Source: a virus. Taken from it: a DNA stretch of 64,000 nucleotides. The notes under the pieces were generated by a model, which worked only from the letters and a program-made list of their open reading frames with translations, searched no databases and was not told the DNA's origin. The stretch spans positions 16,763 through 80,762 of the IMG/VR virus record IMGVR_UViG_3300033182_000595; one strand, 5' to 3'. This document shows positions 1-64,000 of this stretch, one piece after another. Every line of letters starts with the position of its first letter. Position 1 is the stretch's first letter. The translations under genes and the position numbers were made by a program.

Positions 1-1
1 C

Positions 2-2725
2 TACTCTGTATTATTTTCTAAGGAAGTGGTGGATCGTTTCGTCAAGCCATACACCAATACAGATGTAAGACAGAGTGTGTTCCGCGGACCAAAGGATGAG
101 GATGGATACTCCCCAGAGCTAGGCAATAGTTTTATTAGTGAAGCATTCAAGGCATCCGATGGGGATATCTTTGAGATGTCCAATTATATTTATGACCAAG
201 TAGCGGAAGATCCTACTGATCGTGGTAAGTTGGAGTGGCAACACGCTTTCCTTAAGCAATTCTTTAAGAGACACGCACAGATAAAGAAGGTATCGAATCG
301 TATCTCAAGGGAAAAGAACGGGATGCACAGCGGTGAGAGTATGCGTAACACACCTCAAAGCCTGGACGCTCGTATGGTTGAGAGTCGGTTACCGAAGGAG
401 TTCTTCTTCTACAATATGTATGACGAGGTATCCTCTAACATTAGGCTGGCTTTAATGACTGCAACCTCTGCCTTTGGTCGTGATGGAGAGTATGCTAATC
501 GTGCGAGAAAAGAAGGTGGTGACAACTTAGATGGTGCCGCATCCACATTCAATGAGTTGATGTCCCGTGTCACCAAGAGTCCTCACAAAAAACCAAGAGC
601 TACATATAGCAGACAGCAGAAAAAGGAAGCGTACGAAGAACTCCGTAAGGACGGATATCAGAATGTAGAGAAAGTATGGAATGATCTGTACACTAAAGCG
701 ATTGCTCACGGTGAACTAATGGTAGCCTTCGATCACCTCGGTAAGTACTACGGGCGGGACAACATAGCCGGACCTTATCAGGATGCGAATCTGTTGCTCG
801 AGCTACTCGGTGCGCAGTCAATGCAAGTGCTGAATAATCCGAAGTCATCGTTCTGGCAGGCACTCTCCTTGTTTGAGTTCCCGAATGCTTTCCGTGGATT
901 AAACAAGATTGCAGGAAAGGCGACCGCATCAGCGTTAGGCAATTTCGTAAACCAAACCTTTGGTGGGATCGCTGAAGCTATGGGTGTAGAGTTAGGTAAG
1001 ACTGGGCGGTACGCTCAGTATTTAAATAATACGCACTTCCGCATGGACGAGATGGATCTCTCGTTTAAGGAGTACAATGCGATGGTGGGGTCGGGTGGTG
1101 ATTTAGCCGAGACCATACGAAGCCGACCCGCACTTGGATTAAAGAAGTATATCCGCATGACCAAGAACCTTGCGACCCACCACCGCAGAAAGAAAAAGGA
1201 TGGTACACGGGCTCCAATAGATCCACTTACACCATTCACGGGCATATTCCCATACATCAATAATGTAGTGAACCACTCGATTGGTGTTGGTGCTATCCAT
1301 ACATATAGCGACCTAGTCCTACAAATAGCTGAAGTAATTGAGAGCCAAGGATACACAGAGTATCGTGAGTTCACCGCCAAAGACTTAGGCATGGGTGGCA
1401 AGATGGGGGAGTGGGTACTAGGAGAAGAGGATGGGTATAACCGAGCCAATGAAATGCTTGTGTCTGCCGGGGGACCAACTATATCCCGCTTGGCATTCGA
1501 CTTTGTAGATCGCAAGAAGGGAGACAAGAACGCGCTACCGATCGAGAAAAACATGGCACTCCTGATCAATCAGGTAGCTATGAATAATGTATCGGGTGAA
1601 GGGTTTAACTCTAAGCCGTCCTGGCTATATACATCTCCAGCCATGCGTTACTTTAGTACCTTCCTTGGCTGGCCTCTTGGTAAGATGTCCCGTGACTTGC
1701 AGTTTATCTTCAGAGACCCAAATGATAGGGTACGCACCTACAAAGCATTACTTAAATACATTGCCTTAATGTCTGCGGTGTATGCACCCGTGGGTCTATC
1801 CTTTGCTATGCTTATAGATTGGTATGATGAGGAGATGTTGGAGAAACCAAACAACTTACCTCCAATGAGTCCATGGGCGGCACTTCCAATCGTTGGCATA
1901 CCTCTCGCCATGAGAGATGAGAACTTTACTTTATACTCTGTTACCTCCCGTTTAGCTAAAGCGGGTGTACCATTTGGTATGGGCATGGATGTGCTAAATG
2001 GAATGTTTGCCAAGGGTGATCCATACGGCTCTGCCCGTGAGCTTAGCTTGGATAGTAGAATCTTTGCATGGAGTATGTTTAAGAACATCTACGATGCCAT
2101 GGGTACGTGGATACACTCGGGAGAGTTTGACTGGCAAATGGTTGGTCGTCCGATCGCTTATGGTATTGGTGGAAATTCTGTAATACAAATGATGGATCTC
2201 ACTACTGCTCTCATGGATATAGACTCCGAAGAGCGTAGGGTAGCCGACTACATTGGTATGCGGAACTACATCAAGAAGACTGCATTCATGATGGGACTGC
2301 CACTTCGTCCACCATCCAAGGGCGGGCAGATGCCCACAGGAGTATCAATGAATACCAGGCAGATGGCAAGAGCCGCATTTGCAAATGACACAGAAGACTT
2401 CCTTGCTCAGTACCAAGAAGCACTAGAGGAAGCAAAAGATTATATTGATGAGCGTGGTATGGACATCACTCCTGAGAAATATGTGGCTGACGCATTTAAG
2501 GATAGGGATATCCGAAGCAATATAACTGCCCGCAAGATCGGTGACGAGGACTGGGCAGAGCTTATGAGCCTCTTACCAGAAGATGCCAGGGATAAGATAC
2601 AATCAGCGATCAATTCCCATGAGCATTACCTTAGACTTATCGGAGGATCTTACAGGGCTCCGTCCATAAGGACATCCTTCGATAGGGAACGCGCAAGACA
2701 GAGAGCCGCACTAATGCTATTATAA
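2..2725 (+). CDS. C-terminal part of a very large virion/polyvalent protein (5' end outside window)
   Basis: The frame is open from base 2 with no convincing start, so the gene very probably begins left of the window; a GTG at 26 is unlikely to be the true start. About 907 residues are visible: mostly charged and alpha-helical, with a hydrophobic pair of segments near window residues 580-640 (around KYIALMSAVYAPVGLSF and WAALPIVGIPLAM) and a basic C-terminus ending RERARQRAALMLL. I recognise no catalytic motif. Size, late position on the same strand as the structural genes and the isolated membrane segments fit the giant phage proteins that are packaged and ejected with DNA (internal virion or polyvalent proteins). 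That role is inference. The next gene starts one base after its stop. Confidence 0.7.
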   Translation, partial: YSVLFSKEVVDRFVKPYTNTDVRQSVFRGPKDEDGYSPELGNSFISEAFKASDGDIFEMSNYIYDQVAEDPTDRGKLEWQHAFLKQFFKRHAQIKKVSNRISREKNGMHSGESMRNTPQSLDARMVESRLPKEFFFYNMYDEVSSNIRLALMTATSAFGRDGEYANRARKEGGDNLDGAASTFNELMSRVTKSPHKKPRATYSRQQKKEAYEELRKDGYQNVEKVWNDLYTKAIAHGELMVAFDHLGKYYGRDNIAGPYQDANLLLELLGAQSMQVLNNPKSSFWQALSLFEFPNAFRGLNKIAGKATASALGNFVNQTFGGIAEAMGVELGKTGRYAQYLNNTHFRMDEMDLSFKEYNAMVGSGGDLAETIRSRPALGLKKYIRMTKNLATHHRRKKKDGTRAPIDPLTPFTGIFPYINNVVNHSIGVGAIHTYSDLVLQIAEVIESQGYTEYREFTAKDLGMGGKMGEWVLGEEDGYNRANEMLVSAGGPTISRLAFDFVDRKKGDKNALPIEKNMALLINQVAMNNVSGEGFNSKPSWLYTSPAMRYFSTFLGWPLGKMSRDLQFIFRDPNDRVRTYKALLKYIALMSAVYAPVGLSFAMLIDWYDEEMLEKPNNLPPMSPWAALPIVGIPLAMRDENFTLYSVTSRLAKAGVPFGMGMDVLNGMFAKGDPYGSARELSLDSRIFAWSMFKNIYDAMGTWIHSGEFDWQMVGRPIAYGIGGNSVIQMMDLTTALMDIDSEERRVADYIGMRNYIKKTAFMMGLPLRPPSKGGQMPTGVSMNTRQMARAAFANDTEDFLAQYQEALEEAKDYIDERGMDITPEKYVADAFKDRDIRSNITARKIGDEDWAELMSLLPEDARDKIQSAINSHEHYLRLIGGSYRAPSIRTSFDRERARQRAALMLL

Positions 2726-2726
2726 T

Positions 2727-3635
2727 ATGCCAATAAAAAAACTACCTCCCGGTACGACAGAAATCATAGAGAAGAGTCGTAATGTACATTTCATAAAACA
2801 TCAGCTTAAGTCATCGCAGGAAAAGGATTCTTTCTGGGTACTACTTAGTTTCGATAGACATCACGATAATCCCAAGTCGGATAATGTCATGGAGCTTAGA
2901 CACCTCCGACAGGCAAGGGAGAGGAACGCGGTAATCATAGACGGAGGAGACTTGTTCTGTGCGATGCAAGGGAAGTATGACCCGAGATCAGACAAGCGAG
3001 ATGTAAAGCCAGAGCATCAGAAGGGGGACTACCTTGATTCATTGGTAAAGACCGCCGCTGATTTCTATGGTCCTTATGCTGATCTGTTTGCAGTTATGGC
3101 ACCAGGTAATCACGAGACTGCTATATCCAAAAGGCATGAGACCAACTTGACTGAGCGATTAGTTACTATGCTTAACGACAGGCATGGATCAAAGATTCAT
3201 GTGGGTGGGTTTAGCGGATGGATAAAATTCCAACTACTACTATTTGGGGAGGCAAGAACTGTAAACTTATGGTACCACCATGGATACGGAGGAGATGCTC
3301 CAGTTACGAAGGGAACTATACAAACAAGTAGGCAAGCGGTATATCTTCCTGATGCTCACATTGTAGCTACAGGACATACCCACAACGAATGGCAGTTCCC
3401 TATCCCTCGTATTAGATTAACTAATAAGGGGAAGGTGTACCATGATGAGCAACTACACTTAAAGGTTCCATCTTACAAGGAGGAGTATGTGGATGGGTAT
3501 GGTGGATGGCACATCGAAAGGGGTGGTCCACCCAAACCAACTGGTGCTGTGTGGCTTAGGATGAACCTCCGCAAGTCATCCAAGGACGGAGTGGATATAT
3601 GTGATCCAGTTATCGAAGCAATAAGAGCTAAATAG
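2727..3635 (+). CDS. Calcineurin-like metallophosphoesterase
   Basis: 302 aa. The metallophosphoesterase motif series is visible in order: SFDRHHD (residues about 43-49, in the place of the usual DxH), GGD (about 73), GNHET (about 128), an isolated HHGYG (about 186) and GHTHNEW (about 218), ligands for a two-metal centre. The family hydrolyses phosphomonoesters or phosphodiesters; some phage members act on nucleic acids, but the substrate cannot be told here. The ATG lies one base after the upstream stop, so it is co-transcribed with the end of the late operon. A 22-bp palindromic element follows the stop, suggesting a new control point for the small genes downstream. Confidence 0.85.
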   Translation: MPIKKLPPGTTEIIEKSRNVHFIKHQLKSSQEKDSFWVLLSFDRHHDNPKSDNVMELRHLRQARERNAVIIDGGDLFCAMQGKYDPRSDKRDVKPEHQKGDYLDSLVKTAADFYGPYADLFAVMAPGNHETAISKRHETNLTERLVTMLNDRHGSKIHVGGFSGWIKFQLLLFGEARTVNLWYHHGYGGDAPVTKGTIQTSRQAVYLPDAHIVATGHTHNEWQFPIPRIRLTNKGKVYHDEQLHLKVPSYKEEYVDGYGGWHIERGGPPKPTGAVWLRMNLRKSSKDGVDICDPVIEAIRAK

Positions 3636-3646
3636 TTTGCCAAAGT

Positions 3647-3668
3647 GTAACACGAAAAGGTAAGTTAC
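3647..3668 (+). promoter_or_regulatory. Copy of the 22-bp GTAACAC palindromic element
   Basis: GTAACACG ... GTTAC spans 22 bases between the phosphoesterase stop and a small ORF starting at 3673. It matches the spacing of the other copies listed in this window. Probable operator or promoter-overlapping site (inference). Confidence 0.55.
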
Positions 3669-3672
3669 TTGT

Positions 3673-3798
3673 ATGCACCAACACATTATCGTGAATCATG
3701 ACATCGGACTACATTTGGTTATTTACTCTGACGAGGCCGAGGTAGACCTGGTTAGTATTCTCGATAAAGTAATCATAGAGCAACTGTGTCATGCCTAA
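3673..3798 (+). CDS. Small protein, 41 aa, unknown
   Basis: ATG at 3673 lies five bases after the palindromic element; the ORF reads MHQHIIVNHDIGLHLVIYSD onward and ends eight bases inside the next gene. No family is recognised. The balanced composition and overlap with the next start (CATGCCTAA) favour a real gene, but the length is weak evidence. Confidence 0.4.
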   Translation: MHQHIIVNHDIGLHLVIYSDEAEVDLVSILDKVIIEQLCHA

Positions 3799-4021
3799 AC
3801 CCGGATACAGAGATCCTAATGCCAATCCTAGGAGTAAAAGGCAAAGGAAGTACCAGGGAAAACCTGAGCAACGAAAGAATAGATCGTCCCGAAATAAGGC
3901 ACGAAGGAAGTTAAAAGGGTGCAAAGGTAAGGATGTGCATCATAGGGATGGAAACCCAAGGAATAATAAGCGCTCCAACTTGGTGTGTATGTCTAAGAGA
4001 AAGAACCGAAGTATAAAATGA
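3791..4021 (+). CDS. Small basic HNH-like protein
   Basis: 76 aa, very rich in Lys and Arg. The C-terminal half carries KDVHHRDGNPRNNKRSNL, which matches the HNH core pattern (HH, then D/N, then sNL) of phage homing-type nucleases. There are no zinc-binding Cys pairs, so it may be a minimal HNH nuclease or simply a nucleic-acid-binding remnant. It overlaps the start of the next gene by four bases (ATGA), so it belongs to the small operon 3673-4453. Confidence 0.6.
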   Translation: MPKPGYRDPNANPRSKRQRKYQGKPEQRKNRSSRNKARRKLKGCKGKDVHHRDGNPRNNKRSNLVCMSKRKNRSIK

Positions 4022-4227
4022 GCGTGTTCGACAAACAAGACGATGAGGCAAAGAAGAAATGCACCAATGAGTTTGTGTCTTTTTTGAAGAGGTGGGAGGC
4101 TGAGTCCGACCTAGAGAGTAACGAAATCTTAAATTGCGTATCTGATGCGATTGATGAGCTTTATGAAGAAGTGGATGAAGAGGTTGAATTTATTTCAGAG
4201 ATTGATCTCGATGGGGAAGAAGACTGA
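4018..4227 (+). CDS. Small acidic protein, 69 aa, unknown
   Basis: Starts at an ATGA overlap with the HNH-like gene. Strongly acidic in the C-terminal half (EEVDEEVEFISEIDLDGEED). No family recognised. The following gene starts inside its last 17 bases. Confidence 0.6.
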   Translation: MSVFDKQDDEAKKKCTNEFVSFLKRWEAESDLESNEILNCVSDAIDELYEEVDEEVEFISEIDLDGEED

Positions 4228-4453
4228 AGAGTATTCAATCTACTCGGAGAGATTTAAGCGTGAAGTCGATAAAGCGCATCGTGACTTTTTTGAAAGGCGT
4301 GGTATTCCACTCCATAGTCTTGATGGCGATTTTATCTTCGGAACCAAGGAGTTTAGGAGGCATCGTGCAAATAGCCTTTCGTCGTTTCCGTTCGAGAATG
4401 ACCTACCCATTTCGCAATCTTTTCAAGTGAAGAATTATAGTCCTCCTTATTAA
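4211..4453 (+). CDS. Small basic protein, 80 aa, overlapping the integrase 3' end
   Basis: Chosen ATG 4211 (MGKKTEEYSIYSERFKREV) lies within the end of the previous gene; an in-frame ATG at 4145 would overlap it much more. The first about 47 residues look like an ordinary helical phage protein; the last third runs antisense into the tyrosine recombinase that ends at 4353. Convergent overlap of about 100 bases suggests the recombinase gene arrived next to, or cut into, this gene. Confidence 0.5.
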   Translation: MGKKTEEYSIYSERFKREVDKAHRDFFERRGIPLHSLDGDFIFGTKEFRRHRANSLSSFPFENDLPISQSFQVKNYSPPY

Positions 4454-5393
4454 CACGGGAGACAAACGAGTGCCTGAATGAGTGGAAGCTTTTCCCTTCG
4501 ATCTCCATTCGGTTAAGAAATCTAGTAAAGTAAACACTGAACCTTGATCTTTTGTTTGGATCGCTGATTACCTCAGCCCACTCAGGAAAGCAATACCTTG
4601 AATCATTCTGTTCGATCTCGGTGATCGTCTTGCGAAGCAAGCCACCACCAATCAATGGATTGTCATAGGGTAGGGCGACCCTTGTGTCCGTCTTCTCTGT
4701 CCAGACATTCAAGTGATCCTCTCCCCATGAGTCCCACTCTAGCTTGCATACATCTACTGCACGCAGTCCTGTCCACCACCCAAGCGTTACGGCTTGCTTA
4801 AAGAAGTATGGAGCGTGTGCGACCATCTTCTTGTAATCTTCCTTGGTGAATGGAACTCTCTGCCTAGTCTCTTTTTGCTTGTGTGATAGTCGGCTCGCAT
4901 CCACCCGCACGCCAGCAGATGGATCGGTAAGAATGTAGCATTTTGCTACAGCAAAGTTTAGCATACTACGAATAGCGGCAAGCCTCTGATTCCTAGAGTT
5001 TAAGTTTACATCACACTTCTCATTGATGTAGTTAAAAATATGCTCTGATGTGATATCAGATAGCTTTCTGATGTTATTAAAGTTTGCGAACTTCTCCAGT
5101 ACAGTGACCTGAGTGTAGAGAGTATTGGCAGATTTGCATCTAACCATGGAATGCTCCTTCCACTCAGATATACACTCAGCTATGGTGAGATCGTCGTCGG
5201 CTAACATAAGAGTAAGGACATCACGATTTGCTTTCTTCTGCTTTATTAAAGACTCAGTAAGCTCGTACTTCTTAGCCATACTCTTGGCTTCCTTTTGGTT
5301 CTTTGTCTCTAGTGATACCGTGCGGGTCTTGCCCGACATTGTTTTAAATCTTACAGAATAAGTACCTGTCCGATCGCTCTTAATTAACTTCAT
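4353..5393 (-). CDS. int: Tyrosine recombinase/integrase (first of two)
   Basis: 346 aa. An N-terminal SAM-like DNA-binding segment (about 65-150) is followed by the catalytic domain. Catalytic residues are visible: Arg in TGLRAVDVCKL, His-x-x-Arg in FHSFRHSFVSR, His in WVGHSRTETTKGY and the nucleophilic Tyr in GYLHDAS near the C-terminus. It performs site-specific strand exchange, typically for integration, excision or resolution. All catalytic positions are intact, unlike the second recombinase at 38781. A 22-bp palindromic element lies immediately upstream of its start, and no clear Shine-Dalgarno sequence is seen. No tRNA-like att core was recognised beside it. Confidence 0.93.
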   Translation of the reverse strand: MKLIKSDRTGTYSVRFKTMSGKTRTVSLETKNQKEAKSMAKKYELTESLIKQKKANRDVLTLMLADDDLTIAECISEWKEHSMVRCKSANTLYTQVTVLEKFANFNNIRKLSDITSEHIFNYINEKCDVNLNSRNQRLAAIRSMLNFAVAKCYILTDPSAGVRVDASRLSHKQKETRQRVPFTKEDYKKMVAHAPYFFKQAVTLGWWTGLRAVDVCKLEWDSWGEDHLNVWTEKTDTRVALPYDNPLIGGGLLRKTITEIEQNDSRYCFPEWAEVISDPNKRSRFSVYFTRFLNRMEIEGKSFHSFRHSFVSRVNKEDYNSSLEKIAKWVGHSRTETTKGYLHDAS

Positions 5394-5401
5394 AGTGTAT
5401 C

Positions 5402-5423
5402 GTTACATATCTTTATGTGTTAC
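5402..5423 (-). promoter_or_regulatory. Copy of the 22-bp GTAACAC element upstream of the first integrase
   Basis: On the minus strand GTAACACATA then ATGTAAC with 22-base overall spacing, 9 bases before the integrase ATG. Same geometry as the other copies; likely control site. Confidence 0.5.
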
Positions 5424-5429
5424 TATTTG

Positions 5430-6290
5430 TCAAACTAATTGTAATTGTACATCATTATGTACAACCCTGTCATGGAATCTAATTGCTGACTCTATTCTGT
5501 TTTTACTTTTCCTTGGCAGACCATCCATGCGATCCGAGAAGTCGTAAGCGAATGAGTCCGCTGAGTAGATCCTGTCCTTGATCCGTGAGTTCTTGAGTCC
5601 TGTCTGCTTGAATCCAAAGAGGTGTATCTTTGGTCTGTTCCCGCGGAAGCTCCACTCAAGTGTATCAAGTATCTCAGCTACAACCTCTGGGTTTTTATTA
5701 CGCTTACAAGTTGAGCCAATGCCCACCCATCTAGTGTCGAGTACTGTGCCCTTAGTTGAGTGCCTGTTTAAATTGCCGAACTTCATGTCGTAATCTGTAT
5801 CAAACCTTTTACTTAGTGCATTCTCATACATCTCAAGGTGTTGCTTGTAATCCTCAACCTCCCAACCCTGGAGTACTGGCATGACCGGAACACGCAGATC
5901 GTACTTGTCAGCCGCCTCAAGTATCTGCATGTATCTCTCAACTGTTTTGCGTTGGTGAATACGGACGGAAGCACGGATACCCTTGTCCTGTAGTTGCCTA
6001 ATGACATCGGGCTCGCACATATAGTCCTGTGTTACTATGCACTGCAAGTCACCACATAACTCAAAGTACTTGGCTACCAGTACATATTCCTCGGGAGACA
6101 TAATAAAGTCCCCATAGGTTGTAATCTGCGAGAACGCACCCGAGTCCATCATCCACCTACTAACAGACAAAGGATACTTCCTCTGCCTAAGCCTACCACC
6201 CTCATTCCTAACCAATGAGTTGGCAGATATCATAACATTACGCTTCCACGCATTGTTGTGTCGGTCTGTACCTACAAAGTACTCACGCAT
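5430..6290 (-). CDS. dpdA: DpdA/tRNA-guanine transglycosylase-like base-exchange enzyme
   Basis: 286 aa. Several TGT-superfamily landmarks are seen: WMMDSGAFSQ (active-site Asp plus substrate loop), VTQDYMCEPD, VPVLQGW, WVGIGSTC, IHLFGFKQTG and SADSFAYDFS, which aligns with the TGT segment carrying the nucleophilic Asp. Phage DpdA enzymes exchange guanine in DNA for a 7-deazaguanine such as preQ0, protecting phage DNA from restriction. This is shorter than tRNA TGT and has no C-terminal zinc-binding Cys cluster, as in DpdA. No folE, queC, queD or queE gene is present in the window, so it would need host preQ0 or genes outside. AAGGAGGT precedes the ATG. DpdA role is inferred; TGT fold is well supported. 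Confidence 0.72.
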   Translation of the reverse strand: MREYFVGTDRHNNAWKRNVMISANSLVRNEGGRLRQRKYPLSVSRWMMDSGAFSQITTYGDFIMSPEEYVLVAKYFELCGDLQCIVTQDYMCEPDVIRQLQDKGIRASVRIHQRKTVERYMQILEAADKYDLRVPVMPVLQGWEVEDYKQHLEMYENALSKRFDTDYDMKFGNLNRHSTKGTVLDTRWVGIGSTCKRNKNPEVVAEILDTLEWSFRGNRPKIHLFGFKQTGLKNSRIKDRIYSADSFAYDFSDRMDGLPRKSKNRIESAIRFHDRVVHNDVQLQLV

Positions 6291-6292
6291 AT

Positions 6293-6706
6293 TTACCTCC
6301 TTACTACTATTTCATATCCATCAGGAAGACGCATTGGCTTCCACCCACCGGGATGAAAGTATGTGTAATCCTGACTACATATATATTTATCTTCCCACTT
6401 CATGTACCCCGCTTCAGGGAACTTCATACCTTGTTTAACTAGCTTATCCAATGTGGAGATCATCCAATCGGTGGGTAGTGGCTCCTTTAGTCCAGCCTCC
6501 CTAATGTCATAAACAGTCTCATAGCTACCAATCCATTGGTACTCTGCTATTCTTCTAGCATCGTTCCTATCGGTAGCTTCTGTAACTTTATTAGTGTCAA
6601 ATGTGCCGACAAGTTTATTGCGATTATCTCTTACTTCCCAAGTGGAAGCGGATAATTTTTCTCTTCTTGATGGTACGATATTAACAGGGTTTTTATATGT
6701 TTTCAT
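6293..6706 (-). CDS. Unknown protein, 137 aa
   Basis: Start taken at ATG 6706, which overlaps the upstream stop as ATGA; a longer reading to 6736 is possible. No family recognised. Trp/Tyr-rich C-terminal half (YFHPGGWKPMRLPDGYEI). Lies directly upstream of the DpdA-like gene in the same operon. Confidence 0.7.
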   Translation of the reverse strand: MKTYKNPVNIVPSRREKLSASTWEVRDNRNKLVGTFDTNKVTEATDRNDARRIAEYQWIGSYETVYDIREAGLKEPLPTDWMISTLDKLVKQGMKFPEAGYMKWEDKYICSQDYTYFHPGGWKPMRLPDGYEIVVRR

Positions 6707-7140
6707 GATGCTTGATTCCATCCGCAGTGCGGACATTCGATGTATTTGTTTTTCAATAGCTCACCAGGTGCTGGCTTGTAACCTGTTGATTTGATCTGAA
6801 TACCCGTAGCGAGTACACCTTGCCCTGTGATTGAGTGATTGCATTCAGGACAATCCATATCGTATTCCCCGATATAGCTTTCCTCCTTTTGCTCAATCCA
6901 TGTACCTCTACCAGTGAACATTGTGTGCAGAGTATCCGGAGTAAGCTCGACCATTTCTTCGGTGATCTTCCACTCGCCTACGGAGTTGCCATTGATATCT
7001 TTAAGTTTACCCGCTACCCATCCATCAAGTGGTGAGATCTTCGGGAGTAGTTGTTCTGTTAGTATGCGAGATAACTCGCCTGAGTTATGTTCGAATGCAC
7101 TATTGTCCATGCGAACCTCTAGGTTGAATGTTCGTTTCAT
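6703..7140 (-). CDS. Zinc-ribbon-like protein, 145 aa
   Basis: Two CxxC pairs are visible, CPEC at about residue 96 and CPHC at about residue 135, spaced as in a zinc ribbon with a long insert. The N-terminal 90 residues are not recognised. It overlaps the RadC gene end by four bases (ATGA). A nucleic-acid or protein-binding adaptor is plausible but unproven. Confidence 0.72.
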   Translation of the reverse strand: MKRTFNLEVRMDNSAFEHNSGELSRILTEQLLPKISPLDGWVAGKLKDINGNSVGEWKITEEMVELTPDTLHTMFTGRGTWIEQKEESYIGEYDMDCPECNHSITGQGVLATGIQIKSTGYKPAPGELLKNKYIECPHCGWNQAS

Positions 7141-7580
7141 TTTATTTGTAATAATTCTCTATCGCTGAATGAGTAATGCTTGCCGTGACCAATGATTACA
7201 TGATCTCGGACTGGTATCTTCAGTACATTGCCCGCTTGTACTAATTGTTTTGTTATTTGCAGATCCGCACTAGATGGCGTGGGATCTCCGCTTGGGTGGT
7301 TATGGCTCAGTATTACACCTGACGCACCTGACATAATAGCTGGTCTGAATACAATCGTGGGATTCAGTAAGCATGAGGACGCTAGTCCCGTAGACACTTT
7401 CTCCCGTGCGATTGGATAGAGCTTGGCGTTGAGCATAATTACCCACACTTGCTCTTGCATAGGGGCGTCATCGAATGCCCCCTCCATGTATTCAGCTACT
7501 CTGTTTGGCTCATCTAGCGGCCTATGTTCCATAATGCCAACCCGTTTGTATGTCTGTGTAGACTCGTATATAACCATCAT
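7137..7580 (-). CDS. radC: RadC-family JAB/MPN domain protein
   Basis: About 147 aa. It contains the metal-binding JAMM-type motif SHNHPSGDPTPSSAD (HxH with a downstream Asp), preceded by Glu in the VMLNAK region and followed by LKIPVRDHVIIG, the standard RadC signature. It lacks the N-terminal helix-hairpin-helix of chromosomal RadC, like other phage and plasmid copies. Family function is unsettled; JAB-fold proteins elsewhere remove ubiquitin-like tags. It is in the same operon as the E1-like, E2-like and ubiquitin-like PRTRC proteins, so it could serve as the JAB partner (inference). Start is ATG 7580 or 7577; GGAG lies just upstream. Confidence 0.9.
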   Translation of the reverse strand: MMVIYESTQTYKRVGIMEHRPLDEPNRVAEYMEGAFDDAPMQEQVWVIMLNAKLYPIAREKVSTGLASSCLLNPTIVFRPAIMSGASGVILSHNHPSGDPTPSSADLQITKQLVQAGNVLKIPVRDHVIIGHGKHYSFSDRELLQIK

Positions 7581-7849
7581 CTCCAAATTACTGGTAGTAT
7601 ATTGTGTTTATTAGTTGTTTTGTTATCTATGAATAATGCACCTCCATCGTTACCTTCGTCATCACTTTGCGGGATGACTACGATCTCTTCAGGAGTTTTG
7701 CCCATTCGTGGTTTCTTTAGGATCAGAGCAACAGGATTAGCGTGCCAGTCCTCGTCATCCATGTATTGGACATCGGTTATGGTGAAACCCACAAGTAACT
7801 TGCGAGCCTCACCATTCCAATAGTCCCTTATTTCTTTCTTTGTCTTCAT
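7577..7849 (-). CDS. Unknown protein, 90 aa
   Basis: ATG 7849 overlaps the helicase stop as ATGA, and the 3' end overlaps the RadC start. The sequence MKTKKEIRDYWNGEARKLL continues into a beta-rich segment with VALILKKPRMG. No family recognised. Confidence 0.72.
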   Translation of the reverse strand: MKTKKEIRDYWNGEARKLLVGFTITDVQYMDDEDWHANPVALILKKPRMGKTPEEIVVIPQSDDEGNDGGALFIDNKTTNKHNILPVIWR

Positions 7850-10413
7850 AAAGTTACCTCCTCTTTGTTCGTGATAGTCAGGAAGTTCTTCTTGAGATCC
7901 TCCCACTTGCGTAACAAGTAGTCCTCGCCATCCTCTGCACCTGTGGCACTTGGATCATAGCCAGTGACATGCTGAGCAAGTAACTCATCCTCGCTCATCG
8001 TCTTGACATCACGGGGTACTCGCTTGCCGTACAGGCAGATCGTGGCGGCATCCTCCTTGTTGCCCAGCTTGTCGAACATCAACTCCTCGATGGAATTGCG
8101 ATGCAACATGACATACACATTGACATCCTCCTTGGAGGTTAGTCGATAGATACGACCAAGTGCCTGGTTGAACACACCATACGACCACTCAAGGCAACCG
8201 ATGATAAGATTCTTGCACTGCTCAAAGCTGAACGCTTGGGCACACTTGATACCCATGAGAAGCACAGGAACTTCTCCATCCTTGAACTTGGCGGCTTCCC
8301 GTGCCTTGTCCTCACGCTCACCATCAATCCTAGCGTACTTGATACCCACCTCACTCAATCGCTCAGCGATCTCGTTGGTCATACCATGACGGGCAGACAC
8401 ATGAATGATTTGTTCACCCTTGGATACATGATGGTATATCTTCTCCATACACATAAGTACCTTGGGGGTGAAGTTGGACTTGCTGTACATATTGTACTTT
8501 GAGCCGGAAGGATCACCGCAAATACCACGCAAGTATTGCATCTGCACACCATACCTGAACCTAGCATCATCCACAGGGATGTTGGCTGGATCCATGAAGT
8601 GCATGTAATTCATCCGTTGTTGCTGAGTCATTGGTACACGAATCTCGTACACATTGGACTTGGGCATATTCGGATTGCACTGAATCTTGCTGATGAATGA
8701 TACCGTTGGACGCAGTAGCTTGAGCAACTTGGCGGGCTGACTGATCGTGGGTGAAGACTTGAGATAGCTAGGACCACGACCCGTCTCCTTGTGTATCTGT
8801 TGCAAGGTATGGTCACGCTCCACGGTCATGAACTCAGTCTTGAAGTCACCGATCTCTCCAAGCTTGTAAGGCCAACGAGGGTTCAGTCTGTTGCCATGAT
8901 ACCAGTCAGGTACACACAACCAACCCATGAGAGAGAAGATGTTGAATACCATGTTAGGTATAGGAGTGGCAGACAGGGCGAACTTGTACTTGGGTTGCAA
9001 GCGTATGAAGTTACGAGTGATCTGCGAGTCAAGATTACAGATGAGATGTGCCTCATCGAGGATGACCATATCCCAGAACTTGTGACCGATCTCGGTAGCC
9101 AAACATGGTGTGTCGATACACTTGATCGCATGCTTGTCACCAGTTGGCTCACCCAGGTTGTGAGTATGAACCTCACCATCAACTATGCTGTAAGTAGCAT
9201 TGGTGGTGTCATACAGATCATAGGTGCGGGTAGTACCAAGACCGAAGTGGTAGTTGATAACATCCCGATTGCCCCACTCGTCATGTAAGGGAGGTACGCG
9301 AAACTTACGCTTCTTGAGATCCTTGCGATACAACTCCTCGGTGTCCTTCTTGGCTGAGTACCATGTGCTAGGCAACTGCTCTGTCCCACTACGGAACATC
9401 ACATGGTCATAGGTAAGGAATACACCATGAGGTAACTCACCACCATGTAGCTTGATTAAGGCATCATAGTCCTTGCGTGAGAATAGCTTGTACACAGGAA
9501 CATCTGGTGCAAACTTAGCGAACTCCGATGTCCATTGTGATGGCTTAGTGACCTCACCACCTTTGCCTTGCGAGTCCTTGACCGTACCCTTTGGGGCAAC
9601 AATCAGTACACGACCCGACATCTTGAGGATGACAAGACAGATAGCAATGAGTGTCTTACCGCATCCCGTCTCGGCTGAGATGAGAGCAGACTCGGCACAT
9701 GCTGACTGAGCGACATACTTCATCTGACCAGGGAAGAACTTGAACTCACCCGCTACCTCCATGTGTTGGAGGATCTCCATAGCCATGTTGTACTCGTCCT
9801 TGCGTTCCTCCGCTAGGGTAGGGATCACAGGCTTCTCGAAGTACTCCCATATCTTGGACTCATCAATGTCCTGGTCGATAGTAGGATGGTCACGGAAGTT
9901 TACCTTCCAACCTCTGTCGTCCGTGGTGGTAAGAGCAAAGTCCTTACCCTCAAGCGACATGTCATGTATCTTGGATGATACTTCCTTGGACTCCTCATTG
10001 AAGTGCATCTTCATCTTGGTGAAGGGCTCAATGTAACCAATGGCACGGGAAGTGAACTTGTACACCTTACCCTTGGTAAGCTGTAGGTTCTCCTCGTCCA
10101 CATCTTGGACACATGTGAGTTCACGCTTCTCATCAACATAAGCGATCTTCTCATAGTCGGTTGGCTCACGAAGGGGGCGAGCTATCCGTACTGAGGATTT
10201 AAGAGCTGCATCAATCAGCTCAGTTGCTTCTGGACTAACGAGACATGTCTTGTGGCTCATTAGCTTTTGGAGGCGTTGCCGTTCGCTTAGTGCTACCACT
10301 AGCGACATCGGTGTCCTCCCACCAACCAACTGCAAGTCTACCTTGATGTCGGATGGTGCATAGTCTGGATATGCGACGAGCTTGCCGTCACGCTCCTCTA
10401 TGTCATACTGCAT
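7846..10413 (-). CDS. SNF2/DEAH-like superfamily 2 helicase
   Basis: 855 aa. Walker A ETGCGKTLIAI at about residue 248, Walker B/motif II ILDEAH at about 450, motif III SATPIPN at about 487, then a C-terminal helicase lobe with HVSARHGMTNEIAERL and motif VI QALGRIYRL. This order matches SNF2-like ATPases that translocate on double-stranded DNA. The first about 230 residues are a phage-specific N-terminal region. It sits between the PRTRC E1-like gene cluster and RadC, with a 55-aa gene overlapping its start, so it is translationally linked to the ubiquitin-like system. Role in replication or recombination is inferred. Confidence 0.9.
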   Translation of the reverse strand: MQYDIEERDGKLVAYPDYAPSDIKVDLQLVGGRTPMSLVVALSERQRLQKLMSHKTCLVSPEATELIDAALKSSVRIARPLREPTDYEKIAYVDEKRELTCVQDVDEENLQLTKGKVYKFTSRAIGYIEPFTKMKMHFNEESKEVSSKIHDMSLEGKDFALTTTDDRGWKVNFRDHPTIDQDIDESKIWEYFEKPVIPTLAEERKDEYNMAMEILQHMEVAGEFKFFPGQMKYVAQSACAESALISAETGCGKTLIAICLVILKMSGRVLIVAPKGTVKDSQGKGGEVTKPSQWTSEFAKFAPDVPVYKLFSRKDYDALIKLHGGELPHGVFLTYDHVMFRSGTEQLPSTWYSAKKDTEELYRKDLKKRKFRVPPLHDEWGNRDVINYHFGLGTTRTYDLYDTTNATYSIVDGEVHTHNLGEPTGDKHAIKCIDTPCLATEIGHKFWDMVILDEAHLICNLDSQITRNFIRLQPKYKFALSATPIPNMVFNIFSLMGWLCVPDWYHGNRLNPRWPYKLGEIGDFKTEFMTVERDHTLQQIHKETGRGPSYLKSSPTISQPAKLLKLLRPTVSFISKIQCNPNMPKSNVYEIRVPMTQQQRMNYMHFMDPANIPVDDARFRYGVQMQYLRGICGDPSGSKYNMYSKSNFTPKVLMCMEKIYHHVSKGEQIIHVSARHGMTNEIAERLSEVGIKYARIDGEREDKAREAAKFKDGEVPVLLMGIKCAQAFSFEQCKNLIIGCLEWSYGVFNQALGRIYRLTSKEDVNVYVMLHRNSIEELMFDKLGNKEDAATICLYGKRVPRDVKTMSEDELLAQHVTGYDPSATGAEDGEDYLLRKWEDLKKNFLTITNKEEVTL

Positions 10414-10570
10414 TTATCTGTATTTCAATAATTTGTGCATCTTTTAGACCTTGAGACTTAAGGTGCCGAAGTGCCCCCTCTGCCTCTGTCTTGGTGAATG
10501 TAATTGTTTCCTGTGTGTCGGAGTTGCACAAGCAGTGCCCCATGCAGGAAACCAGGTATCTAGTTATCAT
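10403..10570 (-). CDS. Small protein, 55 aa, between E1-like gene and helicase
   Basis: Starts at an ATGA overlap with the ThiF-like gene and ends 11 bases inside the helicase gene. It reads MITRYLVSCMGHCLCNSDTQ onward and has three Cys near the N-terminus. The second half (FTKTEAEGALRHLKSQGL) resembles a compact alpha/beta fold. No family recognised. Tight coupling on both sides makes it likely to be real. Confidence 0.65.
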   Translation of the reverse strand: MITRYLVSCMGHCLCNSDTQETITFTKTEAEGALRHLKSQGLKDAQIIEIQINAV

Positions 10571-11253
10571 TTTATTTTTATTGGGTTAGTGACCCCCTTA
10601 GTGAGGTCAAAGAATACGCCCTGCACTTCTAGTTTACCCCACCTCAGCAGGGACCATACGAAGTGCAAGGCATGGTTAGCTACAACACTATTAACAAAAA
10701 GGTCTTGTCTGAAAAATTGGTCTACGCAACCGGGCGACTCCTCCTCTGTTGGTTCGTCTCCATAGATTAAATCTGAATGTTCTTCATATATGTTTGGTAG
10801 ATCTCCCTTGTATTGTCCGATCAGTACTTGACCAGATGTCTGAGCATTACCGCAGTCGATCATGTATGTGCCTTCATTCTGCCACGACTTAGCTATTGCC
10901 TCACGGGACTTGACGGTATCGACACATGATATGCATAGATCCACATTGTCTCGTGATGGTGCTTTGCGTGGTACTGCCATCCAGTTGGTGCGGTAGTACA
11001 GATTGATACGCTGACACAATGTCTTAGCCTTGTTGTGACCGACATCTGATTCATAGAATGCCTGTCTGCCTACATTGCTATATGATACGATATCGGGATC
11101 GAATGCAGTAACATGGATGGGTGTCCTGTTTAGTACATGGAGTGCATGATTGATACGGGCAAGTCCGTTGAGTACATGACTACCCGTGCCTCCGCATCCG
11201 TACACTGATATCTTGTTAATCGTCTTGGTCGTGGTGTGCCCTGATCCACTCAT
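10567..11253 (-). CDS. PRTRC system ThiF-family protein (E1-like adenylating enzyme)
   Basis: 228 aa. The N-terminal Rossmann motif VYGCGGTGSHVLNGLARI (residues about 17-34), followed by AFDPDIVSYSNVGRQAFYESDVGHNKA, is the ThiF/E1 nucleotide-binding signature with its conserved Asp and Arg. CISCVDTVKSRE and MIDCGNAQTSGQVLIG match the family's later strands. The enzyme class adenylates the C-terminal glycine of a ubiquitin-like protein. It lies directly downstream of the PRTRC B gene, in the order known for PRTRC cassettes. A strong AGGAGGT precedes the ATG although the gene overlaps the previous one by 38 bases. Confidence 0.9.
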   Translation of the reverse strand: MSGSGHTTTKTINKISVYGCGGTGSHVLNGLARINHALHVLNRTPIHVTAFDPDIVSYSNVGRQAFYESDVGHNKAKTLCQRINLYYRTNWMAVPRKAPSRDNVDLCISCVDTVKSREAIAKSWQNEGTYMIDCGNAQTSGQVLIGQYKGDLPNIYEEHSDLIYGDEPTEEESPGCVDQFFRQDLFVNSVVANHALHFVWSLLRWGKLEVQGVFFDLTKGVTNPIKIK

Positions 11254-11863
11254 GTAGTGTTACCTCCTGTTGTTTGATCTTGTTGCGTGGGGTGGGCATG
11301 TAGTTGAACTTGCTGTTGTAGAAGCAAGCCTCCCACTCCCAATGAGCCATGACATCCAATGAGAATGCAAACTCTGGGTTGGGACGATTGACTGAGCAAT
11401 GCCCCATGACCCCGCCCCGTGGATGTACATCAATCCCACGATATGGAATCTCGTATATCTTGTGGTGCAAGTTTGGTCGCTCGTCTTTACTTGTTGAGTA
11501 GATAGCAATGTTGAGCGTGTCCTGGTTATTCTTACGCTTAACCATGAAGACGATGCCCGGATGTCGATACCATCTCTGTTGCTTGCTCTTCTGTGGATCT
11601 CGCTCACTGATTGTTATCTTCCGCTTACTTGGCGGGCTGTACCAGATCATGATTCGATCTTGATCGAACCAAAGCATTCGATTGTCATAGAATGCATAGA
11701 CCTCAGCCGTACACTCAGCGGGTAGTATCTTGTTGAATGAATCCCTGTCTACTGCCCGTGGGTTACCCCATTGGTCATCCTGTTTGTCGTACAATACTGC
11801 AACGGATTTACCGTCATCATCGTACACCATTAAGCTATGCTTAGCTTCAATTAAGTTGGTCAT
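11216..11863 (-). CDS. PRTRC system protein B (predicted E2-like)
   Basis: 215 aa. The segment YRHPGIVFMVKRKN, then KDERPNLHHKIYEIPYRGID and GGVMGHCSV, matches the PRTRC B pattern: PG-hF, a RP motif, then a conserved Cys. Family work places PRTRC B in a prokaryotic E2/UBC-like group lacking the classical His; Cys in GHCSV is the obvious candidate thioester residue. It overlaps F upstream by 17 bases and the E1-like gene downstream. E2 activity is a prediction for the family and has not been shown for this protein. Confidence 0.78.
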   Translation of the reverse strand: MTNLIEAKHSLMVYDDDGKSVAVLYDKQDDQWGNPRAVDRDSFNKILPAECTAEVYAFYDNRMLWFDQDRIMIWYSPPSKRKITISERDPQKSKQQRWYRHPGIVFMVKRKNNQDTLNIAIYSTSKDERPNLHHKIYEIPYRGIDVHPRGGVMGHCSVNRPNPEFAFSLDVMAHWEWEACFYNSKFNYMPTPRNKIKQQEVTLHEWIRAHHDQDD

Positions 11864-12800
11864 GACTTAGATATTTTAATAGTTCGTGGAATGGTTTGAA
11901 GCTCCCGATCATTGCTTCTGCTGTATCCAACTCGTGGCATTCGGGCATACATGTGCAGTCGCTAAACTCCTGCACCTCTGCGATCATATGATCTAGTATG
12001 AACCACGATGGATCCGTTGATTGTCCCATGTCGCCTGGTCTCCTCCTGACCTCTTGCATCCTCCTGTCTGGGCCGATGGCGAAGTTAGTATTCTCACCAG
12101 TTATGCGTGCCATGCGTCTTGTAATCATGGGGGAGAACCCATACCAAGAGCATACCGCAAATGGCCAAGTGGCGATGTCATCATCCCATCGGTCAGGTCT
12201 TTCCATCTCGCATACATTCTCCTTACAAGCACGGAGTAACCATTGTATGCGTGAAGGCATATTTTTAGGCACATCCATATTCTCAGGAGTTATCCAATCA
12301 GGGTAGAGCTTCTCGTTCTTCTCAGGGTATTTATCGCCATAATCCTCACTGTTACCCCACCAGTAGTGCAGGTAGTGAGTGAAGTCCCTCTCGATATCTG
12401 CGGGAGTAAGTATCCAGAACGGAGCATTGTCCAACAGATACATGATAAGAGGACCGACCCCGTATTGATTGTGCAACATCTCGCACCTCGGACCGATGGC
12501 GAACTTACGCTCGCATTGGTATGTGTTGAGGATAGGGTAGTTCCCTCTCTGACCAGTTACATATTCGATCTGTAAACCGAATGCATTATTGCCCAATACT
12601 TGATGTAGTACATCAGTAAGGTATGGATCAACCGCTGGGTCTCTCTGTACCTTTCTTTGTATTGTGCCATCTATGCGAATGAACTGAGGCAGAGCGTCAG
12701 GTGTTTCTAAAAGAGGGGAGGCACGGAGCGAGGGGACAAGCTTCCGCTCCCTTTCAAACGCGAGACATTCTTCATCACTTGGAATGATAACCGAAACCAT
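11847..12800 (-). CDS. PRTRC system protein F candidate
   Basis: 317 aa. No catalytic motif is seen. It is called by synteny: it occupies the slot between proteins C and B where PRTRC F normally lies, is close to the usual length, and has the Trp/Tyr-rich middle (FTHYLHYWWGNSEDYGDKY). Start ATG 12800 is seven bases after the C gene. A search with the PRTRC F family profile would decide. Confidence 0.6.
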   Translation of the reverse strand: MVSVIIPSDEECLAFERERKLVPSLRASPLLETPDALPQFIRIDGTIQRKVQRDPAVDPYLTDVLHQVLGNNAFGLQIEYVTGQRGNYPILNTYQCERKFAIGPRCEMLHNQYGVGPLIMYLLDNAPFWILTPADIERDFTHYLHYWWGNSEDYGDKYPEKNEKLYPDWITPENMDVPKNMPSRIQWLLRACKENVCEMERPDRWDDDIATWPFAVCSWYGFSPMITRRMARITGENTNFAIGPDRRMQEVRRRPGDMGQSTDPSWFILDHMIAEVQEFSDCTCMPECHELDTAEAMIGSFKPFHELLKYLSHDQLN

Positions 12801-12806
12801 TGCTCG

Positions 12807-13061
12807 CTACCCTTTAGTTCCGTAGTTCCCTTTGAGTTCGTAGGTTGCGGATGGTCCTTTGCCTTCGAGCTTCCACTCTTCTTTTTCGTTTTGATAATAT
12901 GGTCCTCCTATCTCTCCCTTGGTAAGGGATGGGTATTGTCTACTATACAGATCCATTACTTCTTCTGGTGACATGTGTCTGCCGGGATCGGGCAGGATGC
13001 GTCCACCAAACTTGAACACTCGTTCAACTTCCTTTAATCCCTTTTGCTGTGCTTCTGACAT
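12807..13061 (-). CDS. PRTRC system protein C (ubiquitin-like protein)
   Basis: 84 aa from ATG 13061, which has AGGAG ten bases upstream; an in-frame ATG at 13112 lacks a site. The core VERVFKFGGRILPDPG, then MSPEEVMDLYSRQYPSLTKG, then a closing beta segment is the PRTRC C signature, a family assigned to the prokaryotic ubiquitin fold. The protein ends exactly in GNYGTKG, so a terminal glycine is exposed as required for adenylation by an E1. No processing peptidase would be needed. It is flanked by protein E and protein F and is the likely modifier of the cassette. Confidence 0.85.
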   Translation of the reverse strand: MSEAQQKGLKEVERVFKFGGRILPDPGRHMSPEEVMDLYSRQYPSLTKGEIGGPYYQNEKEEWKLEGKGPSATYELKGNYGTKG

Positions 13062-13188
13062 ACTTTCTTTTCTCCTGTTTTGGTCCTTGTACTCTAACTT
13101 GTAAGCCATCATAGAAGTGGTCTAAGTGACCACCCCGCTTGACTTGTAGCATTTCGTCTTTGGTTAATTGAATCAGTATTCTCTTCAT
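13024..13188 (-). CDS. Small basic protein, 54 aa, overlapping the ubiquitin-like gene start
   Basis: ATG 13188 overlaps the stop of PRTRC E as ATGA. The ORF (MKRILIQLTKDEMLQVKRGG onward, ending KGIKGS) runs 38 bases into the PRTRC C gene in another frame. No family recognised. Coupling upstream suggests it is translated; the long overlap leaves doubt. Confidence 0.45.
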   Translation of the reverse strand: MKRILIQLTKDEMLQVKRGGHLDHFYDGLQVRVQGPKQEKRKYVRSTAKGIKGS

Positions 13189-13817
13189 AAAACCTCTAGG
13201 TCATCTAAACCGAATGGATCTTCCTCCTTTGTTTCTACTGCTGTAGCGATAGCCTCAGCCTCCTCCTCTGCGGTAGGCTTCTGAGTCACACGCTCAACTG
13301 CTTTCTCTGCGGCGGTCTTAAGCTCAGCCTTGTTCTTGACTGGTGTCTTCTCCACCTTTGGTTCTTCCTTCTTCTCGCCCAAGCGATCCTCATTCTCATC
13401 GAATAGACTGGCTTGACCCTCACGCTCCTTGGCTTGCTTTGCTCGAGCTTCATCCATCTCTTGCTTCTTAGTCTTACGAGGTGCAGGCTTAGCCTTGCCA
13501 TTGGTTGAACGCTTGGTAGCTGGCTTCTTCTTTTCCTCCACACGCTTCTTGATCTCGTTCTCGATATCCTCGATTGCAGTTGTGCCTTCGATGAGGACAT
13601 TGGAGTAGTGATGTATGTCAGCAATCAGTGCCTCGTCTGAGTACTCAGATAGTGGGTAGCTCTTGAACAAGGGACGCTCCAGTACCTGTTGGTCTTTCTC
13701 ATCCAGCTTGTCATTAAGTACCTTGGGGATCACATATATGTGTAGGTTGCTGTCCTTAATCTCCGTGCGGAAATCAAGCCTGTGTGTCTTGAGTAGTGGT
13801 ATAAGTGAGTTAATCAT
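13185..13817 (-). CDS. PRTRC system protein E with long charged tail
   Basis: 210 aa. The first about 75 residues (MINSLIPLLKTHRLDFRTE, then LHIYVIPK) fit the PRTRC E start: a short helix, two strands and a VIPK motif, followed by a PLFKSYPLSEYSDE segment. The rest is a Lys/Glu/Ala-rich, probably disordered tail ending FGLDDLEVL. The acidic hydrophobic end is reminiscent of SSB-type docking tips, which is speculation. It is the first gene of the E-C-F-B-ThiF series. Confidence 0.75.
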   Translation of the reverse strand: MINSLIPLLKTHRLDFRTEIKDSNLHIYVIPKVLNDKLDEKDQQVLERPLFKSYPLSEYSDEALIADIHHYSNVLIEGTTAIEDIENEIKKRVEEKKKPATKRSTNGKAKPAPRKTKKQEMDEARAKQAKEREGQASLFDENEDRLGEKKEEPKVEKTPVKNKAELKTAAEKAVERVTQKPTAEEEAEAIATAVETKEEDPFGLDDLEVL

Positions 13818-14094
13818 CGTCTGATATCCTTTCTATGTCTTTTTCTTCTATACTATATTCGTGCGCTAGGTACTCCTTGGCTTCCTTCATGTCCTTGAGT
13901 GCTTTCCTCATGTCCTTGAAGTAGTCCTCTATCTGTTCGGGTGAGTCTGAGCATTCGATTGCTTCGCATGTGTCCTTAAACATCTCCTTGGCATCAAGGT
14001 ATTGCTTGGCATGATCGTCTACATCTCGTCTGATATCAGCCCGTGAGGGCTCGGGTGGACTGTCCCACCCTGGTGGTTGTATTGCTAGGTTCAT
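13810..14094 (-). CDS. Unknown helical acidic protein, 94 aa
   Basis: Starts at an ATGA overlap with the gene upstream and ends inside the PRTRC E start. Mostly charged helix (FKDMRKALKDMKEAKEYL), probably coiled coil. No family recognised; may be part of the PRTRC transcription unit. Confidence 0.68.
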   Translation of the reverse strand: MNLAIQPPGWDSPPEPSRADIRRDVDDHAKQYLDAKEMFKDTCEAIECSDSPEQIEDYFKDMRKALKDMKEAKEYLAHEYSIEEKDIERISDDD

Positions 14095-15101
14095 GAAAAT
14101 CTCTTCAATATCTCTGCCTTAATCATCTCAGGTACCTTACCCAGTGCATTCTTCATGAAGTCGGTGAGCTTCTTGATCGCATCACCATGCTTACTGAGCT
14201 TAGCCTCGATCTCTGTCAGTCTCTCCTCAAGTGACTCATCGGTAGCGGGACCGACTACACCACGAGCGAGATCCTCGATTGCCTCACGCAAACGAATGAC
14301 AGGATGTGGCTCTTCCGGGTCAGATTGCCTATCCTTGGATTGATTCTGCTTCAACTCATTGATGGTATCCTTGTACTCAGAGAGCTTGTCCCTGAACTCC
14401 TCGAAGTTCTTCTGAGCTAGCTTGATTGCATTCATCAATGGAACAACAGGAGGAGTACCAACCTTCTCATTGTAGTGAACAAGTGCATCCAGTTGCCAAT
14501 GCAGGGGATTGTCACCAATGCCAACTATGCTACGCTTGATCGCTTCGATCTCTTCCTCCTCGCCAGTCTTAGTGAATGTCTGAGGACTTGCATCCAACGC
14601 AGGGGCAGTCTCTTTCTCCGTGTCAATGACCACACCTTCAACTGGTTGCTCAGCTTCTGGCTCGTCGTCCGTGATAGTCATATCCAAGTCGCCCACATCT
14701 TGATGCTCATCAATACCAGAATCAGAGCTTGGGGTAGGGGAGGATGACTTGGGCACACTGCTGACTTGATCGAACTCACCACTCTCTAGCCTGTCGATCC
14801 ATCCTTGCATGGTCTTACACTTGATGTCCTGAAAGAACTCCTGTCTCTCGGATGGCTCACGGGGTACATCAGCGGGCTTGTCCCCGTCCATTGGCCAGTG
14901 AGGATTTGGTGTACCATCATGTAGTCGTGGCTTGTTGAACTTCTCACCCCCGAGGTCAGCCACATAGTATGTGAAGGTGAGACATGAGGGATCGAGAGCC
15001 TTGATACATTGGGTATTGAATGCGGTGATTGCCGCATCTCCCCCTCGTTCCTGTGTTCTCTTCTCCTGAATTAGTTTTTGTAGTTTATTAGACAATGACA
15101 T
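14091..15101 (-). CDS. Unknown protein, 336 aa, acidic linker and C-terminal coiled coil
   Basis: ATG 15101 was chosen because AAAGGAGA lies just upstream and it overlaps the clamp-loader gene by only 14 bases; the open frame extends further to 15242. The N-terminal about 110 residues look folded, the middle is Ser/Pro/Asp/Glu-rich, and the C-terminal third is a long helix (LEERLTEIEAKLSKHGDAIKKL). No family is recognised. Position between a clamp loader and PRTRC E suggests a scaffold or adaptor role, which is only inference. Confidence 0.68.
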   Translation of the reverse strand: MSLSNKLQKLIQEKRTQERGGDAAITAFNTQCIKALDPSCLTFTYYVADLGGEKFNKPRLHDGTPNPHWPMDGDKPADVPREPSERQEFFQDIKCKTMQGWIDRLESGEFDQVSSVPKSSSPTPSSDSGIDEHQDVGDLDMTITDDEPEAEQPVEGVVIDTEKETAPALDASPQTFTKTGEEEEIEAIKRSIVGIGDNPLHWQLDALVHYNEKVGTPPVVPLMNAIKLAQKNFEEFRDKLSEYKDTINELKQNQSKDRQSDPEEPHPVIRLREAIEDLARGVVGPATDESLEERLTEIEAKLSKHGDAIKKLTDFMKNALGKVPEMIKAEILKRFS

Positions 15102-15786
15102 TTTGCTGTCTCCTTTGTTTGATTTTGTGAATAGTGATTGCTTTTTGTACTTCCTTGAGTGTGTGCCGGATATCTCCGTTGCCATTCTTGGCACAAACAA
15201 GAGCCGCCTTGTGAGGGATCTTGCATAGTCGAACAAGCTCATTGGCTACTTCCTCCGTGGATAGAGTTTTGATCTCAAACCACATGAATCTGCTTGAGAA
15301 CTTAGGTGTTAGGTGTTCGTCTTTCTCTGACTTGGACATGGCATCCCACTCCTCCCGACGGCATGGCTTCTTGTTAGTGGTAACAATAACCAGGTAATCG
15401 GATGGTAGCTCGTCCTGTAGCCAATCATGTAGGCAGTCCTGTACATCACGATGGATGTTATCCACTTCATTGATGACAATCGCACGGCGAGTACCATGCA
15501 TGGGTAACATGTGACTACTGTAGATCATCTCATCCACAACAGACTGAGTGACCTTAGTACCCTTATGTACGAATACATTAGACTCATGGTCAGCGTACTT
15601 GTTAGCCGCGAATGTAGCTATAGTAGTCTTGCCTCTGCCCTCAGCACCATGAATTAGAAAACATCGCTCCCCCATTGGGTTACATGCTTCTTCGAGAATG
15701 CAGTCGTAGTGCTGTGCGGTTGTGTCACCGATGATTTCTTCTGGTGTGGACGGGCGCCATCTTGCCCAATTAGTATTGTTTTGCAT
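15088..15786 (-). CDS. Clamp-loader-like AAA+ ATPase
   Basis: 232 aa. NWARWRPSTPEEIIG matches the start of RFC-small-subunit or DnaX-type proteins. Walker A HGAEGRGKTTIA (about 44-55), Walker B AIVINEVDNI (Asn in place of the first acidic residue), sensor 1 VIVTTNKK, and a C-terminal lid with FEIKTLSTEEVANELVRL and NGNGDIRHTLKEVQKA, matching the GDxR sensor-2 region. Such proteins open a ring clamp for loading on DNA. No clamp or DNA polymerase gene is seen in the window, so partners are outside or from the host. Confidence 0.82.
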   Translation of the reverse strand: MQNNTNWARWRPSTPEEIIGDTTAQHYDCILEEACNPMGERCFLIHGAEGRGKTTIATFAANKYADHESNVFVHKGTKVTQSVVDEMIYSSHMLPMHGTRRAIVINEVDNIHRDVQDCLHDWLQDELPSDYLVIVTTNKKPCRREEWDAMSKSEKDEHLTPKFSSRFMWFEIKTLSTEEVANELVRLCKIPHKAALVCAKNGNGDIRHTLKEVQKAITIHKIKQRRQQNVIV

Positions 15787-15956
15787 CTGTTATTTTCTTC
15801 CTCCCATTGTTCAATGAATACTTCTTTGTTTAACTCCTCATCTGATTTGTCAGGTGGGGGTAAGTCCTCGTCTGCTCGTCTCATAGCATCCTTAACCATG
15901 TGCTGAACGAATACATTAGGATCCCCAATCACCTGACTTATGTGCTTTAGCGCCAT
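15654..15956 (-). CDS. Unknown protein, 100 aa, overlapping the clamp-loader start by 133 bases
   Basis: A strong AAAGGAGG precedes ATG 15956. The first about 57 residues (MALKHISQVIGDPNVFVQHM to about KTILIGQDG) look like a genuine acidic protein. The last 43 run out of frame over the clamp-loader N-terminus and look less natural. Either a long overlap or a frame change near 15780 is possible. Confidence 0.5.
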   Translation of the reverse strand: MALKHISQVIGDPNVFVQHMVKDAMRRADEDLPPPDKSDEELNKEVFIEQWEEENNRCKTILIGQDGARPHQKKSSVTQPHSTTTAFSKKHVTQWGSDVF

Positions 15957-16290
15957 TGAGTTCCTCCTTTAGTCGTTCGTTCTCTGCCATAAGCTGGGCA
16001 ATCTTCTCGTTGTACCTCTTTATCGTACCCTTATACATTACCTTCTGGTCAGGTCTTACCTGCTGATTATCTACCCAGTAGACAATTTCTATAAGGTTGA
16101 TGGTGAACAGGATCACATCGTTGTACCATATCTCCATAATAGCCACATCGGGGAACCACTTCCTGATTAGAGCGAGTGCCGTGTGACCATGCTTACCCGA
16201 GAATGCCTGTGACTTCTGATGGAGAACCATCTCTGTCCTGTCTATGTCGTAGAACTTAGCGTGTAGCTTATTCCGTATGCCTTGTGTCAT
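15916..16290 (-). CDS. Unknown protein, 124 aa, C-terminal coiled coil
   Basis: ATG 16290 overlaps the ligase-like gene as ATGA. A central Trp/Ile-rich stretch (AIMEIWYNDVILFTINLIEI) is followed by a coiled coil (KIAQLMAENERLKEELNG). No family recognised. Confidence 0.7.
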   Translation of the reverse strand: MTQGIRNKLHAKFYDIDRTEMVLHQKSQAFSGKHGHTALALIRKWFPDVAIMEIWYNDVILFTINLIEIVYWVDNQQVRPDQKVMYKGTIKRYNEKIAQLMAENERLKEELNGAKAHKSGDWGS

Positions 16291-16961
16291 TTGAATCTAT
16301 ATTTAACCTCCATATCCATGTTTAGTGATTGCTTGCGTTGTAGCTTGTACTGAGCTGACGCATCCTTAACGACTACGCCCTCCCATATTCCTTTGCGGTC
16401 GCTATCCATGACATCGTTCATGAGCATGATCGCACTCTCGCTTGCATACATTTCCTTGTACATGGACACGACTGCCTCAGTCGTCCTGGCAACAGGGAAT
16501 ACAAACGCAGTAAGCGGATCCTTTATCGTATGACTACGCTCGATATCGTACCACTCATGTGTTGCACATAGAGCAAAGGACTCTCGGATCGAGCAATGCG
16601 GGTAGAATTGTTCATAGAGCTGTCTGCGTTCGTGATAGTTGCGATATCGGATACCCGACTCAGTAACATCAATGATTACAAACTTACCCTTGTTCTTACC
16701 GCAGTGCATATACTCCATATCCACCCAGTCCACATACTTAATGGGAGAGAGTAGGGTGCGTATCCTAGCCTTGTCCCCATCATCCATGTAGGTGTACTTC
16801 TGGCAGTGGCGATTGTAGAACTCCTTGGTATGACAGCAGTACAATACCCTGTGACCATCGAGCTTGGGTGTAGCAATCTCGGTAGATAGTAGCTTGAAAT
16901 CCCGTGGCAACTCCCCCCCGCCCGTTGGACGAGAGGGATAACCTACTGTTGAGACCATCAT
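16287..16961 (-). CDS. DNA ligase-like nucleotidyltransferase domain
   Basis: 224 aa. Motif I PKLDGHRVLY supplies the KxDG lysine (about residue 33) that is adenylylated in ATP-dependent ligases. DMEYMH resembles motif III, EGVVVKDASAQYKLQR is a clear motif IV, and MEVKYRF matches motif V with its lysine. Only the nucleotidyltransferase domain is present, with no OB domain after motif V, so it is a minimal ligase or a related capping/adenylylating enzyme. ATP dependence is inferred from the family. Confidence 0.8.
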   Translation of the reverse strand: MMVSTVGYPSRPTGGGELPRDFKLLSTEIATPKLDGHRVLYCCHTKEFYNRHCQKYTYMDDGDKARIRTLLSPIKYVDWVDMEYMHCGKNKGKFVIIDVTESGIRYRNYHERRQLYEQFYPHCSIRESFALCATHEWYDIERSHTIKDPLTAFVFPVARTTEAVVSMYKEMYASESAIMLMNDVMDSDRKGIWEGVVVKDASAQYKLQRKQSLNMDMEVKYRFK

Positions 16962-17680
16962 CTACCGAAAGCCATGGTCATAGGGACCAGGTCATTGAGT
17001 TTTTGATCTTGTTCTACGGTCAGCTTGGTGCCACGAGCCTCATGGAACGCTGAGTTTGGTTGATTGTATATCTTCCATGTGATGACATCGAACTTACGAT
17101 TCCCATCCGCATCGGGCGGGCATACATAGTCGTTGATCTCATCAAGGAGACTACACACAGGATCTTCCTTCTCCGTGGGAACAAGAGAGAAATCCACCGA
17201 TGCCTCGATATGTGTAGTAATATAAGCATCAACGAACTCCTGTCCGACAATCTCAACCACTTCCTCAAGGGTATTGTCATCGAACTTCCCGTATCCATCC
17301 TCCTTTACATTAACTGTAACAGTATGCTCAATGGGCACACTAATTACATCACCGATATCCAGAGCCTTACCAGTATCCACATCCTCCTGTGTAGCTTTAC
17401 GCTTAACAGTTAGATTAGCAGTGTACTTGAATTGCTTGGGTCTGTTCGCACTACGATCTTGTAGTAGGGTAGTGGAGATCTTCTTGTACAACCTCCGAGC
17501 CCGTCCAAATAGACCCTCGCCTTTCTTCTTCAGCTCTCTGCCTTGGTAGTGGCACTTAACCAGATCGTGTATATCTGTATCGCCCTGTACCGTGACACAT
17601 TGTATGCGACTTCCCGAGGATGTTTCTTCCTTGGGTTTAGTCTCTTTCTGTTGTTGTCTTCTTTGTGCTAGCTTAGACAT
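16958..17680 (-). CDS. Unknown protein, 240 aa
   Basis: Basic, Gln/Lys-rich N-terminus, then beta-rich segments (KYTANLTVKRKATQED; ISVPIEHTVTVNVKEDGYG). No family recognised. Overlaps the ligase-like gene by four bases. Confidence 0.7.
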   Translation of the reverse strand: MSKLAQRRQQQKETKPKEETSSGSRIQCVTVQGDTDIHDLVKCHYQGRELKKKGEGLFGRARRLYKKISTTLLQDRSANRPKQFKYTANLTVKRKATQEDVDTGKALDIGDVISVPIEHTVTVNVKEDGYGKFDDNTLEEVVEIVGQEFVDAYITTHIEASVDFSLVPTEKEDPVCSLLDEINDYVCPPDADGNRKFDVITWKIYNQPNSAFHEARGTKLTVEQDQKLNDLVPMTMAFGR

Positions 17681-17683
17681 AAA

Positions 17684-18100
17684 TTATTCCTCGATCTCAC
17701 ATACCCACTCATCACCAGACATGTTGAGTGCTTGGAGTAGATCATCCACGGTATCGAATGTGTAGTTACCATCCGTCCATCCGTTTATCTCTCCAGTCAC
17801 AGGCTCCCATACCTTCCTGACCATAACTGAATCCTCTGGGTTCTGTATGACCTTGGTCATGTGCTTGTTCTCTATGAATGAGAATGTGAAGGATGGGCGG
17901 ATGTCCTTTCCTTGAATTATGGCGTGCAGTTCCGTGATAGTCGGCTTTACACACACCTTGGCGTAACCGGGATTACTGAAATATATACACGATCTATAAT
18001 CACCAGGTACGTCATTTATATCCACATGGGATATGTGTGCGGTATTGATTAACTTCTTACCATAGTTGGTATCTACAATTATGAATCTATCTTTCTTCAT
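17684..18100 (-). CDS. Unknown small protein, 138 aa, FlbD/LytTR-like N-terminus
   Basis: Begins RFIIVDTNYGKKLINTAHIS, followed by a strand and KPTITELHAII. This layout (strand, IN-x-x-x-I-x-H-V, strands, short helix) recurs in the 18087 and 31274 proteins. The C-terminal half is a separate Trp-containing segment. Function unknown. Confidence 0.68.
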   Translation of the reverse strand: MKKDRFIIVDTNYGKKLINTAHISHVDINDVPGDYRSCIYFSNPGYAKVCVKPTITELHAIIQGKDIRPSFTFSFIENKHMTKVIQNPEDSVMVRKVWEPVTGEINGWTDGNYTFDTVDDLLQALNMSGDEWVCEIEE

Positions 18101-18353
18101 AGGGTGCTGTTGTCCTTTCTAGGTTTTTGATCTTTTGCTTGAGTCGCTCCATCTCAGCCAAGCAATCATAGCCTACATTGAGTTCTTGGTTACCGATGCG
18201 AGCTATCGTGGTCTTGAGGGATTCATCGACGGTTACCCATGACTCATCTACGAGTGCTATGCATGTCCCTTTCTCGGTCCCATGGACATGGAGTATATTA
18301 TCTGGGTTGATGAACCACTCATCTCCACCCACATGGAATTGTACTAGCCTCAT
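18087..18353 (-). CDS. FlbD-like small protein, 88 aa
   Basis: EWFINPDNILHVHG, then CIALVDESWVTVDES and LKTTIARIG, follows the pattern of FlbD and LytTR-type small beta proteins (ylNpd-I-x-x-I, strands, VxES, helix). FlbD proteins are flagellar regulators, but here only the fold is suggested. GGGGAGGT precedes the ATG, which overlaps the previous stop as ATGA. The C-terminus is a short coiled coil. Confidence 0.65.
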   Translation of the reverse strand: MRLVQFHVGGDEWFINPDNILHVHGTEKGTCIALVDESWVTVDESLKTTIARIGNQELNVGYDCLAEMERLKQKIKNLERTTAPYEER

Positions 18354-18757
18354 TGTGCTACCTCCCCTGTTCTGAATCTTTTTCTCATCTCGTCATTGAA
18401 TACCTGGTCGATATCCTCCTTGTTGTATCCATCGCCATAACCCTTGAGCTTTTCGACGGTGTCCTCTGTGTTGTTAGTGTAGAAAGCCTCGTGGTTCTCC
18501 AGCTCACGCATGATAATATCTATACGCCCGTGGTCTTTCTTATCCTCCTCGATGCCTTGCTCCATGATCTTTGCCCATTCGTCCACGAAGTGCTTAGCTT
18601 TGTCAGACTCAACAAATAGTCCGGCTCCGAGACCGACATACTTCTTGCCGTCCACTAGCTTCTCTTTCATCTGATGGGTATTGAATGCAAAGAATGCACC
18701 GCACTCCTCCATCAGCTTCTCCTGTTTAGCCTCACAATAATCCATTAAGTACTTCAT
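18350..18757 (-). CDS. Unknown protein, 135 aa
   Basis: MKYLMDYCEAKQEKLMEECGAFFAFNTHQM, with a second half of charged helix. The CGAFFAF segment resembles a widespread but uncharacterised phage family; I do not assign a name. Coupled by ATGA overlaps on both sides. Confidence 0.7.
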   Translation of the reverse strand: MKYLMDYCEAKQEKLMEECGAFFAFNTHQMKEKLVDGKKYVGLGAGLFVESDKAKHFVDEWAKIMEQGIEEDKKDHGRIDIIMRELENHEAFYTNNTEDTVEKLKGYGDGYNKEDIDQVFNDEMRKRFRTGEVAQ

Positions 18758-19014
18758 AGTATTGTTGTCTCCCTTGCTTTCTTTAGCTTGATTAAGTGGG
18801 CACGACAGAGTGCGAGTATGAACTCGTTGATCTCATCGTCGTACCGATTGCGTATGAATGTCGGGATATCCGTCATCTCGATATTGCCCGTGAGCGACTT
18901 CACCTTGCCCAGTAGATCCATCAGATCCAGTACGAGCGTAGCGTTGTCCAATGAGAGGTTCTGTTCCTTGACCTCCCGTTTCACATCCTCATTTAGATAC
19001 CACATTCCAGTCAT
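18754..19014 (-). CDS. Unknown helical protein, 86 aa
   Basis: ATG 19014 is chosen: a perfect GGAGG is just upstream and it overlaps the previous stop as ATGA; the open frame extends to 19041. Leu-rich helical sequence (LVLDLMDLLGKVKSL). No family recognised. Confidence 0.68.
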   Translation of the reverse strand: MTGMWYLNEDVKREVKEQNLSLDNATLVLDLMDLLGKVKSLTGNIEMTDIPTFIRNRYDDEINEFILALCRAHLIKLKKARETTIL

Positions 19015-19223
19015 AGTGCCTCCTTGTTTGTTATTATCCATGTACCCACGGTCTGATCATCCACGATGATTGAACCATGTGCGTGTCCATCCCGTATGTG
19101 TACTGCGGCTTGCTCGATAGCGTCTGCCATCTTCTTGCGTACACCAGTATGGAAGTGGATAGGTCGCCCGCTAGTAGTCACGGGTTTGGGTTCCATTCTT
19201 ACATTTAGTTCTAGCTTAATCAT
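19011..19223 (-). CDS. Unknown small protein, 70 aa
   Basis: ATG 19223 (MIKLELNVRMEPKPVTTSG) follows directly after a 22-bp palindromic element; the longer open frame to 19358 would overlap the next gene antiparallel to this logic. His-rich middle (HFHTGVRKKM; VHIRDGHAHGS). No family recognised. First gene of the coupled series running down to 15 kb. Confidence 0.65.
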   Translation of the reverse strand: MIKLELNVRMEPKPVTTSGRPIHFHTGVRKKMADAIEQAAVHIRDGHAHGSIIVDDQTVGTWIITNKEAL

Positions 19224-19224
19224 A

Positions 19225-19246
19225 GTCACACGAAAATTAGTGTTAC
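19225..19246 (-). promoter_or_regulatory. Copy of the 22-bp GTAACAC element at a unit boundary
   Basis: On the minus strand GTAACACTAA then CGTGTGAC, one base before the start of the gene at 19223. The TAA inside it is the stop of the upstream gene. It probably controls the series of genes from 19223 downward. Confidence 0.55.
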
Positions 19247-19689
19247 GATACACGCAAACGATAGCCAGCATTGGCAAGCGCAATCTCAAGCTCCTCATCC
19301 ACGGACACGAGTCCGAGAGGTGCTTTGGGTGATGCGTGATAGTAGCCACCCTGGACATGATCCTGCATCCGCTTGACTGGTTTACCCTTACGGCTCACCG
19401 CATCGACCAGTCCACGATTGCGTCCCTTGATCCGGGTCATGTGCTTATGCTTGATCCGTCTGACCATAGTCTCCTTGAACCATGCGACAGCCCGTAGTGC
19501 GAATGATGTACCAGTCATTGACCTAGCCTCGGGCACGAACTGATTCACCTGACTAGCGAGCCATTGACTGACCTTGACTGACCCATCTGGGTACACCTGA
19601 AACTCACGATCTATCCTGAGTCGGCGCGGTGCTTTAGCTGGGAACGCTACGTACATGTCATTACTATATTGTGGTATGGATTGTTTCAT
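19243..19689 (-). CDS. Unknown basic protein, 148 aa
   Basis: ATG 19689 has AAGGAGG at good spacing; the frame stays open to 19722. Arg/Lys-rich (KAPRRLRID; MVRRIKHKHMTRIKGRNRG), suggesting nucleic-acid binding. No family recognised. A GTGTCC-N6-GGACAT palindrome lies upstream. Confidence 0.68.
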   Translation of the reverse strand: MKQSIPQYSNDMYVAFPAKAPRRLRIDREFQVYPDGSVKVSQWLASQVNQFVPEARSMTGTSFALRAVAWFKETMVRRIKHKHMTRIKGRNRGLVDAVSRKGKPVKRMQDHVQGGYYHASPKAPLGLVSVDEELEIALANAGYRLRVS

Positions 19690-19714
19690 TACATTATCCT
19701 CCTTGTTGTTGTTA

Positions 19715-19732
19715 GTGTCCATACACGGACAT
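19715..19732. promoter_or_regulatory. GTGTCC-N6-GGACAT palindrome
   Basis: Inverted repeat in the 79-base gap upstream of the gene starting at 19689. It resembles the GTGTCC/GGACAC sites of the candidate origin (23787-23899) and of the gene near 34.5 kb, so it may bind the same protein. Confidence 0.4.
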
Positions 19733-19768
19733 CAGTTAGTGAGCTTGTGAAGACATTTTGTGATAAAT

Positions 19769-20362
19769 TCATGTGCATGTCCTCCATCCTTTGTCATCAT
19801 GCAAGAGACCACCATTGTGAGAGAATACATAACCCATGCGTTCTTCTTCGGGTAGTTCCATGTTCTTAGTGTAGTCATAAGGCATCATGAACTTCTTAGT
19901 GATCTCCCAATTTATACCAGGATATGGATACCATGCAGTCGCAGACTCATGATAACGATTGTGAGACCATTTAGTAACAGCCTCCTTCGTATCTAAATGA
20001 CGGCGAAGTACATACCGTTGGAACGCAAAATCATAACGATCATCACGCGTAAGGTAGTACACAATATCTCTCTCCCGTTGTGAGTGCCACACTTGGAATG
20101 TATTAAGCAAGCTATGAGTATGATCCCATGGCAAGCCACGACCTCTTCCATTAGGTGGGTCATCCTCTCCCCAGCCCGCGCCATTAAGTACAGCTTCAGA
20201 GATACCGGTCATTATTAGTTTAGCACCCTCGTCCAAGAATATATTGGTGTATGGACTAAGTGTTGAGTCATACGCATACAAGCCACGAGCATGATTCTCG
20301 AACCATTTCCTTCTGCTCGTCTCGTCAGCTAGTGCGACCTTTTCCATTACTGCTTCACTCAT
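19769..20362 (-). CDS. Unknown protein, 197 aa
   Basis: ATG 20362 is preferred: it sits four bases after the stop of a small basic gene with AGGAG upstream, whereas the open frame to 20452 would overlap that gene. Aromatic-rich, with many Trp, Tyr and His (WYPYPGINWEI; PWDHTHSLLNTFQVW). No family recognised. Confidence 0.68.
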   Translation of the reverse strand: MSEAVMEKVALADETSRRKWFENHARGLYAYDSTLSPYTNIFLDEGAKLIMTGISEAVLNGAGWGEDDPPNGRGRGLPWDHTHSLLNTFQVWHSQRERDIVYYLTRDDRYDFAFQRYVLRRHLDTKEAVTKWSHNRYHESATAWYPYPGINWEITKKFMMPYDYTKNMELPEEERMGYVFSHNGGLLHDDKGWRTCT

Positions 20363-20366
20363 TGGT

Positions 20367-20543
20367 TCAGATGCTCCTAGCTTCTGCGATTGCCATACCA
20401 ATAGAGGTACCAAACGCTTTAGTGCGTCTGTTACCTCTGACCTCCACCTCAATGCAAGGCTGAGCCTTGCGTGGTTTGCGTTGTTTGTTCACACGACGCT
20501 CAACAGCGAGCTTCATGCGGTTTTTAGCTTTTGATTTACTCAT
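20367..20543 (-). CDS. Small basic protein, 58 aa
   Basis: MSKSKAKNRMKLAVERRVNK, then KPRKAQPCIEVEVRGNRRTK and a short Ala-rich helix. GGAG lies upstream. Its stop is four bases before the next start. Strongly basic, perhaps DNA- or RNA-binding; family unknown. Confidence 0.6.
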   Translation of the reverse strand: MSKSKAKNRMKLAVERRVNKQRKPRKAQPCIEVEVRGNRRTKAFGTSIGMAIAEARSI

Positions 20544-20618
20544 AGCTTGGGGTCTCCAGCCCCTATGTTGTTATTTGTTAGCACCCTATTACCACTCGCC
20601 TGTGTGGAGGTAGTGGTA

Positions 20619-20756
20619 TCATTTAGTGTTCAATTCTGAATCGGGAGTGTCCGCGGGGGCATATATAGTACTCACCCATAAAGCAATACACATAAGCACA
20701 CCCGGTCCCCAAAGGATAGCCAGAGCCTCCAACATTATCCTATCTGCATCAGTCAT
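20619..20756 (-). CDS. Tiny single-pass membrane protein, 45 aa
   Basis: ATG 20756 overlaps the upstream stop as ATGA. One hydrophobic span (IMLEALAILWGPGVLMCIAL) is followed by a polar tail. Function unknown; one of several tiny membrane proteins placed at operon joints in this phage. An imperfect hairpin (TACCACT...AGTGGTA) lies downstream. Confidence 0.6.
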   Translation of the reverse strand: MTDADRIMLEALAILWGPGVLMCIALWVSTIYAPADTPDSELNTK

Positions 20757-21061
20757 CACTCATGCCCTCCACTCAATGAAGGAGATACAGGCTCCATATC
20801 GCTACGCCTTGCCATCTCATCTCGATACTCCCACTCCTTGATGATCTCCACACCTTTGAGTGTCCACCCACGAACAATAGGTCTCTCGCCCTGGTTCACG
20901 AACCTCTTCGAGCCTATGTTATTCTGCCAGCTCCAATAGTTCTCACCATCATAGTAGAATGCACATAGATCATTCCAGTGCCCAAACAGCTCGCCCTTCT
21001 TGCCATTAGGTAAGTCTACCTCCTTACGATATCTTTCATTCCATGCTTTATTAAACATCAT
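20756..21061 (-). CDS. Unknown protein, 101 aa
   Basis: Trp/Tyr-rich N-terminal part (FGHWNDLCAFYYDGENYWSW), then RPIVRGWTLKGVEIIKEWEYR. No family recognised. Coupled on both sides. Confidence 0.68.
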   Translation of the reverse strand: MMFNKAWNERYRKEVDLPNGKKGELFGHWNDLCAFYYDGENYWSWQNNIGSKRFVNQGERPIVRGWTLKGVEIIKEWEYRDEMARRSDMEPVSPSLSGGHE

Positions 21062-21293
21062 TCACCTCCGTTAGTTTTAGTAGTTGATTATTAAGGTCAT
21101 CCAGACTGACGATAGCCTGACGAATCCTCCCCCCCCAAATAAAGGAACGAGTATTCTGTGAAGCCCGTCCGATTGCCTTACTAATGTTTTCCTTGAGAGT
21201 GTTCACCTCATCAAGGTGGATTCTTTTCTGCATCCTAAGCTCATTCTCATACCATTTTATGGTTTCCTCTTTAGTCATGTTTGCATCACTCAT
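21051..21293 (-). CDS. Unknown helical protein, 80 aa
   Basis: Mostly charged helix (EETIKWYENELRMQKRIHLD) with a C-terminal Leu-rich segment. No family recognised. Overlaps the next gene start by 11 bases. Confidence 0.63.
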   Translation of the reverse strand: MSDANMTKEETIKWYENELRMQKRIHLDEVNTLKENISKAIGRASQNTRSFIWGGRIRQAIVSLDDLNNQLLKLTEVNDV

Positions 21294-21304
21294 TGTTTAT
21301 CCTC

Positions 21305-21583
21305 CTATACGTTGTAATGATCACATGTTGATTGCTTCACCCAGATCTGCTTACCTTGCTCTAGGTGTGTCTTAATAAAATTGTATGCTTCTGCATTGCC
21401 TTTCCGGTACAGATCAAAACCTCCTTTGGGGCACCAAGAGTGCATCATCCATTCATCCACCTTTTCCCCCAAGTACCTGATGGTATTGAATGCAGTACTA
21501 GCGTGCCAGTCCTTGAACCCTAGTACGATAGTTTCCTTCTCGCCTTGCTTGAGAAGTATTTTGAGTGCTTTGAATAGTGTCAT
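21305..21583 (-). CDS. Unknown protein, 92 aa
   Basis: MTLFKALKILLKQGEKETIV, then a Trp/His-containing middle (WHASTAFNTIRYLGE; MMHSWCPKGGFD). AAAGGAT precedes the ATG. No family recognised. Confidence 0.65.
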   Translation of the reverse strand: MTLFKALKILLKQGEKETIVLGFKDWHASTAFNTIRYLGEKVDEWMMHSWCPKGGFDLYRKGNAEAYNFIKTHLEQGKQIWVKQSTCDHYNV

Positions 21584-21646
21584 TATTTATCCTTTTATTT
21601 ATTTAGTGAAATGCGCGCGTGATAGTCATCTGTGATAGTCGCTTCC

Positions 21647-22051
21647 TTAACCCGTAGGGAACGTCTGATTGTTTGATGCACGCTTTACTTTACGCTTAAC
21701 CAACCCGAAGGTAACCCTCGCCCTAACCCCAGGCGTATGCTTTCCTTCAGTCTCATGCTCAGCTGATCGTGTGTTTGTATCCTCGCCCGTGATTGATGCT
21801 ATGCTTGCCTCGCCTAAGTGTTTGATCCGTGGTGGTGTGGCTAATTGCTTGCGACGCAACTCAATACACATACTAGCAAACTCCATTGGCTTGAGATTGC
21901 TGAAGGGTAGCGAATTATCTGCACCATTGGCTGATATGTTGGCACGAGCTAAGCCATACTTAGCACGATTGCCACGGCAATGCGGATACATACCATACAC
22001 ATCCTTGCGGTCATATGGTAGATAGAATCGACTATTACATTTGTAACTCAT
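21647..22051 (-). CDS. Unknown protein, 134 aa
   Basis: ATG 22051 overlaps the upstream stop as TAATG; the longer frame to 22123 would overlap that gene. Contains SNLKPMEFASMCIELRRKQL and a Thr/Arg-rich tail. No family recognised. Confidence 0.62.
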   Translation of the reverse strand: MSYKCNSRFYLPYDRKDVYGMYPHCRGNRAKYGLARANISANGADNSLPFSNLKPMEFASMCIELRRKQLATPPRIKHLGEASIASITGEDTNTRSAEHETEGKHTPGVRARVTFGLVKRKVKRASNNQTFPTG

Positions 22052-22347
22052 TATCGTAGTCGTTTGTAGGCTTGCATCACAGCGGGGTGCATATGTGCCT
22101 CGTACAAGAATAGATCCGTGCAAAGTGGATCATGGTCATTACCGATCACAACTTTATCAACCAAGTCATAGGCTATGATGAACATACGATGTATGATGTT
22201 TGATGAGTCGAACCACATAGGACGGCTCAACTTGTCAGCGTGCTTAGTACGCTTAGGTTTGGTAGTGGTTTTACGATATGATTTAGAACGCTTAGTCTCA
22301 ACACTACCATTGAAACTACGCATCCTGTTAGTAGGACGATGTTGCAT
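22051..22347 (-). CDS. Unknown protein, 98 aa, basic N-terminus
   Basis: N-terminal half is very basic (RSKSYRKTTTKPKRTKHADK); the C-terminal half reads DKVVIGNDHDPLCTDLFLYE. No family recognised. A strong hairpin lies just upstream at 22375-22399. Confidence 0.62.
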   Translation of the reverse strand: MQHRPTNRMRSFNGSVETKRSKSYRKTTTKPKRTKHADKLSRPMWFDSSNIIHRMFIIAYDLVDKVVIGNDHDPLCTDLFLYEAHMHPAVMQAYKRLR

Positions 22348-22374
22348 AGTATTAGTGGGTTAGTATGAAACAAC

Positions 22375-22399
22375 GCACCACCCAACGAGTGGGTGATGC
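22375..22399 (-). terminator. Strong hairpin between two minus-strand genes
   Basis: Arms GCATCACCCA and TGGGTGGTGC (one G-T wobble) with a five-base loop, then GTTGTTT on the minus strand. The T-run is short, so it may be an attenuator or RNA-processing site instead of a full terminator. Confidence 0.5.
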
Positions 22400-22419
22400 G
22401 AACGCTCTAAGCCTAATTC

Positions 22420-23007
22420 CTATTTAGAGTCGCTCAGACGACTACGCTTTTCAGCGATTTGTTTTTGAAGATCAGCAAAGGTAAGAGCTTCGCCCTCTTC
22501 ACCCTCGTTGCAACGAGCGTGGATCTTAACCGAGTGACCACCGGACTTTAAGGCACGGACATCGCAAGTTGTGACCACCGCTTTCTTATTCTTGACGGCA
22601 TCAGTAAGGATCGTCACCGCATCCCCGACATTCTCGAGATTGCGTTGCTCCTTTTGCTTGCGTGCTTTACGCTTCAGTTCAAGCCAACCTTCATCAGTGG
22701 GGAATGAAAACAAGGATAAATCCCAAGGGTTACCCATTTTGAGAACCTCGTCGTGGTAGCGTTGCAAGCTCAATCCGTAGGACATCGCGTTAAGGTAAGC
22801 CATTTTAAGCTCCTTAGGTGCTGGTTCTTTGACGGACTCGTTAAGAACCTTGCGTTCGATGTTAAGAGTTGCGATTGATTGCTCAATCTCGGCTACCCTT
22901 GAACCTGTGGCAACTAGCTTTTCAGCTATCGCAAGATCCTGTTCGTTCACGCTTGAGTTGATTTGATCTTGTACAAGATCTTGATACTTCTTTGATGTAA
23001 TAATCAT
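22420..23007 (-). CDS. Unknown protein, 195 aa, first gene of the minus-strand block
   Basis: ATG 23007 has AAAGGAG upstream; the open frame to 23151 has no site. Helical N-terminal part (LAIAEKLVATGSRVAEIEQS), then KQKEQRNLENVGDAVTILTD, AVVTTCDVRAL and KSGGHSVKIHARCN, and an acidic end. No family recognised. Being first after the long control region it may be an early gene. Confidence 0.68.
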   Translation of the reverse strand: MIITSKKYQDLVQDQINSSVNEQDLAIAEKLVATGSRVAEIEQSIATLNIERKVLNESVKEPAPKELKMAYLNAMSYGLSLQRYHDEVLKMGNPWDLSLFSFPTDEGWLELKRKARKQKEQRNLENVGDAVTILTDAVKNKKAVVTTCDVRALKSGGHSVKIHARCNEGEEGEALTFADLQKQIAEKRSRLSDSK

Positions 23008-23642
23008 AATAATACTCCTTTGTTGAGTTGTTAATAATGTTGAAACATCGCTTTGGCTGATCGTACTAGGGAGTGACCCTATGCACCTTCTTGGATATTC
23101 GCTGACCACCTCAGTATGAACCTCTCGTTCAGCTCGGCTTGAAAGTATCAAATTGTCACGCTTGCCTAATGATACAGACTATAAGTTCCGTTCGATTTTA
23201 TAATGTAGAGACATCTTTCTCCCACCACTCACTTTTCATCAACTACTCCCCGAAGGGTAACGCTGAAAGTGTGATCTGTACTCAATCTCTTAACCTTATC
23301 GCTAACTAGCTTTTGCTTAGCACTAGGGGTCACGCCCACTAGCTAACGCTTCGATTGCAAGATTGGATCAGCGGTGTTTGAGTGTGGCATAGAGTCATTG
23401 GCTTGCCATCCTTTGCGGTTATTTAATCATTGGTATTACTTTCTCTTTACGCTTAGCCTATTGTTTCCGTGGTGTTGTTTCCCTAGGTTAGCCTTTGTTA
23501 AGACGGGCAAACTCTCTCTGTGAGGATTGAGCAAAGCCTATCGGTTCTTCCTCTCCTGTGAGGGAGAGGGATGGGTGAAAATATTTAGACAGAAGTGTCA
23601 TACCAAAGCAAACTACTCAAAATCAGCGACTTACGGCATACC

Positions 23643-23668
23643 TGTAACACTACAAGCATAGTGTTACA
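23643..23668. promoter_or_regulatory. Perfect 10-bp inverted repeat TGTAACACTA
   Basis: TGTAACACTA, six bases, TAGTGTTACA. This is the most symmetrical version of the GTAACAC element, with two extra bases in the spacer. Likely a strong operator for the same DNA-binding protein. Confidence 0.6.
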
Positions 23669-23684
23669 CCCCCCCCAAGGGGGG
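23669..23684. repeat. C7-AA-G7 homopolymer palindrome
   Basis: Seven C, two A, seven G directly abutting the inverted repeat at 23643-23668. It can form a very stable hairpin on either strand. Confidence 0.6.
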
Positions 23685-23786
23685 GACGAGGATTGCGACG
23701 CGTGCATATATATACCCGTTTTCTCTAGTTTCCAGAGTCCCGGACAAATTGACATTATGACGAATTGACGTTTTTCAATTCCGCTT

Positions 23787-23899
23787 CTTGGACACCTTGG
23801 ACACCTTTTTTACATTTAGGTATAGAAACTAAGTTAATAATAAGTTGTTTTAAGGTGTCCCAGGTGTCCACTTGCGAGGTGTCCATGCGTGGACACTTG
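23787..23899. repeat. Iteron-like GGACAC/GTGTCC array with AT-rich centre (candidate origin)
   Basis: Two tandem CTTGGACAC units (23787-23804), about 46 bases of AT-rich DNA, then AAGGTGTCC (23852), CAGGTGTCC (23861), GAGGTGTCC (23876) and inverted GGACACTTG (23891). All are versions of one 9-mer. Iterons beside AT-rich DNA are typical of phage and plasmid origins. A near copy of the last palindrome lies inside the gene next to dnaB. An operator array for a promoter is the alternative. Confidence 0.55.
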
Positions 23900-23904
23900 G
23901 TATA

Positions 23905-23942
23905 TTGACATTTTGTTTTTGTAACACTAAATTTAGTGTTAT
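23905..23942 (+). promoter_or_regulatory. Promoter candidate overlapped by palindrome
   Basis: TTGACA at 23905-23910 and TAAATT at 23928-23933 are 17 bases apart. The perfect 18-bp palindrome AACACTAAATTTAGTGTT (23923-23940) covers the -10 region and abuts the ATG at 23941. A protein bound here would block initiation. Confidence 0.55.
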
Positions 23943-24990
23943 GAGTAACAGTTTACGCCCGCGTCCGGATACAGAGGTACCCAGTTATGGTTTGGGAGAA
24001 CTTATAGATTTAGGTAGTAAGGCTATAGGCAGTCTGGGCAACTTAGTTAGTAGTGGTGCTGGTCAATTAGGTAACCTTGTAAGCAATATACCTGTAGTGG
24101 GTAATGTGGTTGGGGATGTAGTATCCCATGCGGGAGCTGGAATAGGAAATTTGGTATCCGGTAATATAAGTGGGGGACTTGGTAGCCTATATACTGCGGC
24201 TGACACGGCACTCGGAGGTGCATTACCCGGTATTAGTGGGGCATATAATGTGCCTTTAACTGCGGCAGTTGGGCAACCCACAGGGTATTTAAGTAGTTTG
24301 TACACGGGTGCGGATAAAATGCTTGGTGGATATCTTCCTAATTTTGGAACATTTTCTCAATATACAAGTCCCGCACAGGCGGCGGCTCAAGCGGCGGCTC
24401 AAGGACTTAATGCAAACAATGCTGTTGGCACGACCTTAACTCGTGGCGGGGTAACTGGTCCGACTACATACACAAGCGTGCCTAATGCTATGGCTGAAGT
24501 TGGTGGTGCAAGTAGTGGTGGATTTTGGGATACCGCAAGTAAGATCGCCAACACTGCACAGATAGGTGGTGCATTATATAGTATGATCAAAGGACCGAAG
24601 GGTGCGGGTCAGGGTGGTGGTGCAAGCAATCAAGCACAGTATCGTCAGATGACAGGAGGCACACCCGGCACTGCAATTCAACCAGGCATACAGGGATCAA
24701 ACACTGGATCCAATGCGGGAGTGGGAGTAGGGAAAGGTGGTGCTAATTCCCGAGGGCAGGGCACGAATGAGACAGGTGGACTTACGCAAATCAGATCGGG
24801 GATATCTGAATCAGAAGCGATCATGCAAGAAACCAAAGACCTGATTGATGACTTTAAAAAATTTATGGACGAGAATAAGGGAGATCTTAGTGATATAGCC
24901 AAGAGCCCTATGGAGGAGGCAAGAGACAAGACCCCATTGACCCCAGACCCGTATTCATCACTTGGATCTGCGTATTCTATGTTAAGGTGA
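23941..24990 (+). CDS. Gly/Ala-rich probable virion protein with TEVPSY motif
   Basis: 349 aa from ATG 23941; an upstream TTG-started reading would run through the control region and is rejected. Residues about 8-14 read DTEVPSY, shared with the protein at 28734. Residues 15-190 are Gly/Ala/Leu/Val-rich with repeated LGNLVS and GGLGSLYT(A/G)AD units; the middle is Gln/Gly-rich; the C-terminus is a charged helix ending in a Pro-rich tail. The composition suggests a membrane-active or structural virion protein. No family is named. Confidence 0.75.
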   Translation: MSNSLRPRPDTEVPSYGLGELIDLGSKAIGSLGNLVSSGAGQLGNLVSNIPVVGNVVGDVVSHAGAGIGNLVSGNISGGLGSLYTAADTALGGALPGISGAYNVPLTAAVGQPTGYLSSLYTGADKMLGGYLPNFGTFSQYTSPAQAAAQAAAQGLNANNAVGTTLTRGGVTGPTTYTSVPNAMAEVGGASSGGFWDTASKIANTAQIGGALYSMIKGPKGAGQGGGASNQAQYRQMTGGTPGTAIQPGIQGSNTGSNAGVGVGKGGANSRGQGTNETGGLTQIRSGISESEAIMQETKDLIDDFKKFMDENKGDLSDIAKSPMEEARDKTPLTPDPYSSLGSAYSMLR

Positions 24991-25289
24991 TCTCTTTAAA
25001 ACGCTTCAGGGAATTTCTTCGGGTGGCATTTGGCCCGAAGGTTTCTTGGCGTGACTACCTTGAAATTTTAAAGTCTGCCTTTCAGATTGCAAGGAGTCCA
25101 TATTCACAGGAGATGTGGCGGGCTCGTATGCTTGTGTGCTATAAATGCCCTATATTCGACAAGGAGCGTAAGACCTGTCGACCCTTCCCGAGTAGCAAAA
25201 TGGGATGTGGATGCTATACGCCCTACAAAGCATTGGTTAAGTTCCACTGCTGGGGGAGGGAAAGATTTGGAGACAATTTCGGATGGTAA
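24987..25289 (+). CDS. Cys-rich small protein, 100 aa, possible zinc or Fe-S binder
   Basis: The C-terminal half has CYKCPIF, CRPF, GCGCYTP and FHCW, six Cys in about 40 residues. The N-terminal half is a basic amphipathic helix. It overlaps the previous stop as ATGA. Such Cys clusters accompany phage PP-loop genes, as the next gene is; function unknown. Confidence 0.7.
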   Translation: MISLKRFREFLRVAFGPKVSWRDYLEILKSAFQIARSPYSQEMWRARMLVCYKCPIFDKERKTCRPFPSSKMGCGCYTPYKALVKFHCWGRERFGDNFGW

Positions 25290-25398
25290 TAAAGTGGGAT
25301 AAATTTGAAGGAGCCATTCAGGGTGATGGATGCAGTGCTACTATGGAACTTATGTTTACTGGCGCAATCGTGATTGGATTGGAGATATTAGCGAGGGG

Positions 25399-26244
25399 AT
25401 GATTAATGTACTATCATTAGGAGCGGGTGTGCAGTCATCCACAATGGCGTTAATGGCGGCAAAGGGTGAGATTACACCGATGCCTGATTGTGCGATTTTT
25501 GCGGACACGCAAGCAGAACCTGACTCTGTTTATGAGTGGTTAGATTGGCTTGAGAAAGAATTACCATTTCCTGTGTATCGGGTAACGAAGGGTGATCTTA
25601 CAAAAGACTGCTTAGAACCAAAGGTTAGGCAAAATGACTCAAAGAATGGTAAAAAGGGAAGCACTTATATTAAGTCGATCATCCCAAAGTTTGGTATATC
25701 AGAGGATGGAGAAGTAAGTGCCGCAATAGGTAGAGCTTGCACACAGGACTACAAAATTCGCCCAATCCATAATAAGATCAAAGAATTGTTTGGGATTAAG
25801 CGTGGCGAGAAAGATGTCAAAGTAATCCAATGGATTGGTATTTCATACGATGAGATTCAGCGGATGAAGGAGTCTCGTGACAAATGGTGCGAGAATCGTT
25901 GGCCGCTTATTGAGATGGAAATGCAAAGACATCATTGCAAACAATGGATGAAAAAGCATGGTTATCCTGAGCCTCCGAGATCTGCTTGTTATTATTGTCC
26001 GTTTCATAGTGATGAAGAGTGGAGGAATCTTCGTAATGAAGAACCTGGGTATTTCCAAAAAGCAGTCGAATTTGATAAGCAGTTAAGGTCACAGCATAAG
26101 AAATATGCACCTGAGTTGCGGATGTCTGTATACCTCCATCGCTCATGCAAACCACTTGATGAGATCGACTTTGATTCTGACGAGGACAAGGGCCAACTCA
26201 CATGGGATTTTATGGCCGAGTGCGAAGGAATGTGTGGTGTATGA
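25399..26244 (+). CDS. PP-loop (PAPS-reductase-like) enzyme
   Basis: 281 aa from ATG 25399; the frame is open to 25330. SLGAGVQSSTMALMAAKG at the N-terminus is the PP-loop ATP-pyrophosphatase motif (SxGxxSS). IFADTQAEPDSVYEWLDWL, ACTQDYKIRP and SACYYCPFHSDEEW add conserved Cys residues that could bind a cluster or zinc. Phage members are usually labelled phosphoadenosine phosphosulfate reductase, but the family also includes DndC-type DNA phosphorothioation proteins. Sulfate reduction is doubtful here; nucleic-acid modification is an equal possibility. The adjacent nuclease overlaps it as ATGA. Confidence 0.82.
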   Translation: MINVLSLGAGVQSSTMALMAAKGEITPMPDCAIFADTQAEPDSVYEWLDWLEKELPFPVYRVTKGDLTKDCLEPKVRQNDSKNGKKGSTYIKSIIPKFGISEDGEVSAAIGRACTQDYKIRPIHNKIKELFGIKRGEKDVKVIQWIGISYDEIQRMKESRDKWCENRWPLIEMEMQRHHCKQWMKKHGYPEPPRSACYYCPFHSDEEWRNLRNEEPGYFQKAVEFDKQLRSQHKKYAPELRMSVYLHRSCKPLDEIDFDSDEDKGQLTWDFMAECEGMCGV

Positions 26245-26771
26245 AACTAACGCTCCAGCCCGATGAGGTACAAGTCTGCCAAATGGTTGGGCGGATGCGT
26301 AGTCTGATTGCCCGTGGAAACGGGGTGCGTGATGCGAAGATGGGCAACCACGATGGCGCGGAAGCGGATGTGATGGGAATGATGGCGGAGTATGGGTTTG
26401 CGAAGAAGATGAATGTATTCCCTGATTTGGGACTTACCCCAAGGAGCGGTTCCGCAGATGGTGTGCTGTCGAGCGGAAAGCGTTATGACATCAAAGCGTC
26501 CAAGCATCCCAATGCCCGACTGCTCAGTACGCTAAAGGTAAACCCCGATGTGGATGTATATGTACTATGCGTGGTGGATGGGAATCACTTGGATTACAAG
26601 GGATGGGCCCCGATATCTGACCCATCTCCATATTGGAGTGTAAATTTTTTGTCCGATGGGCACTTGGAGTATAAACCCTTTGAAGCGGGTAAGCTGGAAC
26701 AGGCTTATAGGTGGTGTGTGGAAACAATACTAAATCATGAGCGACAACACAAAGAACGAGGAAATTCTTGA
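26241..26771 (+). CDS. PD-(D/E)XK-like endonuclease candidate
   Basis: 176 aa. ATG 26241 overlaps the previous stop. Helix with Glu in HDGAEADVMGMMAEYGFAKK, then SADGVLSSGKRYDIKASK, which fits the D-(x)n-DxK catalytic core, then VYVLCVVDGNHLDYKGW as the following strand. The pattern resembles Holliday-junction-resolvase-type phage nucleases. Metal-dependent cleavage is inferred from the motif only. Confidence 0.65.
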   Translation: MKLTLQPDEVQVCQMVGRMRSLIARGNGVRDAKMGNHDGAEADVMGMMAEYGFAKKMNVFPDLGLTPRSGSADGVLSSGKRYDIKASKHPNARLLSTLKVNPDVDVYVLCVVDGNHLDYKGWAPISDPSPYWSVNFLSDGHLEYKPFEAGKLEQAYRWCVETILNHERQHKERGNS

Positions 26772-26913
26772 AGCTAGAATGCGTAATATCGAGATGGACT
26801 TAAAAATGGTTGAGAACAATCAGGAGAGATTGGAAAACAACCGTGCCCAGTTGGTATTAAAGCTTATAGAAACAAGGGAAACCCTCCTGTCTTTACAAGA
26901 ACAGGATGAATGA
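26737..26913 (+). CDS. Small coiled-coil protein, 58 aa
   Basis: MSDNTKNEEILEARMRNIEM continues as one long heptad-rich helix to LSLQEQDE. Overlaps the nuclease gene by 35 bases and the next gene by eight. Family unknown. Confidence 0.62.
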   Translation: MSDNTKNEEILEARMRNIEMDLKMVENNQERLENNRAQLVLKLIETRETLLSLQEQDE

Positions 26914-27151
26914 TCTGACCTTTGTTGTTCGGGGGAACCTGCGCAATATGGGGTGGATTGTACGATCCCAAGGTCCATTGGGGGAAGGTCCTGTCGGCCC
27001 TAGACTTGCGAAAGGTACGAGATTCCCGTTTGAGATTGGAGTTGATTTTGACTCTAAAGCAGATGCGGAAAGAGCCGCCGAAGAGTGGGAGAAGTGGTAT
27101 TATTCTCAGCCATATCTAAAGAAGAAAAGACCGAATAAGTATATTGCATGA
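26906..27151 (+). CDS. Unknown protein, 81 aa
   Basis: Starts AGG-ATG inside the previous gene. MNDLTFVVRGNLRNMGWIV, then FDSKADAERAAEEWEKWYYS and a basic end. No family recognised. Confidence 0.65.
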   Translation: MNDLTFVVRGNLRNMGWIVRSQGPLGEGPVGPRLAKGTRFPFEIGVDFDSKADAERAAEEWEKWYYSQPYLKKKRPNKYIA

Positions 27152-27155
27152 ATCC

Positions 27156-27177
27156 GTAACACGAATTAAAATGTAAC
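27156..27177 (+). promoter_or_regulatory. Copy of the 22-bp GTAACAC element before the small basic protein cluster
   Basis: GTAACACGAA then ATGTAAC, 22 bases, right after the stop at 27151. It stands at the head of the unit encoding small Lys/Cys-rich proteins. Confidence 0.5.
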
Positions 27178-27179
27178 AT

Positions 27180-27299
27180 GTGAGCCATGTGCAGAACGAG
27201 CTAAGATGGATAATCGCACTAACATTATTCTTCTTAGAGCGAGACCTGATCTTGGACACAATGTTCGCACTAATTGAAATCGTACTCACATTCCTATGA
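27180..27299 (+). CDS. Possible tiny membrane protein, 39 aa, GTG start
   Basis: Reads from GTG 27180 through LRWIIALTLFFLERD and MFALIEIVLTFL; its stop overlaps the next ATG (CTATGA). No Shine-Dalgarno is visible. Hydrophobicity and coupling are the only support. Confidence 0.33.
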   Translation: MSHVQNELRWIIALTLFFLERDLILDTMFALIEIVLTFL

Positions 27300-27430
27300 A
27301 GAAAAAAGCAAAGTCTAAGAAGGACGCGTGTTACCATAAGGTAAAGCGTAGCTATAAGGTATTTCCGAGTGCGTATGCTAGTGGTGCGATCGCTAAGTGC
27401 CGGAAGAAGAGAGCGGGGAAGAAGAAGTGA
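27296..27430 (+). CDS. Small Lys/Cys protein with YKVFPSAYASG motif
   Basis: 44 aa: MKKKAKSKKDACYHKVKRSY, then KVFPSAYASGAIAKCRKK. This K-K-D-x-CYHKVK...PSAYASGA...CRK pattern is common in small phage proteins of unknown role. Often found with the neighbouring families and suspected to be virion-associated. Confidence 0.78.
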   Translation: MKKKAKSKKDACYHKVKRSYKVFPSAYASGAIAKCRKKRAGKKK

Positions 27431-27431
27431 T

Positions 27432-27671
27432 ATGGCAGTTCGTAAAGGCAAAGCTGGGGCAAATCTTAAACGCTGGTTTAAGGAGAAGTGGACTGATCAA
27501 AATGGACGTCCTTGCGGTAATAAAAAAACTAAGGGAGTCAAGAAGTGTCGCCCCAGTAAGAAGATTTCAAAATCAACCCCCAAAACATGGAAACAGGTTG
27601 GCAAAAAGAAAAAGGCGCTCGTTGCTGAAAAAAGGAAAGTAGGCATGGGTCGCAGAACAAAGAAAGCGTAA
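27432..27671 (+). CDS. Small basic protein, 79 aa, DUF5872-like
   Basis: ATG 27432 is one base after the previous stop. KRWFKEKWTDQNGRPCG, then KGVKKCRPSKKISKSTPKTW; Lys and Cys placement matches the DUF5872-type phage proteins as I recall the family. Very basic, likely DNA- or RNA-binding. Confidence 0.72.
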   Translation: MAVRKGKAGANLKRWFKEKWTDQNGRPCGNKKTKGVKKCRPSKKISKSTPKTWKQVGKKKKALVAEKRKVGMGRRTKKA

Positions 27672-27673
27672 TT

Positions 27674-27814
27674 ATGCACTGTAAAGGAAAGAAAAAAGGA
27701 AAGACTCAGGTAAAGAGCTACTCAATGACTAAGAAGGCATTTAAACCATGCAGTAAGTGCAAGATGCCAGCTAAGTGTAAGAAGGCAGGTAAATGCCTAC
27801 TTCATAAACATTAA
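27674..27814 (+). CDS. Small Lys/Cys protein, 46 aa
   Basis: MHCKGKKKGKTQVKSYSMTK, then CSKCKMPAKCKKAGKC. Four Cys in a CxxC-x5-C-x5-C layout could bind one zinc ion. Two bases after the preceding stop. Confidence 0.65.
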   Translation: MHCKGKKKGKTQVKSYSMTKKAFKPCSKCKMPAKCKKAGKCLLHKH

Positions 27815-27816
27815 AG

Positions 27817-28173
27817 ATGGCTACTGAGATCGGAGAGAACGTCCAGGTAAAATCAAACCTTCAATTTGTTTTGAAGGTAATCGCTGTGTGCGGTGGTTTG
27901 GTCTGGGGGTACTCCGTGATATTTCACAAACTTAATGAGTTGGATAACGGACTGAGTAGAGTGCAACACGAGGGTACGATGCTTGGAGATCTCGGTGCCA
28001 GGATGATGCATCTCGAGAAATTTGCCGAGCAATCAAAGGGAGACCTGGATCATTTAATGAGCCTACAGGACACACCAATCACTTCCGATCACCAACAATT
28101 TGAGCGACTTAAGTATCTTGAAAAGGAACTAGACAGATTGCGTGACAAAGTAGAAAACCATTTAACAAAATAA
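27817..28173 (+). CDS. Membrane-anchored coiled-coil protein, 118 aa
   Basis: One transmembrane span at about residues 16-36 (FVLKVIAVCGGLVWGYSVIF), then an extended coiled coil (ERLKYLEKELDRLRDKVEN). Topology resembles small phage lysis or virion-anchoring proteins. Holin-, spanin- and structural roles are all possible. Confidence 0.7.
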   Translation: MATEIGENVQVKSNLQFVLKVIAVCGGLVWGYSVIFHKLNELDNGLSRVQHEGTMLGDLGARMMHLEKFAEQSKGDLDHLMSLQDTPITSDHQQFERLKYLEKELDRLRDKVENHLTK

Positions 28174-28177
28174 CATC

Positions 28178-28429
28178 ATGGCCAAACCAGCAAAAGGTAA
28201 GCGATTCGCAAAAGTAGTTACTAATCCCAAAACTGGGCGTAAGCGCAAAGTATCTTACGGACAAGCAGGGAAAGCAAAAGGTGGCGGGGACAGAATACGT
28301 CCGGGCACAAAGAAAGGTGATGCCTACTGCGCTCGATCTGCTGGTATTAAGAAGTGTAAGAACCCACCATGTGCTAATGACTTATCCCGTAAGAAGTGGA
28401 AGTGTCGTGGAAAGAAGTCCATGCGATGA
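28178..28429 (+). CDS. Small Lys-rich protein, 83 aa, DUF6321-like
   Basis: KVVTNPKTGRKRKVSYGQAG, then GDRIRPGTKKGDAYCARS and CANDLSRKKWKCRGKKSM. I recognise this as a family of phage proteins of unknown function (DUF6321-like, from memory). Cys in three places could bind metal. The next gene begins at an ATGA overlap. Confidence 0.78.
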   Translation: MAKPAKGKRFAKVVTNPKTGRKRKVSYGQAGKAKGGGDRIRPGTKKGDAYCARSAGIKKCKNPPCANDLSRKKWKCRGKKSMR

Positions 28430-28560
28430 GTGATTGTTGTTCATGCTGTAAAAAGAAGGCTAAGAAAGCCAAGAAGGCTATGACTCCTAAGTCATGGAAG
28501 GGTAAGTCTGTAGATATCGAACTGGCTAAAACTGCATATAAAAATGGCAAGCGAGCATAA
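28426..28560 (+). CDS. Small Lys/Cys protein, 44 aa
   Basis: MSDCCSCCKKKAKKAKKAMT, then PKSWKGKSVDIELAKTAYKN. Two CC pairs at the N-terminus followed by a Lys/Ala helix. Coupled to both neighbours. Confidence 0.6.
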   Translation: MSDCCSCCKKKAKKAKKAMTPKSWKGKSVDIELAKTAYKNGKRA

Positions 28561-28750
28561 AGATGATCTACCCGTTATTAAAATCACTTCTGAAGAGGAG
28601 GAAGTCTTTGTTAAACTTGGGCTTGAAATGGAGGATTCCACACATGACATGCTTGTTAAGTGGGGAAAAGAGGAAGCCACTGATGAGGACTATATAAATA
28701 TAGCATTCAGGAAAGCATTGGAAAACACATTAGATGAAAGCTCTAAGTAA
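28544..28750 (+). CDS. Small acidic protein, 68 aa
   Basis: MASEHKDDLPVIKITSEEEE, then a helical acidic remainder. It is the only acidic member of this run of basic genes. Function unknown. Confidence 0.6.
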   Translation: MASEHKDDLPVIKITSEEEEVFVKLGLEMEDSTHDMLVKWGKEEATDEDYINIAFRKALENTLDESSK

Positions 28751-29993
28751 TTTATACGAAAATAAGTCCGACACTGAGGTGCCAAGCTACTTCCTGTCTA
28801 ATATTGGCGCTCTTACCAGTATGATGGTAAACTCAATGAGGAATATCAATAACGCCGCATTGAATGCTAAAATCGACGCAGATAATCCAAATAATGATGC
28901 AGAGTTAGAAAAAGCGGCGCTTGCTAAAGCCGCCGCAGAAATGGATGCCTACTCAAATAGGCAAAGTATTGCTAATAATCCAAATCTACCAAACGCTAAG
29001 CCTCACTATTATATAGACAGCCTTGACGATCAGCGTGGTTTGTATGCCATGATGAACCCCGGCAAGGAGATTTACCATATAGATAGTATGGATAAAGCTA
29101 GGAGTCTCTTCGGGCTACTTAATCCAGGTGCAGAGTACATAACCTCAACAGAGCATATGTGGGATGACTATGTAAGAAGGAATCCTGACCTCATGAGGGT
29201 TGCGCAAGACCCTGGTAATAAAAGTATTGGTGGGGGTAACTGGTTGCGTGGGATAACTTCTTTAGCAGACCTAGGGCAAAGACATTATACTAGACATGGT
29301 GCAAGAGAGGGCAGGGGATTAAGGAGTCCAAACACAATGTATTTAAATGGTCAGAAAGTAGACCCTAGTCAATTACCCGAGGTGGGTGGTTATTACTTTA
29401 AGGATGGATCTCGTTTTACCAATGACATGCTTCCTAGCTATGGATACTATGATGAGAACTACAATCAGGTAGCTCCCGAGAAAAATAGTGCGTTGTTATC
29501 AATAATGGCAAATGCACAGAATCCTGACGCACCACGGCAAGAGTTCTATGATCCAGTGAAGTATCCAGAGATGGAGAACATGAATCCAATAGCCAAAAGG
29601 AATATGTCTCTTAGGAATAATGTAAGTAGGCGTGCCCCCGAAGCAGTATATGCAAATAATTACCTGGAGTGGCTAAAGGGACAACCTGAGCTAATGGATG
29701 ACTTTGAGTTAAACTTCAATATGTCCAACCACTACGGGGAAACAGATGCAGAGAAGATGCGTGGACTGATGTCCATGTTCGCTAAGGCAAAATACGACGA
29801 GGGGGTAGGGAATAGGGAAATGCCCCAGTACCGAATGGAGCAGAAACTGAATATTAAGGACAGGTATGATGGAAACTACAAAGATATCATGAGTAGATTA
29901 TACCAGCCTGTTTCTGGTACTAGATCTGAGAGAAATTTAGGTGGAACAAATAAAGCAAGAGGACTTGCCGCACTGCTTAGTGCAATGGGATGA
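28734..29993 (+). CDS. Probable virion protein with TEVPSY motif, 419 aa
   Basis: Residues about 13-18 read TEVPSY, shared with the protein at 23941. Asn/Ala-rich N-terminal helix, then two related segments HYYIDSLDDQRGLYAMMNPG and YHIDSMDKARSLFGLLNPG, an internal duplication. Later parts are Tyr/Asn/Pro-rich. No enzymatic motif. Likely structural or ejected protein, by composition and by the shared motif. Confidence 0.7.
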   Translation: MKALSNLYENKSDTEVPSYFLSNIGALTSMMVNSMRNINNAALNAKIDADNPNNDAELEKAALAKAAAEMDAYSNRQSIANNPNLPNAKPHYYIDSLDDQRGLYAMMNPGKEIYHIDSMDKARSLFGLLNPGAEYITSTEHMWDDYVRRNPDLMRVAQDPGNKSIGGGNWLRGITSLADLGQRHYTRHGAREGRGLRSPNTMYLNGQKVDPSQLPEVGGYYFKDGSRFTNDMLPSYGYYDENYNQVAPEKNSALLSIMANAQNPDAPRQEFYDPVKYPEMENMNPIAKRNMSLRNNVSRRAPEAVYANNYLEWLKGQPELMDDFELNFNMSNHYGETDAEKMRGLMSMFAKAKYDEGVGNREMPQYRMEQKLNIKDRYDGNYKDIMSRLYQPVSGTRSERNLGGTNKARGLAALLSAMG

Positions 29994-30238
29994 AGGCAGA
30001 ACACCTTGAGGCAAAACGATATCTTTTCACCAGTTCACTAAATCCTGATAATGTCCACCTTGTAGATATGGACGAGTTTGATGGATACGGCGAGTGCTCT
30101 TGCGAGCACTTCGCCTTTAAATTGTATCCTCGACTTAGGCTTCGGAAGCGACCTCTTGCTCCTGCTTGTCGCCATCTTCGGCGGGCTCGCCGGATTCTGA
30201 AGCTTGCTGAGCAGCTTGAGCTTTCGCGCCAGCTGTAA
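29990..30238 (+). CDS. SWIM zinc-finger-like protein, 82 aa
   Basis: ATG overlaps the previous stop as ATGA. GECSCEHFAFKLYPRLR, then PACRHLRRARRIL, fits the SWIM pattern CxCx(n)CxH with a basic insert and helical end. SWIM fingers bind DNA or protein. The second half runs antisense to a minus-strand gene for about 104 bases. The CxC...CxH match favours a genuine gene. Confidence 0.6.
   Translation: MKAEHLEAKRYLFTSSLNPDNVHLVDMDEFDGYGECSCEHFAFKLYPRLRLRKRPLAPACRHLRRARRILKLAEQLELSRQL
30089..30118. terminator. Hairpin at convergent gene ends
   Basis: GGCGAGTGCTC, four-base loop, GAGCACTTCGCC, then TTT. One bulged base in an 11-bp stem. It lies inside the SWIM coding region near the convergence of plus and minus transcription, so it may act as a terminator for one strand. 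Confidence 0.45.
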
Positions 30239-30401
30239 CTCTTCCATACACTTCAAACTTCGCGATCTCGAAGTGACCAACTAGCTCACCAAGGGTAAGC
30301 TCTTGCTCTTGTGCCATTTTAAGACCTGTTGCAATGAGAACCTCTGCAATAGGTGCGGTTTTTTGTTCGTCGTCCGACGGTTTATTAGTTTCCTCGCTCA
30401 T
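30135..30401 (-). CDS. Unknown protein, 88 aa, with low-complexity tail
   Basis: N-terminal part MSEETNKPSDDEQKTAPIAE, then ALKM-type helix and LGELVGHFEIAKFEVYGRV; the tail is Ala/Glu/Gln-rich and is antisense to the SWIM gene. Start overlaps the stop of a tiny membrane protein gene as ATGA. Last gene of the oxygenase operon. Confidence 0.6.
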   Translation of the reverse strand: MSEETNKPSDDEQKTAPIAEVLIATGLKMAQEQELTLGELVGHFEIAKFEVYGRVTAGAKAQAAQQASESGEPAEDGDKQEQEVASEA

Positions 30402-30505
30402 TTTTTATTTAGTACGTTGTCTAGTATTATTACCCCAGCGATAATGAATATCGCCCACATAAATATTTGTAGCATGTTGTATTGCTGAAGAAATGCCTCA
30501 ATCAT
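30398..30505 (-). CDS. Tiny single-pass membrane protein, 35 aa
   Basis: MIEAFLQQYNMLQIFMWAIF then IIAGVIILDNVLNKK. ATG lies within the end of the oxygenase gene and the stop overlaps the next ATG. Hydrophobic span with a Lys end. Resembles the MWAI-containing tiny protein at 31722. Confidence 0.6.
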   Translation of the reverse strand: MIEAFLQQYNMLQIFMWAIFIIAGVIILDNVLNKK

Positions 30506-31277
30506 TCAACTCCCTTACCTCTGGATATCCTTGTTCTAACTTTTCCTTATCTTTCTGCGGAGGCACAAACTTAAGCCAGAACACGAACAGATACCTGTCT
30601 CCCGATTTTAAAGGCAAACCCCTATGTAAATTACTAAAGGTAGGGAATATCAATCCGTGACCATTAGGTAGTGGATCTACCTCACCTTTTCTCCAAAACT
30701 CAGTACCACCACCTTCATATTCACCCGTATTTAACGGTACAACCATGGTGATATCTGCACTACCATCGTGATGCCATGCAGTTTGGGTTATTTCCTTCGG
30801 ATTGTAGTTAGCTAATTGAATAATCCCTGTGTTTACTCTTCTATTGAAAATAGTTTCAAATATAGGGTTAATCTTTGCGTAAATTAGCTGAAACATTGAG
30901 CGATACCAACCAGGAGCATTGTTAGCTAATACAAACTCCTCGATCTGTACCTCCTTCTCCTCTTCCTCGTTTACTTTAAACCCATTAGTGGCCTTGATGT
31001 TATTGATTTCATCGACCATTACCTGGCAAAACATGTCACTAAATAATGGCACAGAGAATACATCCGGTAGATGTTCCTTAACATGTGACAATACAGGAAA
31101 GTCTTCAGGTTTTGCTATATTTCTAAATTCTGTATCGTCTACAAATTTCTTAAGTATAGGCTTAGTCGCTTCAATATCCTTACTTAATTCAGGATTCAAC
31201 ATCCACTCGGCGGGAACGAGGAGAAGGTGGTTCTTCATCACATAGTTACCCGATTCCTCTAGGTAGGATAAGTTCAT
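30498..31277 (-). CDS. 2-oxoglutarate/Fe(II)-dependent dioxygenase
   Basis: 259 aa. The C-terminal domain has AWHHDGSADITMVVPLN (HxD iron ligands), YEGGGTEFW, and FSNLHRGLPLKSGDRYLF, supplying the distal His and the Arg that binds 2-oxoglutarate. This is the prolyl-4-hydroxylase-like family common in aquatic phages. Substrate is unknown: protein, nucleic acid or small molecule. The N-terminal about 130 residues are not recognised. Overlaps the gene upstream by four bases. Confidence 0.88.
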   Translation of the reverse strand: MNLSYLEESGNYVMKNHLLLVPAEWMLNPELSKDIEATKPILKKFVDDTEFRNIAKPEDFPVLSHVKEHLPDVFSVPLFSDMFCQVMVDEINNIKATNGFKVNEEEEKEVQIEEFVLANNAPGWYRSMFQLIYAKINPIFETIFNRRVNTGIIQLANYNPKEITQTAWHHDGSADITMVVPLNTGEYEGGGTEFWRKGEVDPLPNGHGLIFPTFSNLHRGLPLKSGDRYLFVFWLKFVPPQKDKEKLEQGYPEVRELND

Positions 31278-31444
31278 TTGATTGCCCTAATTATTGCCTG
31301 AGCACCCTCTGTGTTTTTAGTGATTATTACCTCACCGCCAACTAAAAGGATCTTCCAGAATTGATCCCTTTGCTTCACATAAACCACATTGCGTGGATTT
31401 ATGTAATACCTTTCAGCGTTCTGATCTTCTATGCTAATACCCAT
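31274..31444 (-). CDS. FlbD-like small protein, 56 aa
   Basis: ATG 31444 overlaps the HNH stop as TAATG. RYYINPRNVVYVKQRD, then LLVGGEVIITKN and a short helix, the same layout as the 18087 protein. Function unknown. Confidence 0.6.
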   Translation of the reverse strand: MGISIEDQNAERYYINPRNVVYVKQRDQFWKILLVGGEVIITKNTEGAQAIIRAIK

Positions 31445-31725
31445 TATACCAAATATCCTTTCTCTCTCGCCCAAATGGGCTCTCTGTGAATCTTATCATG
31501 ACAACCTCTGCATGTTGATAACCAGGTATCTATTTCAAGATAGTGCTTCCCCCGTCCCGCCTTGTGGTGGATGTCTGTCGACTTTGCCTTCATACACACT
31601 TCGCAAATAGGTAACTTTTCCAAAAATTCCTCTCTCAGGATCCCATACTCCTTCATTTCTTTGGATCGACGCTTCGATACACGCTTTAATGGAGTTTTTC
31701 TCTTTAGCGGACCGGAACGCTTCAT
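31444..31725 (-). CDS. HNH endonuclease-like protein, 93 aa
   Basis: Basic N-terminus, then CEVCMKAKSTDIHHKAGRG, then LSTCRGCHDKIHREP. CxxC, HH, CxxC and H are in the order of a zinc-stabilised HNH domain. Such small HNH proteins often assist packaging or nick DNA. Here it lies in the oxygenase operon, away from the terminase. Confidence 0.8.
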   Translation of the reverse strand: MKRSGPLKRKTPLKRVSKRRSKEMKEYGILREEFLEKLPICEVCMKAKSTDIHHKAGRGKHYLEIDTWLSTCRGCHDKIHREPIWAREKGYLV

Positions 31726-31759
31726 TGTTCATCCGAATTATTGTCTCTAGGTCCCACAT
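31535..31759 (-). CDS. Alternative-frame small ORF (MWDLETI type), uncertain
   Basis: 74 aa beginning MWDLETIIRMNNEAFRSAKE, which resembles short phage proteins I have met, but it overlaps the HNH gene for 190 bases and its tail is poor. Either an overlapping gene or a chance frame. Confidence 0.3.
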   Translation of the reverse strand: MWDLETIIRMNNEAFRSAKEKNSIKACIEASIQRNEGVWDPERGIFGKVTYLRSVYEGKVDRHPPQGGTGEALS

Positions 31760-31811
31760 ATAACCACGCCATAAATAAGGTAAGAATTAAGAAGAAAAGA
31801 ATTGCCCACAT
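31722..31811 (-). CDS. Tiny membrane protein, 29 aa
   Basis: MWAILFFLILTLFMAWLYVG and a nine-residue polar end. Stop overlaps the HNH start as ATGA; start lies three bases after the palindromic element at 31814. First gene of the oxygenase operon. Confidence 0.45.
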   Translation of the reverse strand: MWAILFFLILTLFMAWLYVGPRDNNSDEQ

Positions 31812-31813
31812 CC

Positions 31814-31835
31814 GTCACACGATTTTATGTGTTAC
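31814..31835. promoter_or_regulatory. Copy of the 22-bp GTAACAC element between divergent genes
   Basis: GTCACACG then ATGTGTTAC, 22 bases. It separates the minus-strand ORF starting at 31811 from the plus-strand gene starting at 31839, so one site could control both. Confidence 0.55.
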
Positions 31836-31838
31836 ATT

Positions 31839-32039
31839 ATGATTGATGTCAACCCCGATATGGTGGAAAAGGAGACCGAGATTTGCCTGGCTTTAGCTCG
31901 TTTTTACGACTCACCGCTTCCATCCCGCCACGAAAGAATACCCGAGATAAGCGACCCCACACCAAAAGAGTGCGCCACAGAGGACGCACCCGTTTGGGTA
32001 GAGAAAAGACAAATCGAAATCCATATCGAAGAATCCTAA
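31839..32039 (+). CDS. Small acidic protein, 66 aa, lone plus-strand gene
   Basis: ATG 31839 (MIDVNPDMVEKETEICLALA) lies three bases after the palindrome. Its stop overlaps the stop of ssb on the other strand. An isolated plus-strand gene in a minus-strand block. Function unknown. Confidence 0.5.
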   Translation: MIDVNPDMVEKETEICLALARFYDSPLPSRHERIPEISDPTPKECATEDAPVWVEKRQIEIHIEES

Positions 32040-32395
32040 AAGCCTGGGCCTTCATCCATTTTCTCCTGTGGTTTTTCGTTCCGGTTATCGAGAAGGTCAA
32101 AGTCCTCTAGTATGTTCCGGTAGTTCTGAACCTTGTTTCCGTTCTTATCTTCGTAGTCATCCTGTATAAAGGTTCCACGAACATGAACATTTTTTCCTTT
32201 CTTGAAGTACTTTAAGATATGCTCGTTTCTATATTCCGACCATGATTCCCATTTTGTAAAGGTTGCAATGTTTTCTCCTTTTCTTTTCTTATTAAATGCG
32301 ACTCGGAATTTAACCAAGCTACCGCCACCCGTTTTCACCTCTTCGGCGTCTGCTACGACCGTTCCGAATACAGAGACTAATCCATTACCATTCAT
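32036..32395 (-). CDS. ssb: Single-stranded DNA-binding protein
   Basis: 119 aa OB-fold protein: VSVFGTVVADAEEVKTGGG, then KFRVAFNKKR, FTKWESWSEYRN, FKKGKNVHVRGTF and QNYRNILEDF are the usual SSB strands. The tail is short and ends DEGPGF, an acidic-hydrophobic tip like those that recruit repair proteins. Located near dnaB and the annealing protein, consistent with replication or recombination. Confidence 0.9.
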   Translation of the reverse strand: MNGNGLVSVFGTVVADAEEVKTGGGSLVKFRVAFNKKRKGENIATFTKWESWSEYRNEHILKYFKKGKNVHVRGTFIQDDYEDKNGNKVQNYRNILEDFDLLDNRNEKPQEKMDEGPGF

Positions 32396-32422
32396 ATTGT
32401 ATTACGTATTTTATTGTTATTG

Positions 32423-32707
32423 TTAGAAGAGACTCATCTGAGCCTCATTGAAAACCATTACTTGCCTGACTGTTTTTCCAGTTAGTGGGCACTTTACATT
32501 TCCCACTTCTTCCACATGTCCCGACTTAATAAGTTCGGTTATCCGAGGTCTTACTGAGTTCATATCAGTCAGTCCCATCTCGTCCTTAACTTCTCTGTCG
32601 GTCATCTTTCTGGATGACTTGTAAAGTGTCAGATAGATCTCTTTTCTTCTCCCGCTTAGTTCAGGCTTAATCTCATCGTAGGATGCCTTACTGTTTGCGT
32701 GGATCAT
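32423..32707 (-). CDS. Winged-helix DNA-binding protein, 94 aa
   Basis: RKEIYLTLYKSSRKMTDREV, then KDEMGLTDMNSVRPRITELI and KSGHVEEVGNVKCPLTGKT give helix, recognition helix and wing. MarR/Dnmt-like phage regulators have this form. Probable local regulator or replication accessory. Confidence 0.7.
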   Translation of the reverse strand: MIHANSKASYDEIKPELSGRRKEIYLTLYKSSRKMTDREVKDEMGLTDMNSVRPRITELIKSGHVEEVGNVKCPLTGKTVRQVMVFNEAQMSLF

Positions 32708-32831
32708 TCTTAGCCTCCATTTGTCTAGTTGCTAGATATCTTACCTGGGCACGGTTGCGCTTACCCCGTAACCCACCGAATGCACCTTTTGTCTGATGCC
32801 CGCCTTTTGATTGCTTACTCTTACTGCTCAT
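32688..32831 (-). CDS. Small basic protein, 47 aa
   Basis: MSSKSKQSKGGHQTKGAFGG, then LRGKRNRAQVRYLATRQMEA. ATG overlaps the dnaB stop as ATGA. Similar in style to the 58-aa basic protein at 20367. Function unknown. Confidence 0.6.
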   Translation of the reverse strand: MSSKSKQSKGGHQTKGAFGGLRGKRNRAQVRYLATRQMEAKNDPRKQ

Positions 32832-34222
32832 AGTCTATTATCATCTCTGTTATAAAGTGGGTTTGATTTCCTTTCTGAGATTCCGTCATTAAGTGAGTGT
32901 TCCCTTAGTTCGATAAACCTCTGTGATTTTGGCATGAACTTTACTCGCTTTCCTGAGTGACCTGTTCCACCGAATCGATTCTTTGCCACGATGATTGATG
33001 TGGTCTGTTTATCGTCCGCTAGGAGATCTCGGTGAAGGAGAAGAACGACATCTGCATCCTGTTCGATCTGACCTGATTCACGAAGATCGTGAAGTTGTGG
33101 CTCTGCCCCCTTTTTTACGGAATCTCTGTTTAACTGACAGATTAAGAAGACAGGGATATTCAATTCCTTGGCTAATTGCTTTGCCATCCTACTGATCTCT
33201 GCGACTTGTTGTTCTCGAGCGATCCTTGAGTCCTCTGGTTTAACCAATCCAAGGTAATCAATAACAATGCAGTCGAGCCCCTCCTTGCGGTGCATGATGC
33301 GAGCAGTTGTTCTGATATTGCTCATGCTTGATCCGGCAAAGTCATCAATGAAGATAGGGAGGTTTTGGCACGCCTCGATATGCATGATTAACTTCTCTGC
33401 ATTGTGCTTATTCAGCGTGTCATCACTCGTTTTGTATGGGAGTCCATGCTCATCCTCTTGGGAACGAATTAGACCAAGTTTCTCCCAAAGCGACTCAGCC
33501 TTCATCTCCAATGAAAAGAATAATGTTTTCTTTCCCTGAAGTGCGGCGTGGTAGATGTTGTTGAGTACGATTGTGGTCTTACCTACGGCTGGACGAGCGG
33601 CAACCACAACAAGGTGGTTGTCCTTAAATCCTCCCGCTAGAACCATTTTTAACCATGGTAGGCATGGCTCAATTCGGGCGGGTCCTTGGCTGAGAGTTTT
33701 TCTGATTTCAGATATCGTATCCTTGGTAAGATCAGCTGATCCTTTGAGTGTGCTACTCTTTGGTTTGATTAGTTCTTGCAGTTGCTTTTCTGAAGCTACC
33801 GCTAAGTCCATTGGGTCGTCCATGGGTGACGCATCCTTCACTTGCATGGAAAGATTTTCTCCGATTCTCACAAGGTCACGATATGCCTTGTTTTTAACAA
33901 TTCCATCTACCGCCGACTTGCCTTTGTGAAAGGTTGGTAGTTCGTGTGCCCCAAGAACAAATTCGTGGAACTGCGGATACATTTCATTAAACTCCTTGGG
34001 GAGTCTCTTGAAAGCTCCGAACATTCCAAATTCGCCTTCCTTTTCTGATTGAACGAATGCATTCCAATACGCTTGGCATGAAGCGTCCTCGAAATGATCC
34101 ATTGTTATTCCTTGCTCAAGTGCATAAGCGAAAAGCTTGTAGCACTCATCGTCCTCATATCTGAGGCATGAAATTAGTGACCTCTCTGAATCACATGAAG
34201 TCATAGTTACCACTTGGTTCAT
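32828..34222 (-). CDS. dnaB: DnaB-like replicative helicase
   Basis: 464 aa. N-terminal helical domain (ERSLISCLRYEDDECYKLF), then the RecA-like domain with Walker A AARPAVGKTTIVLN (about 208-221), FFSLEMKAESLWEKL, Walker B DCIVIDYLGLV, and ICQLNRDSVKKGAEPQLHDL RESGQIEQDADVV regions typical of DnaB family helicases. It unwinds DNA ahead of the fork as a hexamer. No primase or polymerase was found in the window. The gene upstream overlaps and may supply the loader. Confidence 0.93.
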   Translation of the reverse strand: MNQVVTMTSCDSERSLISCLRYEDDECYKLFAYALEQGITMDHFEDASCQAYWNAFVQSEKEGEFGMFGAFKRLPKEFNEMYPQFHEFVLGAHELPTFHKGKSAVDGIVKNKAYRDLVRIGENLSMQVKDASPMDDPMDLAVASEKQLQELIKPKSSTLKGSADLTKDTISEIRKTLSQGPARIEPCLPWLKMVLAGGFKDNHLVVVAARPAVGKTTIVLNNIYHAALQGKKTLFFSLEMKAESLWEKLGLIRSQEDEHGLPYKTSDDTLNKHNAEKLIMHIEACQNLPIFIDDFAGSSMSNIRTTARIMHRKEGLDCIVIDYLGLVKPEDSRIAREQQVAEISRMAKQLAKELNIPVFLICQLNRDSVKKGAEPQLHDLRESGQIEQDADVVLLLHRDLLADDKQTTSIIVAKNRFGGTGHSGKRVKFMPKSQRFIELREHSLNDGISERKSNPLYNRDDNRL

Positions 34223-34691
34223 AAGTTTCCTCCGTTGTGTTTTTTCTTTCCCATCCGTGTCCTGCGATCCATCCCTGTGGATGCTTGTGCTTTGTGTCTG
34301 TCTTCTTGCAGTCGGCTAGGTAGTTGTTGTACGAGTCTGCCATTTCTTCGGCAGTCATTTTGGTTTCGAGAATTGCGTCCCAATGATCTCCGATCGACTT
34401 CACCAATGCCTGTGGCATTTCACAAAATTTTATGTGCTTGATGAAACCTTTAAAGAAAACATGCGAATCGCTTTTAGCGTCTTTAGATTTATCTAAAGAT
34501 AAATTCTCCTCTACTTCGTGCGTACGCGAGGGAGTGTCCACGTGCGGACACTTGGCATATTTTTTCAATCCTTGAATTACGAACATTTTTACCGCTTGTG
34601 CGGGCTGTAAATCATTGACATCACAATACCATTCCAAACGCCTTCTGAGGTCTCCCTTAAAGTTGACAGATGTCTTTAATGCTTCGCTCAT
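34191..34691 (-). CDS. Candidate replication initiator/helicase loader with RHH-like N-terminus
   Basis: 166 aa from ATG 34691, which has GGAAGTGAG upstream. Residues about 5-45 (SVNFKGDLRRRLEWYCDVND, then PAQAVKMFVIQGLKKYA) fit a ribbon-helix-helix fold. The C-terminal half contains MTAEEMADSYNNYLADCKK and WIAGHGW, resembling C-terminal parts of phage replication proteins that bind helicase. It sits directly upstream of dnaB. A GTGTCC/GGACAC palindrome related to the candidate origin lies within it, as in phages whose origin sits inside the initiator gene. Function is inferred. Confidence 0.5.
   Translation of the reverse strand: MSEALKTSVNFKGDLRRRLEWYCDVNDLQPAQAVKMFVIQGLKKYAKCPHVDTPSRTHEVEENLSLDKSKDAKSDSHVFFKGFIKHIKFCEMPQALVKSIGDHWDAILETKMTAEEMADSYNNYLADCKKTDTKHKHPQGWIAGHGWERKNTTEETYEPSGNYDFM
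34534..34551. promoter_or_regulatory. GTGTCC-N6-GGACAC palindrome inside the initiator candidate
   Basis: GTGTCC, six bases, GGACAC, followed by CTTGG and an AT-rich CATATT. It closely matches 23879-23906 in the control region, both in the palindrome and in the flank. Confidence 0.5.
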
Positions 34692-35016
34692 CTGCTCACT
34701 TCCACCCACGTTTCTTCTTTAGCGTACGAGGAGACCTTTTCTTGGCTGACCTCGAGCGTGATGGCTTTTGGATCGTCTTCTGGTATAATTCCCGCAATCC
34801 TGAGCGCATCGACGAGATGCTTGACTCCCCCAACCAAATTATCCGGGTCGCAAAGTCTGACGCGTTTGCTAACAATGCGGACTCGATGGCGAGGAGAACT
34901 TCCATATTCATGGAGCGTTTCTCCTTTAACCTCTCCCACTCGTTCATTCGTAGCAGAGTATTTAATGAAGGGGTTCTCTTCGCTATCCTGAGGGTTATTA
35001 TTTCTCCCGATTCCAT
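34688..35016 (-). pseudogene. rusA: RusA-like Holliday junction resolvase, reading frame disrupted
   Basis: The N-terminal half of RusA is read from ATG 35016 (MESGEIITLRIAKRTPSLNT, then LLRMNEWERLKEKRSMN), with the PSLN start motif. The C-terminal half is read in the -1 frame: RVRLCDPDNLVGGVKHLVDA, then LRIAGIIPEDDPKAITLEV, with the DxDN and DD catalytic acids. Each frame alone has only half of the family. The change must occur around 34890-34925. It may be a real frameshift mutation, a sequencing error or programmed frameshifting; no canonical slippery heptamer is seen. RusA resolves Holliday junctions. If read only in the downstream frame, a 112-aa protein from ATG 35026 is possible. Confidence 0.6.
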
Positions 35017-35018
35017 CC

Positions 35019-35414
35019 TTACCCATGGTCTTTGATAATCGCAGGAGATTTAGGCTTCTCCTTGGCTACATTTGCGAGTCTCTGCTTAATATCCTTGCGG
35101 GCGTCCGCTTTTGATATTCCACGCTTGTCTGCCCACACCTGAACCATAGTTCCTTCGGTAAACCGACAGGCTTTAAGGAAATCATTCCATTGCAGTACAT
35201 TTGTACTCATTAGAATTTCCGCAACCTCGCACGCCTCGTAAGATGTTATCTTCCCACTATTGCGTAGTTTAAACCCTGGTATTGAGTTGGGATCTTCTTC
35301 CAACATCCGTTTAACCACGGCTTTAACTTGCTTAATAAATGCCTCCATAATAGGCACCAAATCCATAGCCTCCGATATCTGTTCGGGGCTATCCATCCAC
35401 TTTAAATCTTCCAT
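35019..35414 (-). CDS. Unknown protein, 131 aa
   Basis: ATG 35414 (MEDLKWMDSPEQISEAMDLV) follows a 22-bp element; the open frame extends to 35489 inside the next gene. Helical, with WNDFLKACRFTEGTMVQVWA and a basic Lys-rich end. No family recognised. Confidence 0.65.
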   Translation of the reverse strand: MEDLKWMDSPEQISEAMDLVPIMEAFIKQVKAVVKRMLEEDPNSIPGFKLRNSGKITSYEACEVAEILMSTNVLQWNDFLKACRFTEGTMVQVWADKRGISKADARKDIKQRLANVAKEKPKSPAIIKDHG

Positions 35415-35416
35415 AA

Positions 35417-36100
35417 TTATTTTTGTAAACACGAAATTAAGTGTGACCTTGCAGTCGGGCAGACATAAAGTGCTGAACACCACTTGCATTGTTTTGATCC
35501 ACTTACTCGCTTGGGGTTTTCTTTATATGCCTCCGCAACGACATCCTCTAACCACTTAGCCTTTTCCGCCAAGAATTGGGCTGAGTATTTTACCGTGGTA
35601 TAGGTAGGGTCATTAAAAGGCTCGATTAGTGCCGCATAAACATTTTCGGTCTTGGGGTAATTTTTCCAGTAAAGCACTGCTTGTGCTAGCAACTGAACAT
35701 TATCGGGTGCAGGTGTATGAGACCCGTGGAGGGTTTTATAGTCAGCGATCAGGACATCTACCCCTAATGCCTCTGAATAGTCTAACTGACCGCTCCACGA
35801 GTCGTCATACCAAAGCCTTAATTCCCGTTCTACGACTCCTTCTGAGTCACCGAAAACTTTTTTTCTACATTCTTGCAGTGCGATTCTTGATCTGTAAGCA
35901 CAAAGCCTTCTTTCATCATCATCAATTTCATCCAAGGGTACTTGGTTTTCTTCGTTTTCGTGACGAATCGTGCCTTCGTTAGCAGAGTCCTTATCGCCCT
36001 CCCACATGTAGAGCTTGTTCGCTTGCCAATGTGCTGGGCACAGGCTTGTCGCCTCCAATTTGGAGGCAGACAATTTGCCCTGTACTTTCTCAGACCGCAT
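35417..36100 (-). CDS. Cas4/RecB-like PD-(D/E)XK exonuclease
   Basis: 227 aa from ATG 36100. GKLSASKLEATSLCPAHWQA is the N-terminal helix with the first Cys; GTIRHENEE carries the family His; WSGQLDYSEALGVDVLIADYKT gives the catalytic D-(x)n-D/ExK core; VQLLAQAVLYW is the following helix; CKWCSALYVCP supplies the C-terminal Cys set of an Fe-S-type Cas4-like nuclease. It probably resects DNA ends for the annealing protein encoded just upstream. Confidence 0.82.
   Translation of the reverse strand: MRSEKVQGKLSASKLEATSLCPAHWQANKLYMWEGDKDSANEGTIRHENEENQVPLDEIDDDERRLCAYRSRIALQECRKKVFGDSEGVVERELRLWYDDSWSGQLDYSEALGVDVLIADYKTLHGSHTPAPDNVQLLAQAVLYWKNYPKTENVYAALIEPFNDPTYTTVKYSAQFLAEKAKWLEDVVAEAYKENPKRVSGSKQCKWCSALYVCPTARSHLISCLQK
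35426..35447 (-). promoter_or_regulatory. Copy of the 22-bp GTAACAC element
   Basis: On the plus strand TAAACACGAAATTAAGTGTGAC-type spacing: AACACG, AAATTA, AGTGTGAC. It lies 12 bases upstream of the start at 35414 and overlaps the 3' end of the Cas4-like gene. A weaker match than most copies. Confidence 0.4.
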
Positions 36101-36695
36101 CAGCAAAATCCTGTTTTCCGTTTCCTGAAATGCTAGCAACTGCCTGCTCAAGGAATCCGAGCAACTTGGTATCTTGATCTTTAATCAGCTCATACTTGGT
36201 TTTCAGTGTATCCTTTAAGAACTCAGGCTTGTTTTCAGCCAACCATGACAAGGTCTTGCCCTTGTTCTGTTGACCAGGCCATTTGACATCTGCCCATAAA
36301 GGAAGGTCTTCGTTCTGACGAATAACACCCTCGATGGTTGAGCTTTCTTGTCGCTCGATCGCTTGCTCTACTTCTTCGTATGTGGCAATGGAATCATCAA
36401 CTCCAATACCCAAGAACCCAAGACAACGACCAACAGCAGAGGTTTCGCAGTTCTCAATGAATGATGTAGAGTTTACACCGCTCTTAGTCTGAATTTCTTC
36501 AGCGTGTCCTGTTGCTTTAACTAAGCCATCGGAATCGAGAACTTTGGCGACCATAACGACACGATTCTCAGACATGTCTACAATACTTGTTTCTAGCGAC
36601 ATATCCTTGAAGTTTGGATGAGTGCGAAATGCCTTCACCCGTTCATTTACAAGGACATAATCCTTACCTTTAATTTTTTGAGTTTCTAATTTCAT
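36090..36695 (-). CDS. ERF/Rad52-like single-strand annealing protein
   Basis: 201 aa. YVLVNERVKAFRTHPNFKDM, then VMVAKVLDSDGLVKATGHAE, and SFIENCETSAVGRCLGFLGI are the conserved core of phage ERF-like annealing proteins. The C-terminal part is a helical tail. It pairs complementary single strands during recombination. It forms a module with the Cas4-like nuclease and SSB. Confidence 0.78.
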   Translation of the reverse strand: MKLETQKIKGKDYVLVNERVKAFRTHPNFKDMSLETSIVDMSENRVVMVAKVLDSDGLVKATGHAEEIQTKSGVNSTSFIENCETSAVGRCLGFLGIGVDDSIATYEEVEQAIERQESSTIEGVIRQNEDLPLWADVKWPGQQNKGKTLSWLAENKPEFLKDTLKTKYELIKDQDTKLLGFLEQAVASISGNGKQDFADAV

Positions 36696-37525
36696 ACAGA
36701 TTTAATTTGAGGAATTGGTCCCGGTCTCATTTGAAGTTTGGATACTTCTTTTCCGCTCACCCAATTATTCCAAGTGATAACAAAGGCTTTAATGAACCAG
36801 AAAGATGATATCATTATATCGCTCGCCTGTTTCTTTCTGATTGCCTCTCTTAACTTAAGAATTGGGCTTTTTGAATCTAAGTTATGACCTAAGTGAAATG
36901 CCTGAAGGAACTCCTCAGCCAAATCTTCATCAATGGCAGATAATTTGTAGTGAATGACCGCCATTGCCGCCGGACGAGTCTTGAAGTCCTTCTTTCTTAG
37001 TCCCGCATAAGCTACAGAACCTTCAATCTTAGGATATCTTTCAAGAAGCTCCTCAACCTCATGATTAAGAACTTTTGATGCTGACTGACCTCCGAGAGAA
37101 CACTCATACAGTCCATCATCATCCATTTTACGAATAAGAGCCAAGGTTGCCGCTAGGGCAGGGCAATTTTTCTTACCTAATATACTTAATATATCAGCTG
37201 GTGATCTTTTCTTACCTGAGTCAATGGTCTTAAATACCTCAGGCGAATCAACGGTTACTATAATGCAATCAATCGACTTATTCGCCTTAACAACAGCAGT
37301 CAATCTATGCTGGCCATCAATTAGCTGATGGTCTTCTAGTGCCAATCCTTTTCGTCCGCTATTATTGTAGACTCTAATGGTATCCCCATTGTTCTGCCAC
37401 TTATTTGCGCGAATATCTTCAACATACTGCTTAACAATAGCATTAGATATAGTTCTATTCGTAGGGTTATTTGTGAGCAATTTAGTCGCTTGCTTGGGCG
37501 AGATCTTAGTTATTTTAACTTCCAT
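36692..37525 (-). CDS. ParB-fold (DGQHR-type) protein
   Basis: 277 aa. LALEDHQLIDGQHRLTAVVK at about residues 60-80 carries the ParB/sulfiredoxin-fold DGQHR motif, preceded by YVEDIRANKWQNNGDTIRV. It lacks the classical ParB helix-turn-helix; the C-terminal two thirds are helical. Phage copies are widespread and their activity, whether nucleotide-dependent switch or nuclease, is unclear. It overlaps the annealing gene as ATGA. Confidence 0.8.
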   Translation of the reverse strand: MEVKITKISPKQATKLLTNNPTNRTISNAIVKQYVEDIRANKWQNNGDTIRVYNNSGRKGLALEDHQLIDGQHRLTAVVKANKSIDCIIVTVDSPEVFKTIDSGKKRSPADILSILGKKNCPALAATLALIRKMDDDGLYECSLGGQSASKVLNHEVEELLERYPKIEGSVAYAGLRKKDFKTRPAAMAVIHYKLSAIDEDLAEEFLQAFHLGHNLDSKSPILKLREAIRKKQASDIMISSFWFIKAFVITWNNWVSGKEVSKLQMRPGPIPQIKSV

Positions 37526-37547
37526 CCAGTTATCCTCCTATGGTTAG

Positions 37548-37799
37548 TTATTGCGTTGCTTGATGAACTTCGAAAGTTTCAGTTGTCCATCGTTTCGCAT
37601 CTTTGTTCTTAGTGAGTTCAATCACCTCACCCTTATTCCACCTTGGTGTTTTCCACCCCGGTAATTGAACAGGTGTGAGGACTCCCTCTTTCTTTAAGAA
37701 TGCGAGATAACGGTAGCCTGCAGTGGCTCCCAATCCCAGTAAACGACAGACCTCTGAACCCTTCAGAAGCAGTTTATTTTCCATACTATCTTTCGACAT
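37548..37799 (-). CDS. Excisionase/AlpA-like HTH protein
   Basis: 83 aa from ATG 37799. LLLKGSEVCRLLGLGATAGY, then RYLAFLKKEGVLTPVQLPGW and TPRWNKGEVIEL, is the winged HTH of MerR/AlpA or excisionase proteins. It lies divergent from an RHH regulator across an operator-rich gap, near the integrase, so it may be the excisionase or a switch regulator. Confidence 0.7.
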   Translation of the reverse strand: MSKDSMENKLLLKGSEVCRLLGLGATAGYRYLAFLKKEGVLTPVQLPGWKTPRWNKGEVIELTKNKDAKRWTTETFEVHQATQ

Positions 37800-37980
37800 G
37801 GGTTGTTGTTTTAGCATCCGAAAAGCACTTGGCAAGATAAAATAATGCATACGCAACAAAAACTTTAAAATAATGCGTAAGTGTGAAGTGAAATGAAGTA
37901 AAATGAAGTAAAGTGTTGACAGAAAATTATTTTACATATTTTAATGCAAATTCTTTTATTTGCCCCATGGAAAGGAAAAT
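37800..37980. promoter_or_regulatory. Divergent control region with direct repeats
   Basis: Direct repeats TAAAATAATGC(A/G)TA(C/A)G at 37838-37853 and 37866-37881. Tandem AAATGAAGTA units at 37891-37910. TTGACA at 37916-37921 followed by AT-rich sequence reading toward the RHH gene. It lies between the AlpA-like and RHH genes, like a lysis-lysogeny switch. Confidence 0.55.
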
Positions 37981-38199
37981 ATGACAACAGAACCCCTACA
38001 AGCTGTGAACTGTAGAATACCTAAAGAAGTATATAATGATATGCAGGACCTACTTAGATTCACGCAAAAATCAACAGCCGCATTCGTGAAGGACTCAATA
38101 GAGTTCTATATGGAATGTGTTAAAAAAAATAAAATCGCGGAAGATTTCAATCCATTGAAGATTGACCAGTTTGCATACAATTTGAACAAAAAAATCTAG
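37981..38199 (+). CDS. Ribbon-helix-helix regulator, 72 aa
   Basis: ATG 37981 has AAAGGA upstream. NCRIPKEVYNDMQDLLRFTQ, then KSTAAFVKDSIEFYMECVKK, is a CopG/Arc-type RHH. RHH dimers bind palindromes. It is the leading candidate for binding the AT-rich repeats next to it or the genome-wide GTAACAC sites. Confidence 0.7.
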   Translation: MTTEPLQAVNCRIPKEVYNDMQDLLRFTQKSTAAFVKDSIEFYMECVKKNKIAEDFNPLKIDQFAYNLNKKI

Positions 38200-38216
38200 A
38201 AAGGAATAAAATATAA

Positions 38217-38591
38217 ATGAATACCCCCTCAACAAACCTGACAATTCTTCACGATACCCAAGAATGGAGTACAGATATTGAGGGTGAGATTGGCGAAATA
38301 AGAGTGGAGGTGGAAGGCATCGCTCAAAGTATTAAGACACTGGTTTTATGCTTGGGCGTGATCGTTACGGTCTGCCTAGTCTGTAATATCGGAATGGCTA
38401 CATGGGTTGCGACTCATGACGATGAAATCATGGAAGCCGTGGACGGTACCATCAAAAGGAACTCAGTAGTGATGGATAGAATGGCTAGATTAAATAATAT
38501 CTATGCCAAGAAACTACAGTCAATGGGACTTATATATCGTGATGGAAATTGGCAACAAATTGGCAACAACCCCGTGAATCCCAGTAAATAA
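38217..38591 (+). CDS. Single-pass membrane protein, 124 aa
   Basis: One membrane span at about residues 40-64 (LVLCLGVIVTVCLVCNIGMA) between an acidic N-terminus and a helical C-terminus. Between the regulator and the att site, so it may be expressed in lysogens, for example in superinfection exclusion. This role is speculative. Confidence 0.68.
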   Translation: MNTPSTNLTILHDTQEWSTDIEGEIGEIRVEVEGIAQSIKTLVLCLGVIVTVCLVCNIGMATWVATHDDEIMEAVDGTIKRNSVVMDRMARLNNIYAKKLQSMGLIYRDGNWQQIGNNPVNPSK

Positions 38592-38602
38592 GAGGATCAT
38601 GT

Positions 38603-38652
38603 CCTGACTACGGATCAGGAGGTTGGGAGTTCGACTCTCTCCGGGTGTGCCA
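38603..38652 (+). other. Attachment-site candidate: 3' half of tRNA-Arg (ACG)
   Basis: Anticodon arm CCTGA-CTACGGA-TCAGG (38603-38619) gives anticodon ACG. T arm GGGAG-TTCGACT-CTCTC (38625-38641), acceptor strand CGGGTGT (38642-38648), G and CCA (38650-38652). No 5' half (D arm or ACACCCG) is upstream, so this is a tRNA remnant. Such 3'-half identities are typical attP cores, and an integrase starts 130 bases downstream. Confidence 0.75.
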
Positions 38653-38683
38653 CTTTAAATAAGCCACAATCTCACTAAATAAG

Positions 38684-38712
38684 CACCTCTCAGCAATGGG
38701 GGGTGTTTTTTT
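38684..38712 (+). terminator. Rho-independent terminator
   Basis: CACCTC paired with GGGGTG (one G-T wobble), then a run of seven T. Lies between the att core and the integrase. Confidence 0.65.
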
Positions 38713-38780
38713 ATTTACTTCACTAAGTTTCATAAATAACCACGGATTTACATGTTTACTGCCAACAAAACTGCCAACAG

Positions 38781-39794
38781 ATGAAGGTGTCCATATCCAA
38801 AAGAAAGGTTAGGGATAACATAAAATGGGCTTTAACTGTTCATCATGACGGAAAGCGACGAAGAAAGTTCTTCAATTCAGCCATGGAAGCCAAAGCGTTT
38901 GATGTAGTCACTTGGCTTGGTGAGGTTGCCGAAAAAGAACCTGTGGGAGAACAGACATTACTACATGTAGCAAGCAATGAGTATTTAGCTGAGTACTTCG
39001 AGAATAATTATAATCCAGCTAAGCCAAAACAGAAAGGATATCGCACAACCGAAGAGCGGGTAAATAAGTTCCTAACATGGTTTGGTGGAGGTAGATCAGT
39101 ATCGGATGTAACCGTGGAGTCCTACAAGAAGTATGTGAACTCAGGGGACTGGTCAGAGAAGACCAAAAAGGAGTACGGACGGGCTGTCCGAATATTCATG
39201 GCATGGTGTGCGAAAAAAGGTTACGGGCAAAATGTATCGGATTGGTATATTCAGACTAACCCAGATCTGAAAATGACCAAAAAAAAGGTCTTTTTTAAAT
39301 TACCAGGTATTTTGCAGGTAGCAGAAGTAAAATCTCTCTTAGAGGAAATAGACGAGAAGTATAAACCTGCCTTAGCTATTATGTTATTTACGGGGATACG
39401 CCCAGAGATGGAGATGGCTACTTTAAGATACTCAGACATCCGATGGGGTAAGTCTATAGGACTAAAGGCAGAGCATACTAAGACAGGACGGGAGCGATGG
39501 ATTAAGCCACCAGAGAACCTATGGTCATGGGTGCCAAAATCTAAAGGCTTGGTTATGCCATCTTATAACGCACTCAACTTAGCAAGAAGGTGGGCATCCC
39601 GTAGGGTGGGTTTCAACTACCCAACTAATGGTGCCAGGCATTCGTTTGGTAGCTATGGATACTGGAAGTCTTTTGAGTGGGCATTAGATACCATGGGGCA
39701 TATGTCATCCGAGACGTTTCTTAAGAACTATAAGAACAACAGGGTAGATGCGGAATCTGCGTCCGAATATTTCGGAATATGTCAAGCGGGGTAG
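38781..39794 (+). CDS. int: Tyrosine recombinase/integrase beside the att site
   Basis: 337 aa. An N-terminal core-binding region is followed by the catalytic domain: Arg in MLFTGIRPEMEMATLRY, Arg-His in TNGARHSFGSYGYW, His in TMGHMSSETFLKNY and the nucleophilic Tyr in that last segment. The usual His three residues before the second Arg is Asn here, a variation tolerated in some integrases. Position next to a tRNA-Arg core makes it the likely integrase for that site. Confidence 0.9.
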   Translation: MKVSISKRKVRDNIKWALTVHHDGKRRRKFFNSAMEAKAFDVVTWLGEVAEKEPVGEQTLLHVASNEYLAEYFENNYNPAKPKQKGYRTTEERVNKFLTWFGGGRSVSDVTVESYKKYVNSGDWSEKTKKEYGRAVRIFMAWCAKKGYGQNVSDWYIQTNPDLKMTKKKVFFKLPGILQVAEVKSLLEEIDEKYKPALAIMLFTGIRPEMEMATLRYSDIRWGKSIGLKAEHTKTGRERWIKPPENLWSWVPKSKGLVMPSYNALNLARRWASRRVGFNYPTNGARHSFGSYGYWKSFEWALDTMGHMSSETFLKNYKNNRVDAESASEYFGICQAG

Positions 39795-39815
39795 TAAACA
39801 ATATGTTACACCCCC

Positions 39816-39837
39816 GATACACGAAATTTCGTGTTGC
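39816..39837. promoter_or_regulatory. Copy of the 22-bp element with perfect 14-bp palindrome
   Basis: Contains CACGAAATTTCGTG (39820-39833). Located between the integrase and the start of the late structural operon. Confidence 0.6.
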
Positions 39838-39868
39838 AATTCATTAAAGTGTTTTTTAATTCTAAAAC

Positions 39869-40096
39869 ATGGAGGATAGGAAAGTAATGAAAGTAAAGGC
39901 TGAAGCGTTTGACGCATACCAAAGGGTGCGTCCACTACTTGAGGAGTACTTTGATTCCTGGATGATTGTAGGTCACCGTGCGGGCTGTAAAACCAAAATA
40001 GTATTAGCGGATATCGAAAAGGATGCCGCTGACATGAAGGAGCAACTCGCAAATGCCAAAAAATGGAAAGAAAAGCCCGTGGGAGATTCTCGTTAA
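39869..40096 (+). CDS. Unknown protein, 75 aa, first gene of the late operon
   Basis: Start may be ATG 39869 or, better supported by GGAGGATAGGA, ATG 39887. FDAYQRVRPLLEEYFDSWMI then a helical basic end. No family recognised. Confidence 0.62.
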   Translation: MEDRKVMKVKAEAFDAYQRVRPLLEEYFDSWMIVGHRAGCKTKIVLADIEKDAADMKEQLANAKKWKEKPVGDSR

Positions 40097-40430
40097 TTAC
40101 CCACCAGTCTTCGTAAGATTATACGCAAAGGAGCGATCCGGCTCACGGATGCACCGAGCCTTGAGCGACCAAGAGGTCGCTATACGAGGTAATATACCTG
40201 TGGACATTGTTCGCAGGATATCCCGTATGACCACATGGGATAATGTAACAGTTGGTGATGCTCGTAGTTTCTGTAAGGGATGTAACTTCGATCCTTTTAG
40301 CTATTTAGATAGAAACAGGATATCTGCTTATTCTAGGCGGGGCACTTACGCATTCCTGAGAAGAAGCGACCACTGGGAGAATACATTTCTGCCGTTAATT
40401 AAAATATTTCAACATGCCCAGAACCCATAA
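40053..40430 (+). CDS. Unknown protein, 125 aa, upstream of terminase
   Basis: NYPPVFVRLYAKERSGSRMH, then DQEVAIRGNIPVDIVRRISR and a CKGCNFDPFSYLDRNRI segment. Helix-turn-helix-like middle. Overlaps its neighbours. May be an accessory packaging or morphogenesis protein. Confidence 0.65.
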   Translation: MPKNGKKSPWEILVNYPPVFVRLYAKERSGSRMHRALSDQEVAIRGNIPVDIVRRISRMTTWDNVTVGDARSFCKGCNFDPFSYLDRNRISAYSRRGTYAFLRRSDHWENTFLPLIKIFQHAQNP

Positions 40431-41082
40431 GATTAAGACCGATGTTCTAGCCGCCGCACTTAAAGAGTATGACGGGAACTACGAAAAGGTAGCTGAGCAT
40501 TTTGAAACAACCGCAAAGAAAATACGCGAGCGGGTTTACCACGACCCCCAGCTTTACTCGGTATGGGTGAAGAATGGCGTTAAGGAAATGAAGCCTGACA
40601 GCATAGAGCTTATGGAGCGTCAGCATGAGTATGATGACGAGAAGGGAACACGCTTGCTCGAGGCTTTGGATAAAAACAGTAGGTATGTTTTTAATAACGA
40701 CCTAGAGAGTATTCTTACAAATAAAGACAATGTAGAGAAGCTACAGATATTTAAGGACTTCGATGACTCCGTGGGACTACTGATGGCGGAGGCTCTGCGT
40801 GTTACACAGAAGGTAAATATTCGTCAGAATATGAGCCTGTTTGAAGTGACTGAGACACTCAAGGATGCACTTGATGGGGATGATATGGACCCCGAAGAAA
40901 GGATACTTCAGACCAGACTATTTCTCCAGGCAACCGAGCAACAGGGGAAATTCTATGACCGACTACTAAAAGGATTAGAGTTCCAGCTTAAATTAGCCAA
41001 CGAGAAGGATAAGCGAGAAACCAAGAAGAAGCCAGGCTTCCGACCACTAAAGGAACTCAAGGATGCCGAAGAAGAAAACTAA
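40414..41082 (+). CDS. Terminase small subunit candidate
   Basis: 222 aa. N-terminal HTH-like segment (DVLAAALKEYDGNYEKVAEH), long helical middle, basic C-terminus. It precedes and overlaps terL by 20 bases. DNA recognition for packaging is inferred from the position and the HTH. Confidence 0.65.
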   Translation: MPRTHKIKTDVLAAALKEYDGNYEKVAEHFETTAKKIRERVYHDPQLYSVWVKNGVKEMKPDSIELMERQHEYDDEKGTRLLEALDKNSRYVFNNDLESILTNKDNVEKLQIFKDFDDSVGLLMAEALRVTQKVNIRQNMSLFEVTETLKDALDGDDMDPEERILQTRLFLQATEQQGKFYDRLLKGLEFQLKLANEKDKRETKKKPGFRPLKELKDAEEEN

Positions 41083-42604
41083 GGTAGATCACAAGATACT
41101 ACTGGAGAAGTTTGCTCCAGAAGTAGAGACCCTAGACCAAAAGGATACGGAGCCATGGCTGCCATCTTTGACTATCACGCAGAGAAAAATCTTTGATGAC
41201 CCCGCCAAGTACATCCTTGCATATGGGGAGAGAGGTTCCGGAAAAACATACTCTTTGGGTGGGCACAAGCTCGTCCGTCATTGCTATGAAAACTTCAATG
41301 CCCTAGCACTTATTATCGTTGGTGTTAGATCTCAGGCAACTATGGGTGGTGTGTGGCACAAGTTACAAGTAGAGATATTACCTGAGTGGGTGGAGGGTAT
41401 AGGATTAGTTCACACAGACGAGAGGCAGGATACCCAAAAGAACTTATATATAGATATCGAAAATCGTTTTGGTGGGCACTCAAGAGTTTGCCTTATTTCC
41501 ATACCCTATGGTGCTTTTATTAAAGACAGAATTAAAGGTTTTGAGCCTAGCTTAATTTTCGTGGACGAGCTTACCAACTTGGATACGGATGACTACTTCA
41601 ATGCAGTCGTTCAGCAGTTGGGTAGACGCCAAGGTATTCACGGCCCACAACAATATCTAGCGGCATGCAATCCCGACGGGCCGAGCCACTGGGTATATAA
41701 AAGATTCTTCGAGGATCCCTACGATGCGGATGGAAACTGGAATAAGGACTATGCGGTTTATCATGTAAAGATTGAGGACAATATAGATAACCTACCTAAA
41801 GGTTACTACGATCGGATTCAGGAAGCAGTCAAGAGTGACCCGATTGAGGAAGCACGAATGGTTCGCGGGGAGTGGATAGACCGACCAGCTGGAAATGCTA
41901 TATTTGGTCCTTACTTTAATAAGGCGTTGCATATCCGTGGGGACAATAAGAGGGGCATACTCCCTAATAAGAATTATCCAATAGTAGTAGGATGGGACCC
42001 CGGCTCTGTAAACAATGCTGTAATCTTTATGCAGACCTTACCAGGTGCAGATAAGACGATATGGACAGTATTCGATGAGTTTGTAACTATAAACAAGAAG
42101 CTACCATACACTACATTGGTTCCATTAGTTATGCGTAAAATGGCATACTGGAATAGAAAATGTAATCACAAGTTTAATTACATACATGTAAGTGATAACT
42201 CAGCATTCAATCAGTTCCGTGCCAAAACTGGGTCTTACGATGTAAAAGACATAGAGGAGATATCTAGGACTAAGGCGGAGACCTTTAATATGAGTCCGAT
42301 TCGCATGCGGGCGGCTCCAAAGTTCAATGGATCAGTAGAAGCACGGGTAAGATTAACGATAGCTAAGTTACAGTCCGAGGAACTTTTAGTTTCATATCAA
42401 TGCACCAATATAAGGAAGATGTTCCAGAACTTGATATCCGAGAAACCAGGTAAAACATACGACCCCAATATAGCATTTAAACCTAAGAGATCAGTTTATG
42501 TTCACGCCTTTGATGCAATGTCTTATGTAATTATCTATTACGACTCCATGCACTTAGGAAATAGACCCGAACCAAAGACAGAAATCATGGATATTGGGTC
42601 TTGA
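41063..42604 (+). CDS. terL: Terminase large subunit
   Basis: 513 aa. Walker A AYGERGSGKTYS (54-64), Walker B SLIFVDELTNL (about 165-175), coupling motif AACNPDGP, then the RNase-H-like nuclease domain beginning VVGWDPGSVNNAVIFM with the first catalytic Asp and later Asp residues in YIHVSDNSAFNQF and HAFDAMSY. The motor and nuclease translocate and cut concatemeric DNA during packaging. Confidence 0.96.
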   Translation: MPKKKTKVDHKILLEKFAPEVETLDQKDTEPWLPSLTITQRKIFDDPAKYILAYGERGSGKTYSLGGHKLVRHCYENFNALALIIVGVRSQATMGGVWHKLQVEILPEWVEGIGLVHTDERQDTQKNLYIDIENRFGGHSRVCLISIPYGAFIKDRIKGFEPSLIFVDELTNLDTDDYFNAVVQQLGRRQGIHGPQQYLAACNPDGPSHWVYKRFFEDPYDADGNWNKDYAVYHVKIEDNIDNLPKGYYDRIQEAVKSDPIEEARMVRGEWIDRPAGNAIFGPYFNKALHIRGDNKRGILPNKNYPIVVGWDPGSVNNAVIFMQTLPGADKTIWTVFDEFVTINKKLPYTTLVPLVMRKMAYWNRKCNHKFNYIHVSDNSAFNQFRAKTGSYDVKDIEEISRTKAETFNMSPIRMRAAPKFNGSVEARVRLTIAKLQSEELLVSYQCTNIRKMFQNLISEKPGKTYDPNIAFKPKRSVYVHAFDAMSYVIIYYDSMHLGNRPEPKTEIMDIGS

Positions 42605-42610
42605 CTTTTT

Positions 42611-42632
42611 GTAACACTAAAACAAATGTAAC
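42611..42632 (+). promoter_or_regulatory. Copy of the 22-bp GTAACAC element after terL
   Basis: GTAACACTAA then AATGTAAC, 22 bases, with TTGACT ten bases to its left. It precedes the small acidic gene. Confidence 0.5.
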
Positions 42633-42636
42633 AAGC

Positions 42637-42891
42637 ATGCATATGGAATCCATTACCAACTTCGACCTTCAGATGTATCCGGACATTTTAGAGATGCTAG
42701 ACGGGGTTCAGGTAGGGGATGTAGTTCGCATTTCTGGCTCCTTTCAAGTCAAGGAGTTGTCCGACAAGCGATTTACAGCCTCCTTTGACGACAGCGACTC
42801 AGATATCAGCATCGTAAACAAGAGTGAAGACTCCGAGAGCGAAGACGATACAGACGAAGAAGAGCCCGAAACTGAAGAAGCTTCCGGGTGA
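42637..42891 (+). CDS. Acidic small protein, 84 aa
   Basis: Start ATG 42637 (MHMESITNFDLQMYPDILEM) or 42643. VGDVVRISGSFQVKELSDKR forms a possible small barrel; the tail is almost all Asp, Glu and Ser. Possibly a chaperone or DNA mimic; unproven. Confidence 0.6.
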   Translation: MHMESITNFDLQMYPDILEMLDGVQVGDVVRISGSFQVKELSDKRFTASFDDSDSDISIVNKSEDSESEDDTDEEEPETEEASG

Positions 42892-42922
42892 TTCACAGTA
42901 TGCGACATCTGCTTCAGTCATT

Positions 42923-43186
42923 ATGGATGCGCATTATGCGCGTCTGGGCATTAAGAAAAGGTGGAACAAAGAAAGGGTAGATCGTCTATGTGGGTTCTTG
43001 AGAATGAACTACGGAGAGATTGCGAGCTTGCTTCATATGCCACATGCGGAGTTTGTCAGGAAGATTGTATCCCCTCAGCCACTTGATGGGCCACTATGCT
43101 TACTACTTACAATCATCGAGAGAAGATATCTGCATAACTACACAAAGGACACAATAGACAACCTATTTAATTTTACCGATGGTTAA
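42923..43186 (+). CDS. Unknown HTH-like protein, 87 aa
   Basis: MDAHYARLGIKKRWNKERVD, then RLCGFLRMNYGEIASLLHMP and a helical end. HTH-like. The frame is open upstream over the acidic gene, but that part reads poorly; ATG 42923 is used. Confidence 0.6.
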   Translation: MDAHYARLGIKKRWNKERVDRLCGFLRMNYGEIASLLHMPHAEFVRKIVSPQPLDGPLCLLLTIIERRYLHNYTKDTIDNLFNFTDG

Positions 43187-45443
43187 TAAGGACATACTCA
43201 GAAAATTCGGATGCACACAGGAAAGGCTCCGTGAAATATTCACCGCAACCGAAGGAGAAGACCTTTCCACGCGTCAGCATTTTCAAGACATGATTCAATC
43301 AAGGATACTTGAGGGCATTCGTTCATGTGCGGAGCATGCTAAGCTGTATATGTCTGTTGATATGGCATGGGATTCACTGCCTATCAATAAGTCTACCATC
43401 CCTTTATTGCAGTACGCACAGGGTAAAATTAACCTAGATCAGTGCCATGATAAGCTGAACGACTTAGGCGTGGCGGACAAGTTCTGTGAGTATGATGACG
43501 AGGGTGAACTGAAGAACATAAATGCACTTAGATTGTATGAAGTTTCCGTTAATATTATTAGGTCTTATGTTACTCGGCGTGTTGCTGCTCAAGCTAGTCG
43601 ATTCTGTAATCTCTTCCCATACTTCAAGTATGAGCCAAGAAGCACCGCACTCGCAGATAAATTAAGGGCAGATGTCCTATCTCAGCGGGTTGAGATGATG
43701 GCTGAGCAGTTTGGTTATCGCCACCAATTTGAGCAGATTATTAGACATATGTTTATGTATGGTCACTGCGTAGCATTTCCTGAGACTTCATGGACAGAGG
43801 ACATACAATGGAGATATGCAAAAGACGATCTTACTGGAGGGGATGACCTGGAATCTTTTGCAGAGAAAGCGGGAGTTAAGTTTATTACTCCTCACCCAAC
43901 TAGGGTAATTAGGGATATTTCTCAACCACTGCACGATGTAAATAATAACCAAGGTCCCGAGTGGATCGGGTACTGGGATATCGTGAGATACGGGGATATC
44001 AACAAGAATCCAGCAACATGGAACTCTGATAAGATCAGTTTCACCAATAGTTTGTCTTCTATATATAATACATACGCAGACTTCTTTGGATACTATTTCA
44101 AGGATGACATGACCTTCCCCAAGGTGGGGGATATGTTCTCAATGCGTAACGAGCGTGTAGCACAAACAGGATTGTATGCCGCAGAGGACGAGGACAAAGG
44201 TATGTTTGTTACTCAAATGTATATGCGGGTGAATCCAAAGCGGGACAAGCTAGGTGATTACCCACATGATGTTTGGCTTAAACTAACCGTAGCTAGTGAC
44301 GAGACAGTACTCTACGCGGAGTACCTCCCATCGTTGCCAGCCGTATATGGTGGCATAAATGAGAATGATGATCGCATGGCGAATATATCAGTCGCTCATG
44401 AAATCATGCCATACCAAGACCAGTTGACTAATATCTTAAACTCCATGCTCGAGCAGATGAAGATGAGTATGTTCAAGATATTTGCGATCGACCAAGACGC
44501 ACTAGATGACGATGTAAAGGAGTATATCAAGAACGCACTAGCGGACGATAGCTTCTATGCTAAACCAAAAGCGTTATTCTACTCTGGTCAGAAAGCGGCA
44601 GACCTCGGTATCAATAACAATGACTTTATTCGTGTAGTAGATGTACAGAAAGAACTATCCGCAGGGATCAATCAATCGATCCAGGCTATCCTCCAACTGC
44701 TAAATCTCGTTGAGCGTTTGCTGATCCTTTCTCCACAAGAGTTGGGACAGCCCGCTCCTCGGGAGATATCTGCAACAGAGGTAGCAGAGATTGCGAATAC
44801 AACTAATAGTATTTACTCATTTATATCTGAGGGCGTGGACGACATGCGTTCCGCTATGAAAAAGGTACTCTACGAACACTTAGTTAGTTGCTCTTCAGAT
44901 TCATTTATAGTTCCAATCAAGGGTAGGTATTCCGAGCAGATTATTAGAGAAGCTGGATTTGAGGTCGAGACATCTGGTGATCCAACTGCAACCAAAAGAA
45001 ATGTAATTGGTAGACCATCTAGCTTAATATACGAATATTTATTCAGCTCAAGAGATGGAGCAGAGAGAGCAAGAGACACTCAGTCCGCCCAAGTCCTAGG
45101 TCAGATATTCATGCAAATATTACAAGTACCAGACATGGCAAAGTCATTAGGTAAAGAGCGTATATTTAATATGTTCAATGAGATCTTCCGCATGTCGGGG
45201 GCTCACGACCTCAAGTTGGAGATAGATGAAGCTGATGAACAGCAAGATATGTCCAATGTAGGTAACGAGCAATTTATAACACAACTCAGAGAGCAATGGC
45301 CCCAAGTTCTCAAGATGCTGGAAGCTTTAGTCCAAAAGGAAGCACAGGCGCAACAAGGAATGGGACAACCTGGTTCCCGTCCCGCACCTTCGCAACCTGA
45401 GCAACAAGCAATGACATCACCTGAACAACAAGTCCAACTATGA
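43179..45443 (+). CDS. Portal protein candidate
   Basis: 754 aa. No single catalytic motif, but size, position directly after terL and before scaffold and capsid, and the long helical regions with YEVSVNIIRSYVTRRVAAQA fit podovirus-type portals. The C-terminal tail is Gln/Pro-rich. The ATG overlaps the previous gene by eight bases. It would form the ring for DNA passage and tail attachment. Confidence 0.72.
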   Translation: MVNKDILRKFGCTQERLREIFTATEGEDLSTRQHFQDMIQSRILEGIRSCAEHAKLYMSVDMAWDSLPINKSTIPLLQYAQGKINLDQCHDKLNDLGVADKFCEYDDEGELKNINALRLYEVSVNIIRSYVTRRVAAQASRFCNLFPYFKYEPRSTALADKLRADVLSQRVEMMAEQFGYRHQFEQIIRHMFMYGHCVAFPETSWTEDIQWRYAKDDLTGGDDLESFAEKAGVKFITPHPTRVIRDISQPLHDVNNNQGPEWIGYWDIVRYGDINKNPATWNSDKISFTNSLSSIYNTYADFFGYYFKDDMTFPKVGDMFSMRNERVAQTGLYAAEDEDKGMFVTQMYMRVNPKRDKLGDYPHDVWLKLTVASDETVLYAEYLPSLPAVYGGINENDDRMANISVAHEIMPYQDQLTNILNSMLEQMKMSMFKIFAIDQDALDDDVKEYIKNALADDSFYAKPKALFYSGQKAADLGINNNDFIRVVDVQKELSAGINQSIQAILQLLNLVERLLILSPQELGQPAPREISATEVAEIANTTNSIYSFISEGVDDMRSAMKKVLYEHLVSCSSDSFIVPIKGRYSEQIIREAGFEVETSGDPTATKRNVIGRPSSLIYEYLFSSRDGAERARDTQSAQVLGQIFMQILQVPDMAKSLGKERIFNMFNEIFRMSGAHDLKLEIDEADEQQDMSNVGNEQFITQLREQWPQVLKMLEALVQKEAQAQQGMGQPGSRPAPSQPEQQAMTSPEQQVQL

Positions 45444-46810
45444 GCGAAGAAGAAACCGCAACAGAACAAGTAGAAACAACTGAGGAAGCACCAAAGCAGG
45501 AGCAGTCCAATCCATTATACAAGACCCTCTTCGATATCGCAGAGGAAGTAACTGAAGAGGTTCAAGAGGAGGAGCAAAAGGCTCCTATAAGAAATTTATC
45601 AGAAGCAGTAGAGGCGGAAGAACCTGTACAGGAAGCTGTACAAGAAGAGACTGAGCCGGAAGCGGTAGAGCCTGAAAAAACAGAACCTAAGAAAAAGAAG
45701 CTACGCAAAGTAGTAGACCCGGATGTACCAGAAGCAGTAAAGAAGCAACCAGCCTTTCAAGAGCAAGAAGTAGAGGATCACTATATAGATACAGAGGATC
45801 AAGAGTTTATGGACTCATTGATTCCTGAAGAAAAGGTAGTGTACGAAAAAATTCTGTATGCCGACAAGAAACTGGGAGGGGAGTACAAAGGTAAGTCCAA
45901 GCAGTTCAGATCGTTCCTTCAAAAGAGCAAGGACTATATAGAGAAAAAGATGTCAGAGGATGACTTCTATGATCCTTCTCAGGACGAAGACTATACCAAT
46001 TTTATTAAAAAGAATCGCCCAAGCTTTAGTCGGGCTGATGAAGATAAGGCATACCGTGAGATGATTCTGGAGGAGGCTGAAAAGCGAACAATCAGAAAGA
46101 CATCAGATCGTATCGCAAACCTGGAGAGACAGTTACAGAGGTATGAAGTGCAACCAAAGGTGCAACAAGCAAAAGCTAATTTCCGTAAGGTAGCACAGAA
46201 TACGATAATACCCGACGAATACAAAAAGATGCTAGGGGAGGGCAAGCAGGAGGATATCCAGAAGTTTGCACAGGAAAATCCATTTGAGTACAAAATACTT
46301 GAGAACTTCACTCAGCAGTTACTCACATATAGTGATGCACTAACTGATATATTCCTAGATCCTAGCACGCAATTAGACCTGGAGAATAATCCTATTCATC
46401 AAGAATTAAATCAGTGGATAGAAAAGGAGCAGGAATCATTTATACAATCTGGACAAACCGAAGAAGATGGTAAGTTGTTCATGAGAAGAGAGAGGTACTA
46501 CTCCCTACCGGAAAACAAAAGGTCTGAGTACTATACTTGGTCAGATAATGATATCATGAAGATTCTAGCAATCAGATATCAGAATATAGTAAATAATGCT
46601 TTAGACCAACAAAAGAAACAGATGGAAGCGGCGGGTTACACAAAGGCACAAGTTGCGCAACAACCTGCCCCACAACAACCTAGACCAGTTTCTCAGCCAC
46701 AACCTAAGCCACCTTCTGTATCTGCAACTCCCAGGCAAGGCAACACAGTAGATGCTAAGCCAGCTAGTCCTAAACAACAAAATGCACTGCTTGGTGCGTT
46801 AGGTTTGTAG
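45440..46810 (+). CDS. Scaffold protein candidate
   Basis: 456 aa, extremely rich in Glu, Gln and Lys. The N-terminal 110 residues are acidic and repetitive; the middle has coiled coil (RTIRKTSDRIANLERQLQRY); the end is Pro/Gln-rich. Overlaps the portal stop as ATGA and lies just before the capsid gene, the usual scaffold position. Confidence 0.68.
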   Translation: MSEEETATEQVETTEEAPKQEQSNPLYKTLFDIAEEVTEEVQEEEQKAPIRNLSEAVEAEEPVQEAVQEETEPEAVEPEKTEPKKKKLRKVVDPDVPEAVKKQPAFQEQEVEDHYIDTEDQEFMDSLIPEEKVVYEKILYADKKLGGEYKGKSKQFRSFLQKSKDYIEKKMSEDDFYDPSQDEDYTNFIKKNRPSFSRADEDKAYREMILEEAEKRTIRKTSDRIANLERQLQRYEVQPKVQQAKANFRKVAQNTIIPDEYKKMLGEGKQEDIQKFAQENPFEYKILENFTQQLLTYSDALTDIFLDPSTQLDLENNPIHQELNQWIEKEQESFIQSGQTEEDGKLFMRRERYYSLPENKRSEYYTWSDNDIMKILAIRYQNIVNNALDQQKKQMEAAGYTKAQVAQQPAPQQPRPVSQPQPKPPSVSATPRQGNTVDAKPASPKQQNALLGALGL

Positions 46811-46855
46811 ATCCCAAAACATAGTTTTAGCTTTTTCGGTAAGAGTATAGCAAAA

Positions 46856-46869
46856 CCCCAATATTGGGG
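46856..46869. repeat. Perfect 14-bp palindrome CCCCAATATTGGGG
   Basis: Lies in the 158-base gap before the capsid gene, 60 bases upstream of a 22-bp GTAACAC element. No loop, so more likely a protein site than a terminator. Confidence 0.5.
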
Positions 46870-46929
46870 AAATTTGCAAAAAAATCGTAGGTTCAATGAT
46901 TTAGGAGTCTTTTCTGTTATTATTAAGGT

Positions 46930-46951
46930 GTAACACGAAATTTCGTATAAC
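46930..46951 (+). promoter_or_regulatory. Copy of the 22-bp GTAACAC element before the capsid gene
   Basis: GTAACACGAA, then core ACGAAATTTCGT (46935-46946) and ATAAC, 18 bases upstream of ATG 46969. One of the most symmetrical copies. Probable control of the capsid promoter. Confidence 0.6.
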
Positions 46952-46968
46952 ACATAATCAATAATAAC

Positions 46969-48843
46969 ATGGCAACGACAGATCAAAATATAGCTGCGGT
47001 ACCTACCGCAATCTCTGGACCAACCGGTGGATTATCCAACTCAACTCTCATTAGAGATGCTGGCGTAGGTCGCATCATTAAAGTTGATGATTCTACTGGT
47101 TGTACACTTACTAACGCCTCCATTAAGGGTTTAACCCCTGCGGAATTTGAAGCTCTTTCCAATAAGGAAATTGACTTAGCTCGCGTCATCGCAAGCTCTG
47201 CCGAAGCAAAAATGCTCGGTGTCCGCGAAAGAGGATTAGTCGACCTTCTTAACAGCTCGATCACAAACATTAAGCCTTTAATCAATAAGGTAAACATTTC
47301 CGAGCAGTCCATCATTCTTCCATACATCCAACGCCGTCAGCGTTCCGTAATCAACAGTGGTTACTTCGCAATTCGTAGCGGTAAGATTGCTGATGGGAAC
47401 TCCCCAATCTCTGCTGGTTTTGACCGCAAGGGTGGAGACTATGAAGTAACCGTAAATATGGGTGCTTCTGACTGGGCTACTCCAATCGACCACATCGAGC
47501 GTTACTTCCTTACTGGAGGTTTTGTTATCGTTAATCACTGGAGCGGAACCGATCCAATCGAAGTACAATTCCAAATCATTGGTGCTACTAATGCCGACGA
47601 TGCTACTAATAAGCTTTCCCAAGCTAAAGTAACCCTTCGTCCGATTGGTAAGCAAATCTCTGCTACTGGATACACAGATGCCGAGTGGACTGCTCTTGAT
47701 GCAGACTTCAAGGCTCAGTACGCTCCTTCCTATGGTGTTGTACAGACCGTCGCCAACAATGTTAACGACTTCGAAGAATGGTGCAGAAATCAACCAACCG
47801 ACCTCAGCGTTAAGTTGATCGTCAACTGGTTGCAAACCACTCGTGAGTCCCGCACGATTGACCAAACCTATCGTGAAACATTGCAGAAAATCATGAACGG
47901 GGATGTCAACAGCTACCTCAAATCCATGGTTTACACTCCTCTTGCTGAGCAAAACAAAATTGCCGCTCAAGCATCCCAGGAGCAATGGTTGCGTGCTACT
48001 TGGTTCAATCAACCAATCAATGCCGCTCAAACTCCTGAGACTTACATGCAACTTCCTGCGGTCACCGACCCAGAAGATGACACTTGTACGCTCGAGTACA
48101 AATCCAACGCACTTGGTATTAAGGCTCTCTTGGCTGAGTCCAATCGTGTGGTCAACAAAGCTGGTGGTGTTTACACCGTAGAGGATCTCCAAAAGGATAT
48201 CTACTACTTGAAACGCAACCGCGAGCAAGACGGATCCAACATCAGCGTTGTTGATGTAATGACCGACCGCTTCACCTACAACAAGCTTTTCGAAGTATTT
48301 AATCAGTACTACAAAGCTCGTTACGGATGGGGACTTGATCGCAATGCTCAAATCAACCAGCAAATCACTCACAATGGCATCTTGTTGTTCAACTACTCGA
48401 TGTTCGATTTGCCAGAGGTTGGATGTCAGCTTGCTGTATTCCACGACCCTTACTTTGATGACCTCATCAATCACCAGGCTCCATTGTTCGGTGCTACTCT
48501 TGATCCCGATGGTGACAAGGTAATCAACAAGGACGGTGAGCGTTCCGCAATCGCCGCTAATTCCGGTGGGCACGCAAACTACTCAAAGGTTATGCGCTCC
48601 ATGTGGTTCGTTGATTGGTCTGATGTAAAAATCGGTATCGCTGGAACCAACTCCATCACACGCAAGCAACCACATCCCGAAACGGATCGCTTGTACAAAT
48701 GTCGTATGGCTCACAAGGAAACTGAGTACTCACTCCGTTCCACCAAGTGGACCACCATGATGGATGTTCCTGCTCGTCACTTGATCGTTGAAAACTTCGA
48801 TGCTAATTCCGCAGTTGCCAACTGGTCTGACTACATCTCTTAA
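46969..48843 (+). CDS. Major capsid protein candidate
   Basis: 624 aa. Follows the scaffold and has its own control region and its own terminator, as major capsid genes often do. Codon use differs visibly from the neighbours: C-ending codons (AAC, ATC, TTC, CGC, GTC) dominate, as in highly expressed genes. Large beta-rich sequence with VNISEQSIILPYIQRRQRSV and FDRKGGDYEVTVNMGASDW. The family cannot be named from memory. Confidence 0.72.
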   Translation: MATTDQNIAAVPTAISGPTGGLSNSTLIRDAGVGRIIKVDDSTGCTLTNASIKGLTPAEFEALSNKEIDLARVIASSAEAKMLGVRERGLVDLLNSSITNIKPLINKVNISEQSIILPYIQRRQRSVINSGYFAIRSGKIADGNSPISAGFDRKGGDYEVTVNMGASDWATPIDHIERYFLTGGFVIVNHWSGTDPIEVQFQIIGATNADDATNKLSQAKVTLRPIGKQISATGYTDAEWTALDADFKAQYAPSYGVVQTVANNVNDFEEWCRNQPTDLSVKLIVNWLQTTRESRTIDQTYRETLQKIMNGDVNSYLKSMVYTPLAEQNKIAAQASQEQWLRATWFNQPINAAQTPETYMQLPAVTDPEDDTCTLEYKSNALGIKALLAESNRVVNKAGGVYTVEDLQKDIYYLKRNREQDGSNISVVDVMTDRFTYNKLFEVFNQYYKARYGWGLDRNAQINQQITHNGILLFNYSMFDLPEVGCQLAVFHDPYFDDLINHQAPLFGATLDPDGDKVINKDGERSAIAANSGGHANYSKVMRSMWFVDWSDVKIGIAGTNSITRKQPHPETDRLYKCRMAHKETEYSLRSTKWTTMMDVPARHLIVENFDANSAVANWSDYIS

Positions 48844-48864
48844 TTAACTCCTTAACACCTCATT

Positions 48865-48904
48865 CCTCTCCTCTGCGAAACAGGGGAGAGGGTGGGGTTT
48901 TTTT
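48865..48904 (+). terminator. Rho-independent terminator after the capsid gene
   Basis: Stem CCTCTCCTCT/AGGGGAGAGG (one G-T wobble), seven-base loop, then GTGGGG and seven T. The next ATG is at 48907. Confidence 0.85.
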
Positions 48905-48906
48905 AT

Positions 48907-49269
48907 ATGAAATACATTTTATTCAAACGAGTACCCTACGACTACGGGGCTGAGTTTCAAAGATTTACTAACGGAGTTGTTAAGCGTGGCATTGGTGCGT
49001 ATGACGACAAGGATGCTAAAATCCTATTAAAACTTCACAAAGACCTGGTCGAAGAGATATCTGAAGAAAGATATGAGGAGCTAAAAAAAAAGCTGAATCT
49101 TCCGCCGACGAGTTTTCGAGTTTTCGCGACGCAACCCCAAGATCCCGCGCGCAATCCGGATGCAGTGTATGCAGACAAAGAAAGCAACCAATCAGTATCG
49201 TCTGACGCGGAAGATTTACTAGAAGTAGAAGAAGTTGTTGTAGAAGATCCATTGGAAGGAACTGAGTAA
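48907..49269 (+). CDS. Unknown protein, 120 aa
   Basis: MKYILFKRVPYDYGAEFQRF, then helix, then an acidic Glu-rich end. Starts three bases after the terminator T-run, so it is probably translated from a read-through transcript. No family recognised. Confidence 0.65.
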   Translation: MKYILFKRVPYDYGAEFQRFTNGVVKRGIGAYDDKDAKILLKLHKDLVEEISEERYEELKKKLNLPPTSFRVFATQPQDPARNPDAVYADKESNQSVSSDAEDLLEVEEVVVEDPLEGTE

Positions 49270-49430
49270 TGGACAAGAACTCCATGGTTGGCATGGCTGG
49301 CACTTTCGCCACCTTTACCTTGGATACTGTTCATCTTATCTCTGCTACAATTTGCGCCGTATTGACGGCTATACATCTTAGTGTTACACTATACCAAAAG
49401 CTGAAGGGTAAGAATGACAAATCTAAATAA
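49269..49430 (+). CDS. Small membrane protein, 53 aa
   Basis: TAATG overlap with the previous gene. MDKNSMVGMAGTFATFTLDT, then HLISATICAVLTAIHLSVTL as one or two membrane spans and a Lys-rich tail. Holin or virion accessory are possible. Confidence 0.6.
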   Translation: MDKNSMVGMAGTFATFTLDTVHLISATICAVLTAIHLSVTLYQKLKGKNDKSK

Positions 49431-50862
49431 CACAGGCACATTTGCAGTAACTACAAATGAGAATTACAATACTCTTCCGTCTGTTAAAGCAAAGTCATTC
49501 CGCGTATCAAACTTTAGTGGCAAAGTTGTTGGTGTCCGCAGAAGGCATAAGTCATTACTTGTAGATGATTTTAACGATGTAGATTTCACTGAGTGGACTG
49601 GTGATATAGGTTATGAGTCTAGTGAATTGGAGGGAACTGGTGCCGCTAAAGTAACAGGAACCGCATACAGGCCATTCACTAGGCAAATTGTTGCCGATGG
49701 AGCAGAAGTTGATTTCCAGATAAGAACACCCGGGTTATCACCTTACCAAATAAAGTTCTCTGTAATTGATAAACCCGAGAGACTAGGATTAACGCCAGCT
49801 GGTTCATTAACAGTCAGTGACAATAACACTCAAAGTAACACGAAATATATTGTTACAATTAGGCTAAATCCATCTACCAATACATACGAGGCATTCCTCA
49901 AACTAGATGATGAGGTCGTGTTATCTGAGTCTGGTGATGGTGTATTTTGGTCTAACAACTACCAATTCGATAGATTATTTGCTTTCGGAAATAGTTATAC
50001 CGACTCAGGTAATTATCCAGATGAATACTGGGAAGATAAGGAGAATGTATGGGTGCAGTATTTAGCAGAGTCCTTATCCTTACCACTTACTTCCTCTGGG
50101 GTAGGGGGAACAAATTATGCGTATGGTGGAGCAAAACTAACACAGACATATACTCAAGGAGCTGAACCTTTTCTTACTATTCCATCAATAGAATCGCAAA
50201 TACAGTCAGCGCCTCTATTTTCACCAACTGACCTGGTTGCATTTTTTGGTGGAGGAAATGATTACCTTGGTGACGGTGCGGACGCTAATTACATATCTAG
50301 CGGAATCCAATCAAACCTAGAATTACTTATAAGCAAGGGGGCAAAAAATATAGTTTTACTAAATATGGTAAATCTATTGACCATGCCTGCTGTAACTGAT
50401 GCAAGCGCACAACAGATAGCACAAGATGTAAATACTCAGATTAACGATGTTATCGTCCCTGGTCTTTTGGCTAATTCAGATGTATCAATTTATACAGTAG
50501 ATTTATATACAATAGTCGATAGCATAGTCGCAGACCCCACCAGTTATGGCATAGAGGGAAATCCGTTTTATGACGATGTTCACCTAGTTGAAGAAGTTCA
50601 TAAGGTTATATCCGATAATGCCTACAGCTTACTACCTAAGTCACCACTTATTGCCATAGAAGCAGGAACAAGTGTCGTAGTTGATCCAATTATATACAAG
50701 CAAAAGGTAGACTATTCGGTTGAGCATATTGGCCATGGAGGAACATTTGTTTACCCATGCAAGAATCTATCCGAGTATGAAATAGTAAACCTTGGTAGTG
50801 ATGCCATGAATTACTCTGATAATACCCAGACAATATCAGTAAGTGGATTCTATGTCGGATGA
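49414..50862 (+). CDS. Tail protein with SGNH/GDSL esterase domain
   Basis: 482 aa. The first about 180 residues look like a beta-rich virion-binding part. The SGNH domain follows: FAFGNSYTDSGN (catalytic Ser at about 192), GVGGTNYAYGGA (block II), FFGGGNDY (block III Asn), and DDVHLVEEVH (Asp and His). Block I reads GNS in place of GDS. The C-terminal 80 residues are again beta-rich. It probably deacetylates host surface polysaccharide during adsorption. Confidence 0.85.
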   Translation: MTNLNNTGTFAVTTNENYNTLPSVKAKSFRVSNFSGKVVGVRRRHKSLLVDDFNDVDFTEWTGDIGYESSELEGTGAAKVTGTAYRPFTRQIVADGAEVDFQIRTPGLSPYQIKFSVIDKPERLGLTPAGSLTVSDNNTQSNTKYIVTIRLNPSTNTYEAFLKLDDEVVLSESGDGVFWSNNYQFDRLFAFGNSYTDSGNYPDEYWEDKENVWVQYLAESLSLPLTSSGVGGTNYAYGGAKLTQTYTQGAEPFLTIPSIESQIQSAPLFSPTDLVAFFGGGNDYLGDGADANYISSGIQSNLELLISKGAKNIVLLNMVNLLTMPAVTDASAQQIAQDVNTQINDVIVPGLLANSDVSIYTVDLYTIVDSIVADPTSYGIEGNPFYDDVHLVEEVHKVISDNAYSLLPKSPLIAIEAGTSVVVDPIIYKQKVDYSVEHIGHGGTFVYPCKNLSEYEIVNLGSDAMNYSDNTQTISVSGFYVG

Positions 50863-51607
50863 ACTCACAGCAGGGTATCAACCAGCCCATCAATTTATTA
50901 GTTTTGTAGAAGGTTCAGCGTCTACACCACCTGATGAATCATCTTATCCGCTCCAAGTACTAGGTGCTGATCATAATCTTAATTACCTAGATGGGGGTGA
51001 TCCGGGCGAGGGTTTTTCGCCATGGGTTACTGATATCTTAGTTTACCCTTCTAGCGAGTACTGGGAAGGCTTGCTCGATGGAGACAAGGTAAGACCGTAC
51101 TTTGATCTAAGTATATCTCAGTACAACACACTCAGGATACCTTCTGCTGTACATGACTATAATCTATATGTTGATGATGCTATTATATACGGCAACCTTC
51201 GGGTTGATGGTCAGACTGAACTAACGGGAGAGATACAATTCTCCGGAAGTGTCACTGCTTCGGAGGTCGTAAGTAATGATGGATCGTTTAGTATAAAACC
51301 TGAAGGTATTCGGGGTGTCGCGCGAACAAAAGCACCCATATTAACAGTTGATTCAGACTTTGAGTTTGATCCAGTAAATACAGGAACCATATACCACTCG
51401 GAGCCAGTTGGTGGATATCTTACGATCTCCTTGCCGACCACTGCGGAAGATGGTGTGACTTTTACTGTAGTAAATACACTTGAGGGTAAAACCACACTCA
51501 TACCAGACTTAGTTCGGGCTCGTGGAAATATACTATCCGAGCAATATTCTAGTGCCACCATATATCGCGCTGGGGAAGCATGGTATGGATTTGGAGATTT
51601 CGCATGA
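50852..51607 (+). CDS. Tail fibre/structural protein, 251 aa
   Basis: ATG 50852 lies inside the end of the esterase gene. Aromatic and Gly-rich N-terminal half, then a typical fibre middle (VDDAIIYGNLRVDGQTELTG) and a beta domain. No enzyme motif. Confidence 0.72.
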   Translation: MSDELTAGYQPAHQFISFVEGSASTPPDESSYPLQVLGADHNLNYLDGGDPGEGFSPWVTDILVYPSSEYWEGLLDGDKVRPYFDLSISQYNTLRIPSAVHDYNLYVDDAIIYGNLRVDGQTELTGEIQFSGSVTASEVVSNDGSFSIKPEGIRGVARTKAPILTVDSDFEFDPVNTGTIYHSEPVGGYLTISLPTTAEDGVTFTVVNTLEGKTTLIPDLVRARGNILSEQYSSATIYRAGEAWYGFGDFA

Positions 51608-52356
51608 TATATCCAGTAAAAAGCGAGGTTGAGAGGAAGCTTCCATGTGATGCTATGCATGCAATATTTGCATACTCATTAAGAAGGAAGCTAAGAAGGC
51701 AGTATAAGGGGCAGTACTTTAGGTTCGTAAACGATGGTGTATTTTACGACTACCCAAACTCTGACTTAATTGATGGGTCTAAACTTTGGTATATTTATGA
51801 CCAGAAGGTAAAGCATGATGTAGCTCAAATGAATGCCACCCAGGACGACCCCGATAAGAGACCAACATTATACAACTCTGAAGATGGGCCTTATGCCCAG
51901 TTTGAGTTGGGGCAGTATTTAGACATTGAGGGTATTGGATCATACATGAATGAGGACTTCACGATTACAGCTATAGGTAGTGGTGATGCCCCTAGACCAA
52001 TGATTGGGATATGGGGAAGTAATGTATTAACGGTTGAGCCAGGACCAGTGAGCAGATTCCGATTTAATGACAATCATGGATCAATTAGTCAGTCGGCTAA
52101 TAATAAGATAAACCAGTATTTCTCGGGACTCGATGAGTCACAAAACGGGAACAGGGTATTATCAATGAATAGTGACGCAGGAGGATCAGGGCAAATAGTC
52201 AAGGGTGATATTGGGACTGACTTTCTACATGCTTCTATAGGCAGGCAAGGGGATCGTCTATTTAAGGGAACATTTATTGAGGCAACATTGCACAACGGAG
52301 AATTAACAAAACTTGGATCTCAAAAACTTTGGGAGGAAGCCAAATCAGTATATTAA
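51604..52356 (+). CDS. Tail protein, LamG-like
   Basis: ATG overlaps the previous stop as ATGA. 250 aa. FTITAIGSGDAPRPMIGIWG, RFRFNDNHGSI, and LHASIGRQGDRLFKGTFIEA fit the strands of a concanavalin/LamG-type jelly roll that binds sugar. Call rests on pattern only. Confidence 0.55.
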   Translation: MIYPVKSEVERKLPCDAMHAIFAYSLRRKLRRQYKGQYFRFVNDGVFYDYPNSDLIDGSKLWYIYDQKVKHDVAQMNATQDDPDKRPTLYNSEDGPYAQFELGQYLDIEGIGSYMNEDFTITAIGSGDAPRPMIGIWGSNVLTVEPGPVSRFRFNDNHGSISQSANNKINQYFSGLDESQNGNRVLSMNSDAGGSGQIVKGDIGTDFLHASIGRQGDRLFKGTFIEATLHNGELTKLGSQKLWEEAKSVY

Positions 52357-52357
52357 A

Positions 52358-54169
52358 ATGAGCACTACTACTCAGAAGCTAAATAGTAATTATCCTGAAT
52401 TTTCAGCAAATGATCTAACATCAACGCAAAAGGTTATCACCTTGCGTTCATCACCATATCAGTACGAGGATCCACTGAGCTGGGCTGAACTGGATAACAA
52501 CTTTGAGTTACTCAGGTACTCTATAAACAGCTTGGTGGATGATGTTCAAACAACATTTTCCGAGTTGAATTACGATGACGCGATAGCAAACCTTGATACT
52601 AAAATAACCGTTATTGAAAACCAGGTACTTGACTCAAGGGTTTCAGCTTTAGAAAACATTGATGCCGAGAGCCGACTAAATAGCATAGAGGGCGTAGACT
52701 TAGGTAATAAAATACCAGAGATAGAGCAGTCTATAATAGATGGCGATAATCTTGTAAGGGGAGAGTTTCAGGAGGCTGACCATTTAATAAGAACCAGAGT
52801 AGAAACGCTTGAGGGTTTTGATATAAATAATTACTCCGTAAGAATTGGAGAGTTAGAAAATTACACTACCAATATTCATCCTGCTGAGCATACAGTAATA
52901 AATGAAAATATTTCCTCACTTCAGACTAGCATTGATACCCTTGAGCAACAAATAGCAAACATAGACCTTAGTGCTGATGTAGAAATAGGTGCGTATCTTC
53001 ATAATCCAGTTGTTGTTACCTATGATGAGCTAATAACAAATCTACAGGAACCCTCATCGGTTATAATATCTGAAGACGCGGATTTTAATTTTGCATCTAA
53101 TGCAGAAGCGATAATACCAAATGTAAGTGAAGACAGGATAATATTTGATTACTCAAGAAATGCTCTGCGTGTTTATGACTTTAATCCATCTGTGCCAAGC
53201 GTAAGCTCAGATGACCGACATACTCTTCAATTACAAAGGCATACAGACAGAGGAACTTTCGGAGCAGCTAACACACCTGTTGGTGTATCGGGTCAAGTGA
53301 ACTGTGCTTTAAATGCAAAATCTATAGTTGGACCGAATGTACTTAGCAATGAGTGGGCTATTCTAGGAGTAGTTGAGAATTTCCCTGATAAAAATAATAC
53401 ATTTGCCCACGCAGAGTCAGAGCATGTAGGTGGATATTTCCAGGGAAAGAGACATGGCTCTGGGGGTAAGACATGGGGGGCTACTATTGAAGCGTGGGAT
53501 TTAGCGGATACATATGACGATGTTCAACATGGTTCATGCGTAACTGTTGAATTAGATATGACCGCAAACTTTGATGCGGGTGCCAATCGTGTTATTGTTG
53601 ATGGTGTATTAAGAAAAACAAACGAAGAGCTGGATAGACCTGGAATTATAGCCGGGATGAGGCTACGGGATAACCACGAGAATGGAAGTGGTGGTTTTTT
53701 CTACAATGGTTATGAGTTTAAGGGGGCAGTAAAATACAGTGCTTTTAGTGCGGAGATAGTAGGGGATAACTCAGATGATGGATCAACCCCTTGGGGAAAT
53801 GCGGCTTTTCGCGCACTTGGCACAACATACGCACATTTTCAATCGCAGGGCACACCCACATTCTCATTCAGGGATGTATCAAATGCGGCAGTTGGTATTG
53901 GTCTTGATGAAGCAACTTACAGTAATTGTGCCATTAGGCTTGGTACAAATCAGCGCGTAGTGCTAGATGGAAGCGGGATCGTTTCATTTTCATACAATGG
54001 TGCATCAATTAAATTTAATGGGGCTCCAGTCGAAACAACATATATGAAACCAAGTGGTGATTCCAGTAACCCACTAGAGGTCTATGTTAATAATGGGTGG
54101 AAGAAAGTTGAGGTCGGTCCTGCAGATAGTGGCGGGGCAGGTTATAGGTCATTAAGGGTACTCAACTGA
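52358..54169 (+). CDS. Tail fibre protein with coiled coil, 603 aa
   Basis: ATG 52358 is one base after the previous stop. N-terminal helices and coiled coil (SALENIDAESRLNSIEGVDL; ISSLQTSIDTLEQQIANIDL), then a beta-rich shaft and head, with a NGWKKVEVGPADSGGAGYRS end. Trimeric fibre likely. Confidence 0.75.
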   Translation: MSTTTQKLNSNYPEFSANDLTSTQKVITLRSSPYQYEDPLSWAELDNNFELLRYSINSLVDDVQTTFSELNYDDAIANLDTKITVIENQVLDSRVSALENIDAESRLNSIEGVDLGNKIPEIEQSIIDGDNLVRGEFQEADHLIRTRVETLEGFDINNYSVRIGELENYTTNIHPAEHTVINENISSLQTSIDTLEQQIANIDLSADVEIGAYLHNPVVVTYDELITNLQEPSSVIISEDADFNFASNAEAIIPNVSEDRIIFDYSRNALRVYDFNPSVPSVSSDDRHTLQLQRHTDRGTFGAANTPVGVSGQVNCALNAKSIVGPNVLSNEWAILGVVENFPDKNNTFAHAESEHVGGYFQGKRHGSGGKTWGATIEAWDLADTYDDVQHGSCVTVELDMTANFDAGANRVIVDGVLRKTNEELDRPGIIAGMRLRDNHENGSGGFFYNGYEFKGAVKYSAFSAEIVGDNSDDGSTPWGNAAFRALGTTYAHFQSQGTPTFSFRDVSNAAVGIGLDEATYSNCAIRLGTNQRVVLDGSGIVSFSYNGASIKFNGAPVETTYMKPSGDSSNPLEVYVNNGWKKVEVGPADSGGAGYRSLRVLN

Positions 54170-54633
54170 TGTTTGAGTTAGTAACAATGTTTTTCACTGC
54201 GGGCGGTAGTGCGGCACTAGGATCTGTACTGAAAGGTGTATTTGGTGCAATTAGTGATTCCCGTCAGCAAAAGTTTGAATTAGAATTAGCTAGGGAAGCG
54301 AGGGGAAATGAATTTGCACTTAAATTTCAAGAACAACTTAATAGCGGTGAGGGTGGTATGTTTACTAGGGTTACTAGGAGGTTGCTCTCGCTCATATTAT
54401 GCGGAACCCTCTCAGCGGTCGTCATCCTTTGCACCCTCTTCCCAAGTGCAGAAATCATCACCCTTACAAACCCAACAGGAGAAGGAGCAACCGAAATCCT
54501 TTTCGGACTCATCACATTTCCTGCTAAGCAGTCCCCCATTATGGTCACTACAGGATCGCTAGCGAGTTACTTCGTAATTGTTTTGGCCCCCATGGTTTTG
54601 GGATTTTATTTCACCCCCGGAGGTAGAAGATGA
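54169..54633 (+). CDS. Holin-like multi-pass membrane protein, 154 aa
   Basis: An N-terminal hydrophobic segment (ELVTMFFTAGGSAALGSVLK), a cytoplasmic charged helix, then LLSLILCGTLSAVVILCTLF and SLASYFVIVLAPMVLGFYF. Holin by topology and position only; no endolysin was recognised nearby. Confidence 0.6.
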   Translation: MFELVTMFFTAGGSAALGSVLKGVFGAISDSRQQKFELELAREARGNEFALKFQEQLNSGEGGMFTRVTRRLLSLILCGTLSAVVILCTLFPSAEIITLTNPTGEGATEILFGLITFPAKQSPIMVTTGSLASYFVIVLAPMVLGFYFTPGGRR

Positions 54634-55400
54634 ATTGGCAAGAGTTCAACGATCAAGTACGAGTATTTCTTATTGTAGACAGTGAGCGTAAGGGCAGAGG
54701 TGTTCAAGAGAACATTGACTCCCTTATTGTGGCTTCCGTGGTAGACCTACAAAGATATGTTCCCGCAATCAGACTTAATCAATATAAGTTTTACTCAGAC
54801 AGCACATTGGTTGAGCCTAATCCCGAGGATTTACATGATGTGAACTCTGAGGATATAGACGTACACAAGGGCGACTTCGCAATGTCAAACATTCGCGTGA
54901 AACAAGTTGTGGTCAGGCGGGTACCTACGGATGAGAATAAGCAAACCATATCGCATTACTACTATCCCAATTCGATCCCATGGGAATCAAGATTCACTCT
55001 TATAGATGGAGGGGTAACAGAGAGAACGGCAAATATACCTGGTCGTATTACATTCGGAGAGAACAAGTTTTGGACAGGTCCTGAGTTAAGAGAGGATGAG
55101 GCATTATATATCTACTTCGAAGGGGAGTACCGCCCTACACCAATTTACCGAGCAACAGAGGACGAGAAGAATGCACCTGTTATATTTGATGAGATGGAAG
55201 CCAAAGCGGTAGCGGGATATGTCAAGGCACACTTAGCTAGGGATGTTGATAACGATCTACAGCAATACCAGGCATACATGCAAATGTATCAGAAGGAGCG
55301 GGCTCAGATTTTTATCAACAGGAAGGAATACCAAACATCTTCAATCGAGCAGATTGCGAATAGCACAGGTATCGGGGGAGGAGCATTTGTAATAGGATGA
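54630..55400 (+). CDS. Head-tail adaptor/tail tubular protein A-like
   Basis: 256 aa, ATGA overlap. Starts with helices (IDSLIVASVVDLQRYVPAIR), followed by beta segments and a C-terminal helical part (YVKAHLARDVDNDLQQYQAY). The layout resembles the T7 gp11-type adaptor. The nozzle-like protein at 59698 would be its partner. Confidence 0.55.
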   Translation: MNWQEFNDQVRVFLIVDSERKGRGVQENIDSLIVASVVDLQRYVPAIRLNQYKFYSDSTLVEPNPEDLHDVNSEDIDVHKGDFAMSNIRVKQVVVRRVPTDENKQTISHYYYPNSIPWESRFTLIDGGVTERTANIPGRITFGENKFWTGPELREDEALYIYFEGEYRPTPIYRATEDEKNAPVIFDEMEAKAVAGYVKAHLARDVDNDLQQYQAYMQMYQKERAQIFINRKEYQTSSIEQIANSTGIGGGAFVIG

Positions 55401-58400
55401 CCGTACAATCAAGAGCTACCCTTAAGTCTTACTTCATAACTGGTGCTTCACCAAGTGAGGCTGAGTTCGCTGACCTTATAGACTCAACACTCTTAGTTGG
55501 GGATATCGAGGTAGGACTTGCGTCAACATCATCAGTAAATCCACTTTCAGCATCTGCAGGGAAAACACTGAATGATAAAATATCAGATATAACTGCAAGG
55601 GTAGTAGTACTGGAGGACACCGAGAATACATTTGCATCTAATTACTACAATAAATCCGAGGTAGATAGTCTAATTACTGCGGTTGACCAGGTCATATACA
55701 ACCTTACTTACCAATCACAGATAAATGACCTTCAAGATCAGATTGATAATATCGACACAACAGGTTCACCTAGTTCGATATCCATTAGTAATGTAACAGG
55801 TCTCCAAGATGCACTGGATGCAAAAGCAACGATCGCTGAGCTAAATAGTACACGCGATGCACTTCAGGCTAGTATAGATTCAATAAATACGGATGGTGTT
55901 GATCTATCTGGAATAGAACAATCCATAGCGAATCTAAACTCAGAGATAGAGGCACTAGAGACTAGCTTGGCATCTAAAGCAGATAGTAGTCATACCCACT
56001 CTCAGTATTACACAAAGACCGAGGTTGATACATTGGTTGGTGATATTTCAGTAGAGGATCATACACATACTGCATCTGACATCACTGACCTCAATCAAGA
56101 GATTGAGCAAAAAACAAACCTGCTTGTTTCTGACCACTCCGAATCAACTAATAATCCGCACAATGTAACTAAGGCACAAGTAGGATTAGGTAAGGTAGAG
56201 AATTTAACTCCGCCCGAAATTGTTGCCGCGGCTGGCATTGCCACAGATGAATCACTTGCTGATTTAGAGCAACAACTTTTAGATCATACAAATCAACCCA
56301 ATCCGCATGGTACAAGTAAATCTGACATCGGACTGGGTAATGTACCAAATGTAGATGTTCAGCAATTACTAGACTTACACCTACAGGAAGAGAATCCACA
56401 CAATGTTGACCTTAATTTCTTCGATGTTTATTCGACTGCAGAAGCGGATTCCCGCATGCAGTTCTATATAGACTCAGTAAGATATGCTTTCACTCCTGCA
56501 TATTCAGGAGACTCAGCGGGTGCATTAGGGGATATCGCATGGGATGAGGACTTCTTGTATTTCAAGCAACAACCCACCAAGTGGGTAAAAGTACCCTTCT
56601 CCTCCATTGAGGAATTTAATTTAGATAATGTAACAAAGATTTCTGCGGCAGATATACAGGTAACAGGAACGGATGGTAGTACATTACTTAGTGTAAGCGA
56701 TGCTGGAGTTGAGATTGGAGCAGGCTCCATTGGTAGCTTAACAATATCTGACTACACCAGGGGTTTTCCTGGCGAGGAAGGCGAGACCACACTACTGGAA
56801 TCTGAAAATCAGATTCAGATATCCTCAGACAGGGTTTTAATAAGGAATGTAAAAATCAATCACGGCACGATCGCAGAATTGGATTTAGTGCAATCACAAC
56901 AGGGATCTTATAACTTCCTGAGCGCAGTTAAAGCAGATTTACCCCGGGCTTACATTCTTGATACAACAACTCCCTCAATAAAGATATCTGACTTAACTTA
57001 TGAGTTTGACCCAGTTGAAGGGGTACGAATGGTGCCCGTGGAGTCCAATCCGGCAGAGTTTACATATTCCTATGATCTAGCTAGGTGGACATCTACGGTA
57101 GATTCTGACCTAAATAAGTTTGCATACCTAGCTGACCTCCCAGACCTATCTCCATACGCACTTAAGTCGGAGTTGCCTAGTAATATTGGCCAAGGTGGAG
57201 ACGAGGGATCGAATACTACAGATGTTGTATTGTCCGGATCAACAGGTGGACTAGATAACTACGCGTTTACATCTGGTGCTGGTATATACGCTGACGACCC
57301 TGACACTCCAGGCGATCAAGAGTATTGGACGTATACAGACGATGTATTATCCACGGGATTAGTTATTGATTACGGTTACGGAGTAAATAATCCGAGCTTA
57401 AAATACAACCCCGCAACAGAAGCATGGGAGGCATTCGATGGGGTAACTACATTTGGTATAATTTCTCCATACACCAAAGATGAGATTGATTCAATAATCG
57501 CAGGGAAAGCTGACTTAAGTCACACCCATAGCCAATACGCCCTAACTACTGATTTATTAACTTTCGTTCCCTATACTCAGCTTGAGGTAAATGCCCTGCT
57601 GGATGGTAAGGCGGACGCAGTACATACGCACGCTCAATATGCCTTAATTGAGAACTTACCCAACTTTAATACCTTCTCACTCAAGACAGACTTAAACGAT
57701 TATGCCACACTTGAGGACTTAGCGGCTATTGAAACTAGCGTAACCAATGTAACTAATATCACAGAAGAAGTTGTATTTGATAACTTCATTACGCTAGATG
57801 CTTCTGCTGGTGGAATCAGAGAGGGTTACGCATTTACCGAGGGTGCGGGCATTTACGCTGATGACCCAGACACTCCAGGAGATCAAGAGTATTGGGCACT
57901 TTCCGCACTTGGGTATTTTGATGCTGGCATAGATGTAGATATCGGGCAAGGTGTCAACAATCCATCTATTAAGTGGAGTATAACAGATGAAGAGTGGGTG
58001 GTATCTGACGGAGTATCTGCATTTAAGATGCAAGGTTACTCCAAGGAGGAGGTAGATGAATTAATTGAAAACTTCGAAGTAGTTGGCCACACGCACAGTC
58101 AGTATGCCCTCAAGACCGAGCTACTTGGATACTTCCCCTACACAACGTCAGAAGTGGATGCGCTGATAAGTAATGTAGAGTCATCCAAGGCAGATGTCAT
58201 CCACTACCATAATGATTTATACGCACCACTAAATCACACTCACTCCCAGTATGCACTTACTTCTGATCTTCCTGATCTGAGTAATTACGCAACGCTTAGC
58301 GATCTTGCTTCTATAGACACAGGAACAGCAGACACGGGCGGTCTTTTTGGGGGAACTATAACGATAGATAGTTCTAGCTCTGAGGGCTATGCGGAGACAA

Positions 58401-59698
58401 AATATCCTGACGGATCGGGCGGGTTTATATCTCAAAAATACTCAGTAGATTATGGGCCGGATGGAGTTTATGGCACAGCCGATGATGATGAGACAGAGGA
58501 TTACTTCTCATCCGTTGCGCTTGGTTACTCAAAGACGGGAGTCGTTGTGGATGTTGGTCAGTTTGCTAACAACCCAAGTATTAAGTATGATCCAGCTGTT
58601 GGTGACTGGGAGGTATTTGATGGTAGCTCTACTTTTAATTTAAAGGATGTAGATGTAGCCATTGCTAACTTAGTTGACTCCGCACCAAACACACTTAATA
58701 CATTAAACGAACTCGCCGCGGCTCTCGGAGACGATCCAAACTTTGCCACCACTACATCCACAGCACTTGGTAATCGCGTAAGAGTAGATATAAATACTCA
58801 AAATCTTACCACTACACAGAAATCAAATGCCAGGACAAACATCGGGGCACAAGTAGCAGGTTCTTACGCATCATCAGGCCATAACCACGACACGAGATAC
58901 GCAAGATTTGATGCCAGTCAGACATTAACTGCCGCAAATAAGACGCAAATACTTAGTAATATAGGAGCGCAACCATCAGGGAGTTATGCCGCATCATCTC
59001 ACAACCACTCAGCATCAGATATAACAAGTGGTCAGCTCGGAATAGCTAGAATACCCACGGGTACTACATCTAGTACAGTATGTGTAGGTAATGACTCCAG
59101 GTTGTCGGATGCCCGTACGCCAACTTCCCACACCCATGACGACAGGTACTACACTGAGACAGAGATGCGTCATATCTTGTCTCGTGCGCACGGATGGGCT
59201 AGTTCATATGGAACATCTACTGAATCAGCAACTAACTGGAGTATAGTAGAAGATGCATTAGAAATTGATCTTAATAGTGACTCCTCCATAGGCGCTTCAT
59301 ACAAAGCAATCCGAATAGAAAAGGGAGATGTTGTTAGATTTACAGTAATGGTGAAGGGTAGTGCCGCTTCAGGTTCAGGATTGTATTTAAGAATATACGG
59401 AGATACCGGTCTTGATGATTCGAAAACTCATATATCTGTTTTTACGGGTGAAACCGATGTCCAGTTAGTGAGTACTTCGTCCTCAAGTGTGGAACACCCT
59501 TTCCATAGATGGAACTGGATTGAAAATCAACCAATATCCACATCATGGAAGGATTACACTTATGACTATGTGGCACATGCAGATGGGTTTATTAGTTTAG
59601 TTATCTTAAACTGGTCAGGTCACGGGGTTAATAGTTTGTTCGTTAAAAATCCTGACATTCAGGTACTAGCTAGCGGTAAATATTCATACGCAACATAA
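55397..59698 (+). CDS. Large tail fibre protein, 1433 aa
   Basis: N-terminal helical coiled-coil region with heptads. Many HTHSQY-type His-rich turns (for example THSQYYTKTEVD, HTHSQYALTTDL, HTHAQYALIENL, HTHSQYALKTEL), typical metal-coordinating fibre repeats. Two near-identical modules (YADDPDTPGDQEYW) and a diverged third. C-terminal domain with SWKDYTYDYVAHADGFISLV. It overlaps both neighbours. Likely a main receptor-binding fibre. Confidence 0.82.
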   Translation: MTVQSRATLKSYFITGASPSEAEFADLIDSTLLVGDIEVGLASTSSVNPLSASAGKTLNDKISDITARVVVLEDTENTFASNYYNKSEVDSLITAVDQVIYNLTYQSQINDLQDQIDNIDTTGSPSSISISNVTGLQDALDAKATIAELNSTRDALQASIDSINTDGVDLSGIEQSIANLNSEIEALETSLASKADSSHTHSQYYTKTEVDTLVGDISVEDHTHTASDITDLNQEIEQKTNLLVSDHSESTNNPHNVTKAQVGLGKVENLTPPEIVAAAGIATDESLADLEQQLLDHTNQPNPHGTSKSDIGLGNVPNVDVQQLLDLHLQEENPHNVDLNFFDVYSTAEADSRMQFYIDSVRYAFTPAYSGDSAGALGDIAWDEDFLYFKQQPTKWVKVPFSSIEEFNLDNVTKISAADIQVTGTDGSTLLSVSDAGVEIGAGSIGSLTISDYTRGFPGEEGETTLLESENQIQISSDRVLIRNVKINHGTIAELDLVQSQQGSYNFLSAVKADLPRAYILDTTTPSIKISDLTYEFDPVEGVRMVPVESNPAEFTYSYDLARWTSTVDSDLNKFAYLADLPDLSPYALKSELPSNIGQGGDEGSNTTDVVLSGSTGGLDNYAFTSGAGIYADDPDTPGDQEYWTYTDDVLSTGLVIDYGYGVNNPSLKYNPATEAWEAFDGVTTFGIISPYTKDEIDSIIAGKADLSHTHSQYALTTDLLTFVPYTQLEVNALLDGKADAVHTHAQYALIENLPNFNTFSLKTDLNDYATLEDLAAIETSVTNVTNITEEVVFDNFITLDASAGGIREGYAFTEGAGIYADDPDTPGDQEYWALSALGYFDAGIDVDIGQGVNNPSIKWSITDEEWVVSDGVSAFKMQGYSKEEVDELIENFEVVGHTHSQYALKTELLGYFPYTTSEVDALISNVESSKADVIHYHNDLYAPLNHTHSQYALTSDLPDLSNYATLSDLASIDTGTADTGGLFGGTITIDSSSSEGYAETKYPDGSGGFISQKYSVDYGPDGVYGTADDDETEDYFSSVALGYSKTGVVVDVGQFANNPSIKYDPAVGDWEVFDGSSTFNLKDVDVAIANLVDSAPNTLNTLNELAAALGDDPNFATTTSTALGNRVRVDINTQNLTTTQKSNARTNIGAQVAGSYASSGHNHDTRYARFDASQTLTAANKTQILSNIGAQPSGSYAASSHNHSASDITSGQLGIARIPTGTTSSTVCVGNDSRLSDARTPTSHTHDDRYYTETEMRHILSRAHGWASSYGTSTESATNWSIVEDALEIDLNSDSSIGASYKAIRIEKGDVVRFTVMVKGSAASGSGLYLRIYGDTGLDDSKTHISVFTGETDVQLVSTSSSSVEHPFHRWNWIENQPISTSWKDYTYDYVAHADGFISLVILNWSGHGVNSLFVKNPDIQVLASGKYSYAT
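57222..58640 (+). repeat. Three-fold internal module in the large fibre gene
   Basis: Units begin near 57222, 57780 and 58360. Units 1 and 2 share GAGIYADDPDTPGDQEYW and VNNPS(L/I)K; unit 3 has GPDGVYGTADDDETEDYF and NNPSIKYDP. Each is followed by a His-rich HTHSQY turn. Confidence 0.65.
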
Positions 59699-62319
59699 TG
59701 GCACGCAGAAAAGCATATAAGAATATTACTATTCACCCCGCACAAGGTGGTGCATTGATTGGGTCTGCCTCGGATGATGTACCGATTACACAGGAGTCTA
59801 ACTACTTATCTAGTTCAGCAAATTACACCACTAAGTTAAATTTCCGCAGAGAGACAGACGGAGAGTTAAGGAGAGAAGGGTGGGAGGTATTCAATCCAAG
59901 GGATGTTAATACTGAGATATCTCAATGGGGAAACAGGATTACCTTTAATGCGATAAACTCTCAGTATCCAATCCGTGCAATACATCAGTTCCCGGGCACT
60001 AACGGAACGCCAGTCCTTATTGGGATCGCTGGAGGTGAGGTATGGAGGCTACGGTCAGGCGAGGATACATATGCTCAGGATTATGCCAACTTAGACGCAA
60101 AATATGCTACTGAGAACGGAGACTTTGAGGGCAATGAATACTGGATAGGAGTAGGTGATGATTTCTATTGGGAGAAAATCTATCAGTTTGAAAGGCACAT
60201 GGATGTGTTTGATAACAATAAAACTAATCTGTCACCATTTGAGGGAGGTGCATACAGGTGGGAGATTGTGGATGTACAAAACCATATAGTTATCAATAAC
60301 GGAGTAGATCTTCCAGTCGTTTATAAGTCAGAGTGGGCTATTGCTGAGCCACTTTATTCCCTTCGAGAGAATGGAGTAATTTCCGTTGGCACAATAGGAG
60401 TATTCCAAGACCGATTATTCTGTGCAGATTTGACAGTAATCGAGAGAGGTTATGACACCTTGTTCGCGCAATCTTCCCAGCCTTACGGATATCTACCTGA
60501 AGACCCATTATATGGTTATTATAGAACGCAACGGTATCAGTATAGAATGGTGTATTCGGCAGAGGGAGAACCAAAACTATTTAATAGCGGAGCTATACTA
60601 AATAATGCCGTCGTCATGGAGTCTGGCGGATTAGCGGGAAGTCTTAATTCCTCAGAGTCGGGCGCATATTACTTTTCACCAAGGTATAATTTCAAGATAG
60701 GTACCCCAGCAAGCATGTACAAGTTGCACTCCCTAGGGACTTATCAGGGAGAAGAAGCATACACGTTAAATTTCATACAACCACCAATGGTGAAAACCGT
60801 AAATGAGGACGGAAGTCTTGAGGTTAGTGGTTTGTTTCTTGGTCAAGATATAGGTACTGCGGAAGATGTATACGCTAGAGATCCATTAAATCCAGATGAT
60901 AAGTATTCAGCTAACTTTGGCCCAGACAGGGCATACGGTACCGAGGATGATATAGATGACGGGGATTACTTCACAGCTACTGGATCCTACAAGATAGTAG
61001 ACTCTGGGGGGGATGATGTAATTCTTAACGACAATACAACAGGTCAGCCACTTAATGGAATATATACGATTGTATTACGCCCGTATGCTGAGCAACTTTC
61101 ATCTCCCGCTGCATTTCGTGAGTTCTCCCAGGATGGCTCTAGGATTCTAAAGATGAAGCAATTAGCTGATAAGCTAGTTGTCTATAGGGATTCCGGATTT
61201 TTCTTCATATCGAGAACAAATAGTACCGAGGTTCCATTTGCTATTGAGCCAAGATATACAGGGGGAAGGGTGGCAGACTTTAGGCACACAATTATAGATG
61301 TGGATGGGAATCAACATATCTTCATGGGTAATAGTGGAATCTATGCGATAAATAGAACGTCTACTGAGCCGCAACCCATATCATTGTTTGAGATTGGCCC
61401 ACCATTTTGGCAACTTGTACCGCCCGACTTAGCTGAGTTTGTATATGCGGTAGATAATCCAATCACTCGTGAGATATTTATTAACTGCCCCCTAGGATTG
61501 CTACAAAACTCCAAAGGAGATTTCATAGACGAGAAGGGAGAGATTATATACTCTGAGCGGCCCAATATAGCTTGGGGTGTAATTGCGTACGATTACATAA
61601 ATAAGACTTTATCTACCATTGATACTTCATTTACATCTGCCTCATACATCCGTAAGCCAAAACATAATCGAGTAGGCCCAGATGAGGCATGGTTTGTCAT
61701 GGGTGTACACCAAGCAAAAGATGATGAACAGATATATGTAGGTACTCAATATAGGGAAGACTCAGAGTATGGCGGCGTCATGGTAAGGTATGGATACGGA
61801 CCACCTAAGATAAATGAGAGGGAACCATACAGGCTTTACAGCCGATTGGGTTACGGCTACCGATCTAAAATAAAAAGTGGGCTCATTGACTTTGGTGATT
61901 CATTCTCCGACAAGGAAGTCCGTACATATGTATTGGAACTATCCAGCAAGTATGGTGTCACGCCCGTTCGTGTAAAAATAAGCACATCTACTTCTCCCCA
62001 AGGCACCGAGCAGATCGAGACTATGCAGACCGTGGACGGAAAGGAATTGGATTATGTTGAACTAAATAACCTAGTGGATGAGAACATGATACCAATGTAT
62101 GTTCAGGCTCCATACATAAGGGATGAGATTACGGTGTTACCAGATGTTACATATAGCGACCAGGTATTGGCTGAAATAGGATATGTTGATGACCAAGAAA
62201 AATTCTTCGATACCGAGCGTCCTGTAGTAAATAATAACCCCATTAAAATAGTTGGTAGAACATTTGAGGTCAGTGGTGTAGATACTAGGTCTGCTACTCA
62301 GGCATATAATCAAGGATGA
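59698..62319 (+). CDS. Tail nozzle/tubular protein B-like, 873 aa
   Basis: Start overlaps the fibre stop (TAATG). Beta-rich with repeated strand pairs and the segments GNRITFNAINSQYPIRAIHQ and IFMGNSGIYAINR, resembling propeller-like tail nozzle proteins of podoviruses. Contains GPDRAYGTEDDIDDGDYF, related to the third module of the fibre. Assignment is by size, order and pattern. Confidence 0.62.
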   Translation: MARRKAYKNITIHPAQGGALIGSASDDVPITQESNYLSSSANYTTKLNFRRETDGELRREGWEVFNPRDVNTEISQWGNRITFNAINSQYPIRAIHQFPGTNGTPVLIGIAGGEVWRLRSGEDTYAQDYANLDAKYATENGDFEGNEYWIGVGDDFYWEKIYQFERHMDVFDNNKTNLSPFEGGAYRWEIVDVQNHIVINNGVDLPVVYKSEWAIAEPLYSLRENGVISVGTIGVFQDRLFCADLTVIERGYDTLFAQSSQPYGYLPEDPLYGYYRTQRYQYRMVYSAEGEPKLFNSGAILNNAVVMESGGLAGSLNSSESGAYYFSPRYNFKIGTPASMYKLHSLGTYQGEEAYTLNFIQPPMVKTVNEDGSLEVSGLFLGQDIGTAEDVYARDPLNPDDKYSANFGPDRAYGTEDDIDDGDYFTATGSYKIVDSGGDDVILNDNTTGQPLNGIYTIVLRPYAEQLSSPAAFREFSQDGSRILKMKQLADKLVVYRDSGFFFISRTNSTEVPFAIEPRYTGGRVADFRHTIIDVDGNQHIFMGNSGIYAINRTSTEPQPISLFEIGPPFWQLVPPDLAEFVYAVDNPITREIFINCPLGLLQNSKGDFIDEKGEIIYSERPNIAWGVIAYDYINKTLSTIDTSFTSASYIRKPKHNRVGPDEAWFVMGVHQAKDDEQIYVGTQYREDSEYGGVMVRYGYGPPKINEREPYRLYSRLGYGYRSKIKSGLIDFGDSFSDKEVRTYVLELSSKYGVTPVRVKISTSTSPQGTEQIETMQTVDGKELDYVELNNLVDENMIPMYVQAPYIRDEITVLPDVTYSDQVLAEIGYVDDQEKFFDTERPVVNNNPIKIVGRTFEVSGVDTRSATQAYNQG

Positions 62320-62678
62320 ATCCAGTAGTAAGAGGTTTTGATCGTAATGTGGAAGCGCAGTTTCCCGAGGAAGAAGCTGTCCCTCAGAATCTGCGCGAAT
62401 GGTGGATGGAAACAAAATCCAATCTTGAACGATTAAGGGATCGCACGCGTCTGCTAGAGCAAGAAGTAGAATCACTAAAAACTAAGATATCAACCTTAGA
62501 GAATAATACAGTGAGTAGTACCTCTCAATTTACAGATGCACAAGCAGAGCAGTTAGCTAGATTTATACAATATTGGGAGATAACGACAAGCGGAGGTTTG
62601 GTACCATACACGCACAATGCATCAGATATTGGTAGTGCAGAGCGTAAGGTAAAGGACATATATGAGCATGATGCTTAG
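62316..62678 (+). CDS. Coiled-coil fibre/adaptor protein, 120 aa
   Basis: ATGA overlap. Long coiled coil (NLERLRDRTRLLEQEVESLK), then a C-terminal ASDIGSAERKVKDIYEHDA, a peptide common at the ends of phage fibre proteins. Confidence 0.7.
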   Translation: MNPVVRGFDRNVEAQFPEEEAVPQNLREWWMETKSNLERLRDRTRLLEQEVESLKTKISTLENNTVSSTSQFTDAQAEQLARFIQYWEITTSGGLVPYTHNASDIGSAERKVKDIYEHDA

Positions 62679-62690
62679 ACTTGAAAGATT

Positions 62691-62712
62691 GTAACACGAA
62701 GATTATTGTAAC
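62691..62712 (+). promoter_or_regulatory. Copy of the 22-bp GTAACAC element in the fibre cluster
   Basis: GTAACACGAA then TTGTAAC, 22 bases, three bases before ATG 62716. TTGAAA at 62681 and TATTGT at 62704 are 17 bases apart and could be a promoter. Confidence 0.5.
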
Positions 62713-62715
62713 ATA

Positions 62716-63282
62716 ATGCCACAGCCAAGTAGACATATTACTGCACGATTGACCATTCGCAGAGGTACTGAGGCTGAGTGGAAGGAACACAACCCCGTCT
62801 TGCTCGAGGGAGAACCGGGTTGGGAGAAAGATGCGAAGCGACTTAAGATAGGCGACGGGGTCACTCCATGGAATGAGTTGCATTACTACTTTGGGGGAAA
62901 CTCTGAGGCTCCAAGCTCTGTTATGCACAATGGGGAGATTATACCCGAGTATATCAATTCAGTTTCTGGTGCCCTTGAATACTTTGGTGCGAAGTTTCAG
63001 ATCTACGATGACTTTGGAATGAATGAGTTTATATCTGGACTTACTGGCGAGGAGCCAAAATACACGCTTACAGTAGGTGCAGGATCGGGTGGTATAGCCT
63101 CTGCTAATGGTGAGAGGTTATTCGTGTACAACGCAACTGCCAACTTAAGTGCCATACCTCTAACAGGATATGAATTTGAGAACTGGACGGGCGAGGGAAT
63201 CGCTGATCCATATTCTGCCAATACTACAAAAGTAGTAAAAGGGGATGAGTATGTTCGGGCTAACTTTAAAATAATTAACTAA
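62716..63282 (+). CDS. Mtd_N-type receptor-binding protein with InlB-like repeat
   Basis: 188 aa. N-terminal ARLTIRRGTEAEWKEHNPVL, then EGEPGWEKDAKRLKIGDGVT PW... region matches the Mtd N-terminal domain. C-terminal YTLTVGAGSGGIASANGERL, then LSAIPLTGYEFENWTGEG, matches the bacterial divergent InlB B-repeat. Probable accessory fibre. No reverse transcriptase or template repeat accompanies it. Confidence 0.75.
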   Translation: MPQPSRHITARLTIRRGTEAEWKEHNPVLLEGEPGWEKDAKRLKIGDGVTPWNELHYYFGGNSEAPSSVMHNGEIIPEYINSVSGALEYFGAKFQIYDDFGMNEFISGLTGEEPKYTLTVGAGSGGIASANGERLFVYNATANLSAIPLTGYEFENWTGEGIADPYSANTTKVVKGDEYVRANFKIIN

Positions 63283-63581
63283 TGCCTGATACCACATCCA
63301 TATTATATCAAGTAGGCACGGCGGTGAAATCTGCCATAGATGCTAGTGCTGGGAGTACAGACTCCTATACAGAAACATCATACACGGATGGAGTGCTTAC
63401 ATCTCTTACTAAATATGCATCACAGGGAGGATTAAAATTGGAAACAAAAACATTCACCTACACGGATGGTCAACTGACCCAAGTATTAGTGCAGGACGGA
63501 TCGGATGTAACCACCCTTACGCAGACTATAGCATACGATGGGGATGGTAATGTCTCATCAATTACAAAGGATTACGCATGA
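63282..63581 (+). CDS. Small structural protein, 99 aa
   Basis: TAATG overlap. Thr/Ser/Tyr-rich beta sequence with YTDGVLTSLTKYASQG, FTYTDGQLTQVLVQDG and IAYDGDGNVSSITKDY, a pattern reminiscent of YD-type repeats. Likely fibre accessory. Confidence 0.65.
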   Translation: MPDTTSILYQVGTAVKSAIDASAGSTDSYTETSYTDGVLTSLTKYASQGGLKLETKTFTYTDGQLTQVLVQDGSDVTTLTQTIAYDGDGNVSSITKDYA

Positions 63582-64000
63582 GTTTCTCACTAAATGCTAC
63601 AACTGGAGTAATCACTCAAAGTGGCACTGATACTAACCTTAGTGGATTAAGTGGAATCGCAGGAGTGTCAGTCATCAGTCTTGGTGGTGGCACAGACTAT
63701 GGGGGAATTATATCCTACCCAAAAATATATCAACTTACTAAGCAATTAGTAGTCGAGGGTGATTTAACTTTTGATGCCAATGATGAATCCTTAATGCTCA
63801 TTAGTGGACAGAGAGCTATATTACTGAAAAACGGATCAAGTTTAAATATATCTGCATTGTACCAAGGGTCACCCACTAGGGCATTGGCAATCAACTCAAA
63901 TATTTACCAGTTTAATCAATTTCACCATCCACAGAATGCTACGATTACCGCTGAAGCAGGTGCTACTATTGATTTTGAGGGAATAACAATAGGCGCGCAA
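63578..64000 (+). CDS. Fibre/structural protein, 3' end outside window
   Basis: ATGA overlap at 63578; 141 codons are visible to the window end without a stop. MSFSLNATTGVITQSGTDTN, Gly/Ser/Thr-rich, beta-type sequence. Truncated by the window. Confidence 0.7.
   Translation, partial: MSFSLNATTGVITQSGTDTNLSGLSGIAGVSVISLGGGTDYGGIISYPKIYQLTKQLVVEGDLTFDANDESLMLISGQRAILLKNGSSLNISALYQGSPTRALAINSNIYQFNQFHHPQNATITAEAGATIDFEGITIGAQ

Follow-up and report, generated by a model that had tools for sequence, protein, structure and literature searches.

A dispersed 22-bp palindrome at gene starts marks a probable repressor regulon in a phage without close cultured relatives

The window analysed here, a stretch of 64,000 nucleotides (16763-80762 of a viral contig 80,762 bases long), carries a 22-bp palindrome again and again, usually directly in front of a gene, which raises the question of what acts on these sites and to what effect. 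The repeat consensus, taken from the window and the contig, is GTAACAC(G/T)A-N4-T(C/A)GTGTTAC, in a 7+8+7 layout. Read in gene direction, the left half is better conserved than the right; the central bases vary among copies, and the hairpin is lost in many of them. The copies in the window, putative operators apart from the one inside a gene, are the following.

3647..3668, plus strand: palindrome with the ATG of a conserved 41-aa gene (3673) 4 nt downstream
5402..5423, minus strand: palindrome with the ATG of tyrosine integrase 1 (int1) 8 nt downstream
19225..19246, minus strand: palindrome with the ATG of a 70-aa gene 1 nt downstream
23921..23942, plus strand: palindrome overlapping the ATG, as in G002 and G003
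27156..27177, plus strand: palindrome followed 1 nt downstream by a 73-aa gene in G003 and G005
31814..31835, no single strand: palindrome common to a divergent 66-aa gene (plus strand, ATG 3 nt downstream) and an HNH gene (31444-31725, minus strand)
35426..35447, minus strand: palindrome with the 35019 gene's ATG 11 nt downstream, within the recombination/replication operon
39816..39837, plus strand: palindrome with the 39869 gene's ATG 31 nt downstream, at the head of the terminase operon
42611..42632, plus strand: palindrome directly behind the terminase stop codon, with the following ATG 4 nt downstream
46930..46951, plus strand: palindrome with the ATG of the presumed major capsid gene (46969-48843) 17 nt downstream
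49835..49856, plus strand: intragenic palindrome, within a GDSL-lipase-like gene (49414-50862)
62691..62712, plus strand: palindrome with the 62716 gene's ATG 3 nt downstream

A weight matrix, the kind of motif model that the earlier note had proposed scanning over the contig and its relatives, finds 13 sites in the contig, 12 of them in the window and the thirteenth beyond it at contig position 2367, compared with 0-1 in Markov shuffles; relatives also carry the motif. A pattern search allowing up to three mismatches gives 24 strand-hits at 13 places, where 1.5 +/- 1.5 are expected and none of 100 shuffles gives as many. One of those places, 53268, is probably a chance match. A scan of viral contigs with the exact palindrome returned no match. 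The copies at 5402, 19225 and 35426 belong to minus-strand genes, and the one at 31814 separates a divergent gene pair. Unlike in G003 and G005, the 73-aa ORF downstream of the 27156 palindrome was not found in the window. The copy at 49835 is intragenic, as the earlier note had it, and is kept in the same GDSL-lipase-like gene of several relatives, again within the gene.

The 22-bp element is present at every coordinate given in the earlier note except 23643, which had been taken for a longer perfect form. There the half-sites span 24 bp, not 22, the score falls below threshold, and the structure is hairpin-like. It is a different element, outside the 22-bp set.

23643..23668, plus strand: separate element with a 10-bp stem and a 6-nt loop

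Over 23643-23685, a hairpin TGTAACACTA-N6-TAGTGTTACA is followed by a C8-AA-G7 hairpin. A very similar arrangement occurs in G003, and G007 has a C/G stem beside a clade-C half-site (14625).

Most copies had been described as lying a few bases upstream of a first gene. This holds, and can be narrowed to 0-8 nt before the ATG in most cases; the capsid and 39869 sites deviate, at 17-31 nt. Of 115 sites in nine genomes, 66 end directly ahead of an ORF (ATG-started, at least 38 codons), compared with 15-19% of random positions. Among 54 non-redundant palindrome-preceded starts, an SD core occurs at two, versus 170 of 537 control starts (p = 2e-6), a deficit partly forced by the palindrome's occupying that stretch. 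TTG at -36..-34 precedes 24 of the same 54 starts versus 25 of the 537 controls (p = 7e-15), and about half of the palindrome-preceded starts are without a clear TTG at -35.

With the A of the ATG taken as +1, the TTG stands at the canonical -35 place, and the canonical -10 place falls inside the palindrome. Examples include TTGCCA at 3637-3642, upstream of the 3647 palindrome; TTGACA 4 nt upstream of the 5402 palindrome; TTGACA at 23905-23910, with a candidate -10, TAAATT, within the 23921 palindrome; TTGACT overlapping the terminase stop at the 42611 site; and TTGAAA at 62681-62686, with TATTGT as candidate -10, at the 62691 site. The 31814 palindrome is flanked on both sides by TTG elements, an arrangement that is the same in G002-G005. 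A -35/-10 pair can be fitted in 18 hand-picked sites, usually with 17 bp spacing and 6-7 nt to the ATG, but the -10 hexamers are weak and were picked by best fit, so this geometry is partly fitted. The TTG-to-palindrome distance in these 18 sites varies from 9 to 20, and the palindrome therefore looks laid over a fixed promoter core.

Protein searches found no close cultured relative: terminase matches reach at most 28% identity, and the capsid and portal gave no match. Eighty related contigs were gathered via the terminase gene. Five relatives with terminase identity of 79-98% carry 8-18 palindrome copies each, and the orthologous genes that bear palindromes in relatives include int1, the post-terminase gene, the presumed capsid gene and the 39869 gene, among others; the 3647 palindrome has orthologous sites in G001, G002, G005 and G007. 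More distant relatives have other palindromes at the same genes, GTTACTA..TAGTAAC (22 bp) in one clade and TGACCTA..TAGGTCA (20 bp) in another. A dyad search finds TTACT-N10-AGTAA in G007/G008 and TGACC-N10-GGTCA in G011/G014. For G007, G011 and G014, models of these clade-specific dyads recover 13, 12 and 15 sites respectively, and shuffled sequence gives 0-1. These counts are partly circular because the matrices were trained on the same genomes; the positions are the independent evidence. At int1, the post-terminase gene, the capsid gene and a 154-aa gene, among others, clades C and D each show a palindrome of their own. At the terminase junction, an element follows the stop codon in many contigs, with clade-specific sequences, and in every clade examined int1 is preceded by a palindrome of the clade's own type (G001, G002, G005, G007, G011 and G014). 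In the outgroup G010 (class E), no palindromes occur at the expected genes, the AlpA-like, RHH-like and int2 genes are absent, and the int1-like gene is without the N-terminal arm domain; this joint absence of palindrome and lysogeny module comes from a single lineage.

The earlier note had named lack of conservation in relatives as one of the findings that would count against its proposal of a regulon over early and late genes. The same or clade-specific palindromes are found at orthologous genes, and copy number, placement, orthologous conservation and lineage-wise motif divergence together give good support to a single regulon that takes in the integrase, other early genes and structural genes. 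We conclude that the regulon is real.

The integrases and the switch region comprise five features.

4353..5393, minus strand: int1, tyrosine recombinase of 346 aa (Pfam PF00589, E=1e-13)
37548..37799, minus strand: AlpA/Xis-like winged-helix protein (PHROG 66, E=2e-4), first gene of the early left operon
37981..38199, plus strand: RHH-like small protein, divergent from the AlpA-like gene and conserved in clades A-D
38602..38652, plus strand: probable attP core, a tRNA-Arg 3' half just upstream of int2, the same in G005
38781..39794, plus strand: int2, tyrosine integrase (PHROG 1, E=2e-20)

Two integrases are thus encoded, with a tRNA-Arg attP-like core beside int2, and because the probable attP adjoins int2 the phage is probably temperate. 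A search for int1 relatives returned one contig, already known. The predicted structure of the AlpA-like protein resembles MerR/Xis folds, with Foldseek probability up to 0.99 and a best E of only 0.03. A homologue of the RHH-like protein gives a weak RHH_1 match (E=0.025), and a fold search with the RHH-like protein itself gave no match. The intergenic region between the two genes (37859-37981) holds direct repeats, TGAAGTRAAA, of about 10 bp, and each relative has different repeats there.

Judged from sequence, a single master switch very likely binds the palindrome, and that switch is probably a repressor. The full reading, which we hold with somewhat better than even confidence, is that the palindromes are operators of one dimeric repressor, most likely phage-encoded, on leaderless sigma-70-type promoters. 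One dimer-acting protein would bind all the palindromes, covering the spacer and -10 of putative host sigma-70-type promoters, at which transcription would start at the ATG or a few bases before it to give leaderless mRNAs. While bound, the protein would keep RNA polymerase off the integrase, early and structural genes alike and so silence the prophage; with the protein lost, all operator-bearing genes would open. No palindrome was found at the early AlpA operon promoter or in the AlpA-RHH intergenic region, which would be odd for a sole lysogeny repressor.

The palindromes might instead be sites of a MerR-like phage activator, placed between -35 and -10 and turning on weak promoters in lytic growth. 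The weak -10 hexamers and the position of the palindrome in the spacer and -10 would suit this, as would an early operon that begins with the AlpA-like gene, whose product is modelled as resembling MerR/Xis folds. We nevertheless consider it unlikely: the fitted spacing is mostly 17 bp rather than the 19-20 bp of MerR promoters, the palindrome shifts relative to the -35 by as much as roughly one helical turn, and the AlpA-like recognition helix does not follow motif class. Neither a palindrome in a 19-20-bp spacer nor a recognition helix covarying with the site, as a MerR/AlpA-type activator would have, was found.

A protein that sets the specificity of these sites is expected to be alike in classes A and B and different in C and D, and none of the DNA-binding candidates checked for covariation with motif class fits clearly. 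The AlpA-like, RHH and winged-helix proteins suggested as binders in the earlier note fit poorly by sequence comparison. The class-D contigs L073 and L080 share the class-A helix (TAGYRYL) of the AlpA-like protein, and the class-A contigs L023 and L057 carry class-C-like helices. Putative contact residues of the RHH-like protein vary within class A and do not follow motif class, and its own intergenic region has phage-specific direct repeats and lacks the palindrome. The winged-helix gene 32423 has no BLAST match in G002 and G005, which bear the motif. Two further candidates were rejected: the helix of the 42824 HTH-like protein is shortened in class-B phages, whose motif is nevertheless the same, and the putative helix of 40053 varies within class A.

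That no phage protein was matched to the motif speaks for a host transcription factor as the binder, coupling the phage to host state, and motif differences among clades could mirror different hosts. This is just as improbable as the activator, since the motif follows phage lineage and is absent from the outgroup without a lysogeny module. A host search placed only two contigs of the family, L131 and L132, in a MAG, labelled uncultured archaeon; both are probably misbinned.

The sites invite a further proposal, that int1, a tyrosine recombinase whose catalytic residues are intact and which every palindrome-bearing genome covering the region retains, doubles as a genome-wide repressor on 22-bp core-type sites at leaderless promoters, controlling itself and having clade-specific site specificities. 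We regard this as quite unlikely. A repressor with a tyrosine-recombinase fold and dispersed sites is known in MrpR of SPbeta (see below), but int1, unlike MrpR, keeps its catalytic residues, and the proposal is no more than a lead. When int1 is compared with motif class, the class-B protein shows no greater likeness to class A than the class-C protein does, a result that speaks neither for nor against int1 as the binder.

The palindrome could itself be the promoter of a phage-encoded RNA polymerase, a form of the phage-specific promoter type that the earlier note had offered as an alternative. Its constant length, gene-start position and lineage-specific sequence would agree with this, as would the better conservation of its left half in gene direction. 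The -35 TTG outside the palindrome and the variable phase of the palindrome to it disfavour such a promoter, the hairpin is lost in many copies, and among the ORFs searched, a giant 3771-aa ORF considered as a virion RNA polymerase gave no Pfam or PDB match. We consider this reading very unlikely. That the palindromes are non-regulatory recombination core sites of int1, as the 7+8+7 layout and the retention of an intact int1 might suggest, is the least credible reading of all, given their fixed place before start codons at orthologous core genes, the central bases that differ among copies, and the deletion of essential genes that recombination between repeated direct sites would cause.

Other features of the phage were observed along the way. 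The 3771-aa ORF (contig 8172-19487, with its 3' part at window positions 1-2725) lies at the end of the structural genes and has a possible HEAMH metal-binding motif. A Pistol self-cleaving ribozyme at 22369-22443 on the minus strand scores 45.9 bits (E=3e-5), above the Rfam gathering score, and was not found in the scanned parts of the relatives G002, G003 and G005. A tgt/DpdA-like gene lies at 5430-6290 and a 2OG-Fe(II) oxygenase at 30498-31277. A ThiF-like gene and its neighbours occupy 10567-13112 on the minus strand, a group that may resemble a PRTRC cluster.

The operators of a single repressor on leaderless sigma-70-type promoters, if that preferred reading is right, provide a readable gene-control map for a phage family that has no close cultured relative in protein searches. 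From clade to clade the network changes the sequence that is recognized but keeps its positions. The prediction is that many structural genes, together with the integrase, are under direct repression at leaderless promoters instead of being driven by a late activator or antiterminator.

Control through dispersed operators is already known from P1 C1, L5 and SPbeta, and the present regulon appears comparable in logic: many copies of one site occur above chance, and they stand at presumed promoters and heads of transcription units. In phage P1, operators of one repressor, C1, are likewise dispersed over many genes, but these are asymmetric 17-mers rather than palindromes, and the sequences are unrelated. 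Stoperators of the cluster A mycobacteriophages L5/Bxb1 are many genome-wide sites whose consensus differs by sub-lineage and tracks the repressor; they are asymmetric, follow the direction of transcription and for the most part are not associated with promoters (PMC6550527). The phage described here shares the many sites and the lineage-varying consensus, whereas its palindromes sit on presumed promoters at start codons and do not show the asymmetric, transcription-oriented, mostly non-promoter pattern of L5-type stoperators. CvkR, a MerR-type repressor of CRISPR-associated transposons from a paper that also treats leaderless starts (PMC9938897), differs in not governing a phage regulon of dispersed copies. 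In SPbeta, SPBRE, a 15-bp element repeated over the prophage genome, is bound by MrpR, the master repressor of lytic genes, which has a tyrosine-recombinase fold with its catalytic residues lost (PMC10516654). The present element is a 22-bp palindrome, and int1, in contrast to MrpR, keeps the catalytic R, K, HxxR, H and Y. The likeness to SPbeta is that one conserved element is dispersed over the genome, and that int1, a second recombinase, sits in the phage's regulon.

Follow-up and report, generated by a model that had tools for sequence, protein, structure and literature searches.

A PRTRC-type ubiquitin-like cassette lacking JAB and ParB genes, with an altered E2-like protein, among the replication genes of a tailed phage lineage

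The DNA stretch analysed here (the window, 64,000 nucleotides) corresponds to bases 16763-80762 of the 80,762-bp virus record IMGVR_UViG_3300033182_000595. Its source is a genuine tailed phage, since the contig also encodes a large terminase and a portal protein, and possibly a temperate one because a tyrosine integrase gene is found at 4353-5393. A preliminary description had placed a five-gene PRTRC cassette with E1-like, E2-like and ubiquitin-like (Ubl) proteins in this phage, at 10403-13817 and in the order E, C, F, B, ThiF. All five genes were found there on the minus strand and in the order E-C-F-B-ThiF, F being counted by position; the terminase and portal genes bear out that PRTRC-type genes reside in a genuine phage. 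The features of the locus, in the direction of transcription, are:

15088-15786, minus strand: clamp-loader ATPase (phrog_5846, phrog_168), upstream of the cassette
13185-13817, minus strand: putative E, 210 aa, N-terminal domain followed by a charged Lys/Glu-rich tail with QASLF
13024-13188, minus strand: 54-aa ORF placed between the E and C genes; the longer C frame overlaps it with its 5′ part
12807-13061, minus strand: C, ubiquitin-like, 84 aa, with a longer ORF from 13112; ends ...GNYGTKG
11847-12800, minus strand: F position, 317 aa, between C and B, no profile match
11216-11863, minus strand: B, E2-like, 215 aa, Pfam Prok-E2_D match
10567-11253, minus strand: ThiF, E1-like adenylating enzyme, 228 aa, TIGR03736 and PF00899, GCGGTG loop
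10403-10570, minus strand: 55-aa ORF that follows ThiF and precedes the SNF2 helicase; lineage-conserved
7846-10413, minus strand: SNF2-family helicase, 855 aa, PF00176 at 63.9 bits, next downstream of the cassette

The window belongs to a phage lineage whose ThiF clade comprises six contigs (the window, L004, L005 and L015-L017). L014, a contig cut at the cassette, joins the lineage by sequence (67% identity), and totals of seven lineage records given below are the six ThiF-clade contigs plus L014.

ThiF scored 200.7 bits with TIGR03736 (cut-off 144.75), and C scored 52.1 bits with TIGR03738 (cut-off 45.95) and 56.1 bits with Pfam PF14454 Prok_Ub (cut-off 25). B reached 56.6 bits with Pfam PF14460 Prok-E2_D (cut-off 25) and stayed under the curated cut-off of the PRTRC model TIGR03737 (49.5 versus 131.45 bits). 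No curated model matched E or F of the window. The homologous E genes of L004, L005 and L016 pass TIGR03741 (43-49 bits, cut-off 37.95) and window E aligns with the lineage E genes at 31-38% identity, so we accept it as the probable E through homology to its close relatives. For F, TIGR03742 (PRTRC_F) gave no match in any lineage record; the protein at this position is 21-36% identical to its lineage counterparts, is homologous within the phage lineage only and is assigned on position only. PRTRC profiles, proposed earlier as a check of the cassette, thus recognise ThiF, C and, by Pfam, B, reach E only through relatives, and recognise neither an F nor an A gene.

Two small ORFs accompany these genes. 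The 54-aa ORF, whose ATG overlaps the E stop codon, had no match in Pfam, NCBIfam or PHROGs, and an AGGAG lies upstream of the ATG of the 84-aa form of C. The 55-aa ORF is 47-53% identical to counterparts in L014, L015 and L017. Reading frames are intact throughout the lineage cassettes, and dN/dS values of 0.10-0.20 for E, C, F and B (about 0.13 for B), obtained where they could be computed and with dS near saturation, together with the order kept in related contigs, point to purifying selection on these four genes. Profile scores, conserved gene order in related contigs and low dN/dS exclude chance: the cassette is real, conserved and selected, a diverged and reduced PRTRC system.

The cassette sits in the phage replication module, between the clamp-loader gene and the SNF2 helicase gene. 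Clamp-loader homologues were also found upstream of the cassette in L004, L016 and L017, and an SNF2 helicase gene lies shortly downstream in 6/6 nonredundant lineage loci, the helicase being a probable functional partner as judged from this neighbourhood. A more distant relative, L177, has the helicase without ThiF, and the cassette is therefore accessory. A role of the SNF2 helicase as partner across the whole PRTRC family was considered and rejected, the association being confined to the phage lineage.

We then considered how common such genes are in phages. At least 80 IMG/VR viral contigs carry PRTRC ThiF genes, with 121 matching stretches; a single terminase model found terminase in 18 of 38 sampled records, the window record included. 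The isolated Burkholderia phage BgVeeders33 (OK665841) harbours a complete, unannotated E-C-F-B-A-ThiF cassette. PRTRC matches were obtained in 373 plasmid records and in many more bacterial genome contigs, prophage-type contigs and chromosomes among them. Phage carriage of PRTRC, which the preliminary description called known mainly from plasmids, is therefore neither exceptional nor new in itself. The open-access literature searched yielded no functional study of PRTRC, no demonstrated activity of its proteins and no report of a phage PRTRC. What sets this cassette apart is its form: a variant lacking JAB and ParB, with an altered E2-like protein, set among replication genes.

ThiF is by sequence an E1-type domain protein. 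The GCGGTGSH motif described earlier is present, and Cys176, invariant in 171/171 homologues, is the candidate thioester cysteine by its position among E1 enzymes. The ThiF family profile matched solved E1 adenylation domains (UBA6, UBA3, UBA1, Cap2, ThiF and MoeB), among them enzymes of ubiquitin/NEDD8/SUMO pathways and of CBASS (Cap2 match 7tsq, 6e-7); the single ThiF sequence searched against PDB sequences found nothing.

The active site of B was analysed in an alignment of 160 homologues, 153 outside the lineage and 7 within it. The canonical Asn and Cys are present in 153/153 of the former, whereas in the lineage the canonical Cys is retained in 0/7 and the Asn is lost in 6/7 (L014 keeps it). 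All seven lineage proteins carry D-[VT]-H, a conserved Gly and then a Cys two residues past that Gly. In the window, D145-x-H147...G154-x-C156 replaces canonical Asn143 and Cys152, so that the cysteine lies four residues on. The cysteine of GHCSV, singled out in the preliminary description as the E2-like feature, is indeed there and does not vary within the phage lineage, yet the family's canonical Cys position lies elsewhere. Without the canonical Asn and Cys, lineage B may have lost E2 function. The AlphaFold (AF2) model of B has a pLDDT of 84.9 with an active-site region of low confidence, and gave no significant PDB structural match, to an E2 or otherwise; the Cys156 region is a candidate structural equivalent of the canonical site. 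For C, the AF2 model has a beta-beta-alpha-beta-beta arrangement (mean pLDDT 68.7), and Ub, UBL or PB1 domains account for many of the 50 listed PDB matches, although no match reaches significance; the single C sequence had no significant match to PDB sequences. A ubiquitin fold of C is suggested by this model.

As first described, C ends in GTKG with an exposed glycine, and this terminal Gly is conserved in homologues. TIGR03735 (PRTRC A, the JAB peptidase) was absent from 7/7 lineage records and present in BgVeeders33 and in the plasmid control, so that the lineage combines absence of A with a C whose Gly is exposed. A RadC-type JAB encoded at 7137-7586 of the window was considered as a substitute for PRTRC A and discarded as a component of the lineage, since the flanks retrieved for L004 and L014-L017 contained no homologue. 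The relation between A and the C terminus was surveyed in loci where both B and ThiF were seen, 31 without and 87 with A. Without A, C stops at the conserved Gly position in 31/31 loci (30 Gly, 1 Ala); with A, it carries 1 to 114 extra residues after that position in 83/87. The four exceptions to this rule have A present and the C tail absent. The JAB motif residues of A are invariant in 114/114 proteins. On the tree, A must change six times and the C tail eight times, and an independent-pairs test yielded 2 to 6 pairs, two of them well supported, and was not significant: the association is strong, its independence limited. A JAB maturing a modifier fits these data, because C of JAB-less loci ends at the Gly and C of JAB-bearing loci is mostly tailed. 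In the simplest reading of these sequences, A would trim C and expose the Gly, and lineages without A would make mature C directly.

E proteins share an N-terminal domain followed by a variable charged tail. The pattern [SDNTG][LM][FYW] occurs in the tails of 30/40 nonredundant E sequences, shuffling giving 2.6, an excess measured on the same proteins whose tails had been inspected when the motif class was chosen. Control motifs remained at chance (reversed 2, permuted 1), and the Q-containing form was found in 7 of the 40 versus 0.3 by chance. Window E carries QASLF, E of L004 and L016 QGDLF, and E of L015 and L017 no clear tail motif. In bacteria, clamp-binding motifs follow the consensus QL(S/D)LF and are typically C-terminal (PMC9690074), and the E-tail motif resembles such a sliding-clamp-binding motif. 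An SSB-type acidic tail was sought as well and discarded, no SSB-like C-terminus being found in E. A DnaN gene was located within the flanking regions in 10/87 nonredundant PRTRC loci, several of these 10 coming from one Bacteroidetes-type group. DnaN C-domain and gp45 models recognised no clamp gene in the phage, which leaves the host clamp, or one escaping recognition, as the proposed partner of E. Tail motif and gene neighbourhood lend indirect support to the earlier suggestion that the cassette steers replication.

The PRTRC system (NCBIfam TIGR03734-03742) found on proteobacterial plasmids, for example Cupriavidus taiwanensis plasmid I (L006), shares with the phage cassette the ThiF, C and B homologues, the order E-C-F-B-(A)-ThiF and the conserved GxKG at the C terminus of C. 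Compared with it, the phage lineage has neither ParB nor A, an unrecognisable F, an E reached only through relatives, a B with relocated Cys and lost Asn, and an adjoining SNF2 helicase. BgVeeders33 and IMG/VR relatives of about 40 kb are also phage-borne with a complete E-C-F-B-A-ThiF; unlike the window, BgVeeders33 has A, a 62-aa C tail after GTKG, a canonical B active site and a ThiF of a separate clade. Operon type 6d of Iyer et al. 2006, comprising a Ubl, an alpha-helical protein, an E2-like protein, a JAB and an E1-like protein (PMC1779556), is probably the same family as PRTRC, judging from its composition. Conjugation was predicted for operons of such composition, in which the JAB is always fused or adjacent and the E2-like protein has a conserved downstream His (PMC1779556). 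Like type 6d, the window has an operon that encodes a Ubl ending in Gly together with E1-like and E2-like proteins and one more protein; the JAB and the downstream E2 His of type 6d are both absent in the phage lineage.

Starting from the observed families, gene order, residue conservation, exposed Gly and JAB/tail rule, we favour, at about an even chance of being right, a reduced, JAB-independent PRTRC-type Ubl-conjugation cassette acting at phage replication forks. C would be synthesised in mature form, the Gly already exposed, and would need no JAB peptidase. Catalysis would begin with adenylation of C by ThiF, which would take it as a thioester on Cys176; the relay would then pass C to B, where the transferring residue would now be Cys156. 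The final step would link C to its presumed target, a replication-fork protein whose modification would benefit the phage, with E tethering the machinery there through its putative clamp-binding motif and the neighbouring SNF2 helicase acting in the same pathway. A broader proposal extends this to the family: on mobile elements, PRTRC would direct Ubl modification to the sliding clamp, as the prokaryotic equivalent of PCNA modification and its SNF2 (Rad5-like) partner. The version in this phage lineage, with its relocated E2 Cys, would be free of JAB and irreversible. This we regard as speculative and rather unlikely.

E1s of the ThiF superfamily also act in sulfur transfer, and the cassette might be a sulfur-carrier system in which C, adenylated by ThiF, receives a thiocarboxylate as ThiS/MoaD do and supplies a phage modification pathway, B and F being accessory. 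The phage does encode a PAPS-reductase-family protein (25330-26244) and a homologue of DpdA (base modification), and lineage B has lost canonical E2 residues. This explanation, which we hold unlikely, has to account for an E2-family B that purifying selection maintains and whose new Cys is invariant, and no rhodanese or sulfurtransferase is found in the cassette itself. In the PRTRC family JAB and C tails occur together, as would suit a modifier, but some sulfur carriers are likewise processed by JABs. Decay of the cassette, with an inactive B and with C and ThiF kept for another, non-conjugating interaction, would account for the loss of canonical Asn and Cys and for an F diverged past recognition; the low dN/dS of B, the intact frames and the replacement D, H, G and C, invariant in all lineage members, make it very improbable.

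The remaining alternatives concern what the cassette is for. The preliminary description had proposed tagging of host or phage proteins, for instance to disable a defence, and we found no supporting evidence for tagging of host proteins or for disabling of defence. Phage-host conflict is one setting in which bacteria use Ubl conjugation, CBASS Cap2 conjugating cGAS (PMC10097602), and a phage tagging host defence or replication proteins with C can be imagined in the same terms. Cap2 and Bil systems resemble the window in their E1-like adenylation domain, matched for Cap2, and in the general chemistry proposed; they differ from the phage cassette, which is phage-encoded, has E1 and E2 as separate genes and is devoid of a nucleotidyltransferase and of a JAB. 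PADLOC gave a generic E1 match and weak SNF2 matches, with no specific system. Moreover, PRTRC is widespread on plasmids, prophage-type contigs and chromosomes, beside partition or replication genes, a distribution better fitted by element maintenance, and we judge counter-defence or host takeover quite improbable. Maintenance of plasmid type is another matter: the cassette would be a partition/stability accessory inherited from plasmids and working with ParB, as a ParB homologue precedes it in 30/87 nonredundant PRTRC loci, on plasmids and many others. TIGR03734, the model of the ParB-related protein from which the cassette takes its name, matched in the plasmid control but reached its cut-off neither in BgVeeders33 nor in any of the lineage records, and the partner in the lineage is an SNF2 helicase, so we give this explanation little credence.

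The JAB/tail rule supports, on comparative grounds, a maturation step of ubiquitin-like kind in the PRTRC family, and the E-tail motif names a concrete candidate binding partner. The relocated Cys of B may serve as an example of an E2-like protein whose active site has migrated. With its few genes, the phage version is a small system open to deletion and reconstitution; PRTRC genes being common on plasmids, it offers a test of the role of a long-unexplained gene family.

Five further genes of the window were noted outside the cassette:

4353-5393, minus strand, tyrosine integrase (PF00589)
5430-6290, minus strand, DpdA homologue (PF23859, 108 bits)
7137-7586, minus strand, RadC-type JAB protein, close to the cassette
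16958-17680, minus strand, 240-aa protein
25330-26244, plus strand, PAPS-reductase-family protein (phrog_424)

Homologues of the 240-aa protein occupy shifting positions round the cassette in related contigs: in L014 and L017 the gene follows ThiF, in L004 it separates E from C, and in L015 it lies upstream. Directly upstream of E, L004 encodes a small protein (4647-4916) with, as judged by eye, a likeness to sigma-factor region 4. No homologue of the RadC-type JAB protein was found in the flanks fetched for L004 and L014-L017.

In Burkholderia-type phages, the ubiquitin-like protein C (L002:4776-5165 and its counterparts in L018-L056) carries long tails after GTKG, with a common C-terminal segment (AHVCPLLDEE...). 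This is perhaps a second domain, which the JAB peptidase PRTRC A would free.

Comparison with the lineage contigs revealed counterparts of the DpdA homologue, an enzyme of 7-deazaguanine DNA modification, in L004, L014, L016 and L017. The tyrosine integrase gene, which it adjoins in the window, is kept across the lineage; its presence points to a possible temperate lifestyle of the window phage.
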